NCBI GenBank assembly: GCA_963971285.1
Contig: OZ020251.1
Location: 2,976,001 to 3,040,000 of the forward strand
Length of the DNA: 64,000 bases
Direction: 5' to 3'
DNA from: Astropecten irregularis
Lineage: Eukaryota; Echinodermata; Asteroidea; Paxillosida; Astropectinidae
Positions 1 to 64,000 of the stretch are shown here, piece by piece. Every line of letters starts with the position of its first letter. The stretch's first letter is position 1. The notes under the pieces were generated by a model. That model was not told where the DNA came from. It worked only from the letters and a program-made list of their open reading frames with translations, and searched no databases. Made by a program: the position numbers and the translations under genes.

Positions 1-958
1 GTGAACGTCCTTGTAACGTTCTAAAAGTAAGACCAGATATTATTTATCGCGTCAATTTTGGTTAATAACTAACCAAAATATTCTAGTAAATAACCTAAAT
101 TTTTCTAATAATTTCAGTGAACGTCCTTGTAACGTTCTAAAAGTAAGACCAGATATTATTTATCGCGTCAACTTTGGTTAATAACTAACCAAAATATTCT
201 AGTAAATAACCTAAATTTTTCTAATAATTTCAATGAACGTCCTTGTAACGTTCTTAAAGTAAGACCCGATATTATTTATCGCGTCAACTTTGGTTAATAA
301 CTAACCAAAATATTCTAGTAAATAGCCTAAATTTTTCTAAAAATTTCAGTGAACGTCCTTGTAACGTTCTAAAAGTAAGACCAGATATTATTTATCGCGT
401 CAACTTTGATTAATAACTAACCAAAATATTCTAGTAAATAACCTAAATTTTTCTAATAATTTCAGTGAACGTCCTTGTAACGTTCTAAAAGTAAGACCAG
501 ATATTATTTATCGCGTCAACTTTGGTTAATAACTAACCAAAATATTCTAGTAAATAACCTAAATTTTTCTAATAATTTCAGTGAACGTCCTTGTAACGTT
601 CTAAAAGTAAGACCAGACATTATTTATCGCGTCAACTTTGGTTAATAACTAACCAAAATATTCTAGTAAATAACCTAAATATTTCTAATAATTTCAGTGA
701 ACGTCCTAGTAACGTTCTAAAAGTAAGACCAGATATTATTTATCGCGTCAACTTTGGTTAATAACTAACCAAAATATTCTAGTAAATAACCTAAATTTTT
801 CTAATAATTTCAGTGAACGTCCTTGTAACGTTCTAAAAGTAAGACCAGATATTATTTATCGCGTCAACTTTGGTTAATAACTAACCAAAATATTCTAGTT
901 AATTACCTAAATTTTTCTAATAATTTCAGTGAACGTCATTGTAACGTTCTAAAAGAAA
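1..958. repeat. 116-bp satellite array (first block)
   Basis: About eight head-to-tail copies of a 116-bp AT-rich monomer, with units beginning at 1, 117, 233 and so on; the array runs in from the left edge. Each monomer carries two short dyads. One is GAACGT...ACGTTC around the phrase CCTTGTA. The other is TTGGTTA...TAACCAA with loop ATAAC. Monomers differ mostly by single substitutions. The last unit changes 'gtcc' to 'gtca' and leads into the linker, a transition also seen at several other array ends. Confidence 0.95.
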
Positions 959-1102
959 AACCGGATATAACCCAGTAGAAAGAAGGGATAATGCTTAATG
1001 GAGACAAGAAAAAGTGGTAGTAAAAATTACAAACGTAAAAGTTGCACACAAAAGCTATATTCTACGAGGTGCATCTACGCTGCTTTGCAGTGCTCATTAA
1101 CG
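959..1102. repeat. Linker between the 116-bp and 46-bp arrays
   Basis: Non-tandem block that begins with the phrase GACCGGATATAACCCAGTAG and runs to 'taacgctgcttcttgc', where the 46-bp array starts. Close copies occur at about 7,111-7,254, 13,230-13,369, 17,953-18,097, 20,971-21,115, 25,034-25,179, 29,978-30,117 and 35,069-35,235. A related form without a following 46-bp array lies at about 2,455-2,600. This suggests that the 46-bp array expanded inside an ancestral linker. No coding potential seen. Confidence 0.8.
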
Positions 1103-1632
1103 CTGCTTCTTGCTGTCTAGTTTTATTAAATTGCATCGAGCATCGAAGGTGCTTCTTGCTGTCTAGTTTAATTAAATTGCATCGAGCATCAAAGGTGCTT
1201 CTTGCTGTCTAGTTTTATTAAATTGCATCGAGCATCAAAGGTGCTTTTTGCTGTCTAGTTTTATTAAATTGCATCGAGCATCAAAGGTGCTTCTTGCCAT
1301 CTAGTTTTATTAAATTGCATCGAGCATCAAAGGTGCTTCTTGCTGTCTAGTTTTATTAAATTGCATCGAGCATCAAAGGTGCTTCTTGCCATCTAGTTTT
1401 ATTAAATTGCATCGAGCATCAAAGGTGCTTCTTTCTGTCTAGTTTTATTAAATTGCATCGAGCATCAAAGGTGCTTCTTGCTGTCTAGTTTTATTAAATT
1501 GCATCGAGCATCAAAGGTGCTTCTTGCTGTCTAGTTTTATTAAATTGCATTGAGCATCAAAGGTGCTTCTTGCTGTCTAGTTTTATTAAATTGCAACGAG
1601 CATCAAAGGTGCTTCTTGCTGTCTAGTTTTAT
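1103..1632. repeat. 46-bp satellite array, copy 1
   Basis: About 11.5 tandem copies of a 46-bp monomer reading 'aaaggtgcttcttgctgtc', then 'tagttttattaaattgcat', then 'cgagcatc'. Variants include TGCCATC for TGCTGTC and TTGAGC for TCGAGC. The array ends by switching to 'ttttattttattgaatg', the same exit sequence used by the other 46-bp arrays. Confidence 0.95.
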
Positions 1633-1677
1633 TTTATTGAATGTAATTTTCATGTTTTCATGAAAAAATCACATGCT

Positions 1678-1749
1678 GGCTCAGGTGGGATTCGAACCCA
1701 CGACCTCCTGCTTACTAGTGCAGGTGCCATACCGCTAGGCCACCGTGCT
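1678..1749 (-). tRNA. tRNA-Thr(AGT)-like Pol III cassette, copy 1 (probable pseudogene or SINE head)
   Basis: On the minus strand there is an A-box-like TGGCCTAGCGG and a perfect B box GGTTCGAATCC with a five-pair T stem (GTGGG/CCCAC). The anticodon stem is perfect (CCTGC/GCAGG) and encloses CTAGTAA, the loop of tRNA-Thr(AGT), but with one extra A. The acceptor stem (AGCACGG against CTGAGCC) pairs poorly. A T6 run about ten bases past the 3' end fits a Pol III terminator. It is tRNA-shaped and possibly transcribed, but unlikely to be a working tRNA. A second B-box-like phrase (GATTCGATTC) lies just upstream on the same strand. Confidence 0.6.
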
Positions 1750-1812
1750 AGCTGGGGTCTGCGGGGTGAATCGAATCCAGTATCGCGGCGAGTACCGCAC
1801 TGCATACTTGAA

Positions 1813-2289
1813 AATGAAAAAGTTTTTGATGAAAGAGTTCATGAACGGAACAAAGAACAGAACGTGGAATGGAACCAAGAACGAAACATGGAACGGAACG
1901 TGGATTGGAACACAGAACAAAATGTAGAAAAAACACAGAACGGAACACAGAGTGGAACGCAGAAAGGGATGCACAACAGAATGCACGACGGAATACAGAA
2001 CATTTGAACGCGGAGCGGAACGCAGTATACGGAATGCACAGATCGGAACGAGATTAGAACACGGATATCGGATAATGAAGCACGAAAAAAACACGGGATG
2101 ACACATGCAGAATAATCGCTACCTTCCGCATCCCATTCCTCTTCCCATTCTACGTTCAGTTCCGTGTTTAATTCCACCTTCTGCTCCAAGATCTTTTCCA
2201 AGATTCATTCCAAGTACCGTTAAAAGTTCCATTCCACGATTTGTTCCATCTACCATTCATTGACTCTTTCATCACTACCTTATTCATCT
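1813..2289. repeat. Foldback block built on a degenerate GAAYNN hexamer, copy 1
   Basis: The left half is a degenerate 6-bp repeat of type GAAYNN (gaacgg, gaacaa, gaatgg). The right half is its diverged reverse complement. The tips match well: GATGAAAGAGTTCATGAA on the left against GATGAAAGAGTCAATGAA read from the right. The whole block could fold into an imperfect hairpin of about 480 bp. The 6-bp period leaves several overlapping frames open on both strands, giving apparent proteins of 60-124 residues with a four-residue NxEx rhythm. I regard these as by-products of the repeat. Confidence 0.8.
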
Positions 2290-2670
2290 CCATGGGGGCC
2301 TATGTCAATAAACCTGGTAGCAGTCTACGTCCAAGCGAAAAGACCGCTAAGCCCGGTAGACAGCCTACTTCCCGGTGGAAAGACCGGTAAGCCCAGTAGA
2401 TAGGACTCTTCCCGGCAGTAAGACCGGATTAGCCCAGTAGAAAGATTGGCTTATGCCTAATGGAGACAAGAAAAGCTTGCTAGTAAAAATTACAAACGTA
2501 AAAGTTGCACGCAAGAGCTATATTCTACGAGTTGCATCTACGCTGCTTTGCATTGCTCACTAACGCTGCTTACTTAGTTCTAGAAGGAATAGAGAAAGTT
2601 AGAGAGCAGCAGACATCAGAGAAAAGACTGATGTTTAATGATTCTACTGCTTCACCTTATTATTATTAAA
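2290..2670. repeat. Three ~40-bp 'aagaccgg' repeats plus related linker
   Basis: Three diverged copies of a ~40-bp phrase (AAGACCG, a short spacer, GCCCAGTAGA, then TTCCCGG) lie at about 2,337-2,455. A linker related to 959-1,102 follows, and then a stretch unique to this context (GTTCTAGAAGGAATAG to ACTGATGTTTAATG) that precedes the 123-bp element. The same block recurs at about 19,384-19,764, 22,402-22,782, 27,692-28,072 and 32,204-32,584. The phrase AAGACCGGAT-n-CCCAGTAGA also ends each 116-bp array, so it marks module boundaries. Confidence 0.75.
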
Positions 2671-2793
2671 CTGGCAGACCTTTGCCTAGACCAGAAACAA
2701 GGAGTGACCCTCTTCACTGGTCTGTCGCAAAGGTTGGGGTAACAACGCCAGGCGGAAAACTGGATAAGTTCTCCTACCACTCAAATAACTAAG
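2671..2793. repeat. 123-bp structured element, copy 1
   Basis: It is preceded by a short (TTA)n tract and can form three nested stems: CTGGC/GCCAG, ACCTTTGC/GCAAAGGT and AGACCAG/CTGGTCT. A near-palindrome follows (GGATAAGTTCTCC here, GGAGAAGTTCTCC in some copies) and the element ends at CTAAG. Read on the minus strand it would end in an (AAT)n-like tail, as some SINEs do. I do not recognise the family. Confidence 0.8.
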
Positions 2794-2841
2794 TTTTTAT
2801 TTTATTGAATGAAATTTTCATATCTGCATTTTAAATATAGA

Positions 2842-5800
2842 TTTATCGCGTCAACTTTGGTTAATAACTAACCAAAATAATATAGTAAATAACCTAAAAT
2901 TTTCTAATAATTTAAGTGAACGTCCTTGTAACGTTCTAAAAGTAAGACCAGATATTATTTATCGCGTCAACTTTGGTTAATAACTAACCAAAATATTCTA
3001 GTAAATAACCTAACATTTTCTAATAATTTAAGTGAACGTCCTTGTAACGTTCTAAAAGTAAGACCAGACATTATTTATCGCGTCAACTTTGGTTAATAAC
3101 TAACCAAAATATTCTAGTTAATAACCTAAATATTTCTAATAATTTCAGTGAACGTCCTTGTAACGTTCTAAAAGTAAGACCCGATATTATTTATCGCGTC
3201 AACTTTGGTTAATAACTAACCAAAATATTCTAGTAAATAGCCTAATTTTTTCTAATAATTTCAGTGAACGTCCTTGTAACGTTCTAAAAGTAAGACCAGA
3301 TATTATTTATCGCGTCAACTTTGATTAATAACTAACCAAAATATTCTAGTAAATAACCTAAATTTTTCTAATAATTTCAGTGAACGTCCTTGTAACGTTC
3401 TAAAAGTAAGACCAGATATTATTTATCGCGTCAACTTTGGTTAATAACTAACCAAAATATTCTAGTAAATAACCTAAATTTTTCTAATAATTTCAGTGAA
3501 CGTCCTTGTAACGTTCTAAAAGTAAGATCAGACATTATTTATCGCGTCAACTTTGGTTAATAACTAACCAAAATATTCTAGTAAATAACCTAAATATTAC
3601 TAATAATTTCAGTGAACGTCCTTGTAATGTTCTAAAAGTAAGACCAGATATTATTTATCGCGTCAACTTTGGTTAATAACCAAAATATTCTAATAAATAA
3701 CCTAAATTTTTCTCATAATTTTAGTGAACGTCCTTGTAACGTTCTAAAAGTAAGACCAGATATTATTTATCGCGTCAACTTTGGTTAATAACTAACCAAA
3801 ATAATCTAGTAAATAACCTAAAATTTTCTAATAATTTAAGTGAACGTCCTTGTAACGTTCTAAAAGTAAGACCAGATATTATTTATCGCGACTTTGGTTA
3901 ATAACTAACCAAAATATTCTAGTAAATAACCTAAATTTTTCTAATAATTTCAGTGAACTCCCTTGTAACGTTCTAAAAGTAAGACCAGATATTATTTATC
4001 GCGTCAACTTTGGTTAATAACTAACCAAAATATTCTAGTTAATAACCTAAATATTTCTAATAATTTCAGTGAACGTCCTTGTAACGTTCTAAAAGTAAGA
4101 CCCGATATTATTTATCGCGTCAACTTTGGTTAATAACTAACCAAAATATTCTTTTAAATAGCCTAAATTTTTCTAATAATTTCAGTGAACGTCCTTGTAA
4201 CGTTCTAAAAGTAAGACCAGATATTATTTATCGCGTCAACTTTGATTAATAACTAACCAAAATATTCTAGTAAATAACCTAAATTTTTCTAATAATTTCA
4301 GTGAACGTCCTTGTAACGTTCTAAAAGTAAGACCAGATATTATTTATCGCGTCAACTTTGGTTAATAACTAACCAAAATATTCTAGTAAATAACCTAAAT
4401 TTTTCTAATAATTTCAGTGAACGTCCTTGTAACGTTCTAAAAGTAAGATCAGACATTATTTATCGCGTCAACTTTGGTTAATAACTAACCAAAATATTCT
4501 AGTAAATAACCTAAATATTACTAATAATTTCAGTGAACGTCCTTGTAACGTTCTAAAAGTAAGACCAGATATTATTTATCGCGTCAACTTTGGTTAATAA
4601 CTAACCAAAATATTCTAATAAATAACCTAAATTTTTCTCATAATTTTAGTGAACGTCCTTGTAACGTTCTAAAAGTAAGACCAGATATTATTTATCGCGT
4701 CAACTTTGGTTAATAACTTACCAAAATATTCTAGTAAATAACCTAAATTTTTCTAATAATTTCAGTGAACGTCCTTGTAACGTTCTAAAAGTAAGACCAG
4801 ATATTATTTATCGCGTCAACTTTGGTTAATAACTAACCAAAATATTCTAGTAAATAACCTAAAATTTTCTAATAATTTAAGTGAACGTCCTTGTAACGTT
4901 CTAAAAGTAAGACCAGATATTATTTATCGCGTCAATTTTGGTTAATAACTAACCAAAATATTCTAGTAAATAACCTAAATTTTTCTAATAATTTCAGTGA
5001 ACGTCCTTGTAACGTTCTAAAAGTAAGACCAGATATTATTTATCGCGTCAACTTTGGTTAATAACTAACCAAAATATTCTAGTAAATAACCTAAATTTTT
5101 CTAATAATTTCAATGAACGTCCTTGTAACGTTCTTAAAGTAAGACCCGATATTATTTATCGCGTCAACTTTGGTTAATAACTAACCAAAATATTCTAGTA
5201 AATAGCCTAAATTTTTCTAATAATTTCAGTGAACGTCCTTGTAACGTTCTAAAAGTAAGACCAGATATTATTTATCGCGTCAACTTTGATTAATAACTAA
5301 CCAAAATATTCTAGTAAATAACCTAAATTTTTCTAATAATTTCAGTGAACGTCCTTGTAACGTTCTAAAAGTAAGACCAGATATTATTTATCGCGTCAAC
5401 TTTGGTTAATAACTAACCAAAATATTCTAGTAAATAACCTAAATTTTTCTAATAATTTCAGTGAACGTCCTTGTAACGTTCTAAAAGTAAGACCAGATAT
5501 TATTTATCGCGTCAACTTTGATTAATAACTAACCAAAATATTCTAGTTAATAACCTAAATATTTCTAATAATTTCAGTGAACGTCCTTGTAACGTTCTAA
5601 AAGTAAGACCAGACATTATTTATCGCGTCAACTTTGGTTAACAACTAACCAAAATATTCTTGTAAATAACCTAAATATTTCTAATAATTTCAGTGAACGT
5701 CCTAGTAACGTTCTAAAAGTAAGACCAGATATTATTTATCGCGTCAACTTTGGTTAATAACTAACCAAAATATTCTAGTAAATAACCTAAATTTTTCTAA

Positions 5801-7110
5801 TAATTTCAGTGAACGTCCTTGTAAAGTTCTAAAAGTAAGACCAGATATTATTTATCGCGTCAACTTTGGTTAATAACTAACCAAAATATTCTAGTTAATT
5901 ACCTAAATTTTCTAATAATTTCAGTGAACGTCCTTGTAACGTTCTAAAAGTAAGACCAGATATTATCTATCTCGTCAACTTTGGTTAATAACTAACCAAA
6001 ATATTCTAGAAAATAACCTAAATTTGTCTAATAATTTCAATGAACGTCCTTGTAACGTTCTAAAAGTAAGACCAGATATTATTTATCGCGTCAACTTTGG
6101 TTAATAACTAACCAAAATATTCTAGTAAATAACCTAAATTTGTCTAATAATTTCAGTGAACGTCCTTGTAACGTTCTAAAAGTAAGACCAGATATTATCT
6201 ATCTCGTCAACTTTGGTTAATAACTAACCAAAATATTCTAGAAAATAACCTAAATTTGTCTAATAAGTTCAGTGAACGTCCTTGTAACGTTCTAAAAGTA
6301 AGACCAGATATTATTTATCGCGTCAACTTTGGTTAATAACTAACCAAAATATTCTAGTTAATAACCTAAATTTTCCTAATAATTTCAGTGAACGTCCTTG
6401 TAACGTTCTAAAAGTAAGACCAGATATTATTTATCGCGTCAACTTTGGTTAATAACTAACCAAAATATTCTAGTAAATAACCTAAATTTTTCTAATAATT
6501 TCAGTGAACGTCCTTGTAACGTTCTAAAAGTAAGATCAGACATTATTTATCGCGTCAACTTTGGTTAATAACTAACCAAAATATTCTAGTAAATAACCTA
6601 AATATTACTAATAATTTCAGTGAACGTCCTTGTAACGTTCTAAAAGTAAGACCAGATATTATTTATCGCGTCAACTTTGGTTAATAACTAACCAAAATAT
6701 TCTAATAAATAACCTAAATTTTTCTCATAATTTTAGTGAACGTCCTTGTAACGTTCTAAAAGTAAGACCAGATATTATTTATCGCGTCAACTTTGGTTAA
6801 TAACTAACCAAAATAATCTAGTAAATAACCTAAAATTTTCTAATAATTTAAGTGAACGTCCTTGTAACGTTCTAAAAGTAAGACCAGATATTATTTATCG
6901 CGTCAACTTTGGTTAATAACTAACCAAAATATTCTAGTAAATAACCTAAATTTTTCTAATAATTTCAGTGAACGTCAATGTAACGTTCTAAAAGTAAGAC
7001 CAGATATTATTTATCGCGTCAACTTTGGTTAATAACTAACCAAAATATTCTAGTAAATAACCTAAAATTTTCTAATAATTTAAGTGAACGTCATTGTAAC
7101 GTTCTAAAAG
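2842..7110. repeat. 116-bp satellite array (longest block in the window)
   Basis: About 37 monomers. Variant monomers recur in the same order within the block: 'gacccgat', 'tttgatta', 'agatcagacatt', 'ttctcataattttag', 'tatctatctcg'. This shows amplification by multi-monomer segments rather than one unit at a time. For example, the run of variants at about 3,180-3,830 repeats at about 4,070-4,700. Confidence 0.95.
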
Positions 7111-7254
7111 AAAGACCGGATATAACCCAGTAGAAAGAAGGGATAATGCTTAATGGAGACAAGAAAAAGTGGTAGTAAAAATTAAAAACGTAAAAGTTGC
7201 ACGCAAAAGCTATATTCTACGAGTTGCATCTAAGCTGCTTTGCATTGCTCACTC

Positions 7255-8152
7255 AGGTGCTTCTTGCTGTCTAGATTTATTAAATTGCATCGAGCATCAA
7301 AGGTGCTTCTTGCTGTCTAATTTTATTAAATTGCATCGAGCATCAAAGGTGCTTCTTGCTGTCTAGTTTTATTAAATTGCATTGAGCATCAAAGGTGCTT
7401 CTTGCTGTCTAGTTTTATTAAATTGCATCGAGCATCAAAGGTGCTTCTTGCTGTCTAGTTTTATTAAATTGCATCGAGCATCAAAGGTGCTTCTTGCTGT
7501 CTAGTTTTATTAAATTGCATTGAGCATCAAAGGTGCTTCTTGCTGTCTAGTTTTATTAAATTGCATTGAGCATCAAAGGTGCTTCTTGCTGTCTAATTTT
7601 ATTAAATTGCATTGAGCATCAAAGGTGCTTCTTGCTGTCTAATTTTATTAAATTGCATCGAGCATCAAAGGTGCTTCTTGCTGTCTAGATTATTAAATTG
7701 CATCGAGCATCAAAGGTGCTTCTTGCTGTCTTATTTTATTAAATTGCATTGAGCATCAAAGGTGCTTCTTGCTGTCTAATTTTATTAAATTGCATCGAGC
7801 ATCAGAGGTGCTTCTTGCTGTCTAGTTTTATTAAATAGCATCGAGCATCAAAGGTGCTTCTTGATGTCTAGTTTTATTAAATTGCATCGAGCATCAAAGG
7901 TGCTTCTTGCTTTCTAGTTTTATTAAATTGCATTGAGCATCAAAGGTGCTTCTTGCTGTCTAGTTTTATTAAATTGAATCGAGCATCAAAGGTGCTTCTT
8001 GCTGTCTAGTTTTATTAAATTGCATCGAGCATCAATGGTGCTTCTTGCTGTCTAGTTTTATTAAATTGCATTGAGCATCAAAGGTGCTTCTTGCTGTCTA
8101 GTTTTATTAAATTGCAACAAGCATCAAAGGTGCTTCTTGCTGTCTAGTTTTA
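7255..8152. repeat. 46-bp satellite array, copy 2
   Basis: About 19.5 monomers, including one short unit ('tctagattattaaa') and a TGATGTC variant. Unlike copies 1 and 4-7 it is not followed by the tRNA-like cassette. It exits straight into 'ttttattttattgaatg' and a single 116-bp unit. Confidence 0.95.
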
Positions 8153-8192
8153 TTTTATTGAATGTCATTTTCATGTCTGCATTTTAAATATA

Positions 8193-8300
8193 GATTATCG
8201 CGTCAACTTTATTTAATAACTAACCAAAATATTCTAGTAAATAACCTCAATTTTTTTAATAATTTCAGTGAACGTCATTGTAACGTTCTAAAAGTAAGAC
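8193..8300. repeat. Isolated 116-bp unit plus short boundary block
   Basis: One diverged 116-bp monomer ('actttatttaataac'), followed to about 8,427 by the boundary phrase GACCGAATAAAGCCCAGTAG, a stretch reading 'gggctaatgcttaaccctaag' and a (TTA)n tract. The second duplicate is at 14,308-14,415. Confidence 0.8.
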
Positions 8301-8427
8301 CGAATAAAGCCCAGTAGAAAGATGGGCTAATGCTTAACCCTAAGATTTTCTTGTCTCCATTAATCTGTGGTACCTTTTATCTAAACGTTGCTTAATAAAA
8401 CAAATTATTATTACTATTATTATTAAA

Positions 8428-8550
8428 CTGGCAGACCTTTGCCTAGACCAGAAACAAGGAGTGACCCTCTTCACTGGTCTGTCGCAAATGTTGGGGTAAC
8501 AACGCCAGGCGGAAAACTGGAGAAGTTCTCCTACCCCTCAAATAACTAAG
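8428..8550. repeat. 123-bp structured element, copy 2
   Basis: It has the perfect GGAGAAGTTCTCC palindrome. The second stem carries one mismatch (GCAAATGT). Confidence 0.8.
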
Positions 8551-8621
8551 TTTTTATTTTTTTGAATGTCCTTTTCATGTCTGCATTTTAAATATAGATT
8601 TATCACGTCAACTTTGGTTAA

Positions 8622-8997
8622 AGGGATTGCATACGTTTGGTAATTTGAGCCTACTCTTTGTTTCAAACCAATATAATTGTGTATATATACCATAAAACTA
8701 ACCTGTGAAAGTTTCACTTCAAAAGGTGGTAGCGTTTTTGAGATTTTGGCTACAAACTAGAGCGGTTATTTCACGCCAGATAACAGTAAGTCAATAGCTG
8801 AGAAGCGTTACGGCCATAACGCTTCTCAGATTCGTAATTTTTGGAGATAAAAAGTGACATATTTTTCCATAACCGCGGTACTTCGAATTGAAAGTTTCTC
8901 AATATGCATTATACTATCCAAAGCAGCTGTAGTTCTCACCAAGTAAGTTTTTATTGCCATAAATTTTCAGAGTCATTACCAAACGTATGCAATGCCT
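8622..8997. mobile_element. 376-bp TTAA-type MITE inserted in a 116-bp unit, copy 1
   Basis: Terminal inverted repeats of about 23 bp begin AGGGATTGCATACGTTTGG on the left; the right end differs by one base in the first part. The target TTAA is duplicated at 8,618-8,621 and 8,998-9,001. Removing the element restores the satellite phrase TTGGTTAATAACTAACC, so it inserted into the loop side of the monomer's TTGGTTA dyad. An internal perfect hairpin lies at 8,798-8,829 (arm CTGAGAAGCGTTA, loop of 6). TTAA target choice fits the piggyBac superfamily. No transposase is present. Confidence 0.9.
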
Positions 8998-9098
8998 TTA
9001 ATAACTAACCAAAATATTCTAGTAAACAACCTCATTTTTTCTTATAATTTCAGTGAACGTCATTGTTACGTTCTAAAAGTAAGACCGAATATAGCCCA

Positions 9099-10183
9099 CA
9101 CTCATAGCCAAACTGGAGTCAAGCTTACCTTTCAAACAGAGTCCAGCAACTATGTCTAAAATCACTCTATTTTAAGAGTCAAATGACCTCGCCGAAGAGT
9201 CTACTATTACTCCTTCTTAAGAGTCATAATGACTCTCCTGACTCTTTGGAAGAGTAATCGTCTATATTATTTTGAGACTCCCCAATGGGATTCATTGACT
9301 CCCATAACGAGTCGTATAATGACTCTTTGCTTGGAATCAATGCACTGTTTAAAATGGCCACTGATCGGAAGTGCATTGGGCAGTTGCAGAAATAAACAGA
9401 TGATTTTCAATCTTCGATCACAATGGATTTTGAAATCGCAAGTAATCAGAGTATGAGTGTGTGTGACTTATTAGCCTTTACTCTTAATTATTGGTTTCAA
9501 AAACACTAGTTATAAATACCACACAATATGAATTTACACTAGGCCTACCATTTGAACGTTTGCTACAAGTAACGGAGTACTATACTTGTAATTAGGCCTA
9601 CAATAATTACTGGAACTTAAAGAGTGTTACTAAATACTGCTATAGACTGCTACTTACTAGACTAGGCCTACACTTGAGACTATAATACTTAGGCCTATAC
9701 TACAGTATCACGCCTGACGAAGTTTATGTCAAAGGCCTAGGCTGATTACATGGCATTTCGGTTGATTTACGGATTAACAAGTAATGGCTAATAAGTCACA
9801 CACACTCATACTCTGATTAATTGCGATTAGCGATAATAATTTTCGGATTGACTAACAAAAAATCAGATTTTTACTCCGCCGATTTCGGACTGATGTGATA
9901 CATCTGCATACGAACTGCGACGACACACAATGGCAGATAGCTTAGTAACGTAGACTGGAGACCAGCCATATCAGTTTCGTTGTAAAAGAGTCCGGTAACA
10001 GACTACAGTAGCAACATAATTTATGCGGTAAAAATTGATACAAGTCTACACGAAGCCCGCCACCGAGTACTCTATCAATGGAGTCACATTGACTCTACCT
10101 CTGTAGTCCACCGACTCTTTGTAAGAGTCTGATGCGATTTACTCTGCTTTAAGAGTCGTTTGAATCCAATTTGGCAATGAGTG
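9099..10183. mobile_element. 1,085-bp non-autonomous DNA transposon with GAGTC/GACTC subterminal repeats, copy 1
   Basis: The ends are inverted repeats, CACTCATAGCCAAACTGG on the left and CACTCATTGCCAAATTGG read from the right. Both subterminal zones are crowded with AGAGTC and GACTC words in both orientations, typical of clustered transposase-binding sites. No target duplication is evident. The left flank stops at 'atagccca' and the right flank resumes at 'aatatgtggtac'; compared with the undisturbed block at 10,621-10,700, about 50 bp of target is missing. The superfamily is uncertain (a CACTA-like start, but not diagnostic). No transposase reading frame is seen. Confidence 0.75.
9434..9828. 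mobile_element. Inner inverted-repeat element nested in the 1.1-kb transposon
   Basis: Arms of about 42 bp at 9,434-9,475 and 9,786-9,828 share AATCAGAGTATGAGTGTG then TGACTTATTAGCC in inverted orientation, with few mismatches. The interior holds five AGGCCT words. It is either a separate MITE inside the larger element or the core of one compound foldback. No coding sequence. The duplicate copy is at 15,549-15,943. Confidence 0.65.
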
Positions 10184-10249
10184 AATATGTGGTACTTTTT
10201 ATCAAAATGGTGCTTAATTAACCCAATTATTATTATTATTATTATTAAA

Positions 10250-10372
10250 CTGGCAGACCTTTGCCTAGACCAGAAACAAGGAGTGACCCTCTTCACTGGT
10301 CTGTCGCAAAGGTTGGGGTAACAACGCCAGGCGGAAAACTGGATAAGTTCTCCTACCCCTCAAATAACTAAG
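10250..10372. repeat. 123-bp structured element, copy 3
   Basis: All three nested stems are intact. Preceded by a (TTA)7-like tract. It sits just past the right end of the 1.1-kb transposon. Confidence 0.8.
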
Positions 10373-10421
10373 TTTTTATTTTATTGAATGAAATTTTCAT
10401 ATCTGCATTTTAAATATAGAT

Positions 10422-10622
10422 TTTTCGCGTCAACTTTGGTTAATATAATAACTAACCAAAATATTCTAGTAAATAACCTCAATTTTTCTAATAATTTTCT
10501 GCAATTTAAATATAGATTTATCGCGTCAACTTTGGTTAATAACTAACCAAAATATATTCTAGTAAATAACCTCAATTTTTCTAATAATTTCAGTGAACGT
10601 CATTGTAACGTTCTAAAATTAA
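10422..10622. repeat. Two disrupted 116-bp units
   Basis: The first unit is cut short after 'ctaataattttctgc' and followed by a second entry of the exit sequence 'tttaaatatagatttatcgcg'. Both have small TA insertions ('ttaatataataac', 'aaaatatattc'). A boundary block (GACCGAATATAGCCCAGTAG) and a (TTA)n tract follow to 10,752. Confidence 0.8.
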
Positions 10623-10752
10623 GACCGAATATAGCCCAGTAGAAAGATGGGCTAATGCTTAACCCTAAGCTTTTCTTGTCTCCATTAATCTGTGGTACTT
10701 TTTATCTTAATGTTGCTTAATTAACCAAATTATTATTATTCTTATTATTAAA

Positions 10753-10875
10753 CTGGCAGACCTTTGCCTAGACCAGAAACAAGGAGTGACCCTCTTCACT
10801 GGTCTGTCGCAAAGATTGGGGTAACAACGCCAGGCGGAAAACTGGAGAAATTCTCCTACCCCTGAAATAACTTAG
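10753..10875. repeat. 123-bp structured element, copy 4
   Basis: The second stem has one mismatch (GCAAAGAT) and the end reads CTTAG instead of CTAAG. Confidence 0.8.
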
Positions 10876-10921
10876 TTTTTATTTTATTGAATGTATTTTT
10901 CATATCTGCATTTTAAATTTA

Positions 10922-13229
10922 GATTTATCGCGTCAACATTGGTTAATAACTAACCAAAATATTCTAGTAAATAACCTAATTTTTTCTAATAATTTCAGTG
11001 AACGTCCTTGTAACGTTCTAAAAGTAAGACCAGATATTATTTATCGCGTCAACTTTGGTTAATAACTAACCAAAATATTGTAGTAAATTACCTAAGTTTT
11101 TCTAATAATTTCAGTGAACGTCCTTGTAACGTTCTAAAAGTAAGACAAGATATTATTTATCGCGTCAACTTTGGTTAATAACTAACCAAAATATTCTAGT
11201 AAATAACCTAAATTTTTCTAATAATTTCAGTGACCGTCCTTGTAACGTTCTAAAAGTAAGACCAGATATTATCTATCTCGTCAACTTTGGTTAATAACTA
11301 ACCAAAATATTCTAGTAAATAACCTAAATTTTTCTAATAATTTCAGTGAACGTCCTTGTAACGTTCTAAAAGTAAGACCAGATATTATTTATCGCGTCAA
11401 CTTTGGTTAATAACTAACCAAAATATTCTAGTAAATAACCTAAATTTTTCTAATAATTTCAGTGAATGTCCTTGTAACGTTCTAAAAGTAAGACCAGATA
11501 TTATTTATCGCGTCAACTTTGATTAATAACTAACCAAAATATTCTAGTTAATAACCTAAATATTTCTAATAATTTCAGTGAACGTCCTTGTAACGTTCTA
11601 AAAGTAAGACCAGACATTATTTATCGCGTCAACTTTGGTTAACAACTAACCAAAATATTCTAGTAAATAACCTAAATATTTCTAATAATTTCAGTGAACG
11701 TCCTAGTAACGTTCTAAAAGTAAGACCAGATATTATTTATCGCGTCAACTTTGGTTAATAACTAACCAAAATATTCTAGTAAATAACCTAAATTTTTCTA
11801 ATAATTTCAGTGAACGTCCTTGTAAAGTTCTAAAAGTAAGACCAGATATTATTTATCGCGTCAACTTTGGTTAATAACTAACCAAAATATTCTAGTTAAT
11901 TACCTAAATTTTCTAATAATTTCAGTGAACGTCCTTGTAACGTTCTAAAAGTAAGACCAGATATTATCTATCTCGTCAACTTTGGTTAATAACTAACCAA
12001 AATATTCTAGAAAATAACCTAAATTTGTCTAATAATTTCAGTGAACGTCCTTGTAACGTTCTAAAAGTAAGACCAGATATTATTTATCGCGTCAACTTTG
12101 GTTAATAACTAACCAAAATATTCTAGTAAATAACCTAAATTTGTCTAATAATTTCAGTGAACGTCCTTGTAACGTTCTAAAAGTAAGACCAGATAATCTA
12201 TCTCGTCAACTTTGGTTAATAACTAACCAAAATATTCTAGAAAATAACCTAAATTTGTCTAATAAGTTCAGTGAACGTCCTTGTAACGTTCTAAAAGTAA
12301 GACCAGATATTATTTATCGCGTCAACTTTGGTTAATAACTAACCAAAATATTCTAGTAAATAACCTAAATTTTTCTAATAATTTCAGTGAACGTCCTTGT
12401 AATGTTCTAAAAGTAAGACCAGATATTATTTATCGCGTCAACTTTGGTTAATAACTAACCAAAATATTCTAGTTAATAACCTAAATTTTCCTAATAATTT
12501 CAGTGAACGTCCTTGTAACGTTCTAAAAGTAAGACCAGATATTATTTATCGCGTCAACTTTGGTTAATAACTAACCAAAATATTCTAGTAAATAACCTAA
12601 ATTTTTCTAATAATTTCAGTGAACGTCCTTGTAACGTTCTAAAAGTAAGATCGGACATTATTTATCGCGTCAACTTTGGTTAATAACTAACCAAAATATT
12701 CTAGTAAATAACCTAAATATTACTAATAATTTCAGTGAACGTCCTTGTAACGTTCTAAAAGTAAGACCACATATTATTTATCGCGTCAACTTTGGTTAAT
12801 AACTAACCAAAATATTCTAATAAATAACCTAAATTTTTCTCATAATTTTAGTGAACGTCCTTGTAACGTTCTAAAAGTAAGACCAGATATTATTTATCGC
12901 GTCAACTTTGGTTAATAACTAACTAAAATAATCTAGTAAATAACCTAAAATTTTCTAATAATTTAAGTGAACGTCCTTGTAACGTTCTAAAAGTAAGACC
13001 AGATATTATTTATCGCGTCAACTTTGGTTAATAACTAACCAAAATATTCTAGTAAATAACCTAAATTTTTCTAATAATTTCAGTGAACGTCAATGTAACG
13101 TTCTAAAAGTAAGACCAGATATTATTTATCGCGTCAACTTTGGTTAATAACTAACCAAAATATTCTAGTAAATAACCTAAAATTTTCTAATAATTTAAGT
13201 GAACGTCATTGTAACGTTCTAAAAGAAAG
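10922..13229. repeat. 116-bp satellite array
   Basis: About 20 monomers that span the junction of the 6.1-kb duplication. Several carry the TATCTATCTCG variant. Runs of in-frame monomers leave a short open frame (12,141-12,335), which I do not consider a gene. Confidence 0.95.
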
Positions 13230-13369
13230 ACCGGATATAACCCAGTAGAAAGAAGGGATAATGCTTAATGGAGACAAGAAAAAGTGGTAGTAAAAATTAA
13301 AAACGTAAAAGTTGCACGCAAAAGCTATATTCTACGAGTTGCATCTAAGCTGCTTTGCATTGCTCACTC

Positions 13370-14267
13370 AGGTGCTTCTTGCTGTCTAGATTTATTAAAT
13401 TGCATCGAGCATCAAAGGTGCTTCTTGCTGTCTAATTTTATTAAATTGCATCGAGCATCAAAGGTGCTTCTTGCTGTCTAGTTTTATTAAATTGCATTGA
13501 GCATCAAAGGTGCTTCTTGCTGTCTAGTTTTATTAAATTGCATCGAGCATCAAAGGTGCTTCTTGCTGTCTAGTTTTATTAAATTGCATCGAGCATCAAA
13601 GGTGCTTCTTGCTGTCTAGTTTTATTAAATTGCATTGAGCATCAAAGGTGCTTCTTGCTGTCTAGTTTTATTAAATTGCATTGAGCATCAAAGGTGCTTC
13701 TTGCTGTCTAATTTTATTAAATTGCATTGAGCATCAAAGGTGCTTCTTGCTGTCTAATTTTATTAAATTGCATCGAGCATCAAAGGTGCTTCTTGCTGTC
13801 TAGATTATTAAATTGCATCGAGCATCAAAGGTGCTTCTTGCTGTCTTATTTTATTAAATTGCATTGAGCATCAAAGGTGCTTCTTGCTGTCTAATTTTAT
13901 TAAATTGCATCGAGCATCAGAGGTGCTTCTTGCTGTCTAGTTTTATTAAATTGCATCGAGCATCAAAGGTGCTTCTTGATGTCTAGTTTTATTAAATTGC
14001 ATCGAGCATCAAAGGTGCTTCTTGCTTTCTAGTTTTATTAAATTGCATTGAGCATCAAAGGTGCTTCTTGCTGTCTAGTTTTATTAAATTGAATCGAGCA
14101 TCAAAGGTGCTTCTTGCTGTCTAGTTTTATTAAATTGCATCGAGCATCAATGGTGCTTCTTGCTGTCTAGTTTTATTAAATTGCATTGAGCATCAAAGGT
14201 GCTTCTTGCTGTCTAGTTTTATTAAATTGCAACAAGCATCAAAGGTGCTTCTTGCTGTCTAGTTTTA
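13370..14267. repeat. 46-bp satellite array, copy 3
   Basis: The 6.1-kb duplicate of the array at 7,255, with the same order of variant monomers. Confidence 0.95.
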
Positions 14268-14542
14268 TTTTATTGAATGTCATTTTCATGTCTGCATTTT
14301 AAATATAGATTATCGCGTCAACTTTATTTAATAACTAACCAAAATATTCTAGTAAATAACCTCAATTTTTTTAATAATTTCAGTGAACGTCATTGTAACG
14401 TTCTAAAAGTAAGACCGAATAAAGCCCAGTAGAAAGATGGGCTAATGCTTAACCCTAAGATTTTCTTGTCTCCATTAATCTGTGGTACCTTTTATCTAAA
14501 CGTTGCTTAATAAAACAAATTATTATTACTATTATTATTAAA

Positions 14543-14665
14543 CTGGCAGACCTTTGCCTAGACCAGAAACAAGGAGTGACCCTCTTCACTGGTCTGTCGC
14601 AAATGTTGGGGTAACAACGCCAGGCGGAAAACTGGAGAAGTTCTCCTACCCCTCAAATAACTAAG
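14543..14665. repeat. 123-bp structured element, copy 5
   Basis: Duplicate of the copy at 8,428, sharing its GCAAATGT stem mismatch. Confidence 0.8.
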
Positions 14666-14736
14666 TTTTTATTTTTTTGAATGTCCTTTTCATGTCTGCA
14701 TTTTAAATATAGATTTATCACGTCAACTTTGGTTAA

Positions 14737-15112
14737 AGGGATTGCATACGTTTGGTAATTTGAGCCTACTCTTTGTTTCAAACCAATATAATTGTGTATA
14801 TATACCATAAAACTAACCTGTGAAAGTTTCACTTCAAAAGGTGGTAGCGTTTTTGAGATTTTGGCTACAAACTAGAGCGGTTATTTCACGCCAGATAACA
14901 GTAAGTCAATAGCTGAGAAGCGTTACGGCCATAACGCTTCTCAGATTCGTAATTTTTGGAGATAAAAAGTGACATATTTTTCCATAACCGCGGTACTTCG
15001 AATTGAAAGTTTCTCAATATGCATTATACTATCCAAAGCAGCTGTAGTTCTCACCAAGTAAGTTTTTATTGCCATAAATTTTCAGAGTCATTACCAAACG
15101 TATGCAATGCCT
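14737..15112. mobile_element. 376-bp TTAA-type MITE, copy 2
   Basis: Segmental duplicate of 8,622-8,997 with the same TTAA flanks (14,733-14,736 and 15,113-15,116), so it arose by duplication and not by a second insertion. Confidence 0.9.
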
Positions 15113-15213
15113 TTAATAACTAACCAAAATATTCTAGTAAACAACCTCATTTTTTCTTATAATTTCAGTGAACGTCATTGTTACGTTCTAAAAGTAAGAC
15201 CGAATATAGCCCA

Positions 15214-16298
15214 CACTCATAGCCAAACTGGAGTCAAGCTTACCTTTCAAACAGAGTCCAGCAACTATGTCTAAAATCACTCTATTTTAAGAGTCAAATG
15301 ACCTCGCCGAAGAGTCTACTATTACTCCTTCTTAAGAGTCATAATGACTCTCCTGACTCTTTGGAAGAGTAATCGTCTATATTATTTTGAGACTCCCCAA
15401 TGGGATTCATTGACTCCCATAACGAGTCGTATAATGACTCTTTGCTTGGAATCAATGCACTGTTTAAAATGGCCACTGATCGGAAGTGCATTGGGCAGTT
15501 GCAGAAATAAACAGATGATTTTCAATCTTCGATCACAATGGATTTTGAAATCGCAAGTAATCAGAGTATGAGTGTGTGTGACTTATTAGCCTTTACTCTT
15601 AATTATTGGTTTCAAAAACACTAGTTATAAATACCACACAATATGAATTTACACTAGGCCTACCATTTGAACGTTTGCTACAAGTAACGGAGTACTATAC
15701 TTGTAATTAGGCCTACAATAATTACTGGAACTTAAAGAGTGTTACTAAATACTGCTATAGACTGCTACTTACTAGACTAGGCCTACACTTGAGACTATAA
15801 TACTTAGGCCTATACTACAGTATCACGCCTGACGAAGTTTATGTCAAAGGCCTAGGCTGATTACATGGCATTTCGGTTGATTTACGGATTAACAAGTAAT
15901 GGCTAATAAGTCACACACACTCATACTCTGATTAATTGCGATTAGCGATAATAATTTTCGGATTGACTAACAAAAAATCAGATTTTTACTCCGCCGATTT
16001 CGGACTGATGTGATACATCTGCATACGAACTGCGACGACACACAATGGCAGATAGCTTAGTAACGTAGACTGGAGACCAGCCATATCAGTTTCGTTGTAA
16101 AAGAGTCCGGTAACAGACTACAGTAGCAACATAATTTATGCGGTAAAAATTGATACAAGTCTACACGAAGCCCGCCACCGAGTACTCTATCAATGGAGTC
16201 ACATTGACTCTACCTCTGTAGTCCACCGACTCTTTGTAAGAGTCTGATGCGATTTACTCTGCTTTAAGAGTCGTTTGAATCCAATTTGGCAATGAGTG
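15214..16298. mobile_element. 1,085-bp GAGTC-type transposon, copy 2
   Basis: Segmental duplicate of 9,099-10,183, with the same nested element and the same missing target stretch. Confidence 0.75.
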
Positions 16299-16364
16299 AA
16301 TATGTGGTACTTTTTATCAAAATGGTGCTTAATTAACCCAATTATTATTATTATTATTATTAAA

Positions 16365-16487
16365 CTGGCAGACCTTTGCCTAGACCAGAAACAAGGAGTG
16401 ACCCTCTTCACTGGTCTGTCGCAAAGGTTGGGGTAACAACGCCAGGCGGAAAACTGGATAAGTTCTCCTACCCCTCAAATAACTAAG
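16365..16487. repeat. 123-bp structured element, copy 6
   Basis: Duplicate of the copy at 10,250. Confidence 0.8.
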
Positions 16488-16867
16488 TTTTTATTTTATT
16501 GAATGAAATTTTCATATCTGCATTTTAAATATAGATTTTTCGCGTCAACTTTGGTTAATATAATAACTAACCAAAATATTCTAGTAAATAACCTCAATTT
16601 TTCTAATAATTTTCTGCAATTTAAATATAGATTTATCGCGTCAACTTTGGTTAATAACTAACCAAAATATATTCTAGTAAATAACCTCAATTTTTCTAAT
16701 AATTTCAGTGAACGTCATTGTAACGTTCTAAAATTAAGACCGAATATAGCCCAGTAGAAAGATGGGCTAATGCTTAACCCTAAGCTTTTCTTGTCTCCAT
16801 TAATCTGTGGTACTTTTTATCTTAATGTTGCTTAATTAACCAAATTATTATTATTCTTATTATTAAA

Positions 16868-16990
16868 CTGGCAGACCTTTGCCTAGACCAGAAACAAGGA
16901 GTGACCCTCTTCACTGGTCTGTCGCAAAGATTGGGGTAACAACGCCAGGCGGAAAACTGGAGAAATTCTCCTACCCCTGAAATAACTTAG
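16868..16990. repeat. 123-bp structured element, copy 7
   Basis: Duplicate of the copy at 10,753, sharing its GCAAAGAT and CTTAG variants. Confidence 0.8.
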
Positions 16991-17038
16991 TTTTTATTTT
17001 ATTGAATGTATTTTTCATATCTGCATTTTAAATTTAGA

Positions 17039-17952
17039 TTTATCGCGTCAACATTGGTTAATAACTAACCAAAATATTCTAGTAAATAACCTAATTTTTT
17101 CTAATAATTTCAGTGAACGTCCTTGTAACGTTCTAAAAGTAAGACCAGATATTATTTATCGCGTCAACTTTGGTTAATAACTAACCAAAATATTGTAGTA
17201 AATTACCTAAGTTTTTCTAATAATTTCAGTGAACGTCCTTGTAACGTTCTAAAAGTAAGACAAGATATTATTTATCGCGTCAACTTTGGTTAATAACTAA
17301 CCAAAATATTCTAGTAAATAACCTAAATTTTTCTAATAATTTCAGTGACCGTCCTTGTAACGTTCTAAAAGTAAGACCAGATATTATCTATCTCGTCAAC
17401 TTTGGTTAATAACTAACCAAAATATTCTAGTAAATAACCTAAATTGTTCTAATAATTTCAGTGAACGTCCTTGTAACGTTCTAAAAGTAAGACCAGATAT
17501 TATTTATCGCGTCAACTTTGGTTAATAACTAACCAAAATATTCTAGTAAATAACCTAAATTTTTCTAATTATTTCAGTGAACGTCCTATTAACGTTCTAA
17601 AAGTAAGACCAGATATTATTTATCGCGTCAACTTTGGTTAATAACTAACCAAAATATTCTAGTTAATAACCTAAATTTTCCTAATAATTTCAGTGAACGT
17701 CCTTGTAACGTTCTAAAAGTAAGACCAGATATTATCTATCTCGTCAACTTTGGTTAATAACTAACCAAAATATTCTAGTAAATAACCTAAATTTTTCTAA
17801 TAATTTCAGTGAACGTCCTTGTTACGTTCTAAAAGTAAGACCAGATATTATTTATCGCGTCAACTTTGGTTAATAACTAACCAAAATATTCTAGTAAATA
17901 ACCTAAATTTTTCTAATAATTTCAGTGAACGTCATTGTAACGTTCTAAAAGA
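17039..17952. repeat. 116-bp satellite array
   Basis: About eight monomers. The first four continue the 6.1-kb duplicate, and from about 17,230 the array belongs to the 3,018-bp duplication. Marker variants are AGACAAGATATT, GTGACCGTCC and 'aaattgttctaat'. Confidence 0.95.
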
Positions 17953-18097
17953 AAGACCGGATATAACCCAGTAGAAAGAAGGGATAATGCTTAATGGGGA
18001 CAAGAAAAAGTGGTAGTAAAAATTACAAACGTAAAAGTTGCACACAAAAGCTATATTCTACGAGGTGCATCTACGCTGCTTTGCAGTGCTCATTAAC

Positions 18098-18727
18098 GCT
18101 GCTTCTTGCTGTCTAGTTTTATTAAATTGCATCGAGCATCAAAGGTGCTTCTTGCTGTCTAGTTTAATTAAATTGAATCGAGCATCAAAGGTGCTTCTTG
18201 CTGTCTAGTTTAATAAAATTGAATCGAGCATCAAAGGTGCTTCTTGCTGTCTAGTTTTATTAAATTGCATCGAGCATCAAAGGTGCTTCTTGCTGTCTAG
18301 TTTTATTAAATTGCATCGAGCATCAAAGGTGCTTCTTGCTGTCTAGTTTTATTAAATTGCATCGAGCATCAAAGGTGCTTCTTGCTGTCTAGTTTTATTA
18401 AATTGCATCGAGCATCAAAGGTGCTTCTTGCCATCTAGTTTTATTAAATTGCATCGAGCATCAAAGGTGCTTCTTGCTGTCTAGTTTTATTAAATTGCAT
18501 CGAGCATCAAGATCAAAGGTGCTTCTTGCTGTCTAGTTTTATTAAATTGCATCGAGCATCAAAGGTGCTTCTTGCTGTCTAGTTTTATTAAATTGCATCG
18601 AGCATCAAAGGTGCTTCTTGCTGTCTAGTTTTATTAAATTGCATTGAGCATCAAAGGTGCTTCTTGCTGTCTAGTTTTATTAAATTGCAACGAGCATCAA
18701 AGGTGCTTCTTGCTGTCTAGTTTTATT
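18098..18727. repeat. 46-bp satellite array, copy 4
   Basis: About 13.7 monomers, including one lengthened by the 6-bp insertion GATCAA near 18,510. Confidence 0.95.
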
Positions 18728-18771
18728 TTATTGAATGTAATTTTCATGTTTTCATGAAAAAATCACATGCT

Positions 18772-18843
18772 GGCTCAGGTGGGATTCAAACCCACGACCT
18801 CCTGCTTACTAGTGCAGGTGCCATACCGCTAGGCCACCGTGCT
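18772..18843 (-). tRNA. tRNA-Thr-like cassette, copy 2
   Basis: Same structure as 1,678-1,749. The B box reads GGTTTGAATCC here, which still fits the consensus. The T-run terminator is kept. Confidence 0.55.
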
Positions 18844-18906
18844 AGCTGGGGTCTGCGGGGAGAATCGAATCCAGTATCGCGGCGAGTACCGCACTGCATA
18901 CTTGAA

Positions 18907-19383
18907 AATGAAAAAGTTTTTGATGAAAGAGTTCATGAACGGAACAAAGAACAGAACGTGGAATGGAACCAAGAACGAAACATGGAACGGAACGTGGATT
19001 GGAACACAGAACAAAATGTAGAAAAAACACAGAACGGAACACAGAGTGGAACGCAGAAAGGGATGCACAACAGAATGCACGACGGAATACAGAACATTTG
19101 AACGCGGAGCGGAACGCAGTATACGGAATGCACAGATCGGAACGAGATTAGAACACGGATATCGGATAATGAAGCACGAAAAAAACACGGGATGACACAT
19201 GCAGAATAATCGCTACCTTCCGCATCCCATTCCTCTTCCCATTCTACGTTCAGTTCCGTGTTTAATTCCACCTTCTGCTCCAAGATCTTTTCCAAGATTC
19301 GTTCCAAGTACCGTTAAAAGTTCCATTCCACGATTTGTTCCATCTACCATTCATTGACTCTTTCATCACTACCTTATTCATCT
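18907..19383. repeat. GAAYNN foldback block, copy 2
   Basis: Nearly identical to 1,813-2,289; the right arm has 'attcgttcc' where copy 1 has 'attcattcc'. Confidence 0.8.
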
Positions 19384-19764
19384 CCATGGGGGCCTATGTC
19401 AATAAACCTGGTAGCAGTCTACGTCCAAGCGAAAAGACCGCTAAGCCCGGTAGACAGCCTACTTCCCGGTGGAAAGACCGGTAAGCCCAGTAGATAGGAC
19501 TCTTCCCGGCAGTAAGACCGGATTAGCCCAGTAGAAAGATTGGCTTATGCCTAATGAAGACAAGAAAAGCTTGCTAGTAAAAATTACAAACGTAAAAGTT
19601 GCACGCAAGAGCTATATTCTACGAGTTGCATCTACGCTGCTTTGCATTGCTCACTAACGCTGCTTACTTAGTTCTAGAAGGAATAGAGAAAGTTAGAGAG
19701 CAGCAGACATCAGAGAAAAGACTGATGTTTAATGATTCTACTGCTTCACCTTATTATTATTAAA

Positions 19765-19887
19765 CTGGCAGACCTTTGCCTAGACCAGAAACAAGGAGTG
19801 ACCCTCTTCACTGGTCTGTCGCAAAGGTTGGGGTAACAACGCCAGGCGGAAAACTGGATAAGTTCTCCTACCCCTCAAATAACTAAG
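19765..19887. repeat. 123-bp structured element, copy 8
   Basis: All three stems intact; short GGATAAGTTCTCC form. Confidence 0.8.
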
Positions 19888-19935
19888 TTTTTATTTTATT
19901 GAATGAAATTTTCATATCTGCATTTTAAATATAGA

Positions 19936-20970
19936 TTTATCGCGTCAACTTTGGTTAATATAATAACTAACCAAAATATTCTAGTAAATAACCTAAAATT
20001 TTCTAATAATTTAAGTGAACGTCCTTGTAACGTTCTAAAAGTAAGACCAGACATTATTTATCGCGTCAAATTTGATTAATAACTAACCAAAATATTCTAG
20101 TAAATAACCTAAAATTTTCTAATAATTTAAGTGAACGTCCTTGTAACGTTCTAAAAGTAAGACCAGATATTATTTATCGCGTCAACTTTGGTTAATAACT
20201 AACTGAAATATTCTAGTAAATAACCTAAATTTTTCTAATAATTTCAGTGAACGTCCTTGTAACGTTCTAAAAGTAAGACAAGATATTATTTATCGCGTCA
20301 ACTTTGGTTAATAACTAACCAAAATATTCTAGTAAATAACCTAAATTTTTCTAATAATTTCAGTGACCGTCCTTGTAACGTTCTAAAAGTAAGACCAGAT
20401 ATTATCTATCTCGTCAACTTTGGTTAATAACTAACCAAAATATTCTAGTAAATAACCTAAATTGTTCTAATAATTTCAGTGAACGTCCTTGTAACGTTCT
20501 AAAAGTAAGACCAGATATTATTTATCGCGTCAACTTTGGTTAATAACTAACCAAAATATTCTAGTAAATAACCTAAATTTTTCTAATTATTTCAGTGAAC
20601 GTCCTATTAACGTTCTAAAAGTAAGACCAGATATTATTTATCGCGTCAACTTTGGTTAATAACTAACCAAAATATTCTAGTTAATAACCTAAATTTTCCT
20701 AATAATTTCAGTGAACGTCCTTGTAACGTTCTAAAAGTAAGACCAGATATTATCTATCTCGTCAACTTTGGTTAATAACTAACCAAAATATTCTAGTAAA
20801 TAACCTAAATTTTTCTAATAATTTCAGTGAACGTCCTTGTTACGTTCTAAAAGTAAGACCAGATATTATTTATCGCGTCAACTTTGGTTAATAACTAACC
20901 AAAATATTCTAGTAAATAACCTAAATTTTTCTAATAATTTCAGTGAACGTCATTGTAACGTTCTAAAAGA
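19936..20970. repeat. 116-bp satellite array
   Basis: About nine monomers between the two 3,018-bp copies. The first has the 'ttaatataataac' expansion also seen at the start of several later arrays. Confidence 0.95.
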
Positions 20971-21115
20971 AAGACCGGATATAACCCAGTAGAAAGAAGG
21001 GATAATGCTTAATGGGGACAAGAAAAAGTGGTAGTAAAAATTACAAACGTAAAAGTTGCACACAAAAGCTATATTCTACGAGGTGCATCTACGCTGCTTT
21101 GCAGTGCTCATTAAC

Positions 21116-21745
21116 GCTGCTTCTTGCTGTCTAGTTTTATTAAATTGCATCGAGCATCAAAGGTGCTTCTTGCTGTCTAGTTTAATTAAATTGAATCGAG
21201 CATCAAAGGTGCTTCTTGCTGTCTAGTTTAATAAAATTGAATCGAGCATCAAAGGTGCTTCTTGCTGTCTAGTTTTATTAAATTGCATCGAGCATCAAAG
21301 GTGCTTCTTGCTGTCTAGTTTTATTAAATTGCATCGAGCATCAAAGGTGCTTCTTGCTGTCTAGTTTTATTAAATTGCATCGAGCATCAAAGGTGCTTCT
21401 TGCTGTCTAGTTTTATTAAATTGCATCGAGCATCAAAGGTGCTTCTTGCCATCTAGTTTTATTAAATTGCATCGAGCATCAAAGGTGCTTCTTGCTGTCT
21501 AGTTTTATTAAATTGCATCGAGCATCAAGATCAAAGGTGCTTCTTGCTGTCTAGTTTTATTAAATTGCATCGAGCATCAAAGGTGCTTCTTGCTGTCTAG
21601 TTTTATTAAATTGCATCGAGCATCAAAGGTGCTTCTTGCTGTCTAGTTTTATTAAATTGCATTGAGCATCAAAGGTGCTTCTTGCTGTCTAGTTTTATTA
21701 AATTGCAACGAGCATCAAAGGTGCTTCTTGCTGTCTAGTTTTATT
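21116..21745. repeat. 46-bp satellite array, copy 5
   Basis: The 3,018-bp duplicate of copy 4, with the same GATCAA insertion. Confidence 0.95.
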
Positions 21746-21789
21746 TTATTGAATGTAATTTTCATGTTTTCATGAAAAAATCACATGCT

Positions 21790-21861
21790 GGCTCAGGTGG
21801 GATTCAAACCCACGACCTCCTGCTTACTAGTGCAGGTGCCATACCGCTAGGCCACCGTGCT
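21790..21861 (-). tRNA. tRNA-Thr-like cassette, copy 3
   Basis: Identical to copy 2, with the GGTTTGAATCC B box. Confidence 0.55.
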
Positions 21862-21924
21862 AGCTGGGGTCTGCGGGGAGAATCGAATCCAGTATCGCGG
21901 CGAGTACCGCACTGCATACTTGAA

Positions 21925-22401
21925 AATGAAAAAGTTTTTGATGAAAGAGTTCATGAACGGAACAAAGAACAGAACGTGGAATGGAACCAAGAACGAAACA
22001 TGGAACGGAACGTGGATTGGAACACAGAACAAAATGTAGAAAAAACACAGAACGGAACACAGAGTGGAACGCAGAAAGGGATGCACAACAGAATGCACGA
22101 CGGAATACAGAACATTTGAACGCGGAGCGGAACGCAGTATACGGAATGCACAGATCGGAACGAGATTAGAACACGGATATCGGATAATGAAGCACGAAAA
22201 AAACACGGGATGACACATGCAGAATAATCGCTACCTTCCGCATCCCATTCCTCTTCCCATTCTACGTTCAGTTCCGTGTTTAATTCCACCTTCTGCTCCA
22301 AGATCTTTTCCAAGATTCGTTCCAAGTACCGTTAAAAGTTCCATTCCACGATTTGTTCCATCTACCATTCATTGACTCTTTCATCACTACCTTATTCATC
22401 T
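21925..22401. repeat. GAAYNN foldback block, copy 3
   Basis: Duplicate of 18,907-19,383. Confidence 0.8.
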
Positions 22402-22782
22402 CCATGGGGGCCTATGTCAATAAACCTGGTAGCAGTCTACGTCCAAGCGAAAAGACCGCTAAGCCCGGTAGACAGCCTACTTCCCGGTGGAAAGACCGGT
22501 AAGCCCAGTAGATAGGACTCTTCCCGGCAGTAAGACCGGATTAGCCCAGTAGAAAGATTGGCTTATGCCTAATGAAGACAAGAAAAGCTTGCTAGTAAAA
22601 ATTACAAACGTAAAAGTTGCACGCAAGAGCTATATTCTACGAGTTGCATCTACGCTGCTTTGCATTGCTCACTAACGCTGCTTACTTAGTTCTAGAAGGA
22701 ATAGAGAAAGTTAGAGAGCAGCAGACATCAGAGAAAAGACTGATGTTTAATGATTCTACTGCTTCACCTTATTATTATTAAA

Positions 22783-22905
22783 CTGGCAGACCTTTGCCTA
22801 GACCAGAAACAAGGAGTGACCCTCTTCACTGGTCTGTCGCAAAGGTTGGGGTAACAACGCCAGGCGGAAAACTGGATAAGTTCTCCTACCCCTCAAATAA
22901 CTAAG
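22783..22905. repeat. 123-bp structured element, copy 9
   Basis: Duplicate of copy 8. Confidence 0.8.
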
Positions 22906-22953
22906 TTTTTATTTTATTGAATGAAATTTTCATATCTGCATTTTAAATATAGA

Positions 22954-25033
22954 TTTATCGCGTCAACTTTGGTTAATATAATAACTAACCAAAATATTCT
23001 AGTAAATAACCTAAAATTTTCTAATAATTTAAGTGAACGTCCTTGTAACGTTCTAAAAGTAAGACCAGACATTATTTATCGCGTCAAATTTGATTAATAA
23101 CTAACCAAAATATTCTAGTAAATAACCTAAAATTTTCTAATAATTTAAGTGAACGTCCTTGTAACGTTCTAAAAGTAAGACCAGATATTATTTATCGCGT
23201 CAACTTTGGTTAATAACTAACTGAAATATTCTAGTAAATAACCTAAATTTTTCTAATAATTTCAGTGAACGTCCTTGTAACGTTCTAAAAGTAAGACCAG
23301 ATATTATTTATCGCGTCAACTTTGGTTAATAACTAACCAAAATATTCTAGTAAATAACCTAAAATTTTCTAATAATTTAAGTGAAGGCCTTGTAACGTTC
23401 TAAAAGTAAGACCAGATATTATTTATCGCGTCAACTTTGGTTAATAACTAACCAAAATATTCTAGTAAATAGCCTAAATTTTTCTAATAATTTCAGTGAA
23501 CGTCCTTGTAACTTTCTAAAAGTAAGACCAGATATTATTTATCGCGTCAAATTTGATTAATAACTAACCAAAATATTCTAGTAAATAACCTAAATTTTTC
23601 TAATAATTTCAGTGAACGTCCTTATAACGTTCCAAAAGTAAGACCAGATATTATTTATCGCGTCAACTTTGGTTAATAACTAACCAAAATATTCTAGTAA
23701 ATAACCTAAATTTTTCTAATAATTTCAGTGAACGTCCTTGTAACGTTCTAAAAGTAAGACCAGACATTATTTATCGCGTCCAACTTTGGTTAATAACTAA
23801 CCAAAATATTCTAGTAAATAACCTAAATATTTCTAATAATTTCAGTGAACGTCCTTGTAACGTTCTAAAAGTAAGACCAGATATTATTTATCGCGTCAAC
23901 TTTGGTTAATAACTAACCAAAATATTCTAGTAAATAACCTACATTTTTCTAATAATTTCAGTGAACGTCCTTGTAACGTTCTAAAAGTAAGACCAGATAT
24001 TATTTATCGCGTTAAGTTTGGTTAATAACTAACCAAAATATTCTAGTAAATAACCTAAATTTTTCTAATAATTTCAGTGAACGTCCTTGTAACGTTCTAA
24101 AAGTAAGACCAGACATTATTTATCGCGTCAACTTTGGTTAATAACTAACCAAAATATTCTAGTAAATAACCTAAATATTTCTAATAATTTCAGTGAACGT
24201 CCTTGTAACGTTCTAAAAGTAAGACCAGATATTATTTATCGCGTCAACTTTGGTTAATAACTAACCAAAATATTCTAGTAAATAACCTAAATTTTTCTAA
24301 TAATTTCAGTGAACGTCCTTGTAACGTTCTAAAAGTAAGACCAGATATTATTTATCGCGTTAAGTTTGGTTAATAACTAACCAAAATATTCTAGTAAATA
24401 ACCTAAATTTTTCTAATAATTTCAGTGAACGTCCTTGTAACGTTCTAAAAGTAAGACCAGACATTATTTATCGCGTCAACTTTGGTTAATAACTAACCAA
24501 AATATTCTAGTAAATAACCTAAATATTTCTAATAATTTCAGTGAACGTCCTTGTAACGTTCTAAAAGTAAGACCAGATATTATTTATCGCGTCAACTTTG
24601 GTTAATAACTAACCAAAATATTCTAGTAAATAACCTAAATTTTTCTAATAATTTCAGTGAACGTCCTTGTAACGTTCTAAAAGTAAGACCAGATATTATT
24701 TAACGCGTCAACTTTGGTTATTAATAACTAACCAAAATATTCTAGTTAATTACCTAAATTTTCTAATAATTTCAGTGAACGTCCTTGTAACGTTCTAAAA
24801 GTAAGACCAGATATTATCTATCTCGTCAACTTTGGTTAATAACTAACCAAAATATTCTAGAAAATAACCTAAATTTGTCTAATAATTTCAGTGAACGTCC
24901 TTGTAACGTTCTAAAAGTAAGACCAGATATTATTTATCGCGTCAACTTTGGTTAATAACTAACCAAAATATTCTAGTAAATAACCTAAATTTTTCTAATA
25001 ATTTCAGTGAACGTCATTGTAACGTTCTAAAAG
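22954..25033. repeat. 116-bp satellite array
   Basis: About 18 monomers. A three-monomer group marked by AGACATT and 'gcgttaagtttgg' repeats in tandem at about 23,990-24,660 (an inner period of about 348 bp). Confidence 0.95.
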
Positions 25034-25179
25034 TAAGACCGGATATAACCCAGTAGAAAGAAGGGATAATGCTTAATGGAGACAAGAAAAAGTGGTAGTA
25101 AAAATTACAAACGTAAAAGTTGCACGCAAAAGCTATATTCTACGAGGTGCATCTACGCTGCTTTGCATTGCTCATTAAC

Positions 25180-27030
25180 GCTGCTTCTTGCTGTCTAGTT
25201 TTATTAAATTTCATCGAGCATCAAAGGTGCTTCTTGCTGTCTAGTTTAATTAAATTGAATCGAGCATCAAAGGTGCTTCTTGCTGTCTAGTTTTATTAAA
25301 TTGCATCGAGCATCAAAGGTGCTTCTTGCTGTCTAGTTTTATTAAATTGCATCGAGCATCAAAGGTGCTTCTTGCTGTCTAGTTTTATTAAATTGCATCG
25401 AGCATCAAAGGTGCTTCTTGCTGTCTAGTTTTATTAAATTGCATCAAGCATCAAGATCAAAGGTGCTTCTTGCTGTCTAGTTTTATTAAATTGCATCGAG
25501 CATCAAAGGTGCTTCTTGCTGTCTAGTTTTATTAAATTGCATCGAGCATCAAAGGTGCTTCTTGCTGTCTAGTTTTATTAAATTGCATCGAGCATCAAAG
25601 GTGCTTCTTGCTGTCTAGTTTTATTAAATTGCATCGAGCATCAAAGGTGCTTCTTGCTGTCTAGTTTTATTAAATTGCATCGAGCATCAAAGGTGCTTCT
25701 TGCTGTCTAGTTTTATTAAATTGCATCAAGCATCAAGATCAAAGGTGCTTCTTGCAGTCTAGTTTTATTAAATTGCATCGAGCATCAAAGGTGCTTCTTG
25801 CTGTCTAGTTTTATTAAATTGCATCGAGCATCAAAGGTGCTTCTTGCTGTCTAGTTTTATTAAATTGCATCGAGCATCAAAGGTGCTTCTTGCTGTCTAG
25901 TTTTATTAAATTGCATCGAGCATCAAAGGTGCTTCTTGCTGTCTAGTTTTATTAAATTGCATCGAGCATCAAAGGTGCTTCTTGCTGTCTAGTTTTATTA
26001 AATTGCATCAAGCATCAAGATCAAAGGTGCTTCTTGCAGTCTAGTTTTATTAAATTGCATCGAGCATCAAAGGTGCTTCTTGCTGTCTAGTTTAATTAAA
26101 TTGAATCGAGCATCAAAGGTGCTTCTTGCTGTCTAGTTTTATTAAATTGCATCGAGCATCAAAGGTGCTTCTTGCTGTCTAGTTTTATTAAATTGCATCG
26201 AGCACCAAAGGTGCTTCTTGCTGTCTAGTTTTATTAAATTGCATCGAGCATCAAAGGTGCTTCTTGCTGTCTAGTTTTATTAAATTGCATCAAGCATCAA
26301 GATCAAAGGTGCTTCTTGCTGTCTAGTTTTATTAAATTGCATCGAGCATCAAAGGTGCTTCTTGCTGTCTAGTTTTATTAAATTGCATCGAGCATCAAAG
26401 GTGCTTCTTGCTGTCTAGTTTTATTAAATTGCATCGAGCATCAAAGGTGCTTCTTGCTGTCTAGTTTTATTAAATTGCATCGAGCATCAAAGGTGCTTCT
26501 TGCTGTCTAGTTTTATTAAATTGCATCGAGCATCAAAGGTGCTTCTTGCTGTCTAGTTTTATTAAATTGCATCAAGCATCAAGATCAAAGGTGCTTCTTG
26601 CAGTCTAGTTTTATTAAATTGCATCGAGCATCAAAGGTGCTTCTTGCTGTCTAGTTTTATTAAATTGCATCGAGCATCAAAGGTGCTTCTTGCTGTCTAG
26701 TTTTATTAAATTGCATCGAGCATCAAAGGTGCTTCTTGCTGTCTAGTTTTATTAAATTGCATCGAGCATCAAAGGTGCTTCTTGCTGTCTAGTTTTATTA
26801 AATTGCATCGAGCATCAAAGGTGCTTCTTGCTGTCTAGTTTTATTAAATTGCATCAAGCATCAAGATCAAAGGTGCTTCTTGCAGTCTAGTTTTATTAAA
26901 TTGCATCGAGCATCAAAGGTGCTTCTTGCTGTCTAGTTTTATTAAATTGCATCGAGCATCAAAGGTGCTTCTTGCTGTCTAGTTTTATTAAATTGCAACG
27001 AGCATCAAAGGTGCTTCTTGCTGTCTAGTT
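25180..27030. repeat. 46-bp satellite array, copy 6, with a 282-bp higher-order repeat
   Basis: About 40 monomers. Six variant monomers containing GCATCAAGCATCAAGATCAA begin at 25,441, 25,723, 26,005, 26,287, 26,569 and 26,851, exactly 282 bp apart each time (6 x 46 + 6). Most are followed by TGCAGTC in place of TGCTGTC. This is a clean six-monomer higher-order repeat. Confidence 0.95.
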
Positions 27031-27079
27031 TTATTTTATTGAATGTAATTTTCATGTTTTCATGAAAAAATCACATGCT

Positions 27080-27151
27080 GGCTCAGGTGGGATTCGAACC
27101 CACGACCTCCTGCTTACTAGTGCAGGTGCCATACCGCTAGGCCACCGTGCT
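27080..27151 (-). tRNA. tRNA-Thr-like cassette, copy 4
   Basis: B box GGTTCGAATCC as in copy 1; terminator T-run kept. Confidence 0.55.
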
Positions 27152-27214
27152 AGCTGGGGTCTGCGGGGTGAATCGAATCCAGTATCGCGGTGAGTACCGC
27201 ACTGCATACTTGAA

Positions 27215-27691
27215 AATGAAAAAGTTTTTGATGAAAGAGTTCATGAACGGAACAAAGAACAGAACGTGGAATGGAACCAAGAACGAAACATGGAACGGAA
27301 CGTGGATTGGAACACAGAACAAAATGTAGAAAAAACACAGAACGGAACACAGAGTGGAACGCAGAAAGGGATGCACAACAGAATGCACGACAGAATACAG
27401 AACATTTGAACGCGGAGCGGAACGCAGTATACGGAATGCACAGATCGGAACGAGATTAGAACGCGGATATCGGATAATGAAGCACGAAAAAAACACGGGA
27501 TGACACATGCAGAATAATCGCTACCTTCCGCATCCCATTCCTCTTCCCATTCTACGTTCAGTTCCGTGTTTAATTCCACCTTCTGCTCCAAGATCTTTTC
27601 CAAGATTCGTTCCAAGTACCGTTAAAAGTTCCATTCCACGATTTGTTCCATCTACCATTCATTGACTCTTTCATCATTACCTTATTCATCT
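27215..27691. repeat. GAAYNN foldback block, copy 4
   Basis: Shares 'cacgacagaatac' and 'gaacgcggatatc' with copy 5, so copies 4 and 5 are closer to each other than to copies 1-3. Confidence 0.8.
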
Positions 27692-28072
27692 CCATGGGGG
27701 CCTATGTCAATAAACCTGGTAGCAGTCTACGTCCAAGCGAAAAGACCGCTAAGCCCGGTAGACAGCCTACTTCCCGGTGGAAAGACCGGTAAGCCCAGTA
27801 GATAGGACTCTTCCCGGCAGTAAGACCGGATTAGCCCAGTAGAAAGATTGGCTTATGCCTAATGGAGACAAGAAAAGCTTGCTAGTAAAAATTACAAACG
27901 TAAAAGTTGCACGCAAGAGCTATATTCTACGAGTTGCATCTACGCTGCTTTGCATTGCTCACTAACGCTGCTTACTTAGTTCTAGAAGGAATAGAGAAAG
28001 TTAGAGAGCAGCAGACATCAGAGAAAAGACTGATGTTTAATGATTCTACTGCTTCACCTTATTATTATTAAA

Positions 28073-28195
28073 CTGGCAGACCTTTGCCTAGACCAGAAAC
28101 AAGGAGTGACCCTCTTCACTGGTCTGTCGCAAAGGTTGGGGTAACAACGCCAGGCGGAAAACTGGATAAGTTCTCCTACCCCTCAAATAACTAAG
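28073..28195. repeat. 123-bp structured element, copy 10
   Basis: All three stems intact. Confidence 0.8.
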
Positions 28196-28243
28196 TTTTT
28201 ATTTTATTGAATGAAATTTTCATATCTGCATTTTAAATATAGA

Positions 28244-29977
28244 TTTATCGCGTCAACTTTGGTTAATATAATAACTAACCAAAATATTCTAGTTAATAAC
28301 CTAAAATTTTCTAATAATTTAAGTGAACGTCCTTGTAACGTTCTAAAAGTAAGACCAGATATTATTTATCGCGTCAACTTTGGTTAATAACTAACCAAAA
28401 TATTCTAGTAAATAACCTAAATTTTTCTAATAATTTCAGTGAACGTCCTTGTAACGTTCTAAAAGTAAGACCAGATATTATTTATCGCGTCAACTTTGGT
28501 TAATAACTAACCAAAATATTCTAGTAAATAACCTAAATTTTTCTAATAATATTAATGAACGTCCTTGTAACGTTCTTAAAGTAAGACCCGATATTATTTA
28601 TCGCGTCAACTTTGGTTAATAACTAACCAAAATATTCTAGTAAATAGCCTAAATTTTTCTAATAATTTTAGTGAACGTCCTTGTAACATTCTAAAAGTAA
28701 GACCAGATATTATTTATCGCGTCAACTTTGATTAATAACTAACCAAAATATTCTAGTAAATAACCTAAATTTTTCTAATAATTTAAGTGAACGTCCTTGT
28801 AACGTTCTAAAAGTAAGACCAGATATTATTTATCGCGTCAACTTTGGTTAATAACTAACCAAAATATTCTAGTAAATAACCTAAATTTTTCTAATAATTT
28901 CAGTGAACGTCCTTGTAACGTTCTAAAAGTAAGACCAGATATTATTTATCGCGTCAACTTTGGTTAATAACTAACCAAAATATTCTAGTAAATAACCTAA
29001 ATATTTCTAATAATTTCAGTGAACGTCCTTGTAACGTTCTAAAAGTAAGACCAGATATTATCTATCTCGTCAACTTTGGTTAATAACTAACCAAAATATT
29101 CTAGTAAATAACCTAAATTTGTCTAATAATTTCAGTGAACGTCCTTGTAACGTTCTAAAAGTAAGACCAGATATTATTTATCGCGTCAACTTTGGTTAAT
29201 AACTAACCAAAATATTCTAGTAAATAACCTAAATTTTTCTAATAATTTCAGTGAACGTCCTTGTAACGTTCTAAAAGTAAGACCAGATATTATTTATCGC
29301 GTCAACTTTGGTTAATAACTAACCAAAATATTCTAGTTAATTACCTAAATTTTCTAATAATTTCAGTGAACGTCCTTGTAACGTTCTAAAAGTAAGACCA
29401 GATATTATCTATCTCGTCAACTTTGGTTAATAACTAACCAACATATTCTAGAAAATAACCTAAATTTGTCTAATAATTTCAGTGAACGTCCTTGTAACGT
29501 TCTAAAAGTAAGACCAGACATTATTTATCGCGTCAACTTCGGTTAATAACTAACCAAAATATTCTAGTAAATAACCTAAATATTTCTAATAATTTCAGTG
29601 AACGTCCTTGTAACGTTCTAAAAGTAAGACCAGATATTATTTATCGCGTCAACTTTGGTTAATAACTAACCAAAATATTCTAGTAAATAACCTAAATTTT
29701 TCTAATAATTTCAGTGAACGTCCTTGTAACGTTCTAAAAGTAAGACCAGATATTATTTAACGCGTCAACTTTGGTTAATAACTAACCAAAATATTCTAGT
29801 TAATTACCTAAATTTTCTAATAATTTCAGTGAACGTCCTTGTAACGTTCTAAAAGTAAGACCAGATATTATCTATCTTGTCAACTTTGGTTAATAACTAA
29901 CCAAAATATTCTAGAAAATAACCTAAATTTGTCTAATAATTTCAGTGAACGTCCTTGTAACGTTCTAAAAGTAAGAC
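28244..29977. repeat. 116-bp satellite array
   Basis: About 15 monomers. It begins with the same variant series ('aatattaatgaacg', GACCCGAT, 'tttgatta') as the array at 32,756, evidence of a third large duplication with a ~4,512-bp offset. Confidence 0.95.
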
Positions 29978-30117
29978 CGGATATAACCCAGTAGAAAGAA
30001 GGGATAATGCTTAATGGAGACAAGAAAAAGTGGTAGTAAAAATTACAAACGTAAAAGTTGCACGCAAAAGCTATATTCTACGAGGTGCATCTACGCTGCT
30101 TTGCATTGCTCATTAAC

Positions 30118-31545
30118 GCTGCTTCTTGCTGTCTAGTTTTATTAAATTGCATCGAGCATCAAAGGTGCTTCTTGCTGTCTAGTTTAATTAAATTGAATCG
30201 AGCATCAAAGGTGCTTCTTGCTGTCTAGTTTTATTAAATTGCATCGAGCATCAAAGGTGCTTCTTGCTGTCTAGTTTTATTAAATTGCATCGAGCATCAA
30301 AGGTGCTTCTTGCTGTCTAGTTTTATTAAATTGCATCGAGCATCAAAGGTGCTTCTTGCTATCTAGTTTTATTAAATTGCATCAAGCATCAAGATCAAAG
30401 GTGCTTCTTGCTGTCTAGTTTTATTAAATTGCATCGAGCATCAAAGGTGCTTCTTGCTGTCTAGTTTTATTAAATTGCATCGAGCATCAAAGGTGCTTCT
30501 TGCTGTCTAGTTTTATTAAATTGCATCGAGCATCAAAGGTGCTTCTTGCTGTCTAGTTTTATTAAATTGCATCGAGCATCAAAGGTGCTTCTTGCTGTCT
30601 AGTTTTATTAAATTGCATCGAGCATCAAAGGTGCTTCTTGCTGTCTAGTTTTATTAAATTGCATCAAGCATCAAAATCAAAGGTGCTTCTTGCAGTCTAG
30701 TTTTATTAAATTGCATCGAGCATCAAAGGTGCTTCTTGCTGTCTAGTTTTATTAAATTGCATCGAGCATCAAAGGTGCTTCTTGCTGTCTAGTTTTATTA
30801 AATTGCATCGAGCATCAAAGGTGCTTCTTGCTGTCTAGTTTTATTAAATTGCATCGAGCATCAAAGGTGCTTCTTGCTGTCTAGTTTTATTAAATTGCAT
30901 CGAGCATCAAAGGTGCTTCTTGCTGTCTAGTTTTATTAAATTGCATCGAGCATCAAAGGTGCTTCTTGCTGTCTAGTTTTATTAAATTGCATCGAGCATC
31001 AAAGGTGCTTCTTGCTGTCTAGTTTTATTAAATTGCATCAAGCATCAAGATCAAAGGTGCTTCTTGCAGTCTAGTTTTATTAAATTGCATCGAGCATCAA
31101 AGGTGCTTCTTGCTGTCTAGTTTTATTAAATTGCATCGAGCATCAAAGGTGCTTCTTGCTGTCTAGTTTTATTAAATTGCATCGAGCATCAAAGGTGCTT
31201 CTTGCTGTCTAGTTTTATTAAATTGCATCGAGCATCAAAGGTGCTTCTTGCTGTCTAGTTTTATTAAATTGCATCGAGCATCAAAGGTGCTTCTTGCTGT
31301 CTAGTTTTATTAAATTGCATCGAGCATTAAAGGTGCTTCTTGCTGTCTAGTTTTATTAAATTGCATCAAGCATCAAGATCAAAGGTGCTTCTTGCAGTCT
31401 AGTTTTATTAAATTGCATCGAGCATCAAAGGTGCTTCTTGTTGTCTAGTTTTATTAAATTGCATCGAGCATCAAAGGTGCTTCTTGCTGTCTAGTTTTAT
31501 TAAATTGCAACGAGCATCAAAGGTGCTTCTTGCTGTCTAGTTTTA
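30118..31545. repeat. 46-bp satellite array, copy 7
   Basis: About 31 monomers. The variant carrying the GATCAA-type insertion recurs at 30,379, 30,661, 31,035 and 31,363, giving spacings of 282, 374 and 328 bp (six, eight and seven monomers plus 6 bp). It is the same higher-order repeat as in copy 6, with gains of whole monomers. Confidence 0.95.
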
Positions 31546-31591
31546 TTTTATTGAATGTAATTTTCATGTTTTCATGAAAAAATCACATGCT

Positions 31592-31663
31592 GGCTCAGGT
31601 GGGATTCGAACCCACGACCTCCTGCTTACTAATGCAGGTGCCATACCGCTAGGCCACCGTGCT
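31592..31663 (-). tRNA. tRNA-Thr-like cassette, copy 5
   Basis: One base in the anticodon loop flank differs (minus strand CATTAGTAA); the AGT triplet and both promoter boxes are kept. Confidence 0.55.
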
Positions 31664-31726
31664 AGCTGGGGTCTGCGGGGTGAATCGAATCCAGTATCGC
31701 GGCGAGTACCGCACTGCATACTTGAA

Positions 31727-32203
31727 AATGAAAAAGTTTTTGATGAAAGAGTTCATGAACGGAACAAAGAACAGAACGTGGAATGGAACCAAGAACGAAA
31801 CATGGAACGGAACGTGGATTGGAACACAGAACAAAATGTAGAAAAAACACAGAACGGAACACAGAGTGGAACGCAGAAAGGGATGCACAACAGAATGCAC
31901 GACAGAATACAGAACATTTGAACGCGGAGCGGAACGCAGTATACGGAATGCACAGATCGGAACGAGATTAGAACGCGGATATCGGATAATGAAGCACGAA
32001 AAAAACACGGGATGACACATGCAGAATAATCGCTACCTTCCGCATCCCATTCCTCTTCCCATTCTACGTTCAGTTCCGTGTTTAATTCCACCTTCTGCTC
32101 CAAGATCTTTTCCAAGATTCGTTCTAAGTACCGTTAAAAGTTCCATTCCACGATTTGTTCCATCTACCATTCATTGACTCTTTCATCATTACCTTATTCA
32201 TCT
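31727..32203. repeat. GAAYNN foldback block, copy 5
   Basis: Close to copy 4; 'attcgttctaag' in the right arm is private to this copy. Confidence 0.8.
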
Positions 32204-32584
32204 CCATGGGGGCCTATGTCAATAAACCTGGTAGCAGTCTACGTCCAAGCGAAAAGACCGCTAAGCCCGGTAGACAGCCTACTTCCCGGTGGAAAGACCG
32301 GTAAGCCCAGTAGATAGGACTCTTCCCGGCAGTAAGACCGGATTAGCCCAGTAGAAAGATTGGCTTATGCCTAATGGAGACAAGAAAAGCTTGCTAGTAA
32401 AAATTACAAACGTAAAAGTTGCACGCAAGAGCTATATTCTACGAGTTGCATCTACGCTGCTTTGCATTGCTCACTAACGCTGCTTACTTAGTTCTAGAAG
32501 GAATAGAGAAAGTTAGAGAGCAGCAGACATCAGAGAAAAGACTGATGTTTAATGATTCTACTGCTTCACCTTATTATTATTAAA

Positions 32585-32707
32585 CTGGCAGACCTTTGCC
32601 TAGACCAGAAACAAGGAGTGACCCTCTTCACTGGTCTGTCGCAAAGGTTGGGGTAACAACGCCAGGCGGAAAACTGGATAAGTTCTCCTACCCCTCAAAT
32701 AACTAAG
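32585..32707. repeat. 123-bp structured element, copy 11
   Basis: All three stems intact. Confidence 0.8.
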
Positions 32708-32755
32708 TTTTTATTTTATTGAATGAAATTTTCATATCTGCATTTTAAATATAGA

Positions 32756-35068
32756 TTTATCGCGTCAACTTTGGTTAATATAATAACTAACCAAAATATT
32801 CTAGTTAATAACCTAAAATTTTCTAATAATTTAAGTGAACGTCCTTGTAACGTTCTAAAAGTAAGACCAGATATTATTTATCGCGTCAACTTTGGTTAAT
32901 AACTAACCAAAATATTCTAGTAAATAACCTAAATTTTTCTAATAATTTCAGTGAACGTCCTTGTAACGTTCTAAAAGTAAGACCAGATATTATTTATCGC
33001 GTCAACTTTGGTTAATAACTAACCAAAATATTCTAGTAAATAACCTAAATTTTTCTAATAATATTAATGAACGTCCTTGTAACGTTCTTAAAGTAAGACC
33101 CGATATTATTTATCGCGTCAACTTTGGTTAATAACTAACCAAAATATTCTAGTAAATAGCCTAAATTTTTCTAATAATTTTAGTAAACGTCCTTGTAATG
33201 TTCTAAAAGTAAGACCAGATATTATTTATCGCGTCAACTTTGATTAATAACTAACCAAAATATTCTAGTAAATAACCTAAATTTTTCTAATAATTTAAGT
33301 GAACGTCCTTGTAACGTTCTAAAAGTAAGACCAGATATTATTTATCGCGTCAACTTTGGTTAATAACTAACCAAAATATTCTAGTAAATAACCTAAATTT
33401 TTCTAATAATTTCAGTGAACGTCCTTGTAACGTTCTAAAAGTAAGACCAGATATTATTTATCGCGTCAACTTTGGTTAATAACTAACCAAAATATTCTAG
33501 TAAATAACCTAAATATTTCTAATAATTTCAGTGAACGTCCTTGTAACGTTCTAAAAGCAAGACCAGATATTATTTATCGCGTCAACTTTGGTTAATAACT
33601 AACCAAAATATTCTAGTAAATAACCTAAATTTTTCTAATAATTTCAGTGAACGTCCTTGTAACGTTCTAAAAGTAAGACCAGATATTATTTATCGCGTCA
33701 ACTTTGGTTAATAACTTACCAAAATATTCTAGTTAATAACCTAAATTTTTCTAATAATTTCAGTGAACGTCCTTGTAACGTTCTAAAAGTAAGAACAGAT
33801 ATTATCTATCTCGTCAACTTTGGTTAATAACTAACCAAAATATTCTAGTAAATAACCTAAATTTGTCTAATAATTTCAGTGAACGTCCTTGTAACGTTCT
33901 AAAAGTAAGACCAGATATTATTTATCGCGTCAACTTTGGTTAATAACTAACCAAAATATTCTAGTAAATTACCTAAATTTTTCTAATAATTTCAGTGAAC
34001 GTCCTTGTAACGTTCTAAAAGTAAGACCAGATATTATTTATCGCGTCAACTTTGGTTAATAACTAACCAAAATATTCTAGTTAATTACCTAAATTTTCTA
34101 ATAATTTCAGTGAACGTCCTTGTAACGTTCTAAAAGTAAGACCAGATATTATCTATCTCGTCAACTTTGGTTAATAACTAACCAACATATTCTAGAAAAT
34201 AACCTAAATTTGTCTAATAATTTCAGTGAACGTCCTTGTAACGTTCTAAAAGTAAGACCAGATATTATTTATCGCGTCAACTTTGGTTAATAACTAACCA
34301 AAATATTCTAGTAAATAACCTAAATTTTTCTAACAATTTCAGTGAACGTCCTTGTAACGTTCTAAAAGTAAGACCAGATATTATTTATCGCGTCAACTTT
34401 GGTTAATAACTAACCAAAATATTCTAGTTAATTACCTAAATTTTCTAATAATTTCAGTGAACGTCCTTGTAACGTTCTAAAAGTAAGACCAGATATTATC
34501 TATCTCGTCAACTTTGGTTAATAACTAACCAACATATTCTAGAAAATAACCTAAATTTGTCTAATAATTTCAGTGAACGTCCTTGTAACGTTCTAAAAGT
34601 AAGACCAGATATTATTTATCGCGTCAACTTTGGTTAATAACTAACCAAAATATTCTAGTAAATAACCTAAATTTTTCTAATAATTTCAGTGAACGTCCTT
34701 GTAATGTTCTAAAAGTAAGACCAGATATTATTTATCGCGTCAACTTTGGTTAATAACTTACCAAAATATTCTAGTTAATAACCTAAATTTTTCTAATAAT
34801 TTCAGTGAACGACCTTGTAACGTTCTAAAAGTAAGACCAGATATTATCTATCTCGTCAACTTTGGTTAATAACTAACCAAAATATTCTAGTAAATAACCT
34901 AAATTTTTCTAATAATTTCAGTGAACGTCCTTGTAACGTTCTAAAAGTAAGACCAGATATTATTTATTGCGTTAACTTTGGTTAATAACTAACCAAAATA
35001 TATTCTAGTAAATAACCTCAATTTTTCGAATAATTTCAGTGAACGTCATTGTAACGTTCTAAAAGTAA
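32756..35068. repeat. 116-bp satellite array
   Basis: About 20 monomers. A two-to-three-monomer group with 'accaacatattctagaaaat' and TATCTATCTCG repeats inside it. The last monomer has the 'aaaatatattc' expansion also seen near 10,550. Confidence 0.95.
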
Positions 35069-35272
35069 GACCGGATATATCCCAGTAGAAAGAAGGGATA
35101 ATGCTTTATGGAGAAAAAAAAAAGTGGTAGTAAAAAACGTAAAAGTTGCACGCAAAAGCTATATTCTACAAGTTGCATCTACGCTGCTTTGCATTGCTCA
35201 CTAACGCTGCTTACTTAGTTCCAGAAGGAATAGAGAAAGTTATTATTATTATTATTATTAAATTGGCAGACC

Positions 35273-35395
35273 TTTGCCTAGACCAGAAACAAGGAGTGAC
35301 CCTCTTCACTGGTCTGTCGCAAAGGTTGGGGTAACAACGCCAGGCGGAAAACTGGAGAAGTTCTCCTACCCCTCAAATAACTAAGTTTTTATTTT
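35273..35395. repeat. 123-bp structured element, copy 12
   Basis: It begins TTGGC in place of CTGGC, leaving a G-U pair in the outer stem. Preceded by a (TTA)n tract; perfect GGAGAAGTTCTCC. Confidence 0.8.
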
Positions 35396-35430
35396 ATTGA
35401 ATGTAATTTTCATGTCTGCATTTTAAATAT

Positions 35431-35545
35431 AGATTTATCGCGTCAACTTTGGTTAATAAGTAACCAAAATATTCTAGTAAATAGTCTCAATTTTTCTAAT
35501 TATTTCAGTGAACGTCATTGTAACGTTCTAAAAGTAAGACTGGTA
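35431..35545. repeat. Last 116-bp unit, right edge of the macrosatellite
   Basis: A single diverged monomer ending 'gttctaaaagtaagactgg'. Satellite sequence stops here and does not reappear. Confidence 0.85.
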
Positions 35546-36900
35546 ATCTATTACTCTAGAGTCTTTCTCTAGAGAAAGTGTCTTTTATTTCAGAGGATTT
35601 TTTTTTTAAATTGCGCAAATAGTCTTTGGACAATATGCAGCACAAAATAAGCAGCAGATTTTTTTTAATAAACTCAAAATGCCAAAAACTTACATCTGTG
35701 ACAAGCGGAATCATTCATCTCACATCGGACTTCAAGGACGAGCGAAGAATCTTCAGGAATGTTTCAAGGACTTCTGAAAAAGATATCATAAAGAAAATGT
35801 TTCTTTAATTACAGTACATTTAACTATTTACATGAGAAACAAAGTATGTATTGAAATCGAATTAGGAAATTTAGTTCAGAACATAACAAGATATAATTTT
35901 AGTTTGGGACAAGCTTGCTACCTGTACAAATTAAGGGATGAGATTGACCAACATGACCAATGATAAAAATATCTGAAAACATCTCTGACAGGGGCATAAC
36001 AAATGTTAGCTCTGAAAATATCCTATTCCTATGTACATGTATATAATGGGGTTCATGAAAAAAAATCAGAAATATGGACTAACTGAAGTGCATCACTCAA
36101 AGAGTCAAATGAAGACCTGTACTGTATCTTGGATTTTACCAAAGACAATTTCAGCCCCAGGGGCTCCAACTATAGCTCAGTGTCTCAAGAGCGCCCACAA
36201 GCTGCTCTATTTGTTCCATGGCTTCCCCCTTTTGTTCCGTCATACCCCTCCAAAGATTTATGCTAATTAGGGTAAGATTCCACCAATGGGGCATCCTGTC
36301 ACAACGTTGTTAACCTATTTTCCTCATATTACTCAAAGAAACCTACCATCGGATCACACAAAATATCATTCATTATAGGCCTACATGTACTATACATGTA
36401 AGTATAAGATTGGTTTTTATATAATACATGTACCACATCCCTTTTCTGAGACTGACTTTAAAAACAACTGGGGATAAATGTGCTTTTAGATATTTAATCC
36501 ACGAGGATTATTTTCAGACATGGCTTCTATAGTACTAAATCACCTAAATATGAATATTTGGTTTGGGAGAATTCTTTATGCACTGAGTAGGCCCCTAGAT
36601 GCAGTGCTTATCCACCAGGGTCTATTGTAGCTGCATTAACTGTAGCCCAATAATTATTGGACTCAGATGAAGGGAAGTATACACAGAAACAGAATTGCCG
36701 TTTGGACATGGTTGCCCACCGCTGAGCATTTAATAGGTCAAGTTTCTCTCAGTAAACTTTAATTCACAATTAGCAATAACCTGTTAATTATCGCAACAAT
36801 AACTGGAGGTGAACAGTTAAATTTGTTCCATCAGACATTGTCTGCTTGCCAAAACAGCATTTATCAATAATAACAATCGTCCGCAAACAGCAGATGGTTA
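35546..36900. other. Non-satellite stretch without recognised gene
   Basis: AT-rich sequence with only short open frames of up to about 80 codons on the plus strand. None has recognisable motifs or convincing splice context. No transposon ends noticed. Confidence 0.5.
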
Positions 36901-36907
36901 AGTTTAG

Positions 36908-37078
36908 GGATATAAAACAGTTAACTTCCATACATGTGATTCAAATACGACATGTGGGTAAGAATCAAAACAGTTAACTTCCATACATGCGATTAACATA
37001 TGACATGTGACTTACATGCCCTAAACAAAATGATTACGTATACGACATGTGACTTACATGCCCTAAATGAAATTATTA
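36908..37078. repeat. Two short tandem duplications
   Basis: AAAACAGTTAACTTCCATAC occurs at 36,914 and 36,967 (53-bp offset). GACATGTGACTTACATGCCC occurs at 37,002 and 37,044 (42-bp offset). Confidence 0.8.
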
Positions 37079-37329
37079 CATAACAATAAATAAAATGGCA
37101 TACTTTTTCTTGCCAACTGGAAGGTATTCTAACCTACCCCCCACCCCTCAGGATACGAGGGGTGGCCCCGCAGGGAAACGCAAGGGGTGGGGATAGGCCA
37201 AAATCCCTTTTTCTGCACAAAAACCGCCAAACAATTTCCCGATTCGGGGAATTGCCATACACCCCCCCCCCCCCCCCCCCCCCCGAATGCAATGTAACAC
37301 ATCTGATCCAGCAGAAAAAACCTTTAAGA

Positions 37330-37812
37330 CTACAAGGAAGGAGGATAGAGGAGGGTGAGCGGGTTCGCAGCAAAAAATTCAATGGCTGAAATCAAGTTGC
37401 TGCAGAAGATCTTGTTGCCCAGTGTGGATAAGTGGAGGCCATCGTAGCGGAATAGTGTGTGCTGAGAGGCTGTGATATTGTGACTGTGTGAAATCCTGTG
37501 GGCATTTCCCAGCTGCTCACAGATTCTCAGGGCATATCTGTTGAGAGCATGGACTATCTTTTTGCCAGCATTATGCTTCATCTCCCCAAAGTAGAAAAGC
37601 CGTGGGAGGATGTCGGACCAGATTATAGTTGTCGCAGGCAACATGTTACGAGTGGCACGCAAACCCTCCTCTATCCTTTTCCTAATCTCCTTGACGGGAG
37701 CGGAGAACAGGTCGTTGGTGCCCAAATGAACAATAACTGTGTGTGGCACCGGACGGCTGCGGAGTTGCCGTCGCAACGTCGGAATTAATGCTTCCAATCG
37801 AGCACCCCGCAC
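37330..37812 (-). pseudogene. SGNH/GDSL-hydrolase-like part of the Ngaro element
   Basis: Shows a GTNDL block typical of SGNH hydrolases (block III) and, near the C-terminal side, a DGLHLS block resembling the catalytic Asp-x-x-His motif. Such domains are known as accessory parts of Ngaro elements. It lies downstream of the recombinase part. Confidence 0.65.
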
Positions 37813-37971
37813 ACCACACCAGGTCAGTGTCCCGCCTGGTGGACCTTGAGGGAAGCCGCGTCCCGCCCAGTAGATGATACTGTCTCCTAAGATCCATGTA
37901 CGGGATTTACCAGAACCAGGGGGAGCAATAAGTAAAAGAGAGGCCGAGGCAGGAAACCACTACAAACTGGT

Positions 37972-38931
37972 TTAAGTGCTAGTACCCACGCTGTGGTAGG
38001 AGGAAACAGGCAGAACCCTGTCTGGACGAATATAGGACTGGACCGCCTGAGACCTCCATCGGCCCATTGACTGGATTTGTGAGTTGGGGACCCCATTAAT
38101 AGCGGCCACTGTTGCCGCCCCAATCCGAAAACTGTGCGGGCTAAAGACCCCAGGGGGTAACCCAAGGCTCCTAATGCATTTTTGGAAAATGCAACGAAAC
38201 TGGTAAGTGGTTAAAGGGGACCCATCAAAGTGAATGAATAGGGGGCCCTCCCCCGGGGGCCGCAGGCAGAGGTATTGGGTGACAGCCGAGACAGGGCAAA
38301 GCGAGGACGACACGTTTCTGTGAAAACGCAGGACTGCTGACAGGCCTCTTTGGTCTGTTTTGGAAAATCTGAGGGTTACAGTCATAACTGAAAAGGCTGC
38401 ATCTTCAAATTGAATGTCATGTAAGGCCACTACGCGAGAGCATTCGCGGGTTTTTGACGGTGAAGTAAATTCTCCTACGCGGAGAAAGCCGAAGAAGGCT
38501 AATTGAAAGGCTGCCTTATATAGGGTGGCTTCAAAATCGGAGGAAACAAGACCCCCGACAGTCTCACAAAGCCGCAGCAAAAGGCCTTCTGTGATTGGGT
38601 ACCGAGCATCAGGTTTGCGTGATTGCCTGCGTAGGCCTTCCCTTAACTTATGGACCAGGAAGTGGTCTGTGGGGTCTGGCAAGTCGTGCACCTTGTGCAC
38701 ATAGGCCACTGCTGCAAGGTATGTGCCAATAGTGGCGGGAGCAAGGCCCGCTAAGGAGAGGTGGGCGATGAAGGAAACTATTTGATTTCCAGAGGCTGGC
38801 CATGAAAAAGGTAGCCCGACTTGCTGCCGAAAAAGTTGAAATTGTGTTAACCCCCTGGAGTAGGTTGACCAGGTGCTCTGGGCCATTGACGCTGCATGTA
38901 GACGCCTGACTTCGCTGTCTAGAGCTTCCAA
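37972..38931 (-). pseudogene. Tyrosine recombinase part of the Ngaro element
   Basis: A region of about 319 residues with a SAM-like N-terminal half and a catalytic half containing PHSFRIGAAT (His-x-x-Arg type motif) and, further on, GRWRS and a tyrosine in SYIRP. This family integrates DNA by tyrosine recombination instead of a DDE integrase. It follows directly on the RNase H part. Confidence 0.8.
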
Positions 38932-39885
38932 AGAAATGTTGGGACTGGTAACCCCTCCGCTGCTGCAGTTGGTGCAAGCTGGCGAAAGCGTTGGAACTGA
39001 AAACGAGAAAGTGCGTCTGCTTTGTCATTATGAATGCCCGGAATATGCTGAGCCTTAAATGCAACATTATCGCTAAGGCAGCGAAGCACAAAATAGCGGA
39101 CCAAGCGCATGATCGCGCTGCAACGCGACGTCTGCTTACATACAATGGCAACGACAGCTTCGTTATCAGAACGAATGACAACGCGACGGCCCTTGAGAGA
39201 CTGACCCCACAGTGTAATGGCCACGACCACGGGAAAGAATTCCAGCCATGCAATGGAATGCTTGGCAGCCTTGATCTCGGGCGGCCAAGGGGCCGCGAAC
39301 CACTGCCCATTGTAGAATCCCCCAAAGCCCTTCTCCCCGCTGGCATCCGTAAAAAACTGCACGTCAGAGTCAAGCAGCCAAAATTGGTCAGGAATGATTG
39401 CCCTCCCATTGAAATTGCGCAGAAAAAAATGCCAAGTGCGCAGGTCTTCCTTAGCCCCCGTACTCACGCGTATCATGTGCCACGCCTTCTTGATCCCCTT
39501 AGTGAGGTCAATAAGCCTCCTCAAAAACGCCCTGCCAGGGGCGACTGCTCGGCAAACGAAGGCCAAGGACCCTATTAGTGACTGAAGTGACCGAAGCGTT
39601 GTTTTTTCTGAGGACAGTGCATCTGTTATCTTACGCTGGACCTTCAGAAGTTTGTCCTGAAAACACGGACATTGCGCATGAATCTATCTCCAAACCCAAA
39701 AAGGACAGCCGGGATGTGGGTTCAACTGTCTTATCCTCAGCTAGTGGCACTCCCTGTTGTTCGCATGTACCCCTAAATGCCTGGAGCTGAGCCAAGCAGG
39801 ATGACGGGCCGCATGCCTCCCCCCTACCCACAAAAAGGAAGTCATCTGCATAATGACATATTGCCCCAGGGCCGGACTGCTGCAC
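38919..39885 (-). pseudogene. Reverse transcriptase and RNase H parts of the Ngaro element
   Basis: The RT part shows CHYADDFL (polymerase catalytic box) followed by LSFLGLEID. The RNase H part shows FTDASGEKGFGG, then WLEFFPVV, RSDNEAVV and HIPGIHNDKADALSR, the expected order of RNase H blocks in DIRS-order elements. The region is not continuous as it stands. Confidence 0.8.
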
Positions 39886-40028
39886 GGTGGCCCATTCTAA
39901 AAATGTTGAGAAGGATTCAAAGAATGCTGGGTCACATGGTTAAGAGGGGAGCTAATTTGACTGGCGTTTGCGCGAGGCAGCATACGCAAAGATTGCCGTA
40001 CGTGCAAGTGGGTAGAGTTGCGCGCTGT

Positions 40029-40808
40029 TTACTGGCTGCTGGCAGCTTGCTTGCCTTTGCCGGCTTTGCACGCTGTAAGTCCGTGTCCGACGGCGTTGCA
40101 CCCAAGGCATTTGTGAGCATACTTGCATTGGAGATTCGTGCATGAAGATCGATTGAACGCAAAGCACAAGCCTGCACTGCGGTTGTTTTCTTGGGAAAAC
40201 CAACGAAAAGAACTGCTTGGGCGCTTCCCCCCTGGGGTGCCCTTGACGCCTGCAGTATAGTTGTTAGCATGGCTAGTGATGCTAGGCGCAGTCATGTAAA
40301 GAGCCCAAAGTTCCCCGTCAATTATTGACCATGAGCGAGTGGGATGTGATTGCTGGCGCATTCTAAACTGCCTGTCATATTCAATCCAACCCCGGCCGGG
40401 AAAACGTGCAGCTGCTGTCCGAATGACGTGCATAAACTTCAAAAGCTCTTGACTCCGGCTTGGGTGTGCGCTTAGAAAAACTGACGCATAGACGAGGAAG
40501 GCATCTGTCCACGCGAGAATTGAATTAATCTGAGGTGGTTTCTTAGAGTCTACGACCCGCAGTTGCCCATTATTATCCATGGTGAATGTTAGGTTAGAAG
40601 TGGACCCGGTTTGTGATTTGCGATCAAGCAATGTTTCAAGCTCAAGGAACTCGCTATTGATTATTTTCTCTTTCGCGCTGGCTGCCATACCAATGCCTAA
40701 GGGGTCACAAACGGAAATGAGGGGATTAAATGGAGTTGCCCCTACGCTTAAATTCCCCCCCCAATTGTATGGAGCAAGCTTGGCTGGACTGGATCGGGGG
40801 ACCAACAT
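40029..40808 (-). pseudogene. Gag-like part of the Ngaro element
   Basis: About 259 residues ending in a Cys/His-rich stretch (CFAFNRSSCTNLQCKYAHKC, then LGCNAVGHGLTACK), a CCCH-plus-knuckle arrangement like a nucleocapsid region. Upstream of it (40,810-41,240 and 42,980-43,600) is Pro/Ala/Val-rich sequence with ~30-bp and ~130-bp tandem repeats, split by the hAT-like insertion. Confidence 0.65.
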
Positions 40809-41241
40809 CTACTGGGTTGAGAACAGGTCTGTACTCACCAGGGACAAGAGGGAGTGACGGCGGGGGGCGACTGGGCTGTGTCGGCAGACCACCAACTGTT
40901 TGGATGGCTGTGGGAGCGGTAGCACGAAGGGTGGTGTCAACTGCAGCCACAGGACGGCTGGTGGAACCCAAGGTGAGAGGAGGCCCGGTGACCGCTGTAG
41001 CGCAGGGGGCGGAAACCGCTGGAGCGAGAGGGCCGCTGACCACTGTGGCAAAAGGGGCGGTGACCGCTGGAGCAAAAGGACCGGTGACCGTTGTGGCACA
41101 GGGGGCGGTGACAACTGAGCATGAGGCGAGAGGACGACCAGCAATCATGGTGACAGTTCCTGCCGAAGGTTGAGCATGTTGAGTGTACTCTCCCCCGCTC
41201 GCCGAATTGTAGGTGACCGCTGGAGCAAAAGGGGCGGTGAC

Positions 41242-42978
41242 TGTACAAGCCTCGAAATTAACGCTTACCCACTTACCGGCGGTAAGTGGATTTTCACGGG
41301 CGGTAAGTGAATTTCAAAAATGGGTAAGTTGCCGGTAAGTGTGAAGTAAAACCATGGTGGACTGGAAGTTAAGTGTGATTATCGGCAAAGGAACACTGGA
41401 ACAGATAAATAAATCATTCACAAATAAAGTTGTATGCATGTTTCTCCCCGCGGCCGGCCTGCTACACTCGACTCAGTTAATTCCGCATCGTATCAGCTAC
41501 AACCTCGACGCAGTGGCTACAGTCATATCGTAATGTACACTTGTTGCATGCAACGTCGAGCGCATGGAATGAGGTTGGATTAAACACATACACATGGACG
41601 TAAAAAGCGAGCGTGCGGAACCAGATGCGTGGATACCAGCAATGTCCATGAAAATAATGCACGTGTAGTAAGCTTTTTCGATATCCAGTTTTGGGCATAT
41701 CGAAATATCGTCGTCATCTTTTTCTAATATGTAAGCATGCACGGCGACCGATCGAAACGAGATCTCCAAAAAAATATCCTTCCAAAGTACCGTAAATTGC
41801 ATTTTCCTGACCAACTAAATCTTACTTGAATTTCGGCTGGTTATTTTGTCCATTTGGCCAAGTAGAAACACACTTTTACGAACTTCATCTGAAAATATAT
41901 CGTGCAAAAACCTTCCGAAAGCGACGATCACTTTGAAGAAGATGTAAACAATCAGCACGCTGTCTGGAAATTTCCATAACTAGTGCCCAAGCCCAACATA
42001 ATAGCCACGATAATTAACGTGCACTTAGCGAATGTATATCAGATCTTAGTCCATGTAGTCTGGAATTATTGCGCCCAATCCGTGAGTCCAAAACGCTGCT
42101 AGCTTCAGTCATGTTGTCCGGAAGCGGCAAGCATACATGGCACAATGCAATTGTGTGCAATGCGGCATGCACGTGCTCACAGCACAGTGAAGTCAGCACG
42201 GTCAGCGCACGTGTAGGCTTTAGTCATGAAGGCCGGAAGTGCAGCGTATAGCTACAGTAGTAGTCGCACACGCAGCGTCGTTCTGGACCCGCATATGGAT
42301 TACTATCGGCTTCGTTCGGGTGCAGATTTTGCACGGTAAGAAATCTGCTTTTAGCTTTTAGCGTCGCAACCAGCTACAAATTTTGCAGTAATCTATTTGT
42401 TTTGGTCTTCGCAAAAAGTGTGTCAAGCTTTACATGTACGTCCGCTCATGAGCTACTCTGATATTTTGGTATAAAGTTGCGCCAGCATAGGCCCTATATA
42501 AATATTGCGATACTGCCGATATTCCCGATGTTGCCGATATTTCAATATTTTTTCCGGGGCCCGATACGATTTTCGATATGAAAAAAATATCGCAATCTCG
42601 ATAAATGTCGTCATATCGAATAAGCTTAACGTGTAGATCAATCCACTAGTTACACGCGGCTTTCTTCTCTTGGCATTATGTCACGAACTTTACGGAGAAA
42701 CTACTTTGCAGATCGCTAGGCAGTTCATGACGTGTGCTGCAGCGCAACTTTTTGAGACCGCGACGGCCGGCAAGCTGACGGCCGATTGCCGATCGCGGGC
42801 GATACAGCTATACTTGTTTTGACTAGGCCTAATATAATTTAGAGAGGCCGTGTGCTTGTCTTATAGTATAGATGCTCTATTGAAAAAAATTGGTAAGTCA
42901 TTTTTGGAAATGGGTAAGTGGAAAATCAGAGGTGGGTAAGTGGTGGGTAAGTAGGAACAAAAATTAATTTCGAGGCTT
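41242..42978. mobile_element. hAT-like DNA transposon, non-autonomous, inserted in the Ngaro element
   Basis: Inverted ends share AAGCCTCGAAATTAA. The host sequence GCGGTGAC occurs on both sides (41,234-41,241 and 42,979-42,986), consistent with an 8-bp hAT target duplication; the exact first base is ambiguous by a few positions. Both subterminal zones repeat GGTAAGTG, several times per side, which is common in hAT ends. About 1.74 kb, with no transposase frame recognised. A stretch near 42,510-42,620 repeats GATATT/CGATAT words. Confidence 0.75.
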
Positions 42979-43858
42979 GCGGTGACAGCTGAGCCTGAGG
43001 CGAGAGGACGACCAGCAATCATGGTGACAGTTTCTGCCAAAGGTTGAGTGTACTCTCCCCCGCTCGCCGAATTGTAGGTGACCGCTGGAGCAAAAGGGAC
43101 GGTGACAGCTGAGCCCGAGGCGAGAGGACGACCAGCGACAGCTCCTGCCATGCCTGCCGAAAGTTGAGGGTTCTCTCCCCCAATCGCTGAACTGTAGGTG
43201 TGCTGAACCAGCTGCTGAGGCACGCCGATTCCACCACCAACATCTGGAACCGGGTTTGCCAAGGGCGGACTCCCGATCAAGCCTTGGACAGGCGACGACA
43301 AGGCCGTGCTGGCAGCAGCACGTTGAGACCCGCCGCGGCGATCTACGCCTACATCACATGCTCCAACAGGAGGTGAACAATTAGCGGTGGTGGCCGAGTG
43401 AGGGCGCTGTCCATGTAGACCTAGCTGTGTAACACTCAGAAAGTCCTGAATTGCACGCGATTCAGACCGAGTACGGCCGCATTCTGCGGGACGACTTCCA
43501 CGTTGCAGAGAGGGCTCCCCGGCCTTACGCTTTCGTCCTCTATTCCCCATCGCGGGTAAACTCCCTCCAAGTAATTCCCGTGCCGAAATTAAAGATTGCA
43601 AGGACGAAAATTCAGCTAACTTGGAGAGACTTTTTTTAGTTCGATGTCAGCACAGCGGTGGCATATGACCAAAAGGACGAACTCGTGGTAGGATGCACGC
43701 TTAATGTGATTGGCTGTTGGCCTGCCTTCCACCAATCAGAAGAGGGGTTAAAGGTTACCCTCTTGCCATTGAATTAACCATACTCCCTCCCCTGGCCCAA
43801 AGGGGGTTTTCGAACGACGAGCGTCCGAAAACCGTATTACTCCTGACGGATCACATAA

Positions 43859-43973
43859 ACTATTATGCGACGACTGTTGCCTGAGACTCTTACATGTACT
43901 TCCATGATTTAGCATTTAGCAATGCATTAATACCCGTATGCCTCTTTTCAGGCAACAGTCATCACATAATAGT
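43859..43973. mobile_element. 115-bp MITE
   Basis: Inverted ends of about 26 bp with two mismatches, with the core GACTGTTGCCTGA on the left and its complement on the right. Nothing coding. Confidence 0.7.
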
Positions 43974-44423
43974 AATTCCCAGCGGCATTGTGTACGTGTA
44001 CCAGTAGACTGGTTGTATGTAAATCGAATGTAGACTGGACAGGTAGAGATCATTCTTATTCTTTATTATTATGGGAAAAGTCACAGAATCCGTGACTTTT
44101 TTGTGCGTATTGAGATTTGGGCTGAAAATTGCTCATTTTTGTTTCAAGACATCCGAAATGATAATTACATTTCATATCTTTTGAATGCCTCTTCACGACA
44201 TCAGGAACACCAGGGTGAGTCATTTTGCCACAGATTGCCGAATAACAGTCATTTATTTTTTTTAAGTACAAGTTCCTATAGCCCTATTTACGACAACAAC
44301 ATCAGGAGTAATATTGGGCTAGAGTTACTGCATGCAGCTAGGTCTATTGGTGATCGCAATATCCCACAACAGCGCAAAGCATCATTCGGAGGGAAAGGGC
44401 GCATCACATGCGAGTCTAGTTTA
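43974..44423. other. Stretch without recognised gene
   Basis: Contains a short perfect hairpin at about 44,082-44,102 (AAAGTCAC/GTGACTTT). An open frame on the plus strand from 44,103 runs into the next MITE and lacks family motifs. Confidence 0.4.
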
Positions 44424-44889
44424 GGGGTGCACCTTAGTGTGAAATCCCTCAATTTCACAGTTCAAAAAAACCCATCCAAAAGTTTCTCAGTTGTTGGTGC
44501 AATAGTGTAAATGGTAGTGTGAACTCTCATCTAACCAATTCTTTTCAAATTTTGGTTGGGTAACCGATTGGATTTTTTGCTAATTGCCCCAAGAAAAAAA
44601 ACACCCCCGAAATGTCCTTTTTCCGTAACCGACTTGCTACAAGTTTTCATGAAGCAACCCTCCACGTTCAAGATAATGTAGGACCGGATTTTAAACCAAA
44701 ATATCTCAAGTCTCCACAACAGGCTGAAGCACTGAACCCCCAGGTTGTCATAACCAGTCAAGATTACACAATATATTAATTGCATGACCTCCCAAATTGC
44801 ATATTTAAAAAACATTTCAGGGTACACACATTACATGTATATCAGCTTGGCGCATTGACTTTTGAGCTATTTAGTGTGGTGCACCCTAT
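44424..44889. mobile_element. MITE with TAGGGTGCACC ends, copy 1
   Basis: The left end reads TAGGGGTGCACC. The right end, reverse-complemented, reads TATAGGGTGCACCACACTA. The body includes 'taaccgattggattttttgc'. A related copy starts at 45,886. Confidence 0.6.
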
Positions 44890-45437
44890 AAGGGGAGTCA
44901 ACTTTCAAAATTCGTTGTCCAATTAGGCTCAAAATGTAGAGTTTATGACACTGATCTCATATGTGAAAACAAAATTGAAAAATATTATTGCGTTTGTCTA
45001 CGGCACGGCTTAATGTGTTAGGTCGTTGACCCGTGGTGGCCATACAAACGTGCACATTTTCCATTATAATAAATTGTGTACCGGGTATATCGTGTACACC
45101 CCATGGAAAGTCGGGCTCTGAATCCACATATTATTTCCTCACAAAGTTATTTTGTGCCTATTTTAGGATGCAATGATGTTCAGGCCATTACAGATAATTT
45201 AATTAATCAAGGTGAGAGTGTCATTTCACATGGAAAAGTGGGGTAAGGTCAAGGTTGACCTGTTGGGGTTGGGCGGGGGGGGGGGCGTTTCGGCTATTCC
45301 GCGGAATATTTATGCCCCTAGCATCCATATTGAGACATATGATGAACTTTTATGGGATTAATCAATGCATATTACATTTCACCAAATTTCGATGTCCTTC
45401 AGAATATCATTTCCCCTCTGAGAAGTGAGAAAGTGGC

Positions 45438-45630
45438 GATTAGGGTTGTCAGTGTGTGGGCGAGGCTTGCTGGGGTTGGGTCTAGGTCTGGGGGCCTGGC
45501 TGGGGTTAGGGATGGAATCAGAGGGATTTAGGGTTTAAAACTGGTGATATGATTGAATTGTGGGAACTAGGGTTACAATTTAGGGGATTGGGTTGGAATT
45601 TCGGCCGGCTAGGGTTACAATTTTGGGTCT
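45438..45630 (+). repeat. G-rich degenerate TTAGGG/GGGTTAG-like tract
   Basis: Repeated phrases TTAGGGTT, GGGGTTAGGG, CTAGGGTTAC and GGGTTGG on the plus strand, irregularly spaced. It resembles a decayed interstitial telomere-like or G-quadruplex-prone tract. Confidence 0.45.
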
Positions 45631-45885
45631 AATGTGGTTAAAAGTTAGGCCACCTTCGTCTAAACAAAACTCGTAGGGTGTAGAAAAGACAATTGATGTA
45701 AGTTGCGTAATACAAGGTTTTATACGTACATGTATTAGGAATGATGTTTTCAGGAAATAATTAACAATCTAATGAGAAACTTGGTCTTATACAGCTTCTT
45801 TCCGTTCTCTCATACATAACAGAGTGGTGGTGCTATCACAAAATGGCTACCAATGCGCCGCCATCTTGTGACCTCTGTTTAGGGT

Positions 45886-46236
45886 GCACCACACTACATG
45901 TAAACTAGTGTCCCATTGATCTTAGTGTAAAATCCCTCAACTTCACAATTCAAAAAACCCATGGATCCAGAAGTTTCTCAGTTGTTGGTGCAATAGTGTA
46001 AATGGTAGTGTGAACTCTCATCTACCCAATTCTTTTCAATTTTTGGTTGGGTAACCGATTGGATTTTTTGCTAATTGCCACAAGAAAAAAAAAAACCCGA
46101 AATGTCCTTTTTCCGTAACCGACTTGCTACGAGTTTTCATGAAGCAACCCTCCACGTCCAAGACAATGTAGGACCGGATTTTAAACCAAAATATCTCAAG
46201 TCTCCACCAGAGACTGAAGCACTGAACCCCCGTTGA
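45886..46236. mobile_element. MITE with TAGGGTGCACC ends, copy 2 (right-truncated)
   Basis: Aligns with 44,424-44,741 over about 320 bp in the same orientation, including 'gtgcaatagtgtaaatggta' and 'gaagcactgaaccccc'. It begins TAGGGTGCACCACACTA and stops abruptly at 46,236. Confidence 0.7.
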
Positions 46237-46649
46237 AATGATTTGTATCATTGAAATGATTACGTCATGTTGTATCGTTGGAAACGGACGCCATCTCAAA
46301 AAACTATGGGCAAAGTGCGTGTCACAGAGTGCGCGAAGCGCACACGCCGCACGTAAACAATTGACTTTATTTCAAAATCTCGCAAAGATTCTAAAAGAGG
46401 CCAGTTGCGCACATAATCTCACGCTAGTTCCCTCTCATGAAATCAAGATGAAATTGGGTCTCTGTGCCCATTTTTAGGGAAATAATTATCTTTTCTTAAA
46501 AAGCCTAAAACTTGTCATTATTGGAATCTCCAATTCTCCCTTGGTCCATAGCTGGCCGCATGAGACATTTTAGGATCGTTTTGGAGGTGAAATCACAGGA
46601 TTTTGACTCAGAGTAGAGGAAAAAAAGAGCTATTGCCACTCAAATGCAA

Positions 46650-46735
46650 ACAGGGTACATGTACTTGGACCCTACTATCGCCAGACCATGTCCAAATGTT
46701 AAAAAAGGCGATTTTTAGGGTCCAAGTTACTCGAA
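46650..46735. mobile_element. Small inverted-repeat element with ACTTGGACCCTA ends
   Basis: ACTTGGACCCTA on the left faces TAGGGTCCAAGT on the right, followed by TACTCGA. The same end phrase occurs at 49,400-49,415 and 49,710-49,733. Confidence 0.5.
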
Positions 46736-46784
46736 CTACATTTGAATAGGGCGCTGTTGGTCTATGGGTTATTTATGTCTGTGG

Positions 46785-47768
46785 TAGACTAGCAGGCTAG
46801 TCGTTGTACATGTAAGTCGCGTTGATCGTCTCTTCTTTCATGCAACTCTCGTGAAACCGCGCGAGACTCATGGCTACGGCGAGAGTTCGGCTCTCGGCGT
46901 GGGACCACTCGAATACAACGACTAGACACACACGATTGCAGTTTGTACACGGCCTATGGGCTCTTTAGCCGAAATTGTACTGACGCGTCTGATTGGCCAA
47001 TTTTTATTAAACAATGAATATTCAATAGGCCTATGTAGGCCTACGCTACATCGTGCAGCACAGCTGCACATGATTGTACTGATTCTAGTTGAATAAACAA
47101 CCACAGGCATCGCATGTCTAGCTAGCCATAATATCACTTGACAGTGATACTTTTAACTCTTGTGCGTCGTTAATTTACATGTGCATGTTTATTTTTATCT
47201 TCTTCGTGCATAAATAAAGAAATAAGTTATAAGTTCGTCTTATTAAAAAACTACTAACTGTAGTTATAGTGTAGACCACTTGCTATAGAGAAATCATTTA
47301 CATGCATTTGCCATGGGCATTATTCATTTTTATGAAGTAATGCACACATTATAAACTGATAGATCTACTTTTGTTCCAGTTTTAATACTACACACAATTA
47401 TTTATTAAATCATTCAACTTAAAAAGGAATCGAACAAAAACCATAGTTTGAAAATGCAGTCTAATGTAACTAACTACAGTATACTGTAGTACTGTTGCCT
47501 TATTTGAAATTGTATATCACCCTCAAATAAAATGGACTCATCTTAACGGCCGTCTCTATGGCAACCACGATGCAAAGCACGCCCGTACGTGAATAAACGA
47601 ACAATGTCTAAATCGTGTTTGGCTAGTCGTTATTTTCGAGTGGTCCCGCGCCGAGAGCCGAACTCTCGCCGTAGCCATGAGTCTCGCGAGAAAGTAGAGC
47701 GGTTTCCCAAGAGTAGGATGAATGAAGAGACGATAAACGCAACTTACAACGACTAGCCTGCTAGTCTA
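46785..47768. mobile_element. ~1-kb foldback element with long inverted ends
   Basis: Arms of about 130 bp begin CTAGCAGGCTAGTCGTTGTA and include the shared block GGCTACGGCGAGAGTTCGGC. The direct repeat TATGTCTGTGGTAGA (15 bp) overlaps both ends (about 46,774-46,788 and 47,766-47,780) and looks like a target duplication. The interior is AT-rich without coding sequence. Confidence 0.75.
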
Positions 47769-47780
47769 TGTCTGTGGTAG

Positions 47781-48956
47781 ATGCGCCCTTTATAGGGCGC
47801 CCCCTGTTGAAATCCCCCTAATCAATCAACAATAGGGTCTACATGTACATCTGAGAAGAGCAAGCCTAATTTGCATATCACCTAAATAATTATGTTTACC
47901 AGTTGTGATCAAGGTGATGTCCTCTTGAATATTATATTATAATAGCAAGGTTAAATTTGAGGAAAGGGCAGGGCTTTGACTTTTGAGGGAAATTGCAGCA
48001 TAAGGGTCTCGGTCTGAAATTATGAAAATAATCCTTGTGGACTAAATGCCAATGGCGGTAGGCCGAAGGCCATGCATAATGCACACTAACCCAAATGACA
48101 GAATAATTTTTATGATGAACGAAAAAGGAATGTAACCTAGTTATCTGCTTACCATGCTTACTGGTTGGGCAGGAAGAAGTCCACCAGGAGCTGGAGATGA
48201 CTGAAGTACCATGGAAGTAGGCCTAGGCCTAGTACTAGTACTAGGCCTACTGAATGCCGCCTGAAGTAAACCATGCATGTCCTAGGCCAGTGGGCCTAAA
48301 TCGTCTTCGATCATGGCGGGCTACACGTACCATCCGTCCATGTGTGATTAACAATACATCACTATTCACAGTCAATGTAGTGACATGTCCGGCATGTGCC
48401 ATGTGGTGCATACAGGCAATAGGGAATAGGCCTAACGTTAGTGCCTGGAACTGAGGTCCAAGTTCAGCATTTTCAATCGGCGATCTGGCGCTAAATTCTC
48501 CACGGGCACCAAAAATGTATGCAGCAATGATGATGAATGTCGTGTAAGGAAACGAAAGAAGAAGAATAAGTGTTAACAGTAATCATGGCTATCCGTTGTT
48601 TATTTGACAGTTCAACGTGACGATCCGACATGACGTTCAGACATTACATTTACAGTCCAATTTTCACAGACTAAGCAAACGCGGGAAACTGAGAGCTGCA
48701 CGGACGAATTCTTCTTTATTCTAATGCAAATTGTCGCTGCCTTGTCCAGGATCCTCATTGTAATGTGATGAGATTTATTTCTTACGTCACGGTAGATACA
48801 AAAAGCTGATTTAACTTTGAATAAAGTTGTCCCCAATCCCAGCTGACGGGCAGTGAAATGAATCTGAGTGACTGATTGCATATACTAGCATAGGAACATG
48901 TGATTTTCCAGAGCCGTATATTTACCCCCTCAAGCGTCCAACATTGCTTAGTCAAG
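47781..48956. other. Region upstream of EMC10 without recognised gene
   Basis: Includes a perfect 24-bp palindrome at 48,225-48,248 (half-site AGGCCTAGTACT). The segment next to the EMC10 start should contain its promoter, but I see no reliable core element. Confidence 0.4.
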
Positions 48957-51900
48957 ATGGCAGCCATCTGTGCGAAGGACCTTTTGTCGTATTTATGTAC
49001 AGTTTTTCTCTGTTTTTGTGTCGTTCGGGCATCGAGAAAGGTAATACAAAATTTACAATGCAAATTTCGTATATATTGTGTGTGTTTGGCTTTAATTTGA
49101 TATCTTTTCTTGCAAATTATTGTCTACGTTTGCGGCCTAAAAAAATTGTTGGGGCCTAACGAACGTTAGGCCTAGGCCTACTTACAATACATGACTTACG
49201 GTTAGGGCCTAATCACAGACAGCGTGGAGGAATACCATTTAAAGCCCCTGTGCAGTTCTGTTGCAACGAATCGTCGGATTTACAAATCCGGGGCGACGAA
49301 ACTAGGAATCCCAGTTTCGTTGACGGATTTACAAATCCGTTGTTGTGTTCATCGATATTCGTGGTCAGGTTTACTAGTCCGAGTAACTTAGGCCTAAGTT
49401 ACTCGGACCCTAAAAATGTCAGTTGGCTGCCATGTTAACTTTAAATTAGGAGGTCTCTGGGAAAGAATTCCACTGACCATTACGGAAAAAGTATTATATC
49501 CTCCAAGAGTTAACTTATTGGATACAAATTATGATGAACTTCAATCTCATGTGTGGAGTTTTACAGGTTTTTTTACCCACAAATTGTACACTTCCAATAT
49601 AGCGGCAGCCATCTTGCTCAAAACGCCCTCTGTTGGTTCCATAGAGTTGTGCACAAATTATGGTCATCAGTGGAATTCTTTCCGGTCTCTGCGCTCATTT
49701 TCATTTTATAGGGTCCAAGTTACTCGGACTAGGTCAGCTTAAGATTCTTAAGAAGCCAGAAGGCATTATTTCCAGTGTAGGGCCTATTGGTTTATTTAAC
49801 GTTAGTTGTTGTTTATTAGATTTGTGACAAAAAACAACTTGGGTTTCATCATTTAAGTTGACGGCACGGCGAGGCTAAAACTAAAAGGAAAAAAAACATG
49901 TCACACTATGACTCAAGGTGTTCATGTCCGTTCACGTTCACTTATGCTAGCACTGGTTTCCAGTCAAACTGGGGGGTTTGGGGCACCGGCTGGTCATAGA
50001 GTTAAATATTTAAATCTATGATATAGGCACCAGTTCCTCTACTGCATTGCATGTTGCATTGGTCTTAACTTCTCTCTGTTGCTAGAGGTCGCTGGACTTA
50101 GTTTTTGTCTACTTAATATCAACAATGTGGAGACTGGAAACGAGTCTACTTAACAGATTTGTAAATTCGGTACCGAAAGTAGGAATCGGATGATAGAGGG
50201 TGTTTATGATATAGTTTCGTCAAACTCGTAGATTCGTTGCCACAGTGCAATGGTCAACAATGGACAATGCAACATTGCAAAATACAAACGGTGCTAGTTT
50301 CGAAGCCCAAGTTTTATGTTATATCCAAAGAACTTTCCAAACTGCCAAAGGTTTGGAAACACACATGATGATGTCTTTGTTTTTATTTTCAAATTTTACT
50401 TTACAAAGACTGGCTGGTAAAACAAGTGTAAGCCTGTTGTTTTTAATTTCTTAATTCTTTCTTTGACTTTGTTTCATTTTTCTCCACACTAAATTACAGG
50501 GTGACCCGAGGTCAATGAGTGATGATGAGTCAACCTACTCCTCTGATAACTCACTATTGATAGAACATTCATTTGAACCAGGTGAGTTAGTAGTTGTACA
50601 CCAGTGATGAACATTACAAGATAATCTGTTTAATAGCGGCAGTAAAAGTAAACAAGTTTAACTTTCTTTGTCTTTGTTTCCATTATTTTGTCAAATTTGC
50701 AATTATAATGACATCAAGGCATGGTTTATCACTTAATTAGAATATTGAATTTTGTTTCCATTAAACAGGTGTGAATATCAAGTTTACCACGAGAGGCACC
50801 CTGAACTTTCGATCTCTGAAGTCAGGCTACGGAACATTCAGTCAATCCACCGCCCTCACTGCAGGAGAGAAGAGAAAACTCAAGGTAAAACTATAACCAA
50901 CTTGAAAGCTCATATAATGGGTTTGATTTCTTAACCCTAACTGTTCGTGCTTACCACACAAGACAAGACTTGCTTGTAAACCACATATTACCACAGGGGA
51001 ACTGGATCATAAACCATGCATTACCACACTAATCACACTGTTGTGTGTTGTGGCATTCAGGATAAACTACAGGAAAAACCATGTGTGGTAAACTATGGTA
51101 TGTGCGTGTGTTAAAGGTAATATCATACATTGGTTTTTGTCAAAGAAATACAGATTCATGGGCAAAAATATCAAGGAAGATACAGTAACAGTCATCTGTG
51201 AAAATTTCAGTCCCATACTGTGCCAACTTTTTGAGAAAACTGAAAAACAGCCACAGTATTTCTAAAGTATTTTCTCTTTTATTGTTTGATCTTTTTAAGA
51301 TCAAAAAGATTTTCTGTTGTTGTTTGACTAATTTCTTGATAAATACACCATTTCAGGCGGAAAAATGTTAACGGTATGTTTCTACCACCACCATCTTCAT
51401 ACCCTGTATTAAGTTATACGTAAATCTGTGGACATTTCTGTTTTGGTTTCTTACCAAAGTATGATACTACCTTTAAGAAATACTGCATGGCTGTTTTTCA
51501 CTGTTTTCTCAAAAAGTGGGCACCGTATGGGACTGAAATTTTCACAGATTACTGTTACTGTATCTGTCTTGGTATTTTTGCCCATGAATCTGTATTTCTT
51601 TGATAAAAACCAAAGTATGATTTTACCTTTAAACATGGACATCTACAAATCTCTGTTTGCAGGAGCTAGCCAGGACTGGAGGTCTGTACAGAGTACGTGT
51701 CGCTACAAAGTTTGGTGTGTTTGCCGATAACGAGGAAGTCCATTATGTCTCTACATTTACAAAAGTGGTGAGTATTCTGTATACATTATGTCCATTTCTG
51801 GGAGTGACATAAAACACATGAAATCTGCTTGAATTTGATATCGGATATCAGAGCATTGAATGATTTTGTGTGTGTGTGTATGTGAGTGGTTTCATTGCAT

Positions 51901-53674
51901 CTGACTGCCAAACGAACAAAGATAATTGACTATGAGGGACACCGCCAACATAAAGCTGGATCTATAGCTCAGTTGGTAAGAGTGCCGGTTGCGGTATTCT
52001 GGAGGTCGCTGGTTTGAATCCCGCTATAGTCAATTTCTTCTCTGTCCACTTTTCAATGTTGTTTATTTTGTCTCAAACGGAATGTTATTGTCCGCATTAT
52101 ATACAGTGTGCCATTGTGGAATCAAGGCTGTCGGATCACATCACCATTCACGCCGACCAATCAGGGAATGTTATGGGCATCAGTATCGTGCCTCTACGAG
52201 GCCAGTGTGAACAGGTGGAGGCGGAGTCATCCGCCTTGAATTACTTCAATACGACAGTATCAATGGAAGCGACTGTTCCAGCACCCATGTGAGTATAATC
52301 CTATAACTCCTTGTTTGGGCTTTGAATTTTGAAATATTCAAATTCAATTAAGATTTGCCATCTTAAAGGTTGTTATTCAGATAGTAAAGTAGTCATTACA
52401 TGAAAGAAGGTAGGTTTGTGGTGACACTGTGTAATCTCTTCTGTGAGAGTGTGTGGTTCTGAGAAGAACCATTGGTATTATCTCTACGTCCTTCGTCCTC
52501 ATGATTCACAATGTCACTGCTTCCTCATTTGCATAAATTTACATACAGTTATACAAATATATTATTGTGCTAACCATTTTGCGCATTCTGGTGACTTTAA
52601 TAAAACAGTAACCTGTTGTCATTCAAACTGTTTCATGCAAAACGATTGCCACTTATGGATCAATTTTATACTTCTGAAGTGACAAACTGTAACTGAATTA
52701 GGGTGAGTGTAAGGGATAATAATAAACCACTTTATATAGCGCATATCACAATCAAAGATGTCTTTATCTGCTGTTAAGAAAGAAGGAGAAAAAAAGATAT
52801 AAACACGGACATAGAAAGATTCCTATAATCACAGTAGAAAATACCATAATGTGCAAACATTTTTAAATCATATTTATCATAGCTCCTTCGTTGTTTCTCC
52901 TTCCATTACCTAAAGGCCAGAGACACAAGCCTATATTCAGAAAATTGAAGAGGAGAGAGCACAAAAAGCCAAGGGAAGTTCAGCCGACAATCGCTCTTTC
53001 TTTGCCAAATATGTAAGTAGAAGTTGCCGAGACTGTGACTTCCAAGTCAGGCATGCAACTTTTCTTCGGATCAGCTGATTTCCTCTCTTTCACTTCACTC
53101 TCTTTTGCCATTGAAAGTGAACAACACTGTACAAAGTATAGTAAAGATTGGAATTTCCTCGTTTTTTTGTTAAACACAAGTTGCATGCCTGCCAAGTGAA
53201 TGAGTCGGAAATCAGTGGGTGTAGTAAGTCTGTACTGTTCTTCAAAGGCAGTATTCAAACCTAAAAACTGATTTCTGAAAAGGCAAGGAAAGAACACATT
53301 CAAAGGCGCTGCTCCACTTTTATCTCCCTAATTATCAATCACTAAATTGCATAAAAAAGTAGGTTTTGAGGCCAGATTTGAAGCTTTCAAGTCATATTTC
53401 GGAGAGTAGGAGGGAGTGAATTCCAAAGCCGAAGAAATACTGATGAGAAGGCACGGTCCTCATATGTCTAAGTCTTGTCAATGGAACCTAGAGGACAATT
53501 CCTGGGCCGTCGATGGCGTTCTTAAATTAGAGATGTTTTGTATTTTAGAGCTCGATTGTGTACTGATGACGTTGCCTCTTTTCTTGATTGCAGTGGATGT
53601 ACATTGTACCAGTCGTTATATTCGTCATGATGTCCAGCGGACAGCAGGAGGGTGGAAGAGGTGGAGGCAGTTAG
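48957..53674 (+). CDS. EMC10: EMC10, ER membrane protein complex subunit 10 (complete, seven coding exons)
   Basis: EMC10 is a lumen-facing subunit of the EMC, which inserts transmembrane proteins into the ER membrane. Coding exons: 48,957-49,040; 50,500-50,581; 50,769-50,884; 51,663-51,767; 52,107-52,288; 52,916-53,012; 53,594-53,674. All have GT donors and AG acceptors with consistent phase, giving 248 residues (human about 262). Residues 1-25 look like a signal peptide (LLSYLCTVFLCFCVV). Family blocks are GLYRVRV (about 101), CAIVESRLSDHITIH (130), AQKAKGSSADNRSFFAKY (about 205-222) and the C-terminal WMYIVPVVIFVMMSSG (223-238), a membrane segment followed by a Gly-rich tail. C130 and C163 match two conserved cysteines. 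N177 sits in an NTT sequon where human has NTS. ATG at 48,957 was chosen because it alone gives the signal peptide. A distant AATAAA at 54,758 is a weak polyA candidate. Confidence 0.93.
49252..49346. repeat. Paired GGATTTACAAATCC hairpins in EMC10 intron 1
   Basis: CGGATTTACAAATCCG occurs at about 49,275 and again at about 49,324, each self-complementary. Diverged relatives of the flanking words occur near 50,150-50,240. Confidence 0.5.
49375..49733. mobile_element. MITE with AGTCCGAGTAACTT ends, in EMC10 intron 1
   Basis: The left end includes a perfect 32-bp palindrome at 49,377-49,408 centred on AGGCCT (half-site GTCCGAGTAACTTAGG), then GACCCTAAAAATG. The right end reads TAGGGTCCAAGTTACTCGGA. 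The left terminus thus looks duplicated head to head. Confidence 0.6.
51115..51472. mobile_element. TTAA-type MITE, 358 bp, in EMC10 intron 3
   Basis: Ends AGGTAATATCATAC and GTATGATACTACCT are inverted repeats flanked by TTAA at 51,111-51,114 and 51,473-51,476. The element is the reverse complement of the copy at 57,224. Confidence 0.85.
51477..51628. mobile_element. Truncated copy of the same TTAA MITE
   Basis: Matches the last ~150 bp of the 57,224 copy, ends in GTATGATTTTACC plus TTAA (51,629-51,632), and abuts the previous copy with no spacer. Its end is only about 30 bp from the exon 4 acceptor of EMC10, so it may supply part of that splice region. Confidence 0.8.
51914..52056 (+). mobile_element. 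tRNA-like SINE flanked by inverted repeats, in EMC10 intron 4
   Basis: A box TAGCTCAGTTGG and B box GGTTTGAATCC on the plus strand, within GCTGGATCTATAGCTCAG. The body is bracketed by AATTGACTAT on the left and ATAGTCAATT on the right. Relatives are at 54,945-55,072 and 62,222-62,310. Confidence 0.7.
53048..53191. mobile_element. MITE with CAGGCATGCAACTT ends, copy 1, in EMC10 intron 6
   Basis: 144 bp with perfect CAGGCATGCAACTT inverted ends and CCAAGT directly repeated on both sides (6 bp). The body carries ATCAGCTGATTTCCTC and, near the other end, ATTTCCTCGTTTTTTTG. Confidence 0.85.
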
Positions 53675-54220
53675 AAATGAACTCTCAAGTAGTACGGTAC
53701 ATACATTGGAACGTCGCTGTAACAATAGGCCTTATTCTTGGTGCATCCATCTTGTCACCTTCTTGAATACCCATTGGAAAAGATAATACTAATTCTAAAA
53801 AAAAGGGTACCAGACTACCAAGGCTTGAATTTAACAGAGGCCACGGCCTTCGTTGCCCTTGTTCTTGGCCTTGGTGCCCCCTTCAAGTGTTTCCATAGAC
53901 ATTATGATTTTCCAATGGAAGTGCCCCTTGCAATGGAAAAGTAATCTGGCACCTTTCAGAACCAAATTCAATGCCTGGACTACTTTGAATCCAAGCCCCG
54001 GTTAGATTGCACTACTTTGAATGTAGGATAGATGCACTGTGAATAAGGTCTATGGGATCCACAGATATTGTCCATCATATCGATTGTTTTTGTACAATGA
54101 TTTAAACATCAATGTTTGGTATGTTTTGTACACAAAAATTTAGAACCAAGGAATGGTGTATGGTACAGGTGAATGTTAGGTATAATAAGTGTTCGTTACG
54201 GTGGCATTACACTGTAATAG

Positions 54221-54468
54221 CACTGATCTATACGAGCTGGATAGGTCGCGGGTGCAGTGATTAGACGGCGAGCCGTGAAGTCACCAGCGGCCATGTTAGG
54301 ATATTCAGCACAATACTCATTGCACTGCATGACTGCGCAGCAAGCAGTGCAGCAATTCTCTGTATACACCGGCCTACGGGCCTGCCAATGTATTGAATAT
54401 CCCAAAGTGGCTGCACGGATGCTTCACCTGCAGAGCAGCGTGACCTATCCAGTTTGTATAGATCAGTG
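54221..54468. mobile_element. 248-bp hAT-type MITE
   Basis: Inverted ends CACTGATCTATAC then CTGGATAGGTC on the left, mirrored on the right with few mismatches. A perfect 8-bp target duplication TGTAATAG lies at 54,213-54,220 and 54,469-54,476. It lies about 550 bp past the EMC10 stop codon, perhaps in the 3' UTR. Confidence 0.85.
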
Positions 54469-54566
54469 TGTAATAGCCATCTGTGTATAAAACAGTGTCG
54501 TAGACTGGTTCTCATCAGTATGTGCACACATCATGGGTACCAGCCTACTGAACAGAACAAGTAATA

Positions 54567-54699
54567 GGCCGTGTCCCAATTCTCTGGCTCCGGCTGCAAA
54601 TTACGCATGTACCTATGGCAGCCACTAGCCAGTGACTGCAGCCATTTCCATAGACTTGTGTGTTATTTGCGGTCGCAGCCAGAGAATTGGGACATGGCC
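54567..54699. mobile_element. 133-bp MITE
   Basis: Ends GGCCGTGTCCCAATTCTCTG and its near-complement at 54,680-54,699, followed inward by GGCT...GCAAAT on both arms. No clear target duplication. Confidence 0.75.
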
Positions 54700-54944
54700 A
54701 TATCACTCATGCTGCAGCCATCTTTGTATAGTACCTTATCTTAGACTAGTACACTTCAATAAATATGTGTATATTTTATGGTTACCAGTGCACTGACAAA
54801 TATTTAATATGCTCAAAAGTGGAGTTAAGGGGGGATTTTTATCGAAGGTTAAAATATTCAATTCAACAGTTTGGTTTCACTGAGATTTCATCGAAGTTGC
54901 ATGTAATGCATTACATTATAATGTGACATAACAATTTACTAAGC

Positions 54945-55072
54945 CATTGAAAAGTGAACAAAGAAAAATTGACTGGAGTGGGATTCGAACCGGTGACCTC
55001 CTGAACACCGTACAGGGGGTTGCCGTTTCTAATCTCGCTCCAGTCAATTTTTTCTTTGTTCACTTTCCAATG
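54945..55072 (-). mobile_element. tRNA-like SINE bounded by 34-bp inverted repeats
   Basis: The minus strand carries a B box GGTTCGAATCC and a weak A box. The arms AAGTGAACAAAGAAAAATTG then ACTGGAG (left) and their complement (right) enclose it, so the whole unit can fold into a hairpin with the tRNA-like part as its loop. Confidence 0.65.
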
Positions 55073-55424
55073 ACTTTAAATTCAGTCAGTTTCCCTACTA
55101 AGCATGCTAAGCCATTAAAATTTATACAAATTTTCAGATTATGACTATCATAGCCTTGTGAAACCAGCTTTGATTGATTATTTATACACTTGTGGAAATT
55201 GATCTTTAAAGTACACTTTTAATATAGTGTACCAATACAAATTGATTTAAATTATTCAAAACGTTTTTTTTTTTGTGGTTTATTAGGGGTCTATTCTTTT
55301 CCTTTGATTATGTTGAAAATTGGTTGTTGATTTTTGATTGGAATTCTCTTTAATGATAATTTTTTTATGAGAGGAAATAAAGGGGATTGTTCACAGAAGC
55401 ACCTACAGTACAGTTTGTAACTAG

Positions 55425-55463
55425 TGTACTTCTTTGACAAAAACCAAAGTATAATACTACCTT
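55425..55463. mobile_element. End fragment of the TTAA MITE family
   Basis: TTCTTTGACAAAAACCAAAG followed by 'tataatactacctttaa' matches the last ~40 bp of the 57,224 element. Confidence 0.7.
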
Positions 55464-55469
55464 TAAAGA

Positions 55470-56790
55470 GCCATTGCATGATCTAGATTTTATTTGGGGC
55501 GGTTTGGGAGCACTGCACTAGTGCTGGGTATTTCAATTTGATTATTAGGCCTACCTCCAATTGGAATGGACGGTGTCAACATGGAGGAATCAAAACATGT
55601 CAGACGTGTAAAACCCTGAGAAATAAAACAATTGTTCACGTCAAATTATTCACTATAAACTGTGGATTATTTTATTACTGGATAATCACACCAGGAATAA
55701 ACCTGCATAATTATAATAGGAAAACTAGTCATATTTATAGCAATTTATGTACATAATTTAAACCACCATGTTTTGCCACAAGTAACAGGAAGGAATGTAT
55801 TTAAGCACAAAGAAATCAACTTGGCTTGGAAAAAACTAATTGTTTGGGTCACATATTTCAAGTCTAAACTTGAGCCCTAATTTCTGGTTTCAAATTCAGA
55901 CATATTTCATCATTTTGCAATACATACAGATAAAATCTATTTCAGTTTTGTAAACCTGAAACTATGCTTTTATTTGCAAATCGACTAAATTGTTTGAAAC
56001 AGAAAGTCACTCGGTAATGTTTGGGGAAATTAAATTCTTCCTTGTGTTTTTTTCTTCAGAACAAACGTACATGTATCGCTTTTCTATTAAATTAATCTCC
56101 TTTTAATTAAAAAAATGTATGGAAAAATTAAATACACTATATATACCAGGAAAAAATCACATAAAATGGCAATGGCTTTGTAGACATGGCAATAATTATA
56201 ACAGTGCCCACCAACTTATCTTACTTTAAAGGACAGACCATTATTCAGAGTGAAAATAAGCCCAAATTGCTACTCATTCCCTCCCTCTAAGTTACTTTGG
56301 ACTCTTGCTGGTACGGAAAAGATTTGAAATCTTGTCCATGTCTGTTATGTTCCTTGATATGCAGAAAAGAAGTAAAGCAGATCATAACAAGTAGGAACAT
56401 CAGAAACTCAAAGCACTCATGAATTACCGAGTGATGCGAAAAAAAGTTCTTTGGCAAGCCATTAACAAGAGTGAAGCTGATCACTGCATGTTTTTTTAGA
56501 ATCCGTTCTCTTTTGAAAGTATTGATTCCATTTATTTCTTTTTGACTACGGTGCAGATTGGTATTATACGTTTAAAAGTATTACATGCGGGTGAAGTGAT
56601 GAATGATGCTGTATAAATATTGAGTGTAATACACTATTTTACATGTATGATAAATTAAAGATAACATGCAATTGAAAAATAATAATAATTCTAGCAGTAA
56701 AAGAAATGAACCCAACCAACAAATCCCTTCGATGATCCAGATCTAATGACGGTTACTTTACTGATTATGCATTTTGAAAGGTAGATGATT
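55470..56790. other. AT-rich stretch without recognised gene
   Basis: No splice-flanked coding block, RNA gene or transposon ends recognised. Confidence 0.4.
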
Positions 56791-56796
56791 GGAATC

Positions 56797-56940
56797 TTCC
56801 AATGGAAGACTTTTGTGAACCGGTCTTCAAGTCAACAGCGCATGCGCACACACAACAGTGCCTGCGCAAAACAATGCGCGCATGCTCACAATTGCGTGCG
56901 CTGTTGATTTGAAGACCGGTTCTCAAGTCTCCCATTACCA
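56797..56940. mobile_element. Short foldback element
   Basis: Arms share AACCGGTCTTCAA and CAACAGCGCATGCGCAC against GTGCGCTGTTG and TTTGAAGACCGGTT. The centre is rich in GCGC/ATGCGC words. CpG-rich compared with its surroundings. Confidence 0.75.
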
Positions 56941-57223
56941 AACAATGACCAATCTAATATACTACCTTATAAAGGTTCCAATATTAAATGTATCTTTTAA
57001 TCAATCAGAGCTCCAAATAAAATCCACCTACACTTCCAGAACTTGAAACCACCCTAATATATAAATAATTATCTCAACCAAAACGACACCTGTCGCCTTT
57101 TAAATTGCTTAAGTAGATACACCAAAAGATATAATTTATTAGCCATTCCCCAAAGAATAGTTTATAAAGGAAAAAACAAAAAAACAAAGTGGTGTGAATA
57201 TGTTGCTAAATATTGAGACTTAA

Positions 57224-57580
57224 AGGTAGTATCATACTTTGGTAAGACACCAAAAAAGAAATGTTCACAGATTTACGTATAACTTACAGGGTGTGAAGAT
57301 GGTGGTGGTAGAAACATACCATGAAATTTGTTCCGCCTGAAATTGCGTATTTATCCAGACATTTGTAAAACAACGACCGGAAATCTTTTTGATCTTTTAA
57401 AAGGTCAAAAATAAAAGAGAAAAGACTTCAGAAATACTGTGGCCATTTTTCACTGTTTTCTCAAAAAGTGGGCACCGTGTGGGACTGAAATTTTCACAGA
57501 TGACTATTATTGTATCGTTCTTGATATTTTTGCCCAGAAATCTGTATTTCTTTGACAAAAACCAATGTATGATACTACCT
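57224..57580. mobile_element. TTAA-type MITE, 357 bp, best-preserved copy
   Basis: Ends AGGTAGTATCATACTTTGG and its inverse, flanked by TTAA at 57,220-57,223 and 57,581-57,584. Internal marker phrases are GGGTGTGAAGATGGTGGTGG and GTGGGCACCGTGTGGGACTG. Confidence 0.9.
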
Positions 57581-57584
57581 TTAA

Positions 57585-58369
57585 TGCTTGAAAATTATGC
57601 ATTATAAGGATTTAATGTTACAAACAATTTTTGGCTATCAAGAATGAATGAAATTAAGCATAAAAAAATATTTGAAAATGAGTAAAGCAACATATTGCTT
57701 TATTCATACATTATTGAGCATTTATGTGATTCTCCATATTTACTTTATGCAATCACTGCCCCCTAAACATCCTGGGACTTGAAAATCTAAATTATCCCAA
57801 CTTTCAATTTGTACATAGTTTGGTTAACACTGTGGTATTTTAATTATACCAGTTTAATATTCATGTGATTAAATACAAAAATTATTATGCATGTACATAC
57901 GCCCAAAAAATCTTCATAAATTTACATTGCAATATTTGTTTTGCAAGAAAACAAAACCTTATGGATAGCTGTACATGTAATATTATCAATACAATTTGTA
58001 TATCTGTAAATCATTAACTTAATCTAACAAAAATACTTTTTTTTTGCAATTGCTATATAGTAAGAATATACAATTTGTGAGATAGTCCTAAAGTCATGCT
58101 TTACCCAATGTGGTGGGTTGTATCAACGGTTCAAAGTTTTCACAAGAAAACAAATTTGTGAAATAAGTCCTGAAAAATTTCACATTTTTTTCATGCATTT
58201 TAAAGAACAAGTGTAGCAGGTGTTTACTGTGGCATATCACTACGGTCCGTAGCGCAATGACATCGTTTGGATGAAAACCTCACAAAGAGCACACTGATTT
58301 TCACTGTGCGACAACTTTGTGATCAAATGTGACCCCAAATCAGCTTTTGCAGCTCATTTATCGCCAACT
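57585..58369. other. AT-rich stretch without recognised gene
   Basis: Low-complexity AT sequence with no motif I can support. Confidence 0.4.
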
Positions 58370-58373
58370 TGGG

Positions 58374-58446
58374 TCGCCTTCACAGGATTCGAACCAGCAA
58401 CTTCCTGCTTGATGGTGCAGATTCCTAACCAGCTACACCTCGAAGC
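58374..58446 (-). mobile_element. tRNA-like sequence (SINE head)
   Basis: On the minus strand an A-box-like TGTAGCTGGTTAGGA and a B box GGTTCGAATCC are spaced as in a tRNA, with an anticodon-like stem CTGC/GCAG. It ends against the MITE at 58,451. Probably a SINE or tRNA pseudogene. Confidence 0.55.
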
Positions 58447-58450
58447 CCAG

Positions 58451-58679
58451 CAGGGGCCAATTTCATAAAACTGTTAAGCATGACATTTCTGTCTTGGTAA
58501 AAACAGGGTTAACAACCAAATTTCCACGTGTTGTGTAGCACTTGTGATTGTTCTTTGGCTGTTGTTCGCTGACACATGAATATCAAATGGAATTTTCAAC
58601 GGTGGTTTGTTTTATTGGGCTAGATATTTTTGTGCTAAGCTAATTGTTGTGCTTAACAGTTTTATGAAATTGGCCCCTG
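58451..58679. mobile_element. MITE with CAGGGGCCAATTTCAT ends
   Basis: 229 bp with perfect ~30-bp inverted ends: CAGGGGCCAATTTCATAAAA then CTGTTAAGCA. Same broad family as 60,523-60,766. Confidence 0.9.
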
Positions 58680-60220
58680 GGCTGAGTAATGAATTTGATC
58701 ATGACAGTATCCCAAGTATACATTCCCAGTGACACATTGGATAGGCTAAGCCTTGATCTGAATTGCTATCTCGGTGACCCATACCTAAACCTCAGCTTAG
58801 TCTACGGCTCAGGCTGTGGCTCAATTTCTTACATTTAAAAATGATAGGTACCAAAATGAGGAGGCTTTTGGCTTCAGTGTCAATGTATTGAACTGTAAAA
58901 TGGCACTGCAACCTCAGTGAAAAAGCCACAACTGGTATGTTTTAGATTAAAGACAAAAGACACAAATCCAGAGCCAAGGCCGAGTTGAGGTTCAGACAAG
59001 TGCCAATATATCATCTATATAATATAACATGTAGTTTATAACACGCCGTCTTGCACTAAGTGTTGTAATAATTATTTACAAAATTATCTTCTTCTTTTTT
59101 CCTCCATGAACATAACTGTAATCCTGCATGGATTCCTAAAGTAATGCCACAACTGACATGCAATGTCAAAAATGTATCAAACATTTTGAAAACAAATCGG
59201 TCGGAATACAATAAAGCTGGAAATCACTCAACTGCATTTCAATACGACACTGGAACCAGTTTCTCCAAACTGCTTAGCAAGAAGTCGGCGGAGGACCAGT
59301 TGCAGGCTGTATGTATTACATGGAATATAAGTTGGTAAACGTCTCCAAGCCAAACATATTTATGGCATAACTGGGGCCCAGTTTTATTGCTCTGCTTACC
59401 CTAAGCATGGAATCAGAATTTCAAGGGAAGATAAACCTCTGTGCTTATAATCCCATTTCATAGATTTTGCATTAATTTTGTGAGAATGCAAAGTTGACGT
59501 AATTTACATTTTCTCGCTTACTTAGGTATCACAGAAATTTAGCAACAACCATGTATTAAAATTGAAGAGGCTCATAAGTGCAGAAATCTGTAATAAGAAA
59601 AGCCATCAAAATAGGGCCCAGCTCTCTGAAAATTGGTTTCCAGAGCAACAGACTTTATCTTTCACCATACCGGGATTTCCTCCATCTAACCTATCAAAGC
59701 ATCTTTGGAACATTTTAAGCTTTAAATTCCTTTCGTTTGGCACAGTTTAATAAAACTGAAAGCTGTTGGTTAAATTATGATTACTCTAAATCAAACTCAC
59801 TCCTAAAATCACATATTTGTGGATGTACAAAAATATTTCTTTGCCAAAAATTATTACTCAATTACTCAGATGATTGAAAACGCCAACCTCCCGAACACAA
59901 TATTCCTCCACGGTTACAAAGCAATGAACCAAACATTCTTTTCAACACCATATGTTAGGAATGACAGAAGTTGAACACTACAAATGCAAGTAGTGTTGTA
60001 AAGGTTTTACACTAATTTTTGGTGTAGCATAAATTTTACATGCAAACTCAGGAAGAACTTACAAACTTTTCATTTTACAAATATTAGGTCTAGATTTCAT
60101 GCCTAACGATATCTTAGTTATTCTTACATGGTTGATCAGTTAGAATCAACTTCTGAGTGTGCAGTTACCGTCATGTAACTGTCTTCACTGCTGCTGCCAT
60201 TGTTGATACAACATACATGT
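58680..60220. other. Stretch without recognised gene
   Basis: The phrase GGGGCCCAGTTTTATTGCTC near 59,370 and GGGCCCAGCTCTCTG near 59,616 resemble decayed MITE ends. Open frames at 59,144 and 59,562 lack motifs. Confidence 0.4.
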
Positions 60221-60224
60221 ACAG

Positions 60225-60375
60225 CAGGCATGCAACTCGGACTAAACAAAAAAACGAGGAAATTCCTATCTTTACCATACTTTGTACATGTACATTGTTT
60301 TTTACTTTTCAATGGCATTAAGAGTGAAGTAGAAAAAGAGGAAATCAGCTGATCCGAGGAAAAGTTGCATGCCTG
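60225..60375. mobile_element. MITE with CAGGCATGCAACT ends, copy 2
   Basis: 151 bp, opposite orientation to the copy at 53,048. Shares ATCAGCTGATCCGAGGAAAA and AAACGAGGAAATTCC. Confidence 0.85.
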
Positions 60376-60522
60376 ATATAGGAGTGCTGTCATCCTTTGT
60401 TATTTTGAAGAGAATTTATAAGCACCCGACCTGGTAGATCCACGCGCACAATAAAAAAAAACCCCAAACAGAAATGCAACCATACGGCAAAACCAACAAC
60501 TTTTCTTCAACAGACACAACAA

Positions 60523-60766
60523 GGGGCCAATTTTCATAGAGCTGCTTAAGCACCAAAATATGCCTAAGCAGCGAAATCCTTGGTAAATAAAATCAGTATG
60601 CCAGCCGAAACTCCTTGTGAATGTTCTGCTCAGCAAACAGTGGCCGAATACAAGTCAAAAGCAGTAAACATCACATGAAAATTTGGTCAGCAATCCTGTT
60701 TAATCAAGGAAGACTTTTCATGCTTAAGCACATTTTTTGCTTAAGCAGCTCTATGAAATTGGCCCC
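60523..60766. mobile_element. MITE with GGGGCCAATTT ends
   Basis: 244 bp. The left end is GGGGCCAATTTTCATAGAGC then TGCTTAAGCA, mirrored on the right with one base less. TTAAGCA words recur inside. Confidence 0.9.
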
Positions 60767-61220
60767 AGTTTCTTGCTAGAGGATCCATAGCGTATCTGGA
60801 CCAACTACAACCTCATCCCCCTCAAAAAAAGCTGGATAAATGTTAAAAATGTTGAAATTATATAATACAATAAATCAGACAAGGGTCACTGTCTAAGTTT
60901 TTTCAAGCATGTCAAGTTGAAAAGAAAAATAGTGGATCCACATACTTCAAACTTAACCGAAATGGAAAACGGCATTGGTATTGACCTATTCAAAAGGCGT
61001 TCTTCCAGTTTTACCAGAAATCTGAGGAGTTTTGGGTGATGTACATGTGTACATGCACACAGTAGCTTAAATCGATCACAGGATAAGAATTTAAGACGTG
61101 GATTCATGAATCTTGATTGGCTGAGGATCCGGTTTTCAGTTCCATGCTTTGGACGAGTATTGTCGGTTTAAGCGAGAGCTGACCAGTCAAGTTCATTGGT
61201 TAATATGACAACCTCATGTA

Positions 61221-61355
61221 CAGGCATGCAACCCAGGCTAACAAAAAACTAGGATAATTTAAGACTTTGTGCACTGTTTTTCTAGTTTCAATGGCATAAG
61301 ATTGAAGTGAGAAAAGAGGAAATCAACTGATCTGAGGAAAAGTTGCATGCATGCA
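61221..61355. mobile_element. MITE with CAGGCATGCAAC ends, copy 3 (diverged)
   Basis: About 135 bp. Keeps AGGAAATCAACTGATCTGAG and AAAAGTTGCATGCATG; the body is shortened relative to copies 1 and 2. Confidence 0.75.
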
Positions 61356-61366
61356 TGTAAAGACTA

Positions 61367-61502
61367 CCAGGGGTCGGTTTCACGAAGCCCTACGATCGAT
61401 CGTAACTCGAGTTAGGGGGCATATTCTATGTAGGGCTGCAATGCATCAAAAGTCCAACAATTGATAGTAAGTTACGATGAGTTTGGTGAAATCGACCCCT
61501 GG
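61367..61502. mobile_element. 136-bp MITE with TA target duplication
   Basis: Ends CCAGGGGTCGGTTTCACGAA and the inverse of CCAGGGGTCGATTTCACCAA, each followed inward by CGTAAC, with TA on both sides. The TA target fits the Tc1/mariner class. Confidence 0.85.
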
Positions 61503-61890
61503 TATATATAACTGAAATTATACATTCTTAATTAATGAAATCCATATACAGCGGCCCTTCTTAATCTATACAAGAGTTGATCACAAAGTAAGTCTCCATG
61601 TACAGTAGGTAACGTGAAGATATGATGTGAAGATTAAAAGCTGTCACAATTTTGTGTTACATATTTGTGGATCCACATCTTCCAGATGCTGTGCTCTAAA
61701 GGGTAATATAGTTGACCAAAGACTAGTTGATGTGAAGTGTGTCTCCAAGAAGATCTCTGTGCAAGTCACTTGATAACTCCTACAGGCATCAAGTTCACAA
61801 TAAGAAACAGATGTAGCTTGCTAATGCATGTAGTGGAAGAGTTGATTACGTGTAAAAAAACAAAACAAAACTGATGCAAACAAAGAGTGT

Positions 61891-62915
61891 TTAGATGGTC
61901 TCGGCGTAGTTGCTGGGGTACAGACCCTCTCTACCATTGAATCGCCCCCTACACCATCCCTGCTCATCCTCGTCCTCCAACTTGATGAAAACATCACCTG
62001 CAACAAACGAAAGAAAATCAAAATTCGTCAGACATCCAGTCATAGAAAAGTGAACAAAGGAAAATTGGTAAATGGGACTCTGTTCAAATCAATGGTTTTG
62101 TTTTTGAAGAAAAAAAAAAACATTTCAGAATTGGACTGGTAAATGATATGGTTTTAAGTAATTTGAGTAATGAAAGTGAGAAGTTTCTGATTCAATAAAA
62201 CATTCCTCTGGAAAAAAATTGTCTGGAGCGGGATTCGAACCAGTGACCTTAAGAATACCATACCGGCGCTCTTACCAACTGAGCTATCCAGCCCTATGTT
62301 GGTGGTGTCATAATCGGTTCAGAAGTAGATTCTCTGGTTTGAAAAGGAAAACAGAGCTCCAGCTTCAATGAAAAACTACAACATATATTTTTGGAATATG
62401 GATTACAGAGACAAAGCCAGAGCCTGAGCCTGAGCTGAACTTTGAGAAAGCCCCTGGACTTGTTCAACACAGTTATAGCGCCCCTTATATAGTGACAGTA
62501 AAGTGCTCCCACATTTCAATTCATAACCGAGACCATTGAGGTATGTGGATCGGTTTGGGGAAACACCATGTAAGAATCTTCCTTCTTTCGCACTTCTATT
62601 TCGTTCACACTTCTCGTAAGGTCTCAATGTTTCCACTAGCCTGCTCTAGTCTCCTGACGAGGACTAGAGCAGGCTAGTCGAAACGTTGAGACCTTACGGG
62701 AAGTGTGAACGAAATAGAAGTGGGAAAGTATGAACGATTCTTACATGGTGTTCCACAAACCGATTCATGTACCAATTGTCACCATGCAAAGCCTCAAATC
62801 TCCATTGAGGTACTTACCCTTGCTGAAGGACAACTCGTCTTCCTCCACTCCAACGTAATCGTACAGTGCCTTGACCTGTGCACCATCATTCTCCTGAGAT
62901 TCTTGAGACATTTGC
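61891..62915 (-). CDS. PACSIN: PACSIN/syndapin, last two coding exons (C-terminal SH3 domain); gene continues beyond the window
   Basis: PACSINs bind and bend membranes through an F-BAR domain and recruit dynamin and N-WASP through a C-terminal SH3 domain. Minus-strand exons: 62,915-62,818 and 61,997-61,891 (stop TAA at 61,893-61,891), both with AG acceptors; the first has a GT donor. The split codon joins AAG-G to GT as Lys-Gly. The readable peptide includes [20 protein letters not shown], then [20 protein letters not shown] and [11 protein letters not shown] at the C-terminus. ALYDY, the acidic RT loop, QGW and the PSNY box are standard SH3 marks, and [11 protein letters not shown] with a terminal YAETI is characteristic of PACSINs. 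The F-BAR and linker exons are not in this window. Paralogue number cannot be told. Confidence 0.85.
62222..62310 (-). mobile_element. tRNA-like SINE in the PACSIN intron
   Basis: The minus strand reads GCTGGATAGCTCAGTTGG, then AAGAGCGCC, and a B box GGTTCGAATCC. The upstream phrase GACACCACCAACATA matches the copy at 51,936, so the SINE extends beyond the tRNA part. Confidence 0.7.
62541..62769. mobile_element. Foldback element in the PACSIN intron
   Basis: Two ~105-bp arms meet at about 62,658. They share GACTAGAGCAGGCTAGT, AACGTTGAGACCTTACG, AGTGTGAACGAAATAGAAGT and ACACCATGTAAGAATC in inverted orientation. Nearly the entire element would fold into one hairpin. It lies just before the SH3 exon donor (62,817). 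Confidence 0.85.
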
Positions 62916-63797
62916 CTGATGAAGGTAAACAACAACAACAAGTAATAAACAACATCTGAAAGTGAGCAACGTACACAAAATTCAATTCCGATCTTGTCTG
63001 CACAGAATCTAACAAATGCTTGAATCTTACCTACCTCAACCGCAATTTAATTTTACCTTGACAAACGAAAACCTTTTCCCAAATAAGTGAATCAGATTTC
63101 AGGTTTGTAACCCATGAATCAACTACCAATTGCTACAACACAAAGAACAGGAGAAAGCATGGACCTCTACAAATCTTTCCAGAAAGCCAAATCTTGGACA
63201 GAAAGTTGAAAGTAAACCCGGCTTGGAATTTTCCAATGACCAATTTCTGTCACTGCCTGACTTCTACAGTCCTATCTTAAAATGCTCCTTAAAATGATCT
63301 CATGTTATTCAAATTGTTTTATTCAAGTGGTTCTTAACCTTCTCCTCGTTCCCAAAATAAAATTCCTTGCCTCAGGATTCAGACGCAGATCCGCATGACC
63401 TTCCCAAATATTTTGACATCTGCTTTGAAATAAAAACACTGTCAATGTGTTGGGGGAACATTATCCTTTAAAAAATAATTCCAGAGATTATTTTGTCTAC
63501 AGATTGGGAAAACAAGTCCATGCCCTTGCTTTGAGGCTTGGGTTTTTACAGGCTGAAGCCAGCAGATAACATTCCCGGAGGCCCCAAGAAGGCAACGAAG
63601 ACGTGGCTTCAGAATTAGGTTACAGCGAGCCTAATCTGATACTTGTGGCAGATAAATTAAGTCCAACCTTCTTGAGACTCTTGAGAGGTATCTGTGTGTC
63701 CCTTTTCAGTGCCTTGGGGATTTTGAGAAGGAGCATTTCAAATATTTCTTTAATCTGAAGTGTAAATCGAGGCCAACAGGCTGAGCAATTATGCACT
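62916..63797. other. Presumed PACSIN intron, no exon recognised
   Basis: No NPF-rich linker or F-BAR coding block with matching splice sites seen on the minus strand. Confidence 0.4.
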
Positions 63798-64000
63798 CTT
63801 AAAGGGATGGTACAGGATTGGTAAGACAAAATACACTTTAAGATCACAGATTCACATAAAACTTACACAGTATAATGGTGATGATAGGAGAAAACATCCC
63901 ATGAAATGTTTTTGTCTGAAATGCCATATTCGTTGAGAAATAAATGAAACTATGCTCCGATTGGAATAAATCGCTTCGAAGCGTTTCATTCATTCGTTGA
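63798..64000. mobile_element. Diverged TTAA-type element, cut by the window edge
   Basis: Starts TTAAAGGGATGGTACAGG, then TTGGTAAGAC, 'cacagattcacataaaactt' and a phrase like 'ggtgatgataggag' in the same order as the 57,224 MITE, but diverged. Only the left end is in the window. Confidence 0.55.

Follow-up and report, generated by a model that had tools for sequence, protein, structure and literature searches.

A composite macrosatellite, a recognisable kind of repetitive DNA in an elaborate form, occupies the left part of the window analysed here (64,000 nucleotides of Astropecten irregularis contig OZ020251.1, positions 2,976,001 to 3,040,000; hereafter C15), and it probably grew by unequal exchange in an ancestral locus before spreading by duplication of whole segments. 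The composite array spans about 83 kb, starting near C15:2,927,934, 48 kb left of the window, and ending near window position 35,545. It is made of multi-kilobase tandem units with high identity to each other, in which Tandem Repeats Finder (positions 1 to 35,078) resolved eight 116-bp arrays of 8 to 37 copies with 95-97% matches and seven 46-bp arrays of 11.5 to 39.5 copies, the latter in line with the spread of about 11 to 40 units given by an earlier sequence-only reading. The usual order is 116-bp array, link, 46-bp array, (tRNA-like sequence, foldback, 40-bp repeats, second link), hairpin element, tail and the next 116-bp array; parts are missing from some units, and the order deviates in C9 stretches (Table 1).

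Table 1. Repeat features in and beside the composite array, in window positions.
Feature	Position	Strand	Basis or remark
116-bp array, 8.3 copies in window, continues leftward	1-968	+	Tandem Repeats Finder, self-BLAST
Link from 116-bp to 46-bp arrays; boundary phrase AAGACCGG...CCCAGTAGA	950-1103	+	self-BLAST
46-bp array, 11.5 copies	1104-1633	+	Tandem Repeats Finder
tRNA-like sequence	1675-1750	-	presumed A-/B-box-like motifs, 8-nt anticodon loop, T6 run downstream
Further tRNA-like copies	18769-18844, 21787-21862, 27077-27152, 31589-31664
Foldback module, degenerate 12/24-bp repeats	1800-2310	+	further copies in units at 18.9, 21.9, 27.2 and 31.7 kb
40-bp repeats, 2.5 copies, containing boundary phrase	2335-2445	+	Tandem Repeats Finder, self-BLAST
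Second link copy, 87-88% identical to first	2417-2566	+	self-BLAST
Hairpin element, (TTA)n ahead of it	2658-2790	+	self-BLAST, folding
Tail running into 116-bp array	2790-2841	+	self-BLAST
116-bp array, 37 copies	2841-7123	+	Tandem Repeats Finder
46-bp array, 19.6 copies, no tRNA/foldback module after it	7255-8154	+	Tandem Repeats Finder, self-BLAST
Different composite: three hairpin elements and two insertions with inverted ends	8155-10922	+	repeated at 14270-17037
Insertions with inverted ends inside that composite	about 8622-8997 and 9100-10195
116-bp array, 20 copies	10923-13238	+	Tandem Repeats Finder
46-bp array, 19.6 copies, no tRNA/foldback module after it	13370-14269	+	Tandem Repeats Finder, self-BLAST
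Unit: 116 x8, link, 46 x13.5, tRNA-like, foldback, 40-bp repeats, second link, hairpin element, tail	17038-19934	+
Unit: 116 x9, link, 46 x13.5, full module	19935-22952	+
Unit: 116 x18, link, 46 x39.5 (282-bp higher-order repeat of six monomers), full module	22953-28242	+
Unit: 116 x15, link, 46 x30.5, full module	28243-32754	+
116-bp array, 20 copies, then link	32755-35207	+
Final unit: hairpin element, tail, one 116-bp monomer; array end	35208-35545	+
3' terminal domain, recurs beside other arrays	35545-36655	+	first ~660 bp give most matches

The sequence-only reading had the two arrays always alternating in a fixed order with the same linkers, which stands as the usual order but not as an invariable one. 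The last unit of the window (35,060-35,433) lacks a 46-bp array; positions 8,155-10,922 and 14,270-17,037 hold another composite with inserted elements; C12:16,290,001-16,300,000 consists of 86 copies of the 116-mer with no 46-mer; in some units of the C15 4.47-Mb locus the 46-mer is followed by the hairpin element, the tRNA/foldback part being missing; and on C9 two short stretches (L041 and L042) contain the same pieces rearranged, together with extra link pieces. Self-BLAST places the tRNA-like/foldback module after five of the seven 46-bp arrays in the window and not after the other two, exactly as first described. Module order is identical in three C15 loci and two C19 stretches, and the two satellites are not mostly apart elsewhere in the genome: a 1,831-bp query (link, 46-mers, tRNA/foldback, 40-bp repeats, second link, hairpin element and tail) matches unbroken, at 87-88%, on C10, C12 and C19, although a pure 116-mer stretch of at least 10 kb on C12 goes against this otherwise joint occurrence.

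The two monomers show no likeness to each other, as the first reading had supposed: on the two strands, 472 and 301 of 500 shuffles score as well as the real alignment, and kinship between them is thus rejected. Across the genome, the 42-base core of the 116-mer has 5,969 matches (<=3 mismatches) and the 22-base core of the hairpin element 492 (<=2 mismatches); because the control patterns (reversed, for the 116-mer) gave 0, matching by chance is excluded for both. Singly, the 116-mer folds little or no better than its shuffles (z = -2.0, 5/200 shuffles) and the 46-mer no better (z = +0.6, 145/200). The hairpin element, which occurs 12 times in the window (a 156-bp query, 2635-2790, gives matches of 133-156 bp), beats its shuffles on the plus strand (z = -3.2, 0/200) and the minus strand (z = -2.9, 2/200), which bears out its description as a structured element. 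A permissive Rfam scan of window positions 1,000-3,200, in which only tRNA rose above its gathering score, led us to reject the presence of a ribozyme or another known RNA within the monomers and the hairpin element.

The tRNA-like call itself is confirmed in all five units, at 46.9-50.4 bits against the Rfam tRNA model (cut-off 29). Its motifs we take to be A- and B-box-like. Aligned to Rfam tRNA, the stretch has an anticodon loop of 8 nt rather than the 7 nt, with a readable anticodon, of a functional tRNA gene, an identity that we reject; ARAGORN named no amino acid for it. A tRNA-derived SINE would have Pol III boxes and dispersed copies flanked by target-site duplications; the module has the A/B-box-like motifs and a T6 run, and no dispersed copy of it appears among the matches listed. 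The foldback has arms of about 160 bp, 71% complementary (self-BLAST), with internal tandem repeats, as in foldback transposons (FB/TU/Tetris), and the 521-nt stretch folds far better than shuffles (z = -5.1, 0/100). Among the best 40 of 2,179 candidates, the foldback matches listed lie in C15 and C19 satellite loci only.

Expansion is evident at several scales, in monomer arrays, a higher-order repeat, a tandem duplication and copies of the whole locus, which supports the composite, multi-scale macrosatellite first proposed. One of three 46-bp arrays tested carries a six-monomer higher-order repeat (0.992 at lag 6 versus 0.936-0.941 at lags 1-5 and 7-11); in the remaining two, and in three 116-bp arrays also tested, such periodicity is weaker or ambiguous. 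The tandem duplication, with a period of 6,115 bp, is 99.58% identical over 4,742 bp aligned as a single piece. In the hairpin element, foldback and tRNA-like module, mean identity is 98.5-99.6% among copies from the three C15 loci, whether of one locus or of different ones, and 93-98% when C15 is compared with C19. For two C19 stretches separated by about 1 Mb, the figure for these same parts is just 96-97%, and homogenisation therefore goes by locus, not by chromosome. The link, with its two kinds pooled, shows no clear separation (92.5-94.3% within C15 versus 90.9-92.0% between C15 and C19). These identities suggest concerted evolution, which would maintain likeness faster within a locus than between loci.

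The array is bounded by a leader and a terminal sequence, and this pair recurs on five of the 22 chromosomes, covering about 1.5 Mb in all. All 21 terminals pair with 21 of the 22 leaders, in the same polarity and 26-123 kb apart, against a mean of 0.26 and a maximum of 3/22 in 2,000 random placements within 125 kb. For the leader, at the opposite array end, 38 of 38 candidates were scored; for the terminal domain beside arrays it was the best 40 of 1,212, so that 21 terminals is a lower bound, as are the locus counts generally, because only the best candidates were scored in the genome DNA searches (168 contigs, 475,729,200 bases; the genome note gives 186 scaffolds and 475.80 Mb). Leaders interrupted by insertions (C15 2.92 and C12 18.64 Mb) were each counted once, and three counted C10 terminals match at just 76-77%. 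Left out of the terminals were matches of the retrotransposon part (C11, C10 4.6 Mb), short pieces on C10, C12, C17, C19 and C21, and additional 77% copies within three of the spans (C12:9,504,799, C15:4,490,941 and C15:4,360,770). Of the 21 leader-terminal spans, 18 showed satellite sequence; those with none among the matches listed are C15 4.32, C10 16.64 and C10 20.39 Mb, and the C10 20.30 and C12 18.62 Mb spans are known from their edges only.

Of the 21 other leaders, 20 show homology for a further 0.5-3.5 kb outward, in pieces that adjoin or lie close by; on the terminal side it extends outward in six of 11 aligned loci. Duplicated segments would show just this. The last 116-mer passes into the terminal domain at the identical base in nine of these 11, and is missing at the junction in two. 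The terminal domains of three loci (C10:22.59, C12:16.61 and C19:15.57 Mb) do not differ at all over their best part and are 99.4-99.8% alike over 950-975 columns; the two C9 terminals are 98.7% alike, and other locus pairs on different chromosomes differ by 1-9%. The near-identity across C10, C12 and C19 could come equally well from a recent movement of blocks, from misplaced contigs or from segment duplication. It would be explained if leader, array and terminal formed a mobile block of 26-123 kb, with recent jumps among chromosomes, fixed polarity and satellites still expanding inside, which would make it a satellite-laden giant mobile unit; we consider this improbable. Just as improbable is a related reading in which the locus forms the inside of a giant mobile element, of about 50-120 kb or more, transposed as a block with the satellites as cargo. 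Constant polarity, two constant bounds and 21 paired copies on five chromosomes favour mobility, but the homology running past the bounds has no shared outer end, and between positions 1 and 35,545 open frames of at least 120 aa are confined to the tRNA/foldback module. Because no common outer ends were found within the 0.5-3.5 kb compared beyond leader and terminal, the route of whole-locus copying is unproven. A Helitron-type origin was considered and set aside, no common ends having been found within that range.

Leader and terminal have about 110 bp in common (73-74%) and, by eye, AG/GT-like edges and a further exon-like open frame beyond the leader, features expected if they were paralogous exons, on the opposite strand, of a multi-copy gene whose giant introns the arrays fill. 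We give this little credence: inspection by eye finds a stop in the leader's frame within the terminal 'exon' of the aligned loci and between-locus differences that are not codon-like, and leaves a coding nature of leader and terminal unsupported.

The loci cluster at C15 2.9-4.5, C19 14.0-16.3 and C12 16.3-17.0 Mb, and the 116-mer contains two short dyads, both of which could speak for a satellite of the centromere or pericentromere that serves chromosome segregation. Such a role is nonetheless very unlikely: the leader occurs on just 5 contigs (38/38 candidates scored) against 22 chromosomes, short of the presence on all or most chromosomes that marks a centromeric satellite; loci lie outside the clusters too (C12 9.5 and 18.6, C10 16.6 and 20.3 Mb); SH3-coding frames stand 26 kb from the array; and a 4-kb stretch (L035) halfway from one chromosome 8 array to the other is free of such satellite sequence. 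Among the matches listed (100 places), the hairpin core is found on C9, C10 and C12 and the 116-mer core on C9 and C10. No cellular function of the composite array is indicated.

Part of the multiplicity could instead be an assembly artefact, arising from unpurged haplotypes or misplaced repeat contigs, chiefly for the mirrored pair of chromosome 8 arrays at C15 2.92-3.03 and 3.98-4.07 Mb, which might be two haplotypes of a single locus. Their mirrored flanks are 99.55% identical over 10.2 kb and, on the other side, 98% over 3.5 kb, in our judgement a plausible allelic range; the closely matching C9 terminals and those of C10, C12 and C19 point the same way, and the genome note gives 87 haplotypic duplications corrected, a contig N50 of 0.9 Mb and 786 gaps. 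Yet the mirroring stops, since window positions 60,000-64,000 are not repeated elsewhere on C15 and the stretch at 3.962-3.966 Mb has no more than short pieces in common with the window side; moreover, the stretches read contain no N, and the 1-9% divergence between the other cross-chromosome terminals also argues against an artefact, which we hold to be unlikely but worth keeping in view. The single-copy stretch at 60,000-64,000 likewise excludes one giant inverted palindrome spanning all of the 1 Mb that separates the chromosome 8 arrays, as does the sharing of only short pieces between L035 and L036 and the window side.

Growth in an ancestral locus followed by segment duplication, the reading we prefer, also finds likely seeds for both monomers, recognised by sequence comparison. 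The leader holds a 43-bp relative (34/43) of the link/46-bp junction, scoring 46 versus <=27 in 500 shuffles, and near C12:8,157 kb there is a solitary hairpin-tail-116-bp copy, to which window 35240-35543 is 95.1% identical. The ancestral locus between leader and terminal may thus have held older pieces, a (TTA)n-hairpin-tail-116-bp element and the 43-bp junction relative; the pieces follow from sequence relationships, and the order of events is our reconstruction. Unequal exchange or replication slippage would have enlarged the 116-bp and 46-bp pieces separately, as the array patterns suggest, and multi-module units of several kilobases would then have been copied as blocks, with the tRNA-like/foldback module carried along. 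In a last step, segmental duplication or ectopic recombination would have placed copies of whole loci of 26-123 kb, in either orientation, at about 21 sites on five chromosomes; paired bounds are present at 21. With about 21 bounded, alignable loci of a single satellite family and likely seeds still visible, the order of satellite birth, nested expansion, homogenisation and interchromosomal spread can be reconstructed rather than guessed.

The literature searched yielded no description of satellites in Astropecten irregularis; work on starfish satellites and centromeres, judged by title, offered nothing on such a composite, and the main text of the genome note contains 0 occurrences of 'repeat' and 0 of 'centromer'. 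Ape subterminal caps combine a satellite with a segmental-duplication spacer, and the starfish loci resemble them in placing satellite blocks on several chromosomes along with duplicated spacer DNA, but most of them are interstitial, with a single leader and a single terminal as their bounds. The foldback (TU) elements of sea urchins, likewise echinoderms, have inverted arms of short tandem repeats; likened by description, the starfish foldback shares arm architecture and an echinoderm host with them, whereas the module matches listed sit inside composite arrays. Sea urchin foldbacks are also cited in the work on Tetris / TIR-220 of Drosophila virilis, a satellite whose monomer shares 37 bp at about 80% with neighbouring non-amplified sequence (PMC4079207). 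Both systems have arrays built from repeat-element pieces with a foldback involved, the comparable starfish stretch being 43 bp at 79%; but the Drosophila satellite is part of the foldback, whereas in the starfish the foldback travels as a passenger and amplification took hold of two other sequences, within a locus itself copied about 21 times (PMC4079207). Macrosatellites such as human DXZ4 offer a further likeness in tandem kilobase-scale units of variable copy number, the starfish variation being between loci of one assembly; unlike DXZ4, the starfish units hold two internal minisatellites of independent copy number and lie at many loci (PMC3081327).

The array is a composite macrosatellite, both in its behaviour and by the features tested. 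It runs from about C15:2,927,934 (chromosome 8), 48 kb beyond the window, to about window position 35,545, and its usual order is a run of 116-bp monomers, a link, a run of 46-bp monomers, a tRNA-like sequence, a foldback, 40-bp repeats, a second link, a short spacer, a hairpin element and a tail, followed by further 116-bp monomers. Self-comparison of the window bore out the sequence-only reading in placing the tRNA-like/foldback part in five of the seven units having a 46-bp array. The same reading had described the order as fixed, which held only in part: across the assembly searched (G000; 475.7 Mb, 168 contigs), the usual order, with differing copy numbers, is shared by the oppositely oriented, mirrored array at C15 3.994-4.060 Mb, by C15 4.455-4.475 Mb and by two C19 stretches (chromosome 12), whereas C12:16.290-16.300 Mb (chromosome 6) is 116-mer alone and two short C9 stretches (chromosome 3; L041, L042) carry rearranged modules. 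The genome search that had been proposed found the link-to-tail order intact on C10 (chromosome 4), C12 and C19, where a 1,831-bp query covering the central part of the module order gave one-piece matches at 87-88% identity. Among the named element families that could be tested, none takes in the array; what is unusual is that two independent minisatellites, passenger modules and duplication of the whole locus come together in it.

Arrays are bounded by a leader at one end and a terminal at the other, the leader being on the left in the window's locus. When the 1.76 kb right of the array was searched against the genome, its first ~660 bp recurred beside arrays on C9, C10, C12, C15 and C19 (best 40 of 1,212 candidates scored). 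The leader query was minus-strand L024:9050-10000 of the mirrored array; it recurred at the array end opposite the terminal (38/38 candidates scored). A same-polarity terminal lies 25.6-123.2 kb downstream of 21 of the 22 leaders, using 21/21 terminals counted among the best 40 of 1,212, against a mean of 0.26 and a maximum of 3 of 22 leaders paired under random placement; the leader at C9:17,494,728 has no partner among those matches. The 21 spans total 1.54 Mb. Satellite sequence is seen in 18 of them, at C10 20.30 and C12 18.62 Mb in the edges, the parts that were read, and those at C15 4.32, C10 16.64 and C10 20.39 Mb have none among the matches listed or the stretches read. Nine of 11 aligned terminal domains adjoin the last 116-mer at the identical base, the C15 4.494 and C12 9.501 Mb terminals having different sequence at this junction. 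Over alignment columns 320-780, identities among these 11 loci range from 0.908 to 1.000; three terminals (one each on C10, C12 and C19) show no difference in these columns and are 0.994-0.998 alike over 950-975 columns. The window's locus has an extra leader copy at its left end, split by a ~5.5-kb insertion (G000:C15:2,921,936-2,927,420), whose inverted ends are identical over at least 120 bp.

Homology continues past these bounds. When 4 kb lying outside the leader served as query, matches at 87-98% appeared next to 20 of the 21 other leaders, in adjoining or nearby pieces, and 6 of the 11 aligned terminals have several hundred further bases in common, including part of a reverse-transcriptase-like frame recognized by eye. 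No common outer end was found in the flanks compared (the 4-kb leader-side query and the 11 terminal alignments), and the plain reading is therefore that the loci arose by duplication of large segments. Beside the window's terminal domain, at ~36,655-43,700, lies a tyrosine-recombinase retrotransposon, presumably DIRS-like, one frame of which resembles GDSL lipases (Pfam E 7.9e-10) and another is of the phage-integrase type (1.6e-7); its 36,655-37,300 part matches places on C11 and C10 at 98-99% identity.

Mean module identities within and between the mirrored C15 arrays are 0.995-0.996 for the foldback, 0.989-0.993 for the hairpin element and 0.992-0.996 for the tRNA-like module, compared with 0.937-0.949, 0.965-0.984 and 0.958-0.968, respectively, against C19; against a third C15 array the foldback stands at 0.986-0.987. 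The link, with its two kinds pooled, is highly variable everywhere (0.925-0.943 within C15, 0.909-0.920 versus C19). The two C19 stretches, ~1 Mb apart, are 0.962-0.972 alike in the foldback, hairpin and tRNA-like modules but 0.985-1.000 within each, a pattern of sequence identity which argues that homogenisation acts per locus rather than per chromosome. The likeness of the mirrored C15 arrays would therefore require recent duplication, exchange or allelism. The mirroring reaches beyond the arrays: C15:3,011,482-3,021,682 matches 3,994,200-3,984,001, which runs the opposite way, at 99.55% identity, and the leader sides agree at 98% over 3.5 kb. No second C15 copy of window 60,000-64,000 was found, and the mirroring thus stops between 3.022 and 3.036 Mb. 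The pair may be a residual haplotypic duplication, 87 of which were corrected according to the A. irregularis genome note, which gives a contig N50 of 0.9 Mb (PMC11480709); the stretches of the pair that were read, on either side of 3.966-3.984 Mb, contain no N.

Expansion at several scales, as previously proposed, is seen in the monomer arrays, a six-monomer repeat and a 6,115-bp tandem period. Within the window, 116-bp arrays hold 8 to 37 copies and 46-bp arrays 11.5 to 39.5. The six-monomer higher-order repeat is clear in one of three 46-bp arrays tested (0.992 at lag 6 versus 0.936-0.941 at lags 1-5 and 7-11), and the signal is weak or absent in the other two and in three 116-bp arrays. 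Features recur with the 6,115-bp period from ~7.1 to 17 kb, the copies aligning in one piece over 4,742 bp at 99.58% identity. Both contain an insertion with inverted ends, and the hairpin elements flanking it are 1,822 bp apart in each. In the copies at C15 2.932 and 4.018 Mb the corresponding distances are 1,445 and 1,423 bp, respectively; because these spacings are shorter by roughly the insertion's length, the insertion probably predates the 6.1-kb duplication and postdates the split from the C15 2.932 and 4.018 Mb copies. At the C12 16.374-Mb locus (stretch L049), the last 116-mer holds the end of what seems to be this element, inserted at the corresponding point of the monomer.

Window features with their positions and supporting matches
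Feature	Window position	Strand	Remark
Insertion with inverted ends (AAGGGATTGCATACGTTTGG...)	8,622-8,997 and 14,737-15,112		Splits 116-mer hairpin
Histone 3' UTR stem-loop match	52,431-52,475	-	Rfam 35.3, barely above 34-bit threshold
Two frames, each with part of SH3 domain	61,894-63,046	-	Pfam 7.5e-10 and 1.4e-5

The tRNA-like module is best called a tRNA-derived sequence. Five window copies score as tRNA (Rfam), A- and B-box-like motifs are mostly kept across the 13 distinct C15 and C19 rows, and the downstream T run is TTTTTT in 12 of these and TTTTGT in one. Its anticodon loop has 8 nt, and ARAGORN assigned no amino acid in the reported copies. It might still be Pol III-transcribed.

Possible seeds of the satellites were also recovered. 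The leader contains TGCTTTGTATTGTACACTAACACTGCTTCCCGCTGTCTAGTTT, identical at 34 of 43 positions to the sequence where the link meets the first 46-mer; the match scores 46, and none of 500 shuffles exceeds 27. Near C12:8,157 kb (L037), outside the 21 spans, window 35,240-35,543 has a lone match of 308 bp (95.1%), comprising a single hairpin element, the tail and a single 116-mer and adjoining (TTA)n; this copy may be either an old seed or an offshoot that left an array later. The diverged bounded locus at C10:20.30-20.36 Mb (L059, L060) has a 46-bp array after its leader, and a link, 40-bp repeats and a partial 116-mer before its terminal; the layout is therefore probably older than the spread.

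Elsewhere in the window, the SH3 frames, which we take to be closest to the C-terminus of PACSIN/syndapin, probably mark a host gene; they lie 26 kb away from the array. No histone was noticed when the window's open frames were scanned by eye. In the wider assembly, the 16,335-bp mitochondrial contig gave a COX1 containing the near-universal stretch STNHKDIG under just one of four genetic codes compared, the echinoderm code, and its tRNAs, as far as they were located, follow the starfish order. A COX1-like stretch with 7 TGA (G000:C25:9,951,047-9,952,018) is perhaps mitochondrial DNA copied into the nucleus, and G000:C131, whose COX1 frame runs for 552 aa without interruption, is perhaps a bacterial contaminant.
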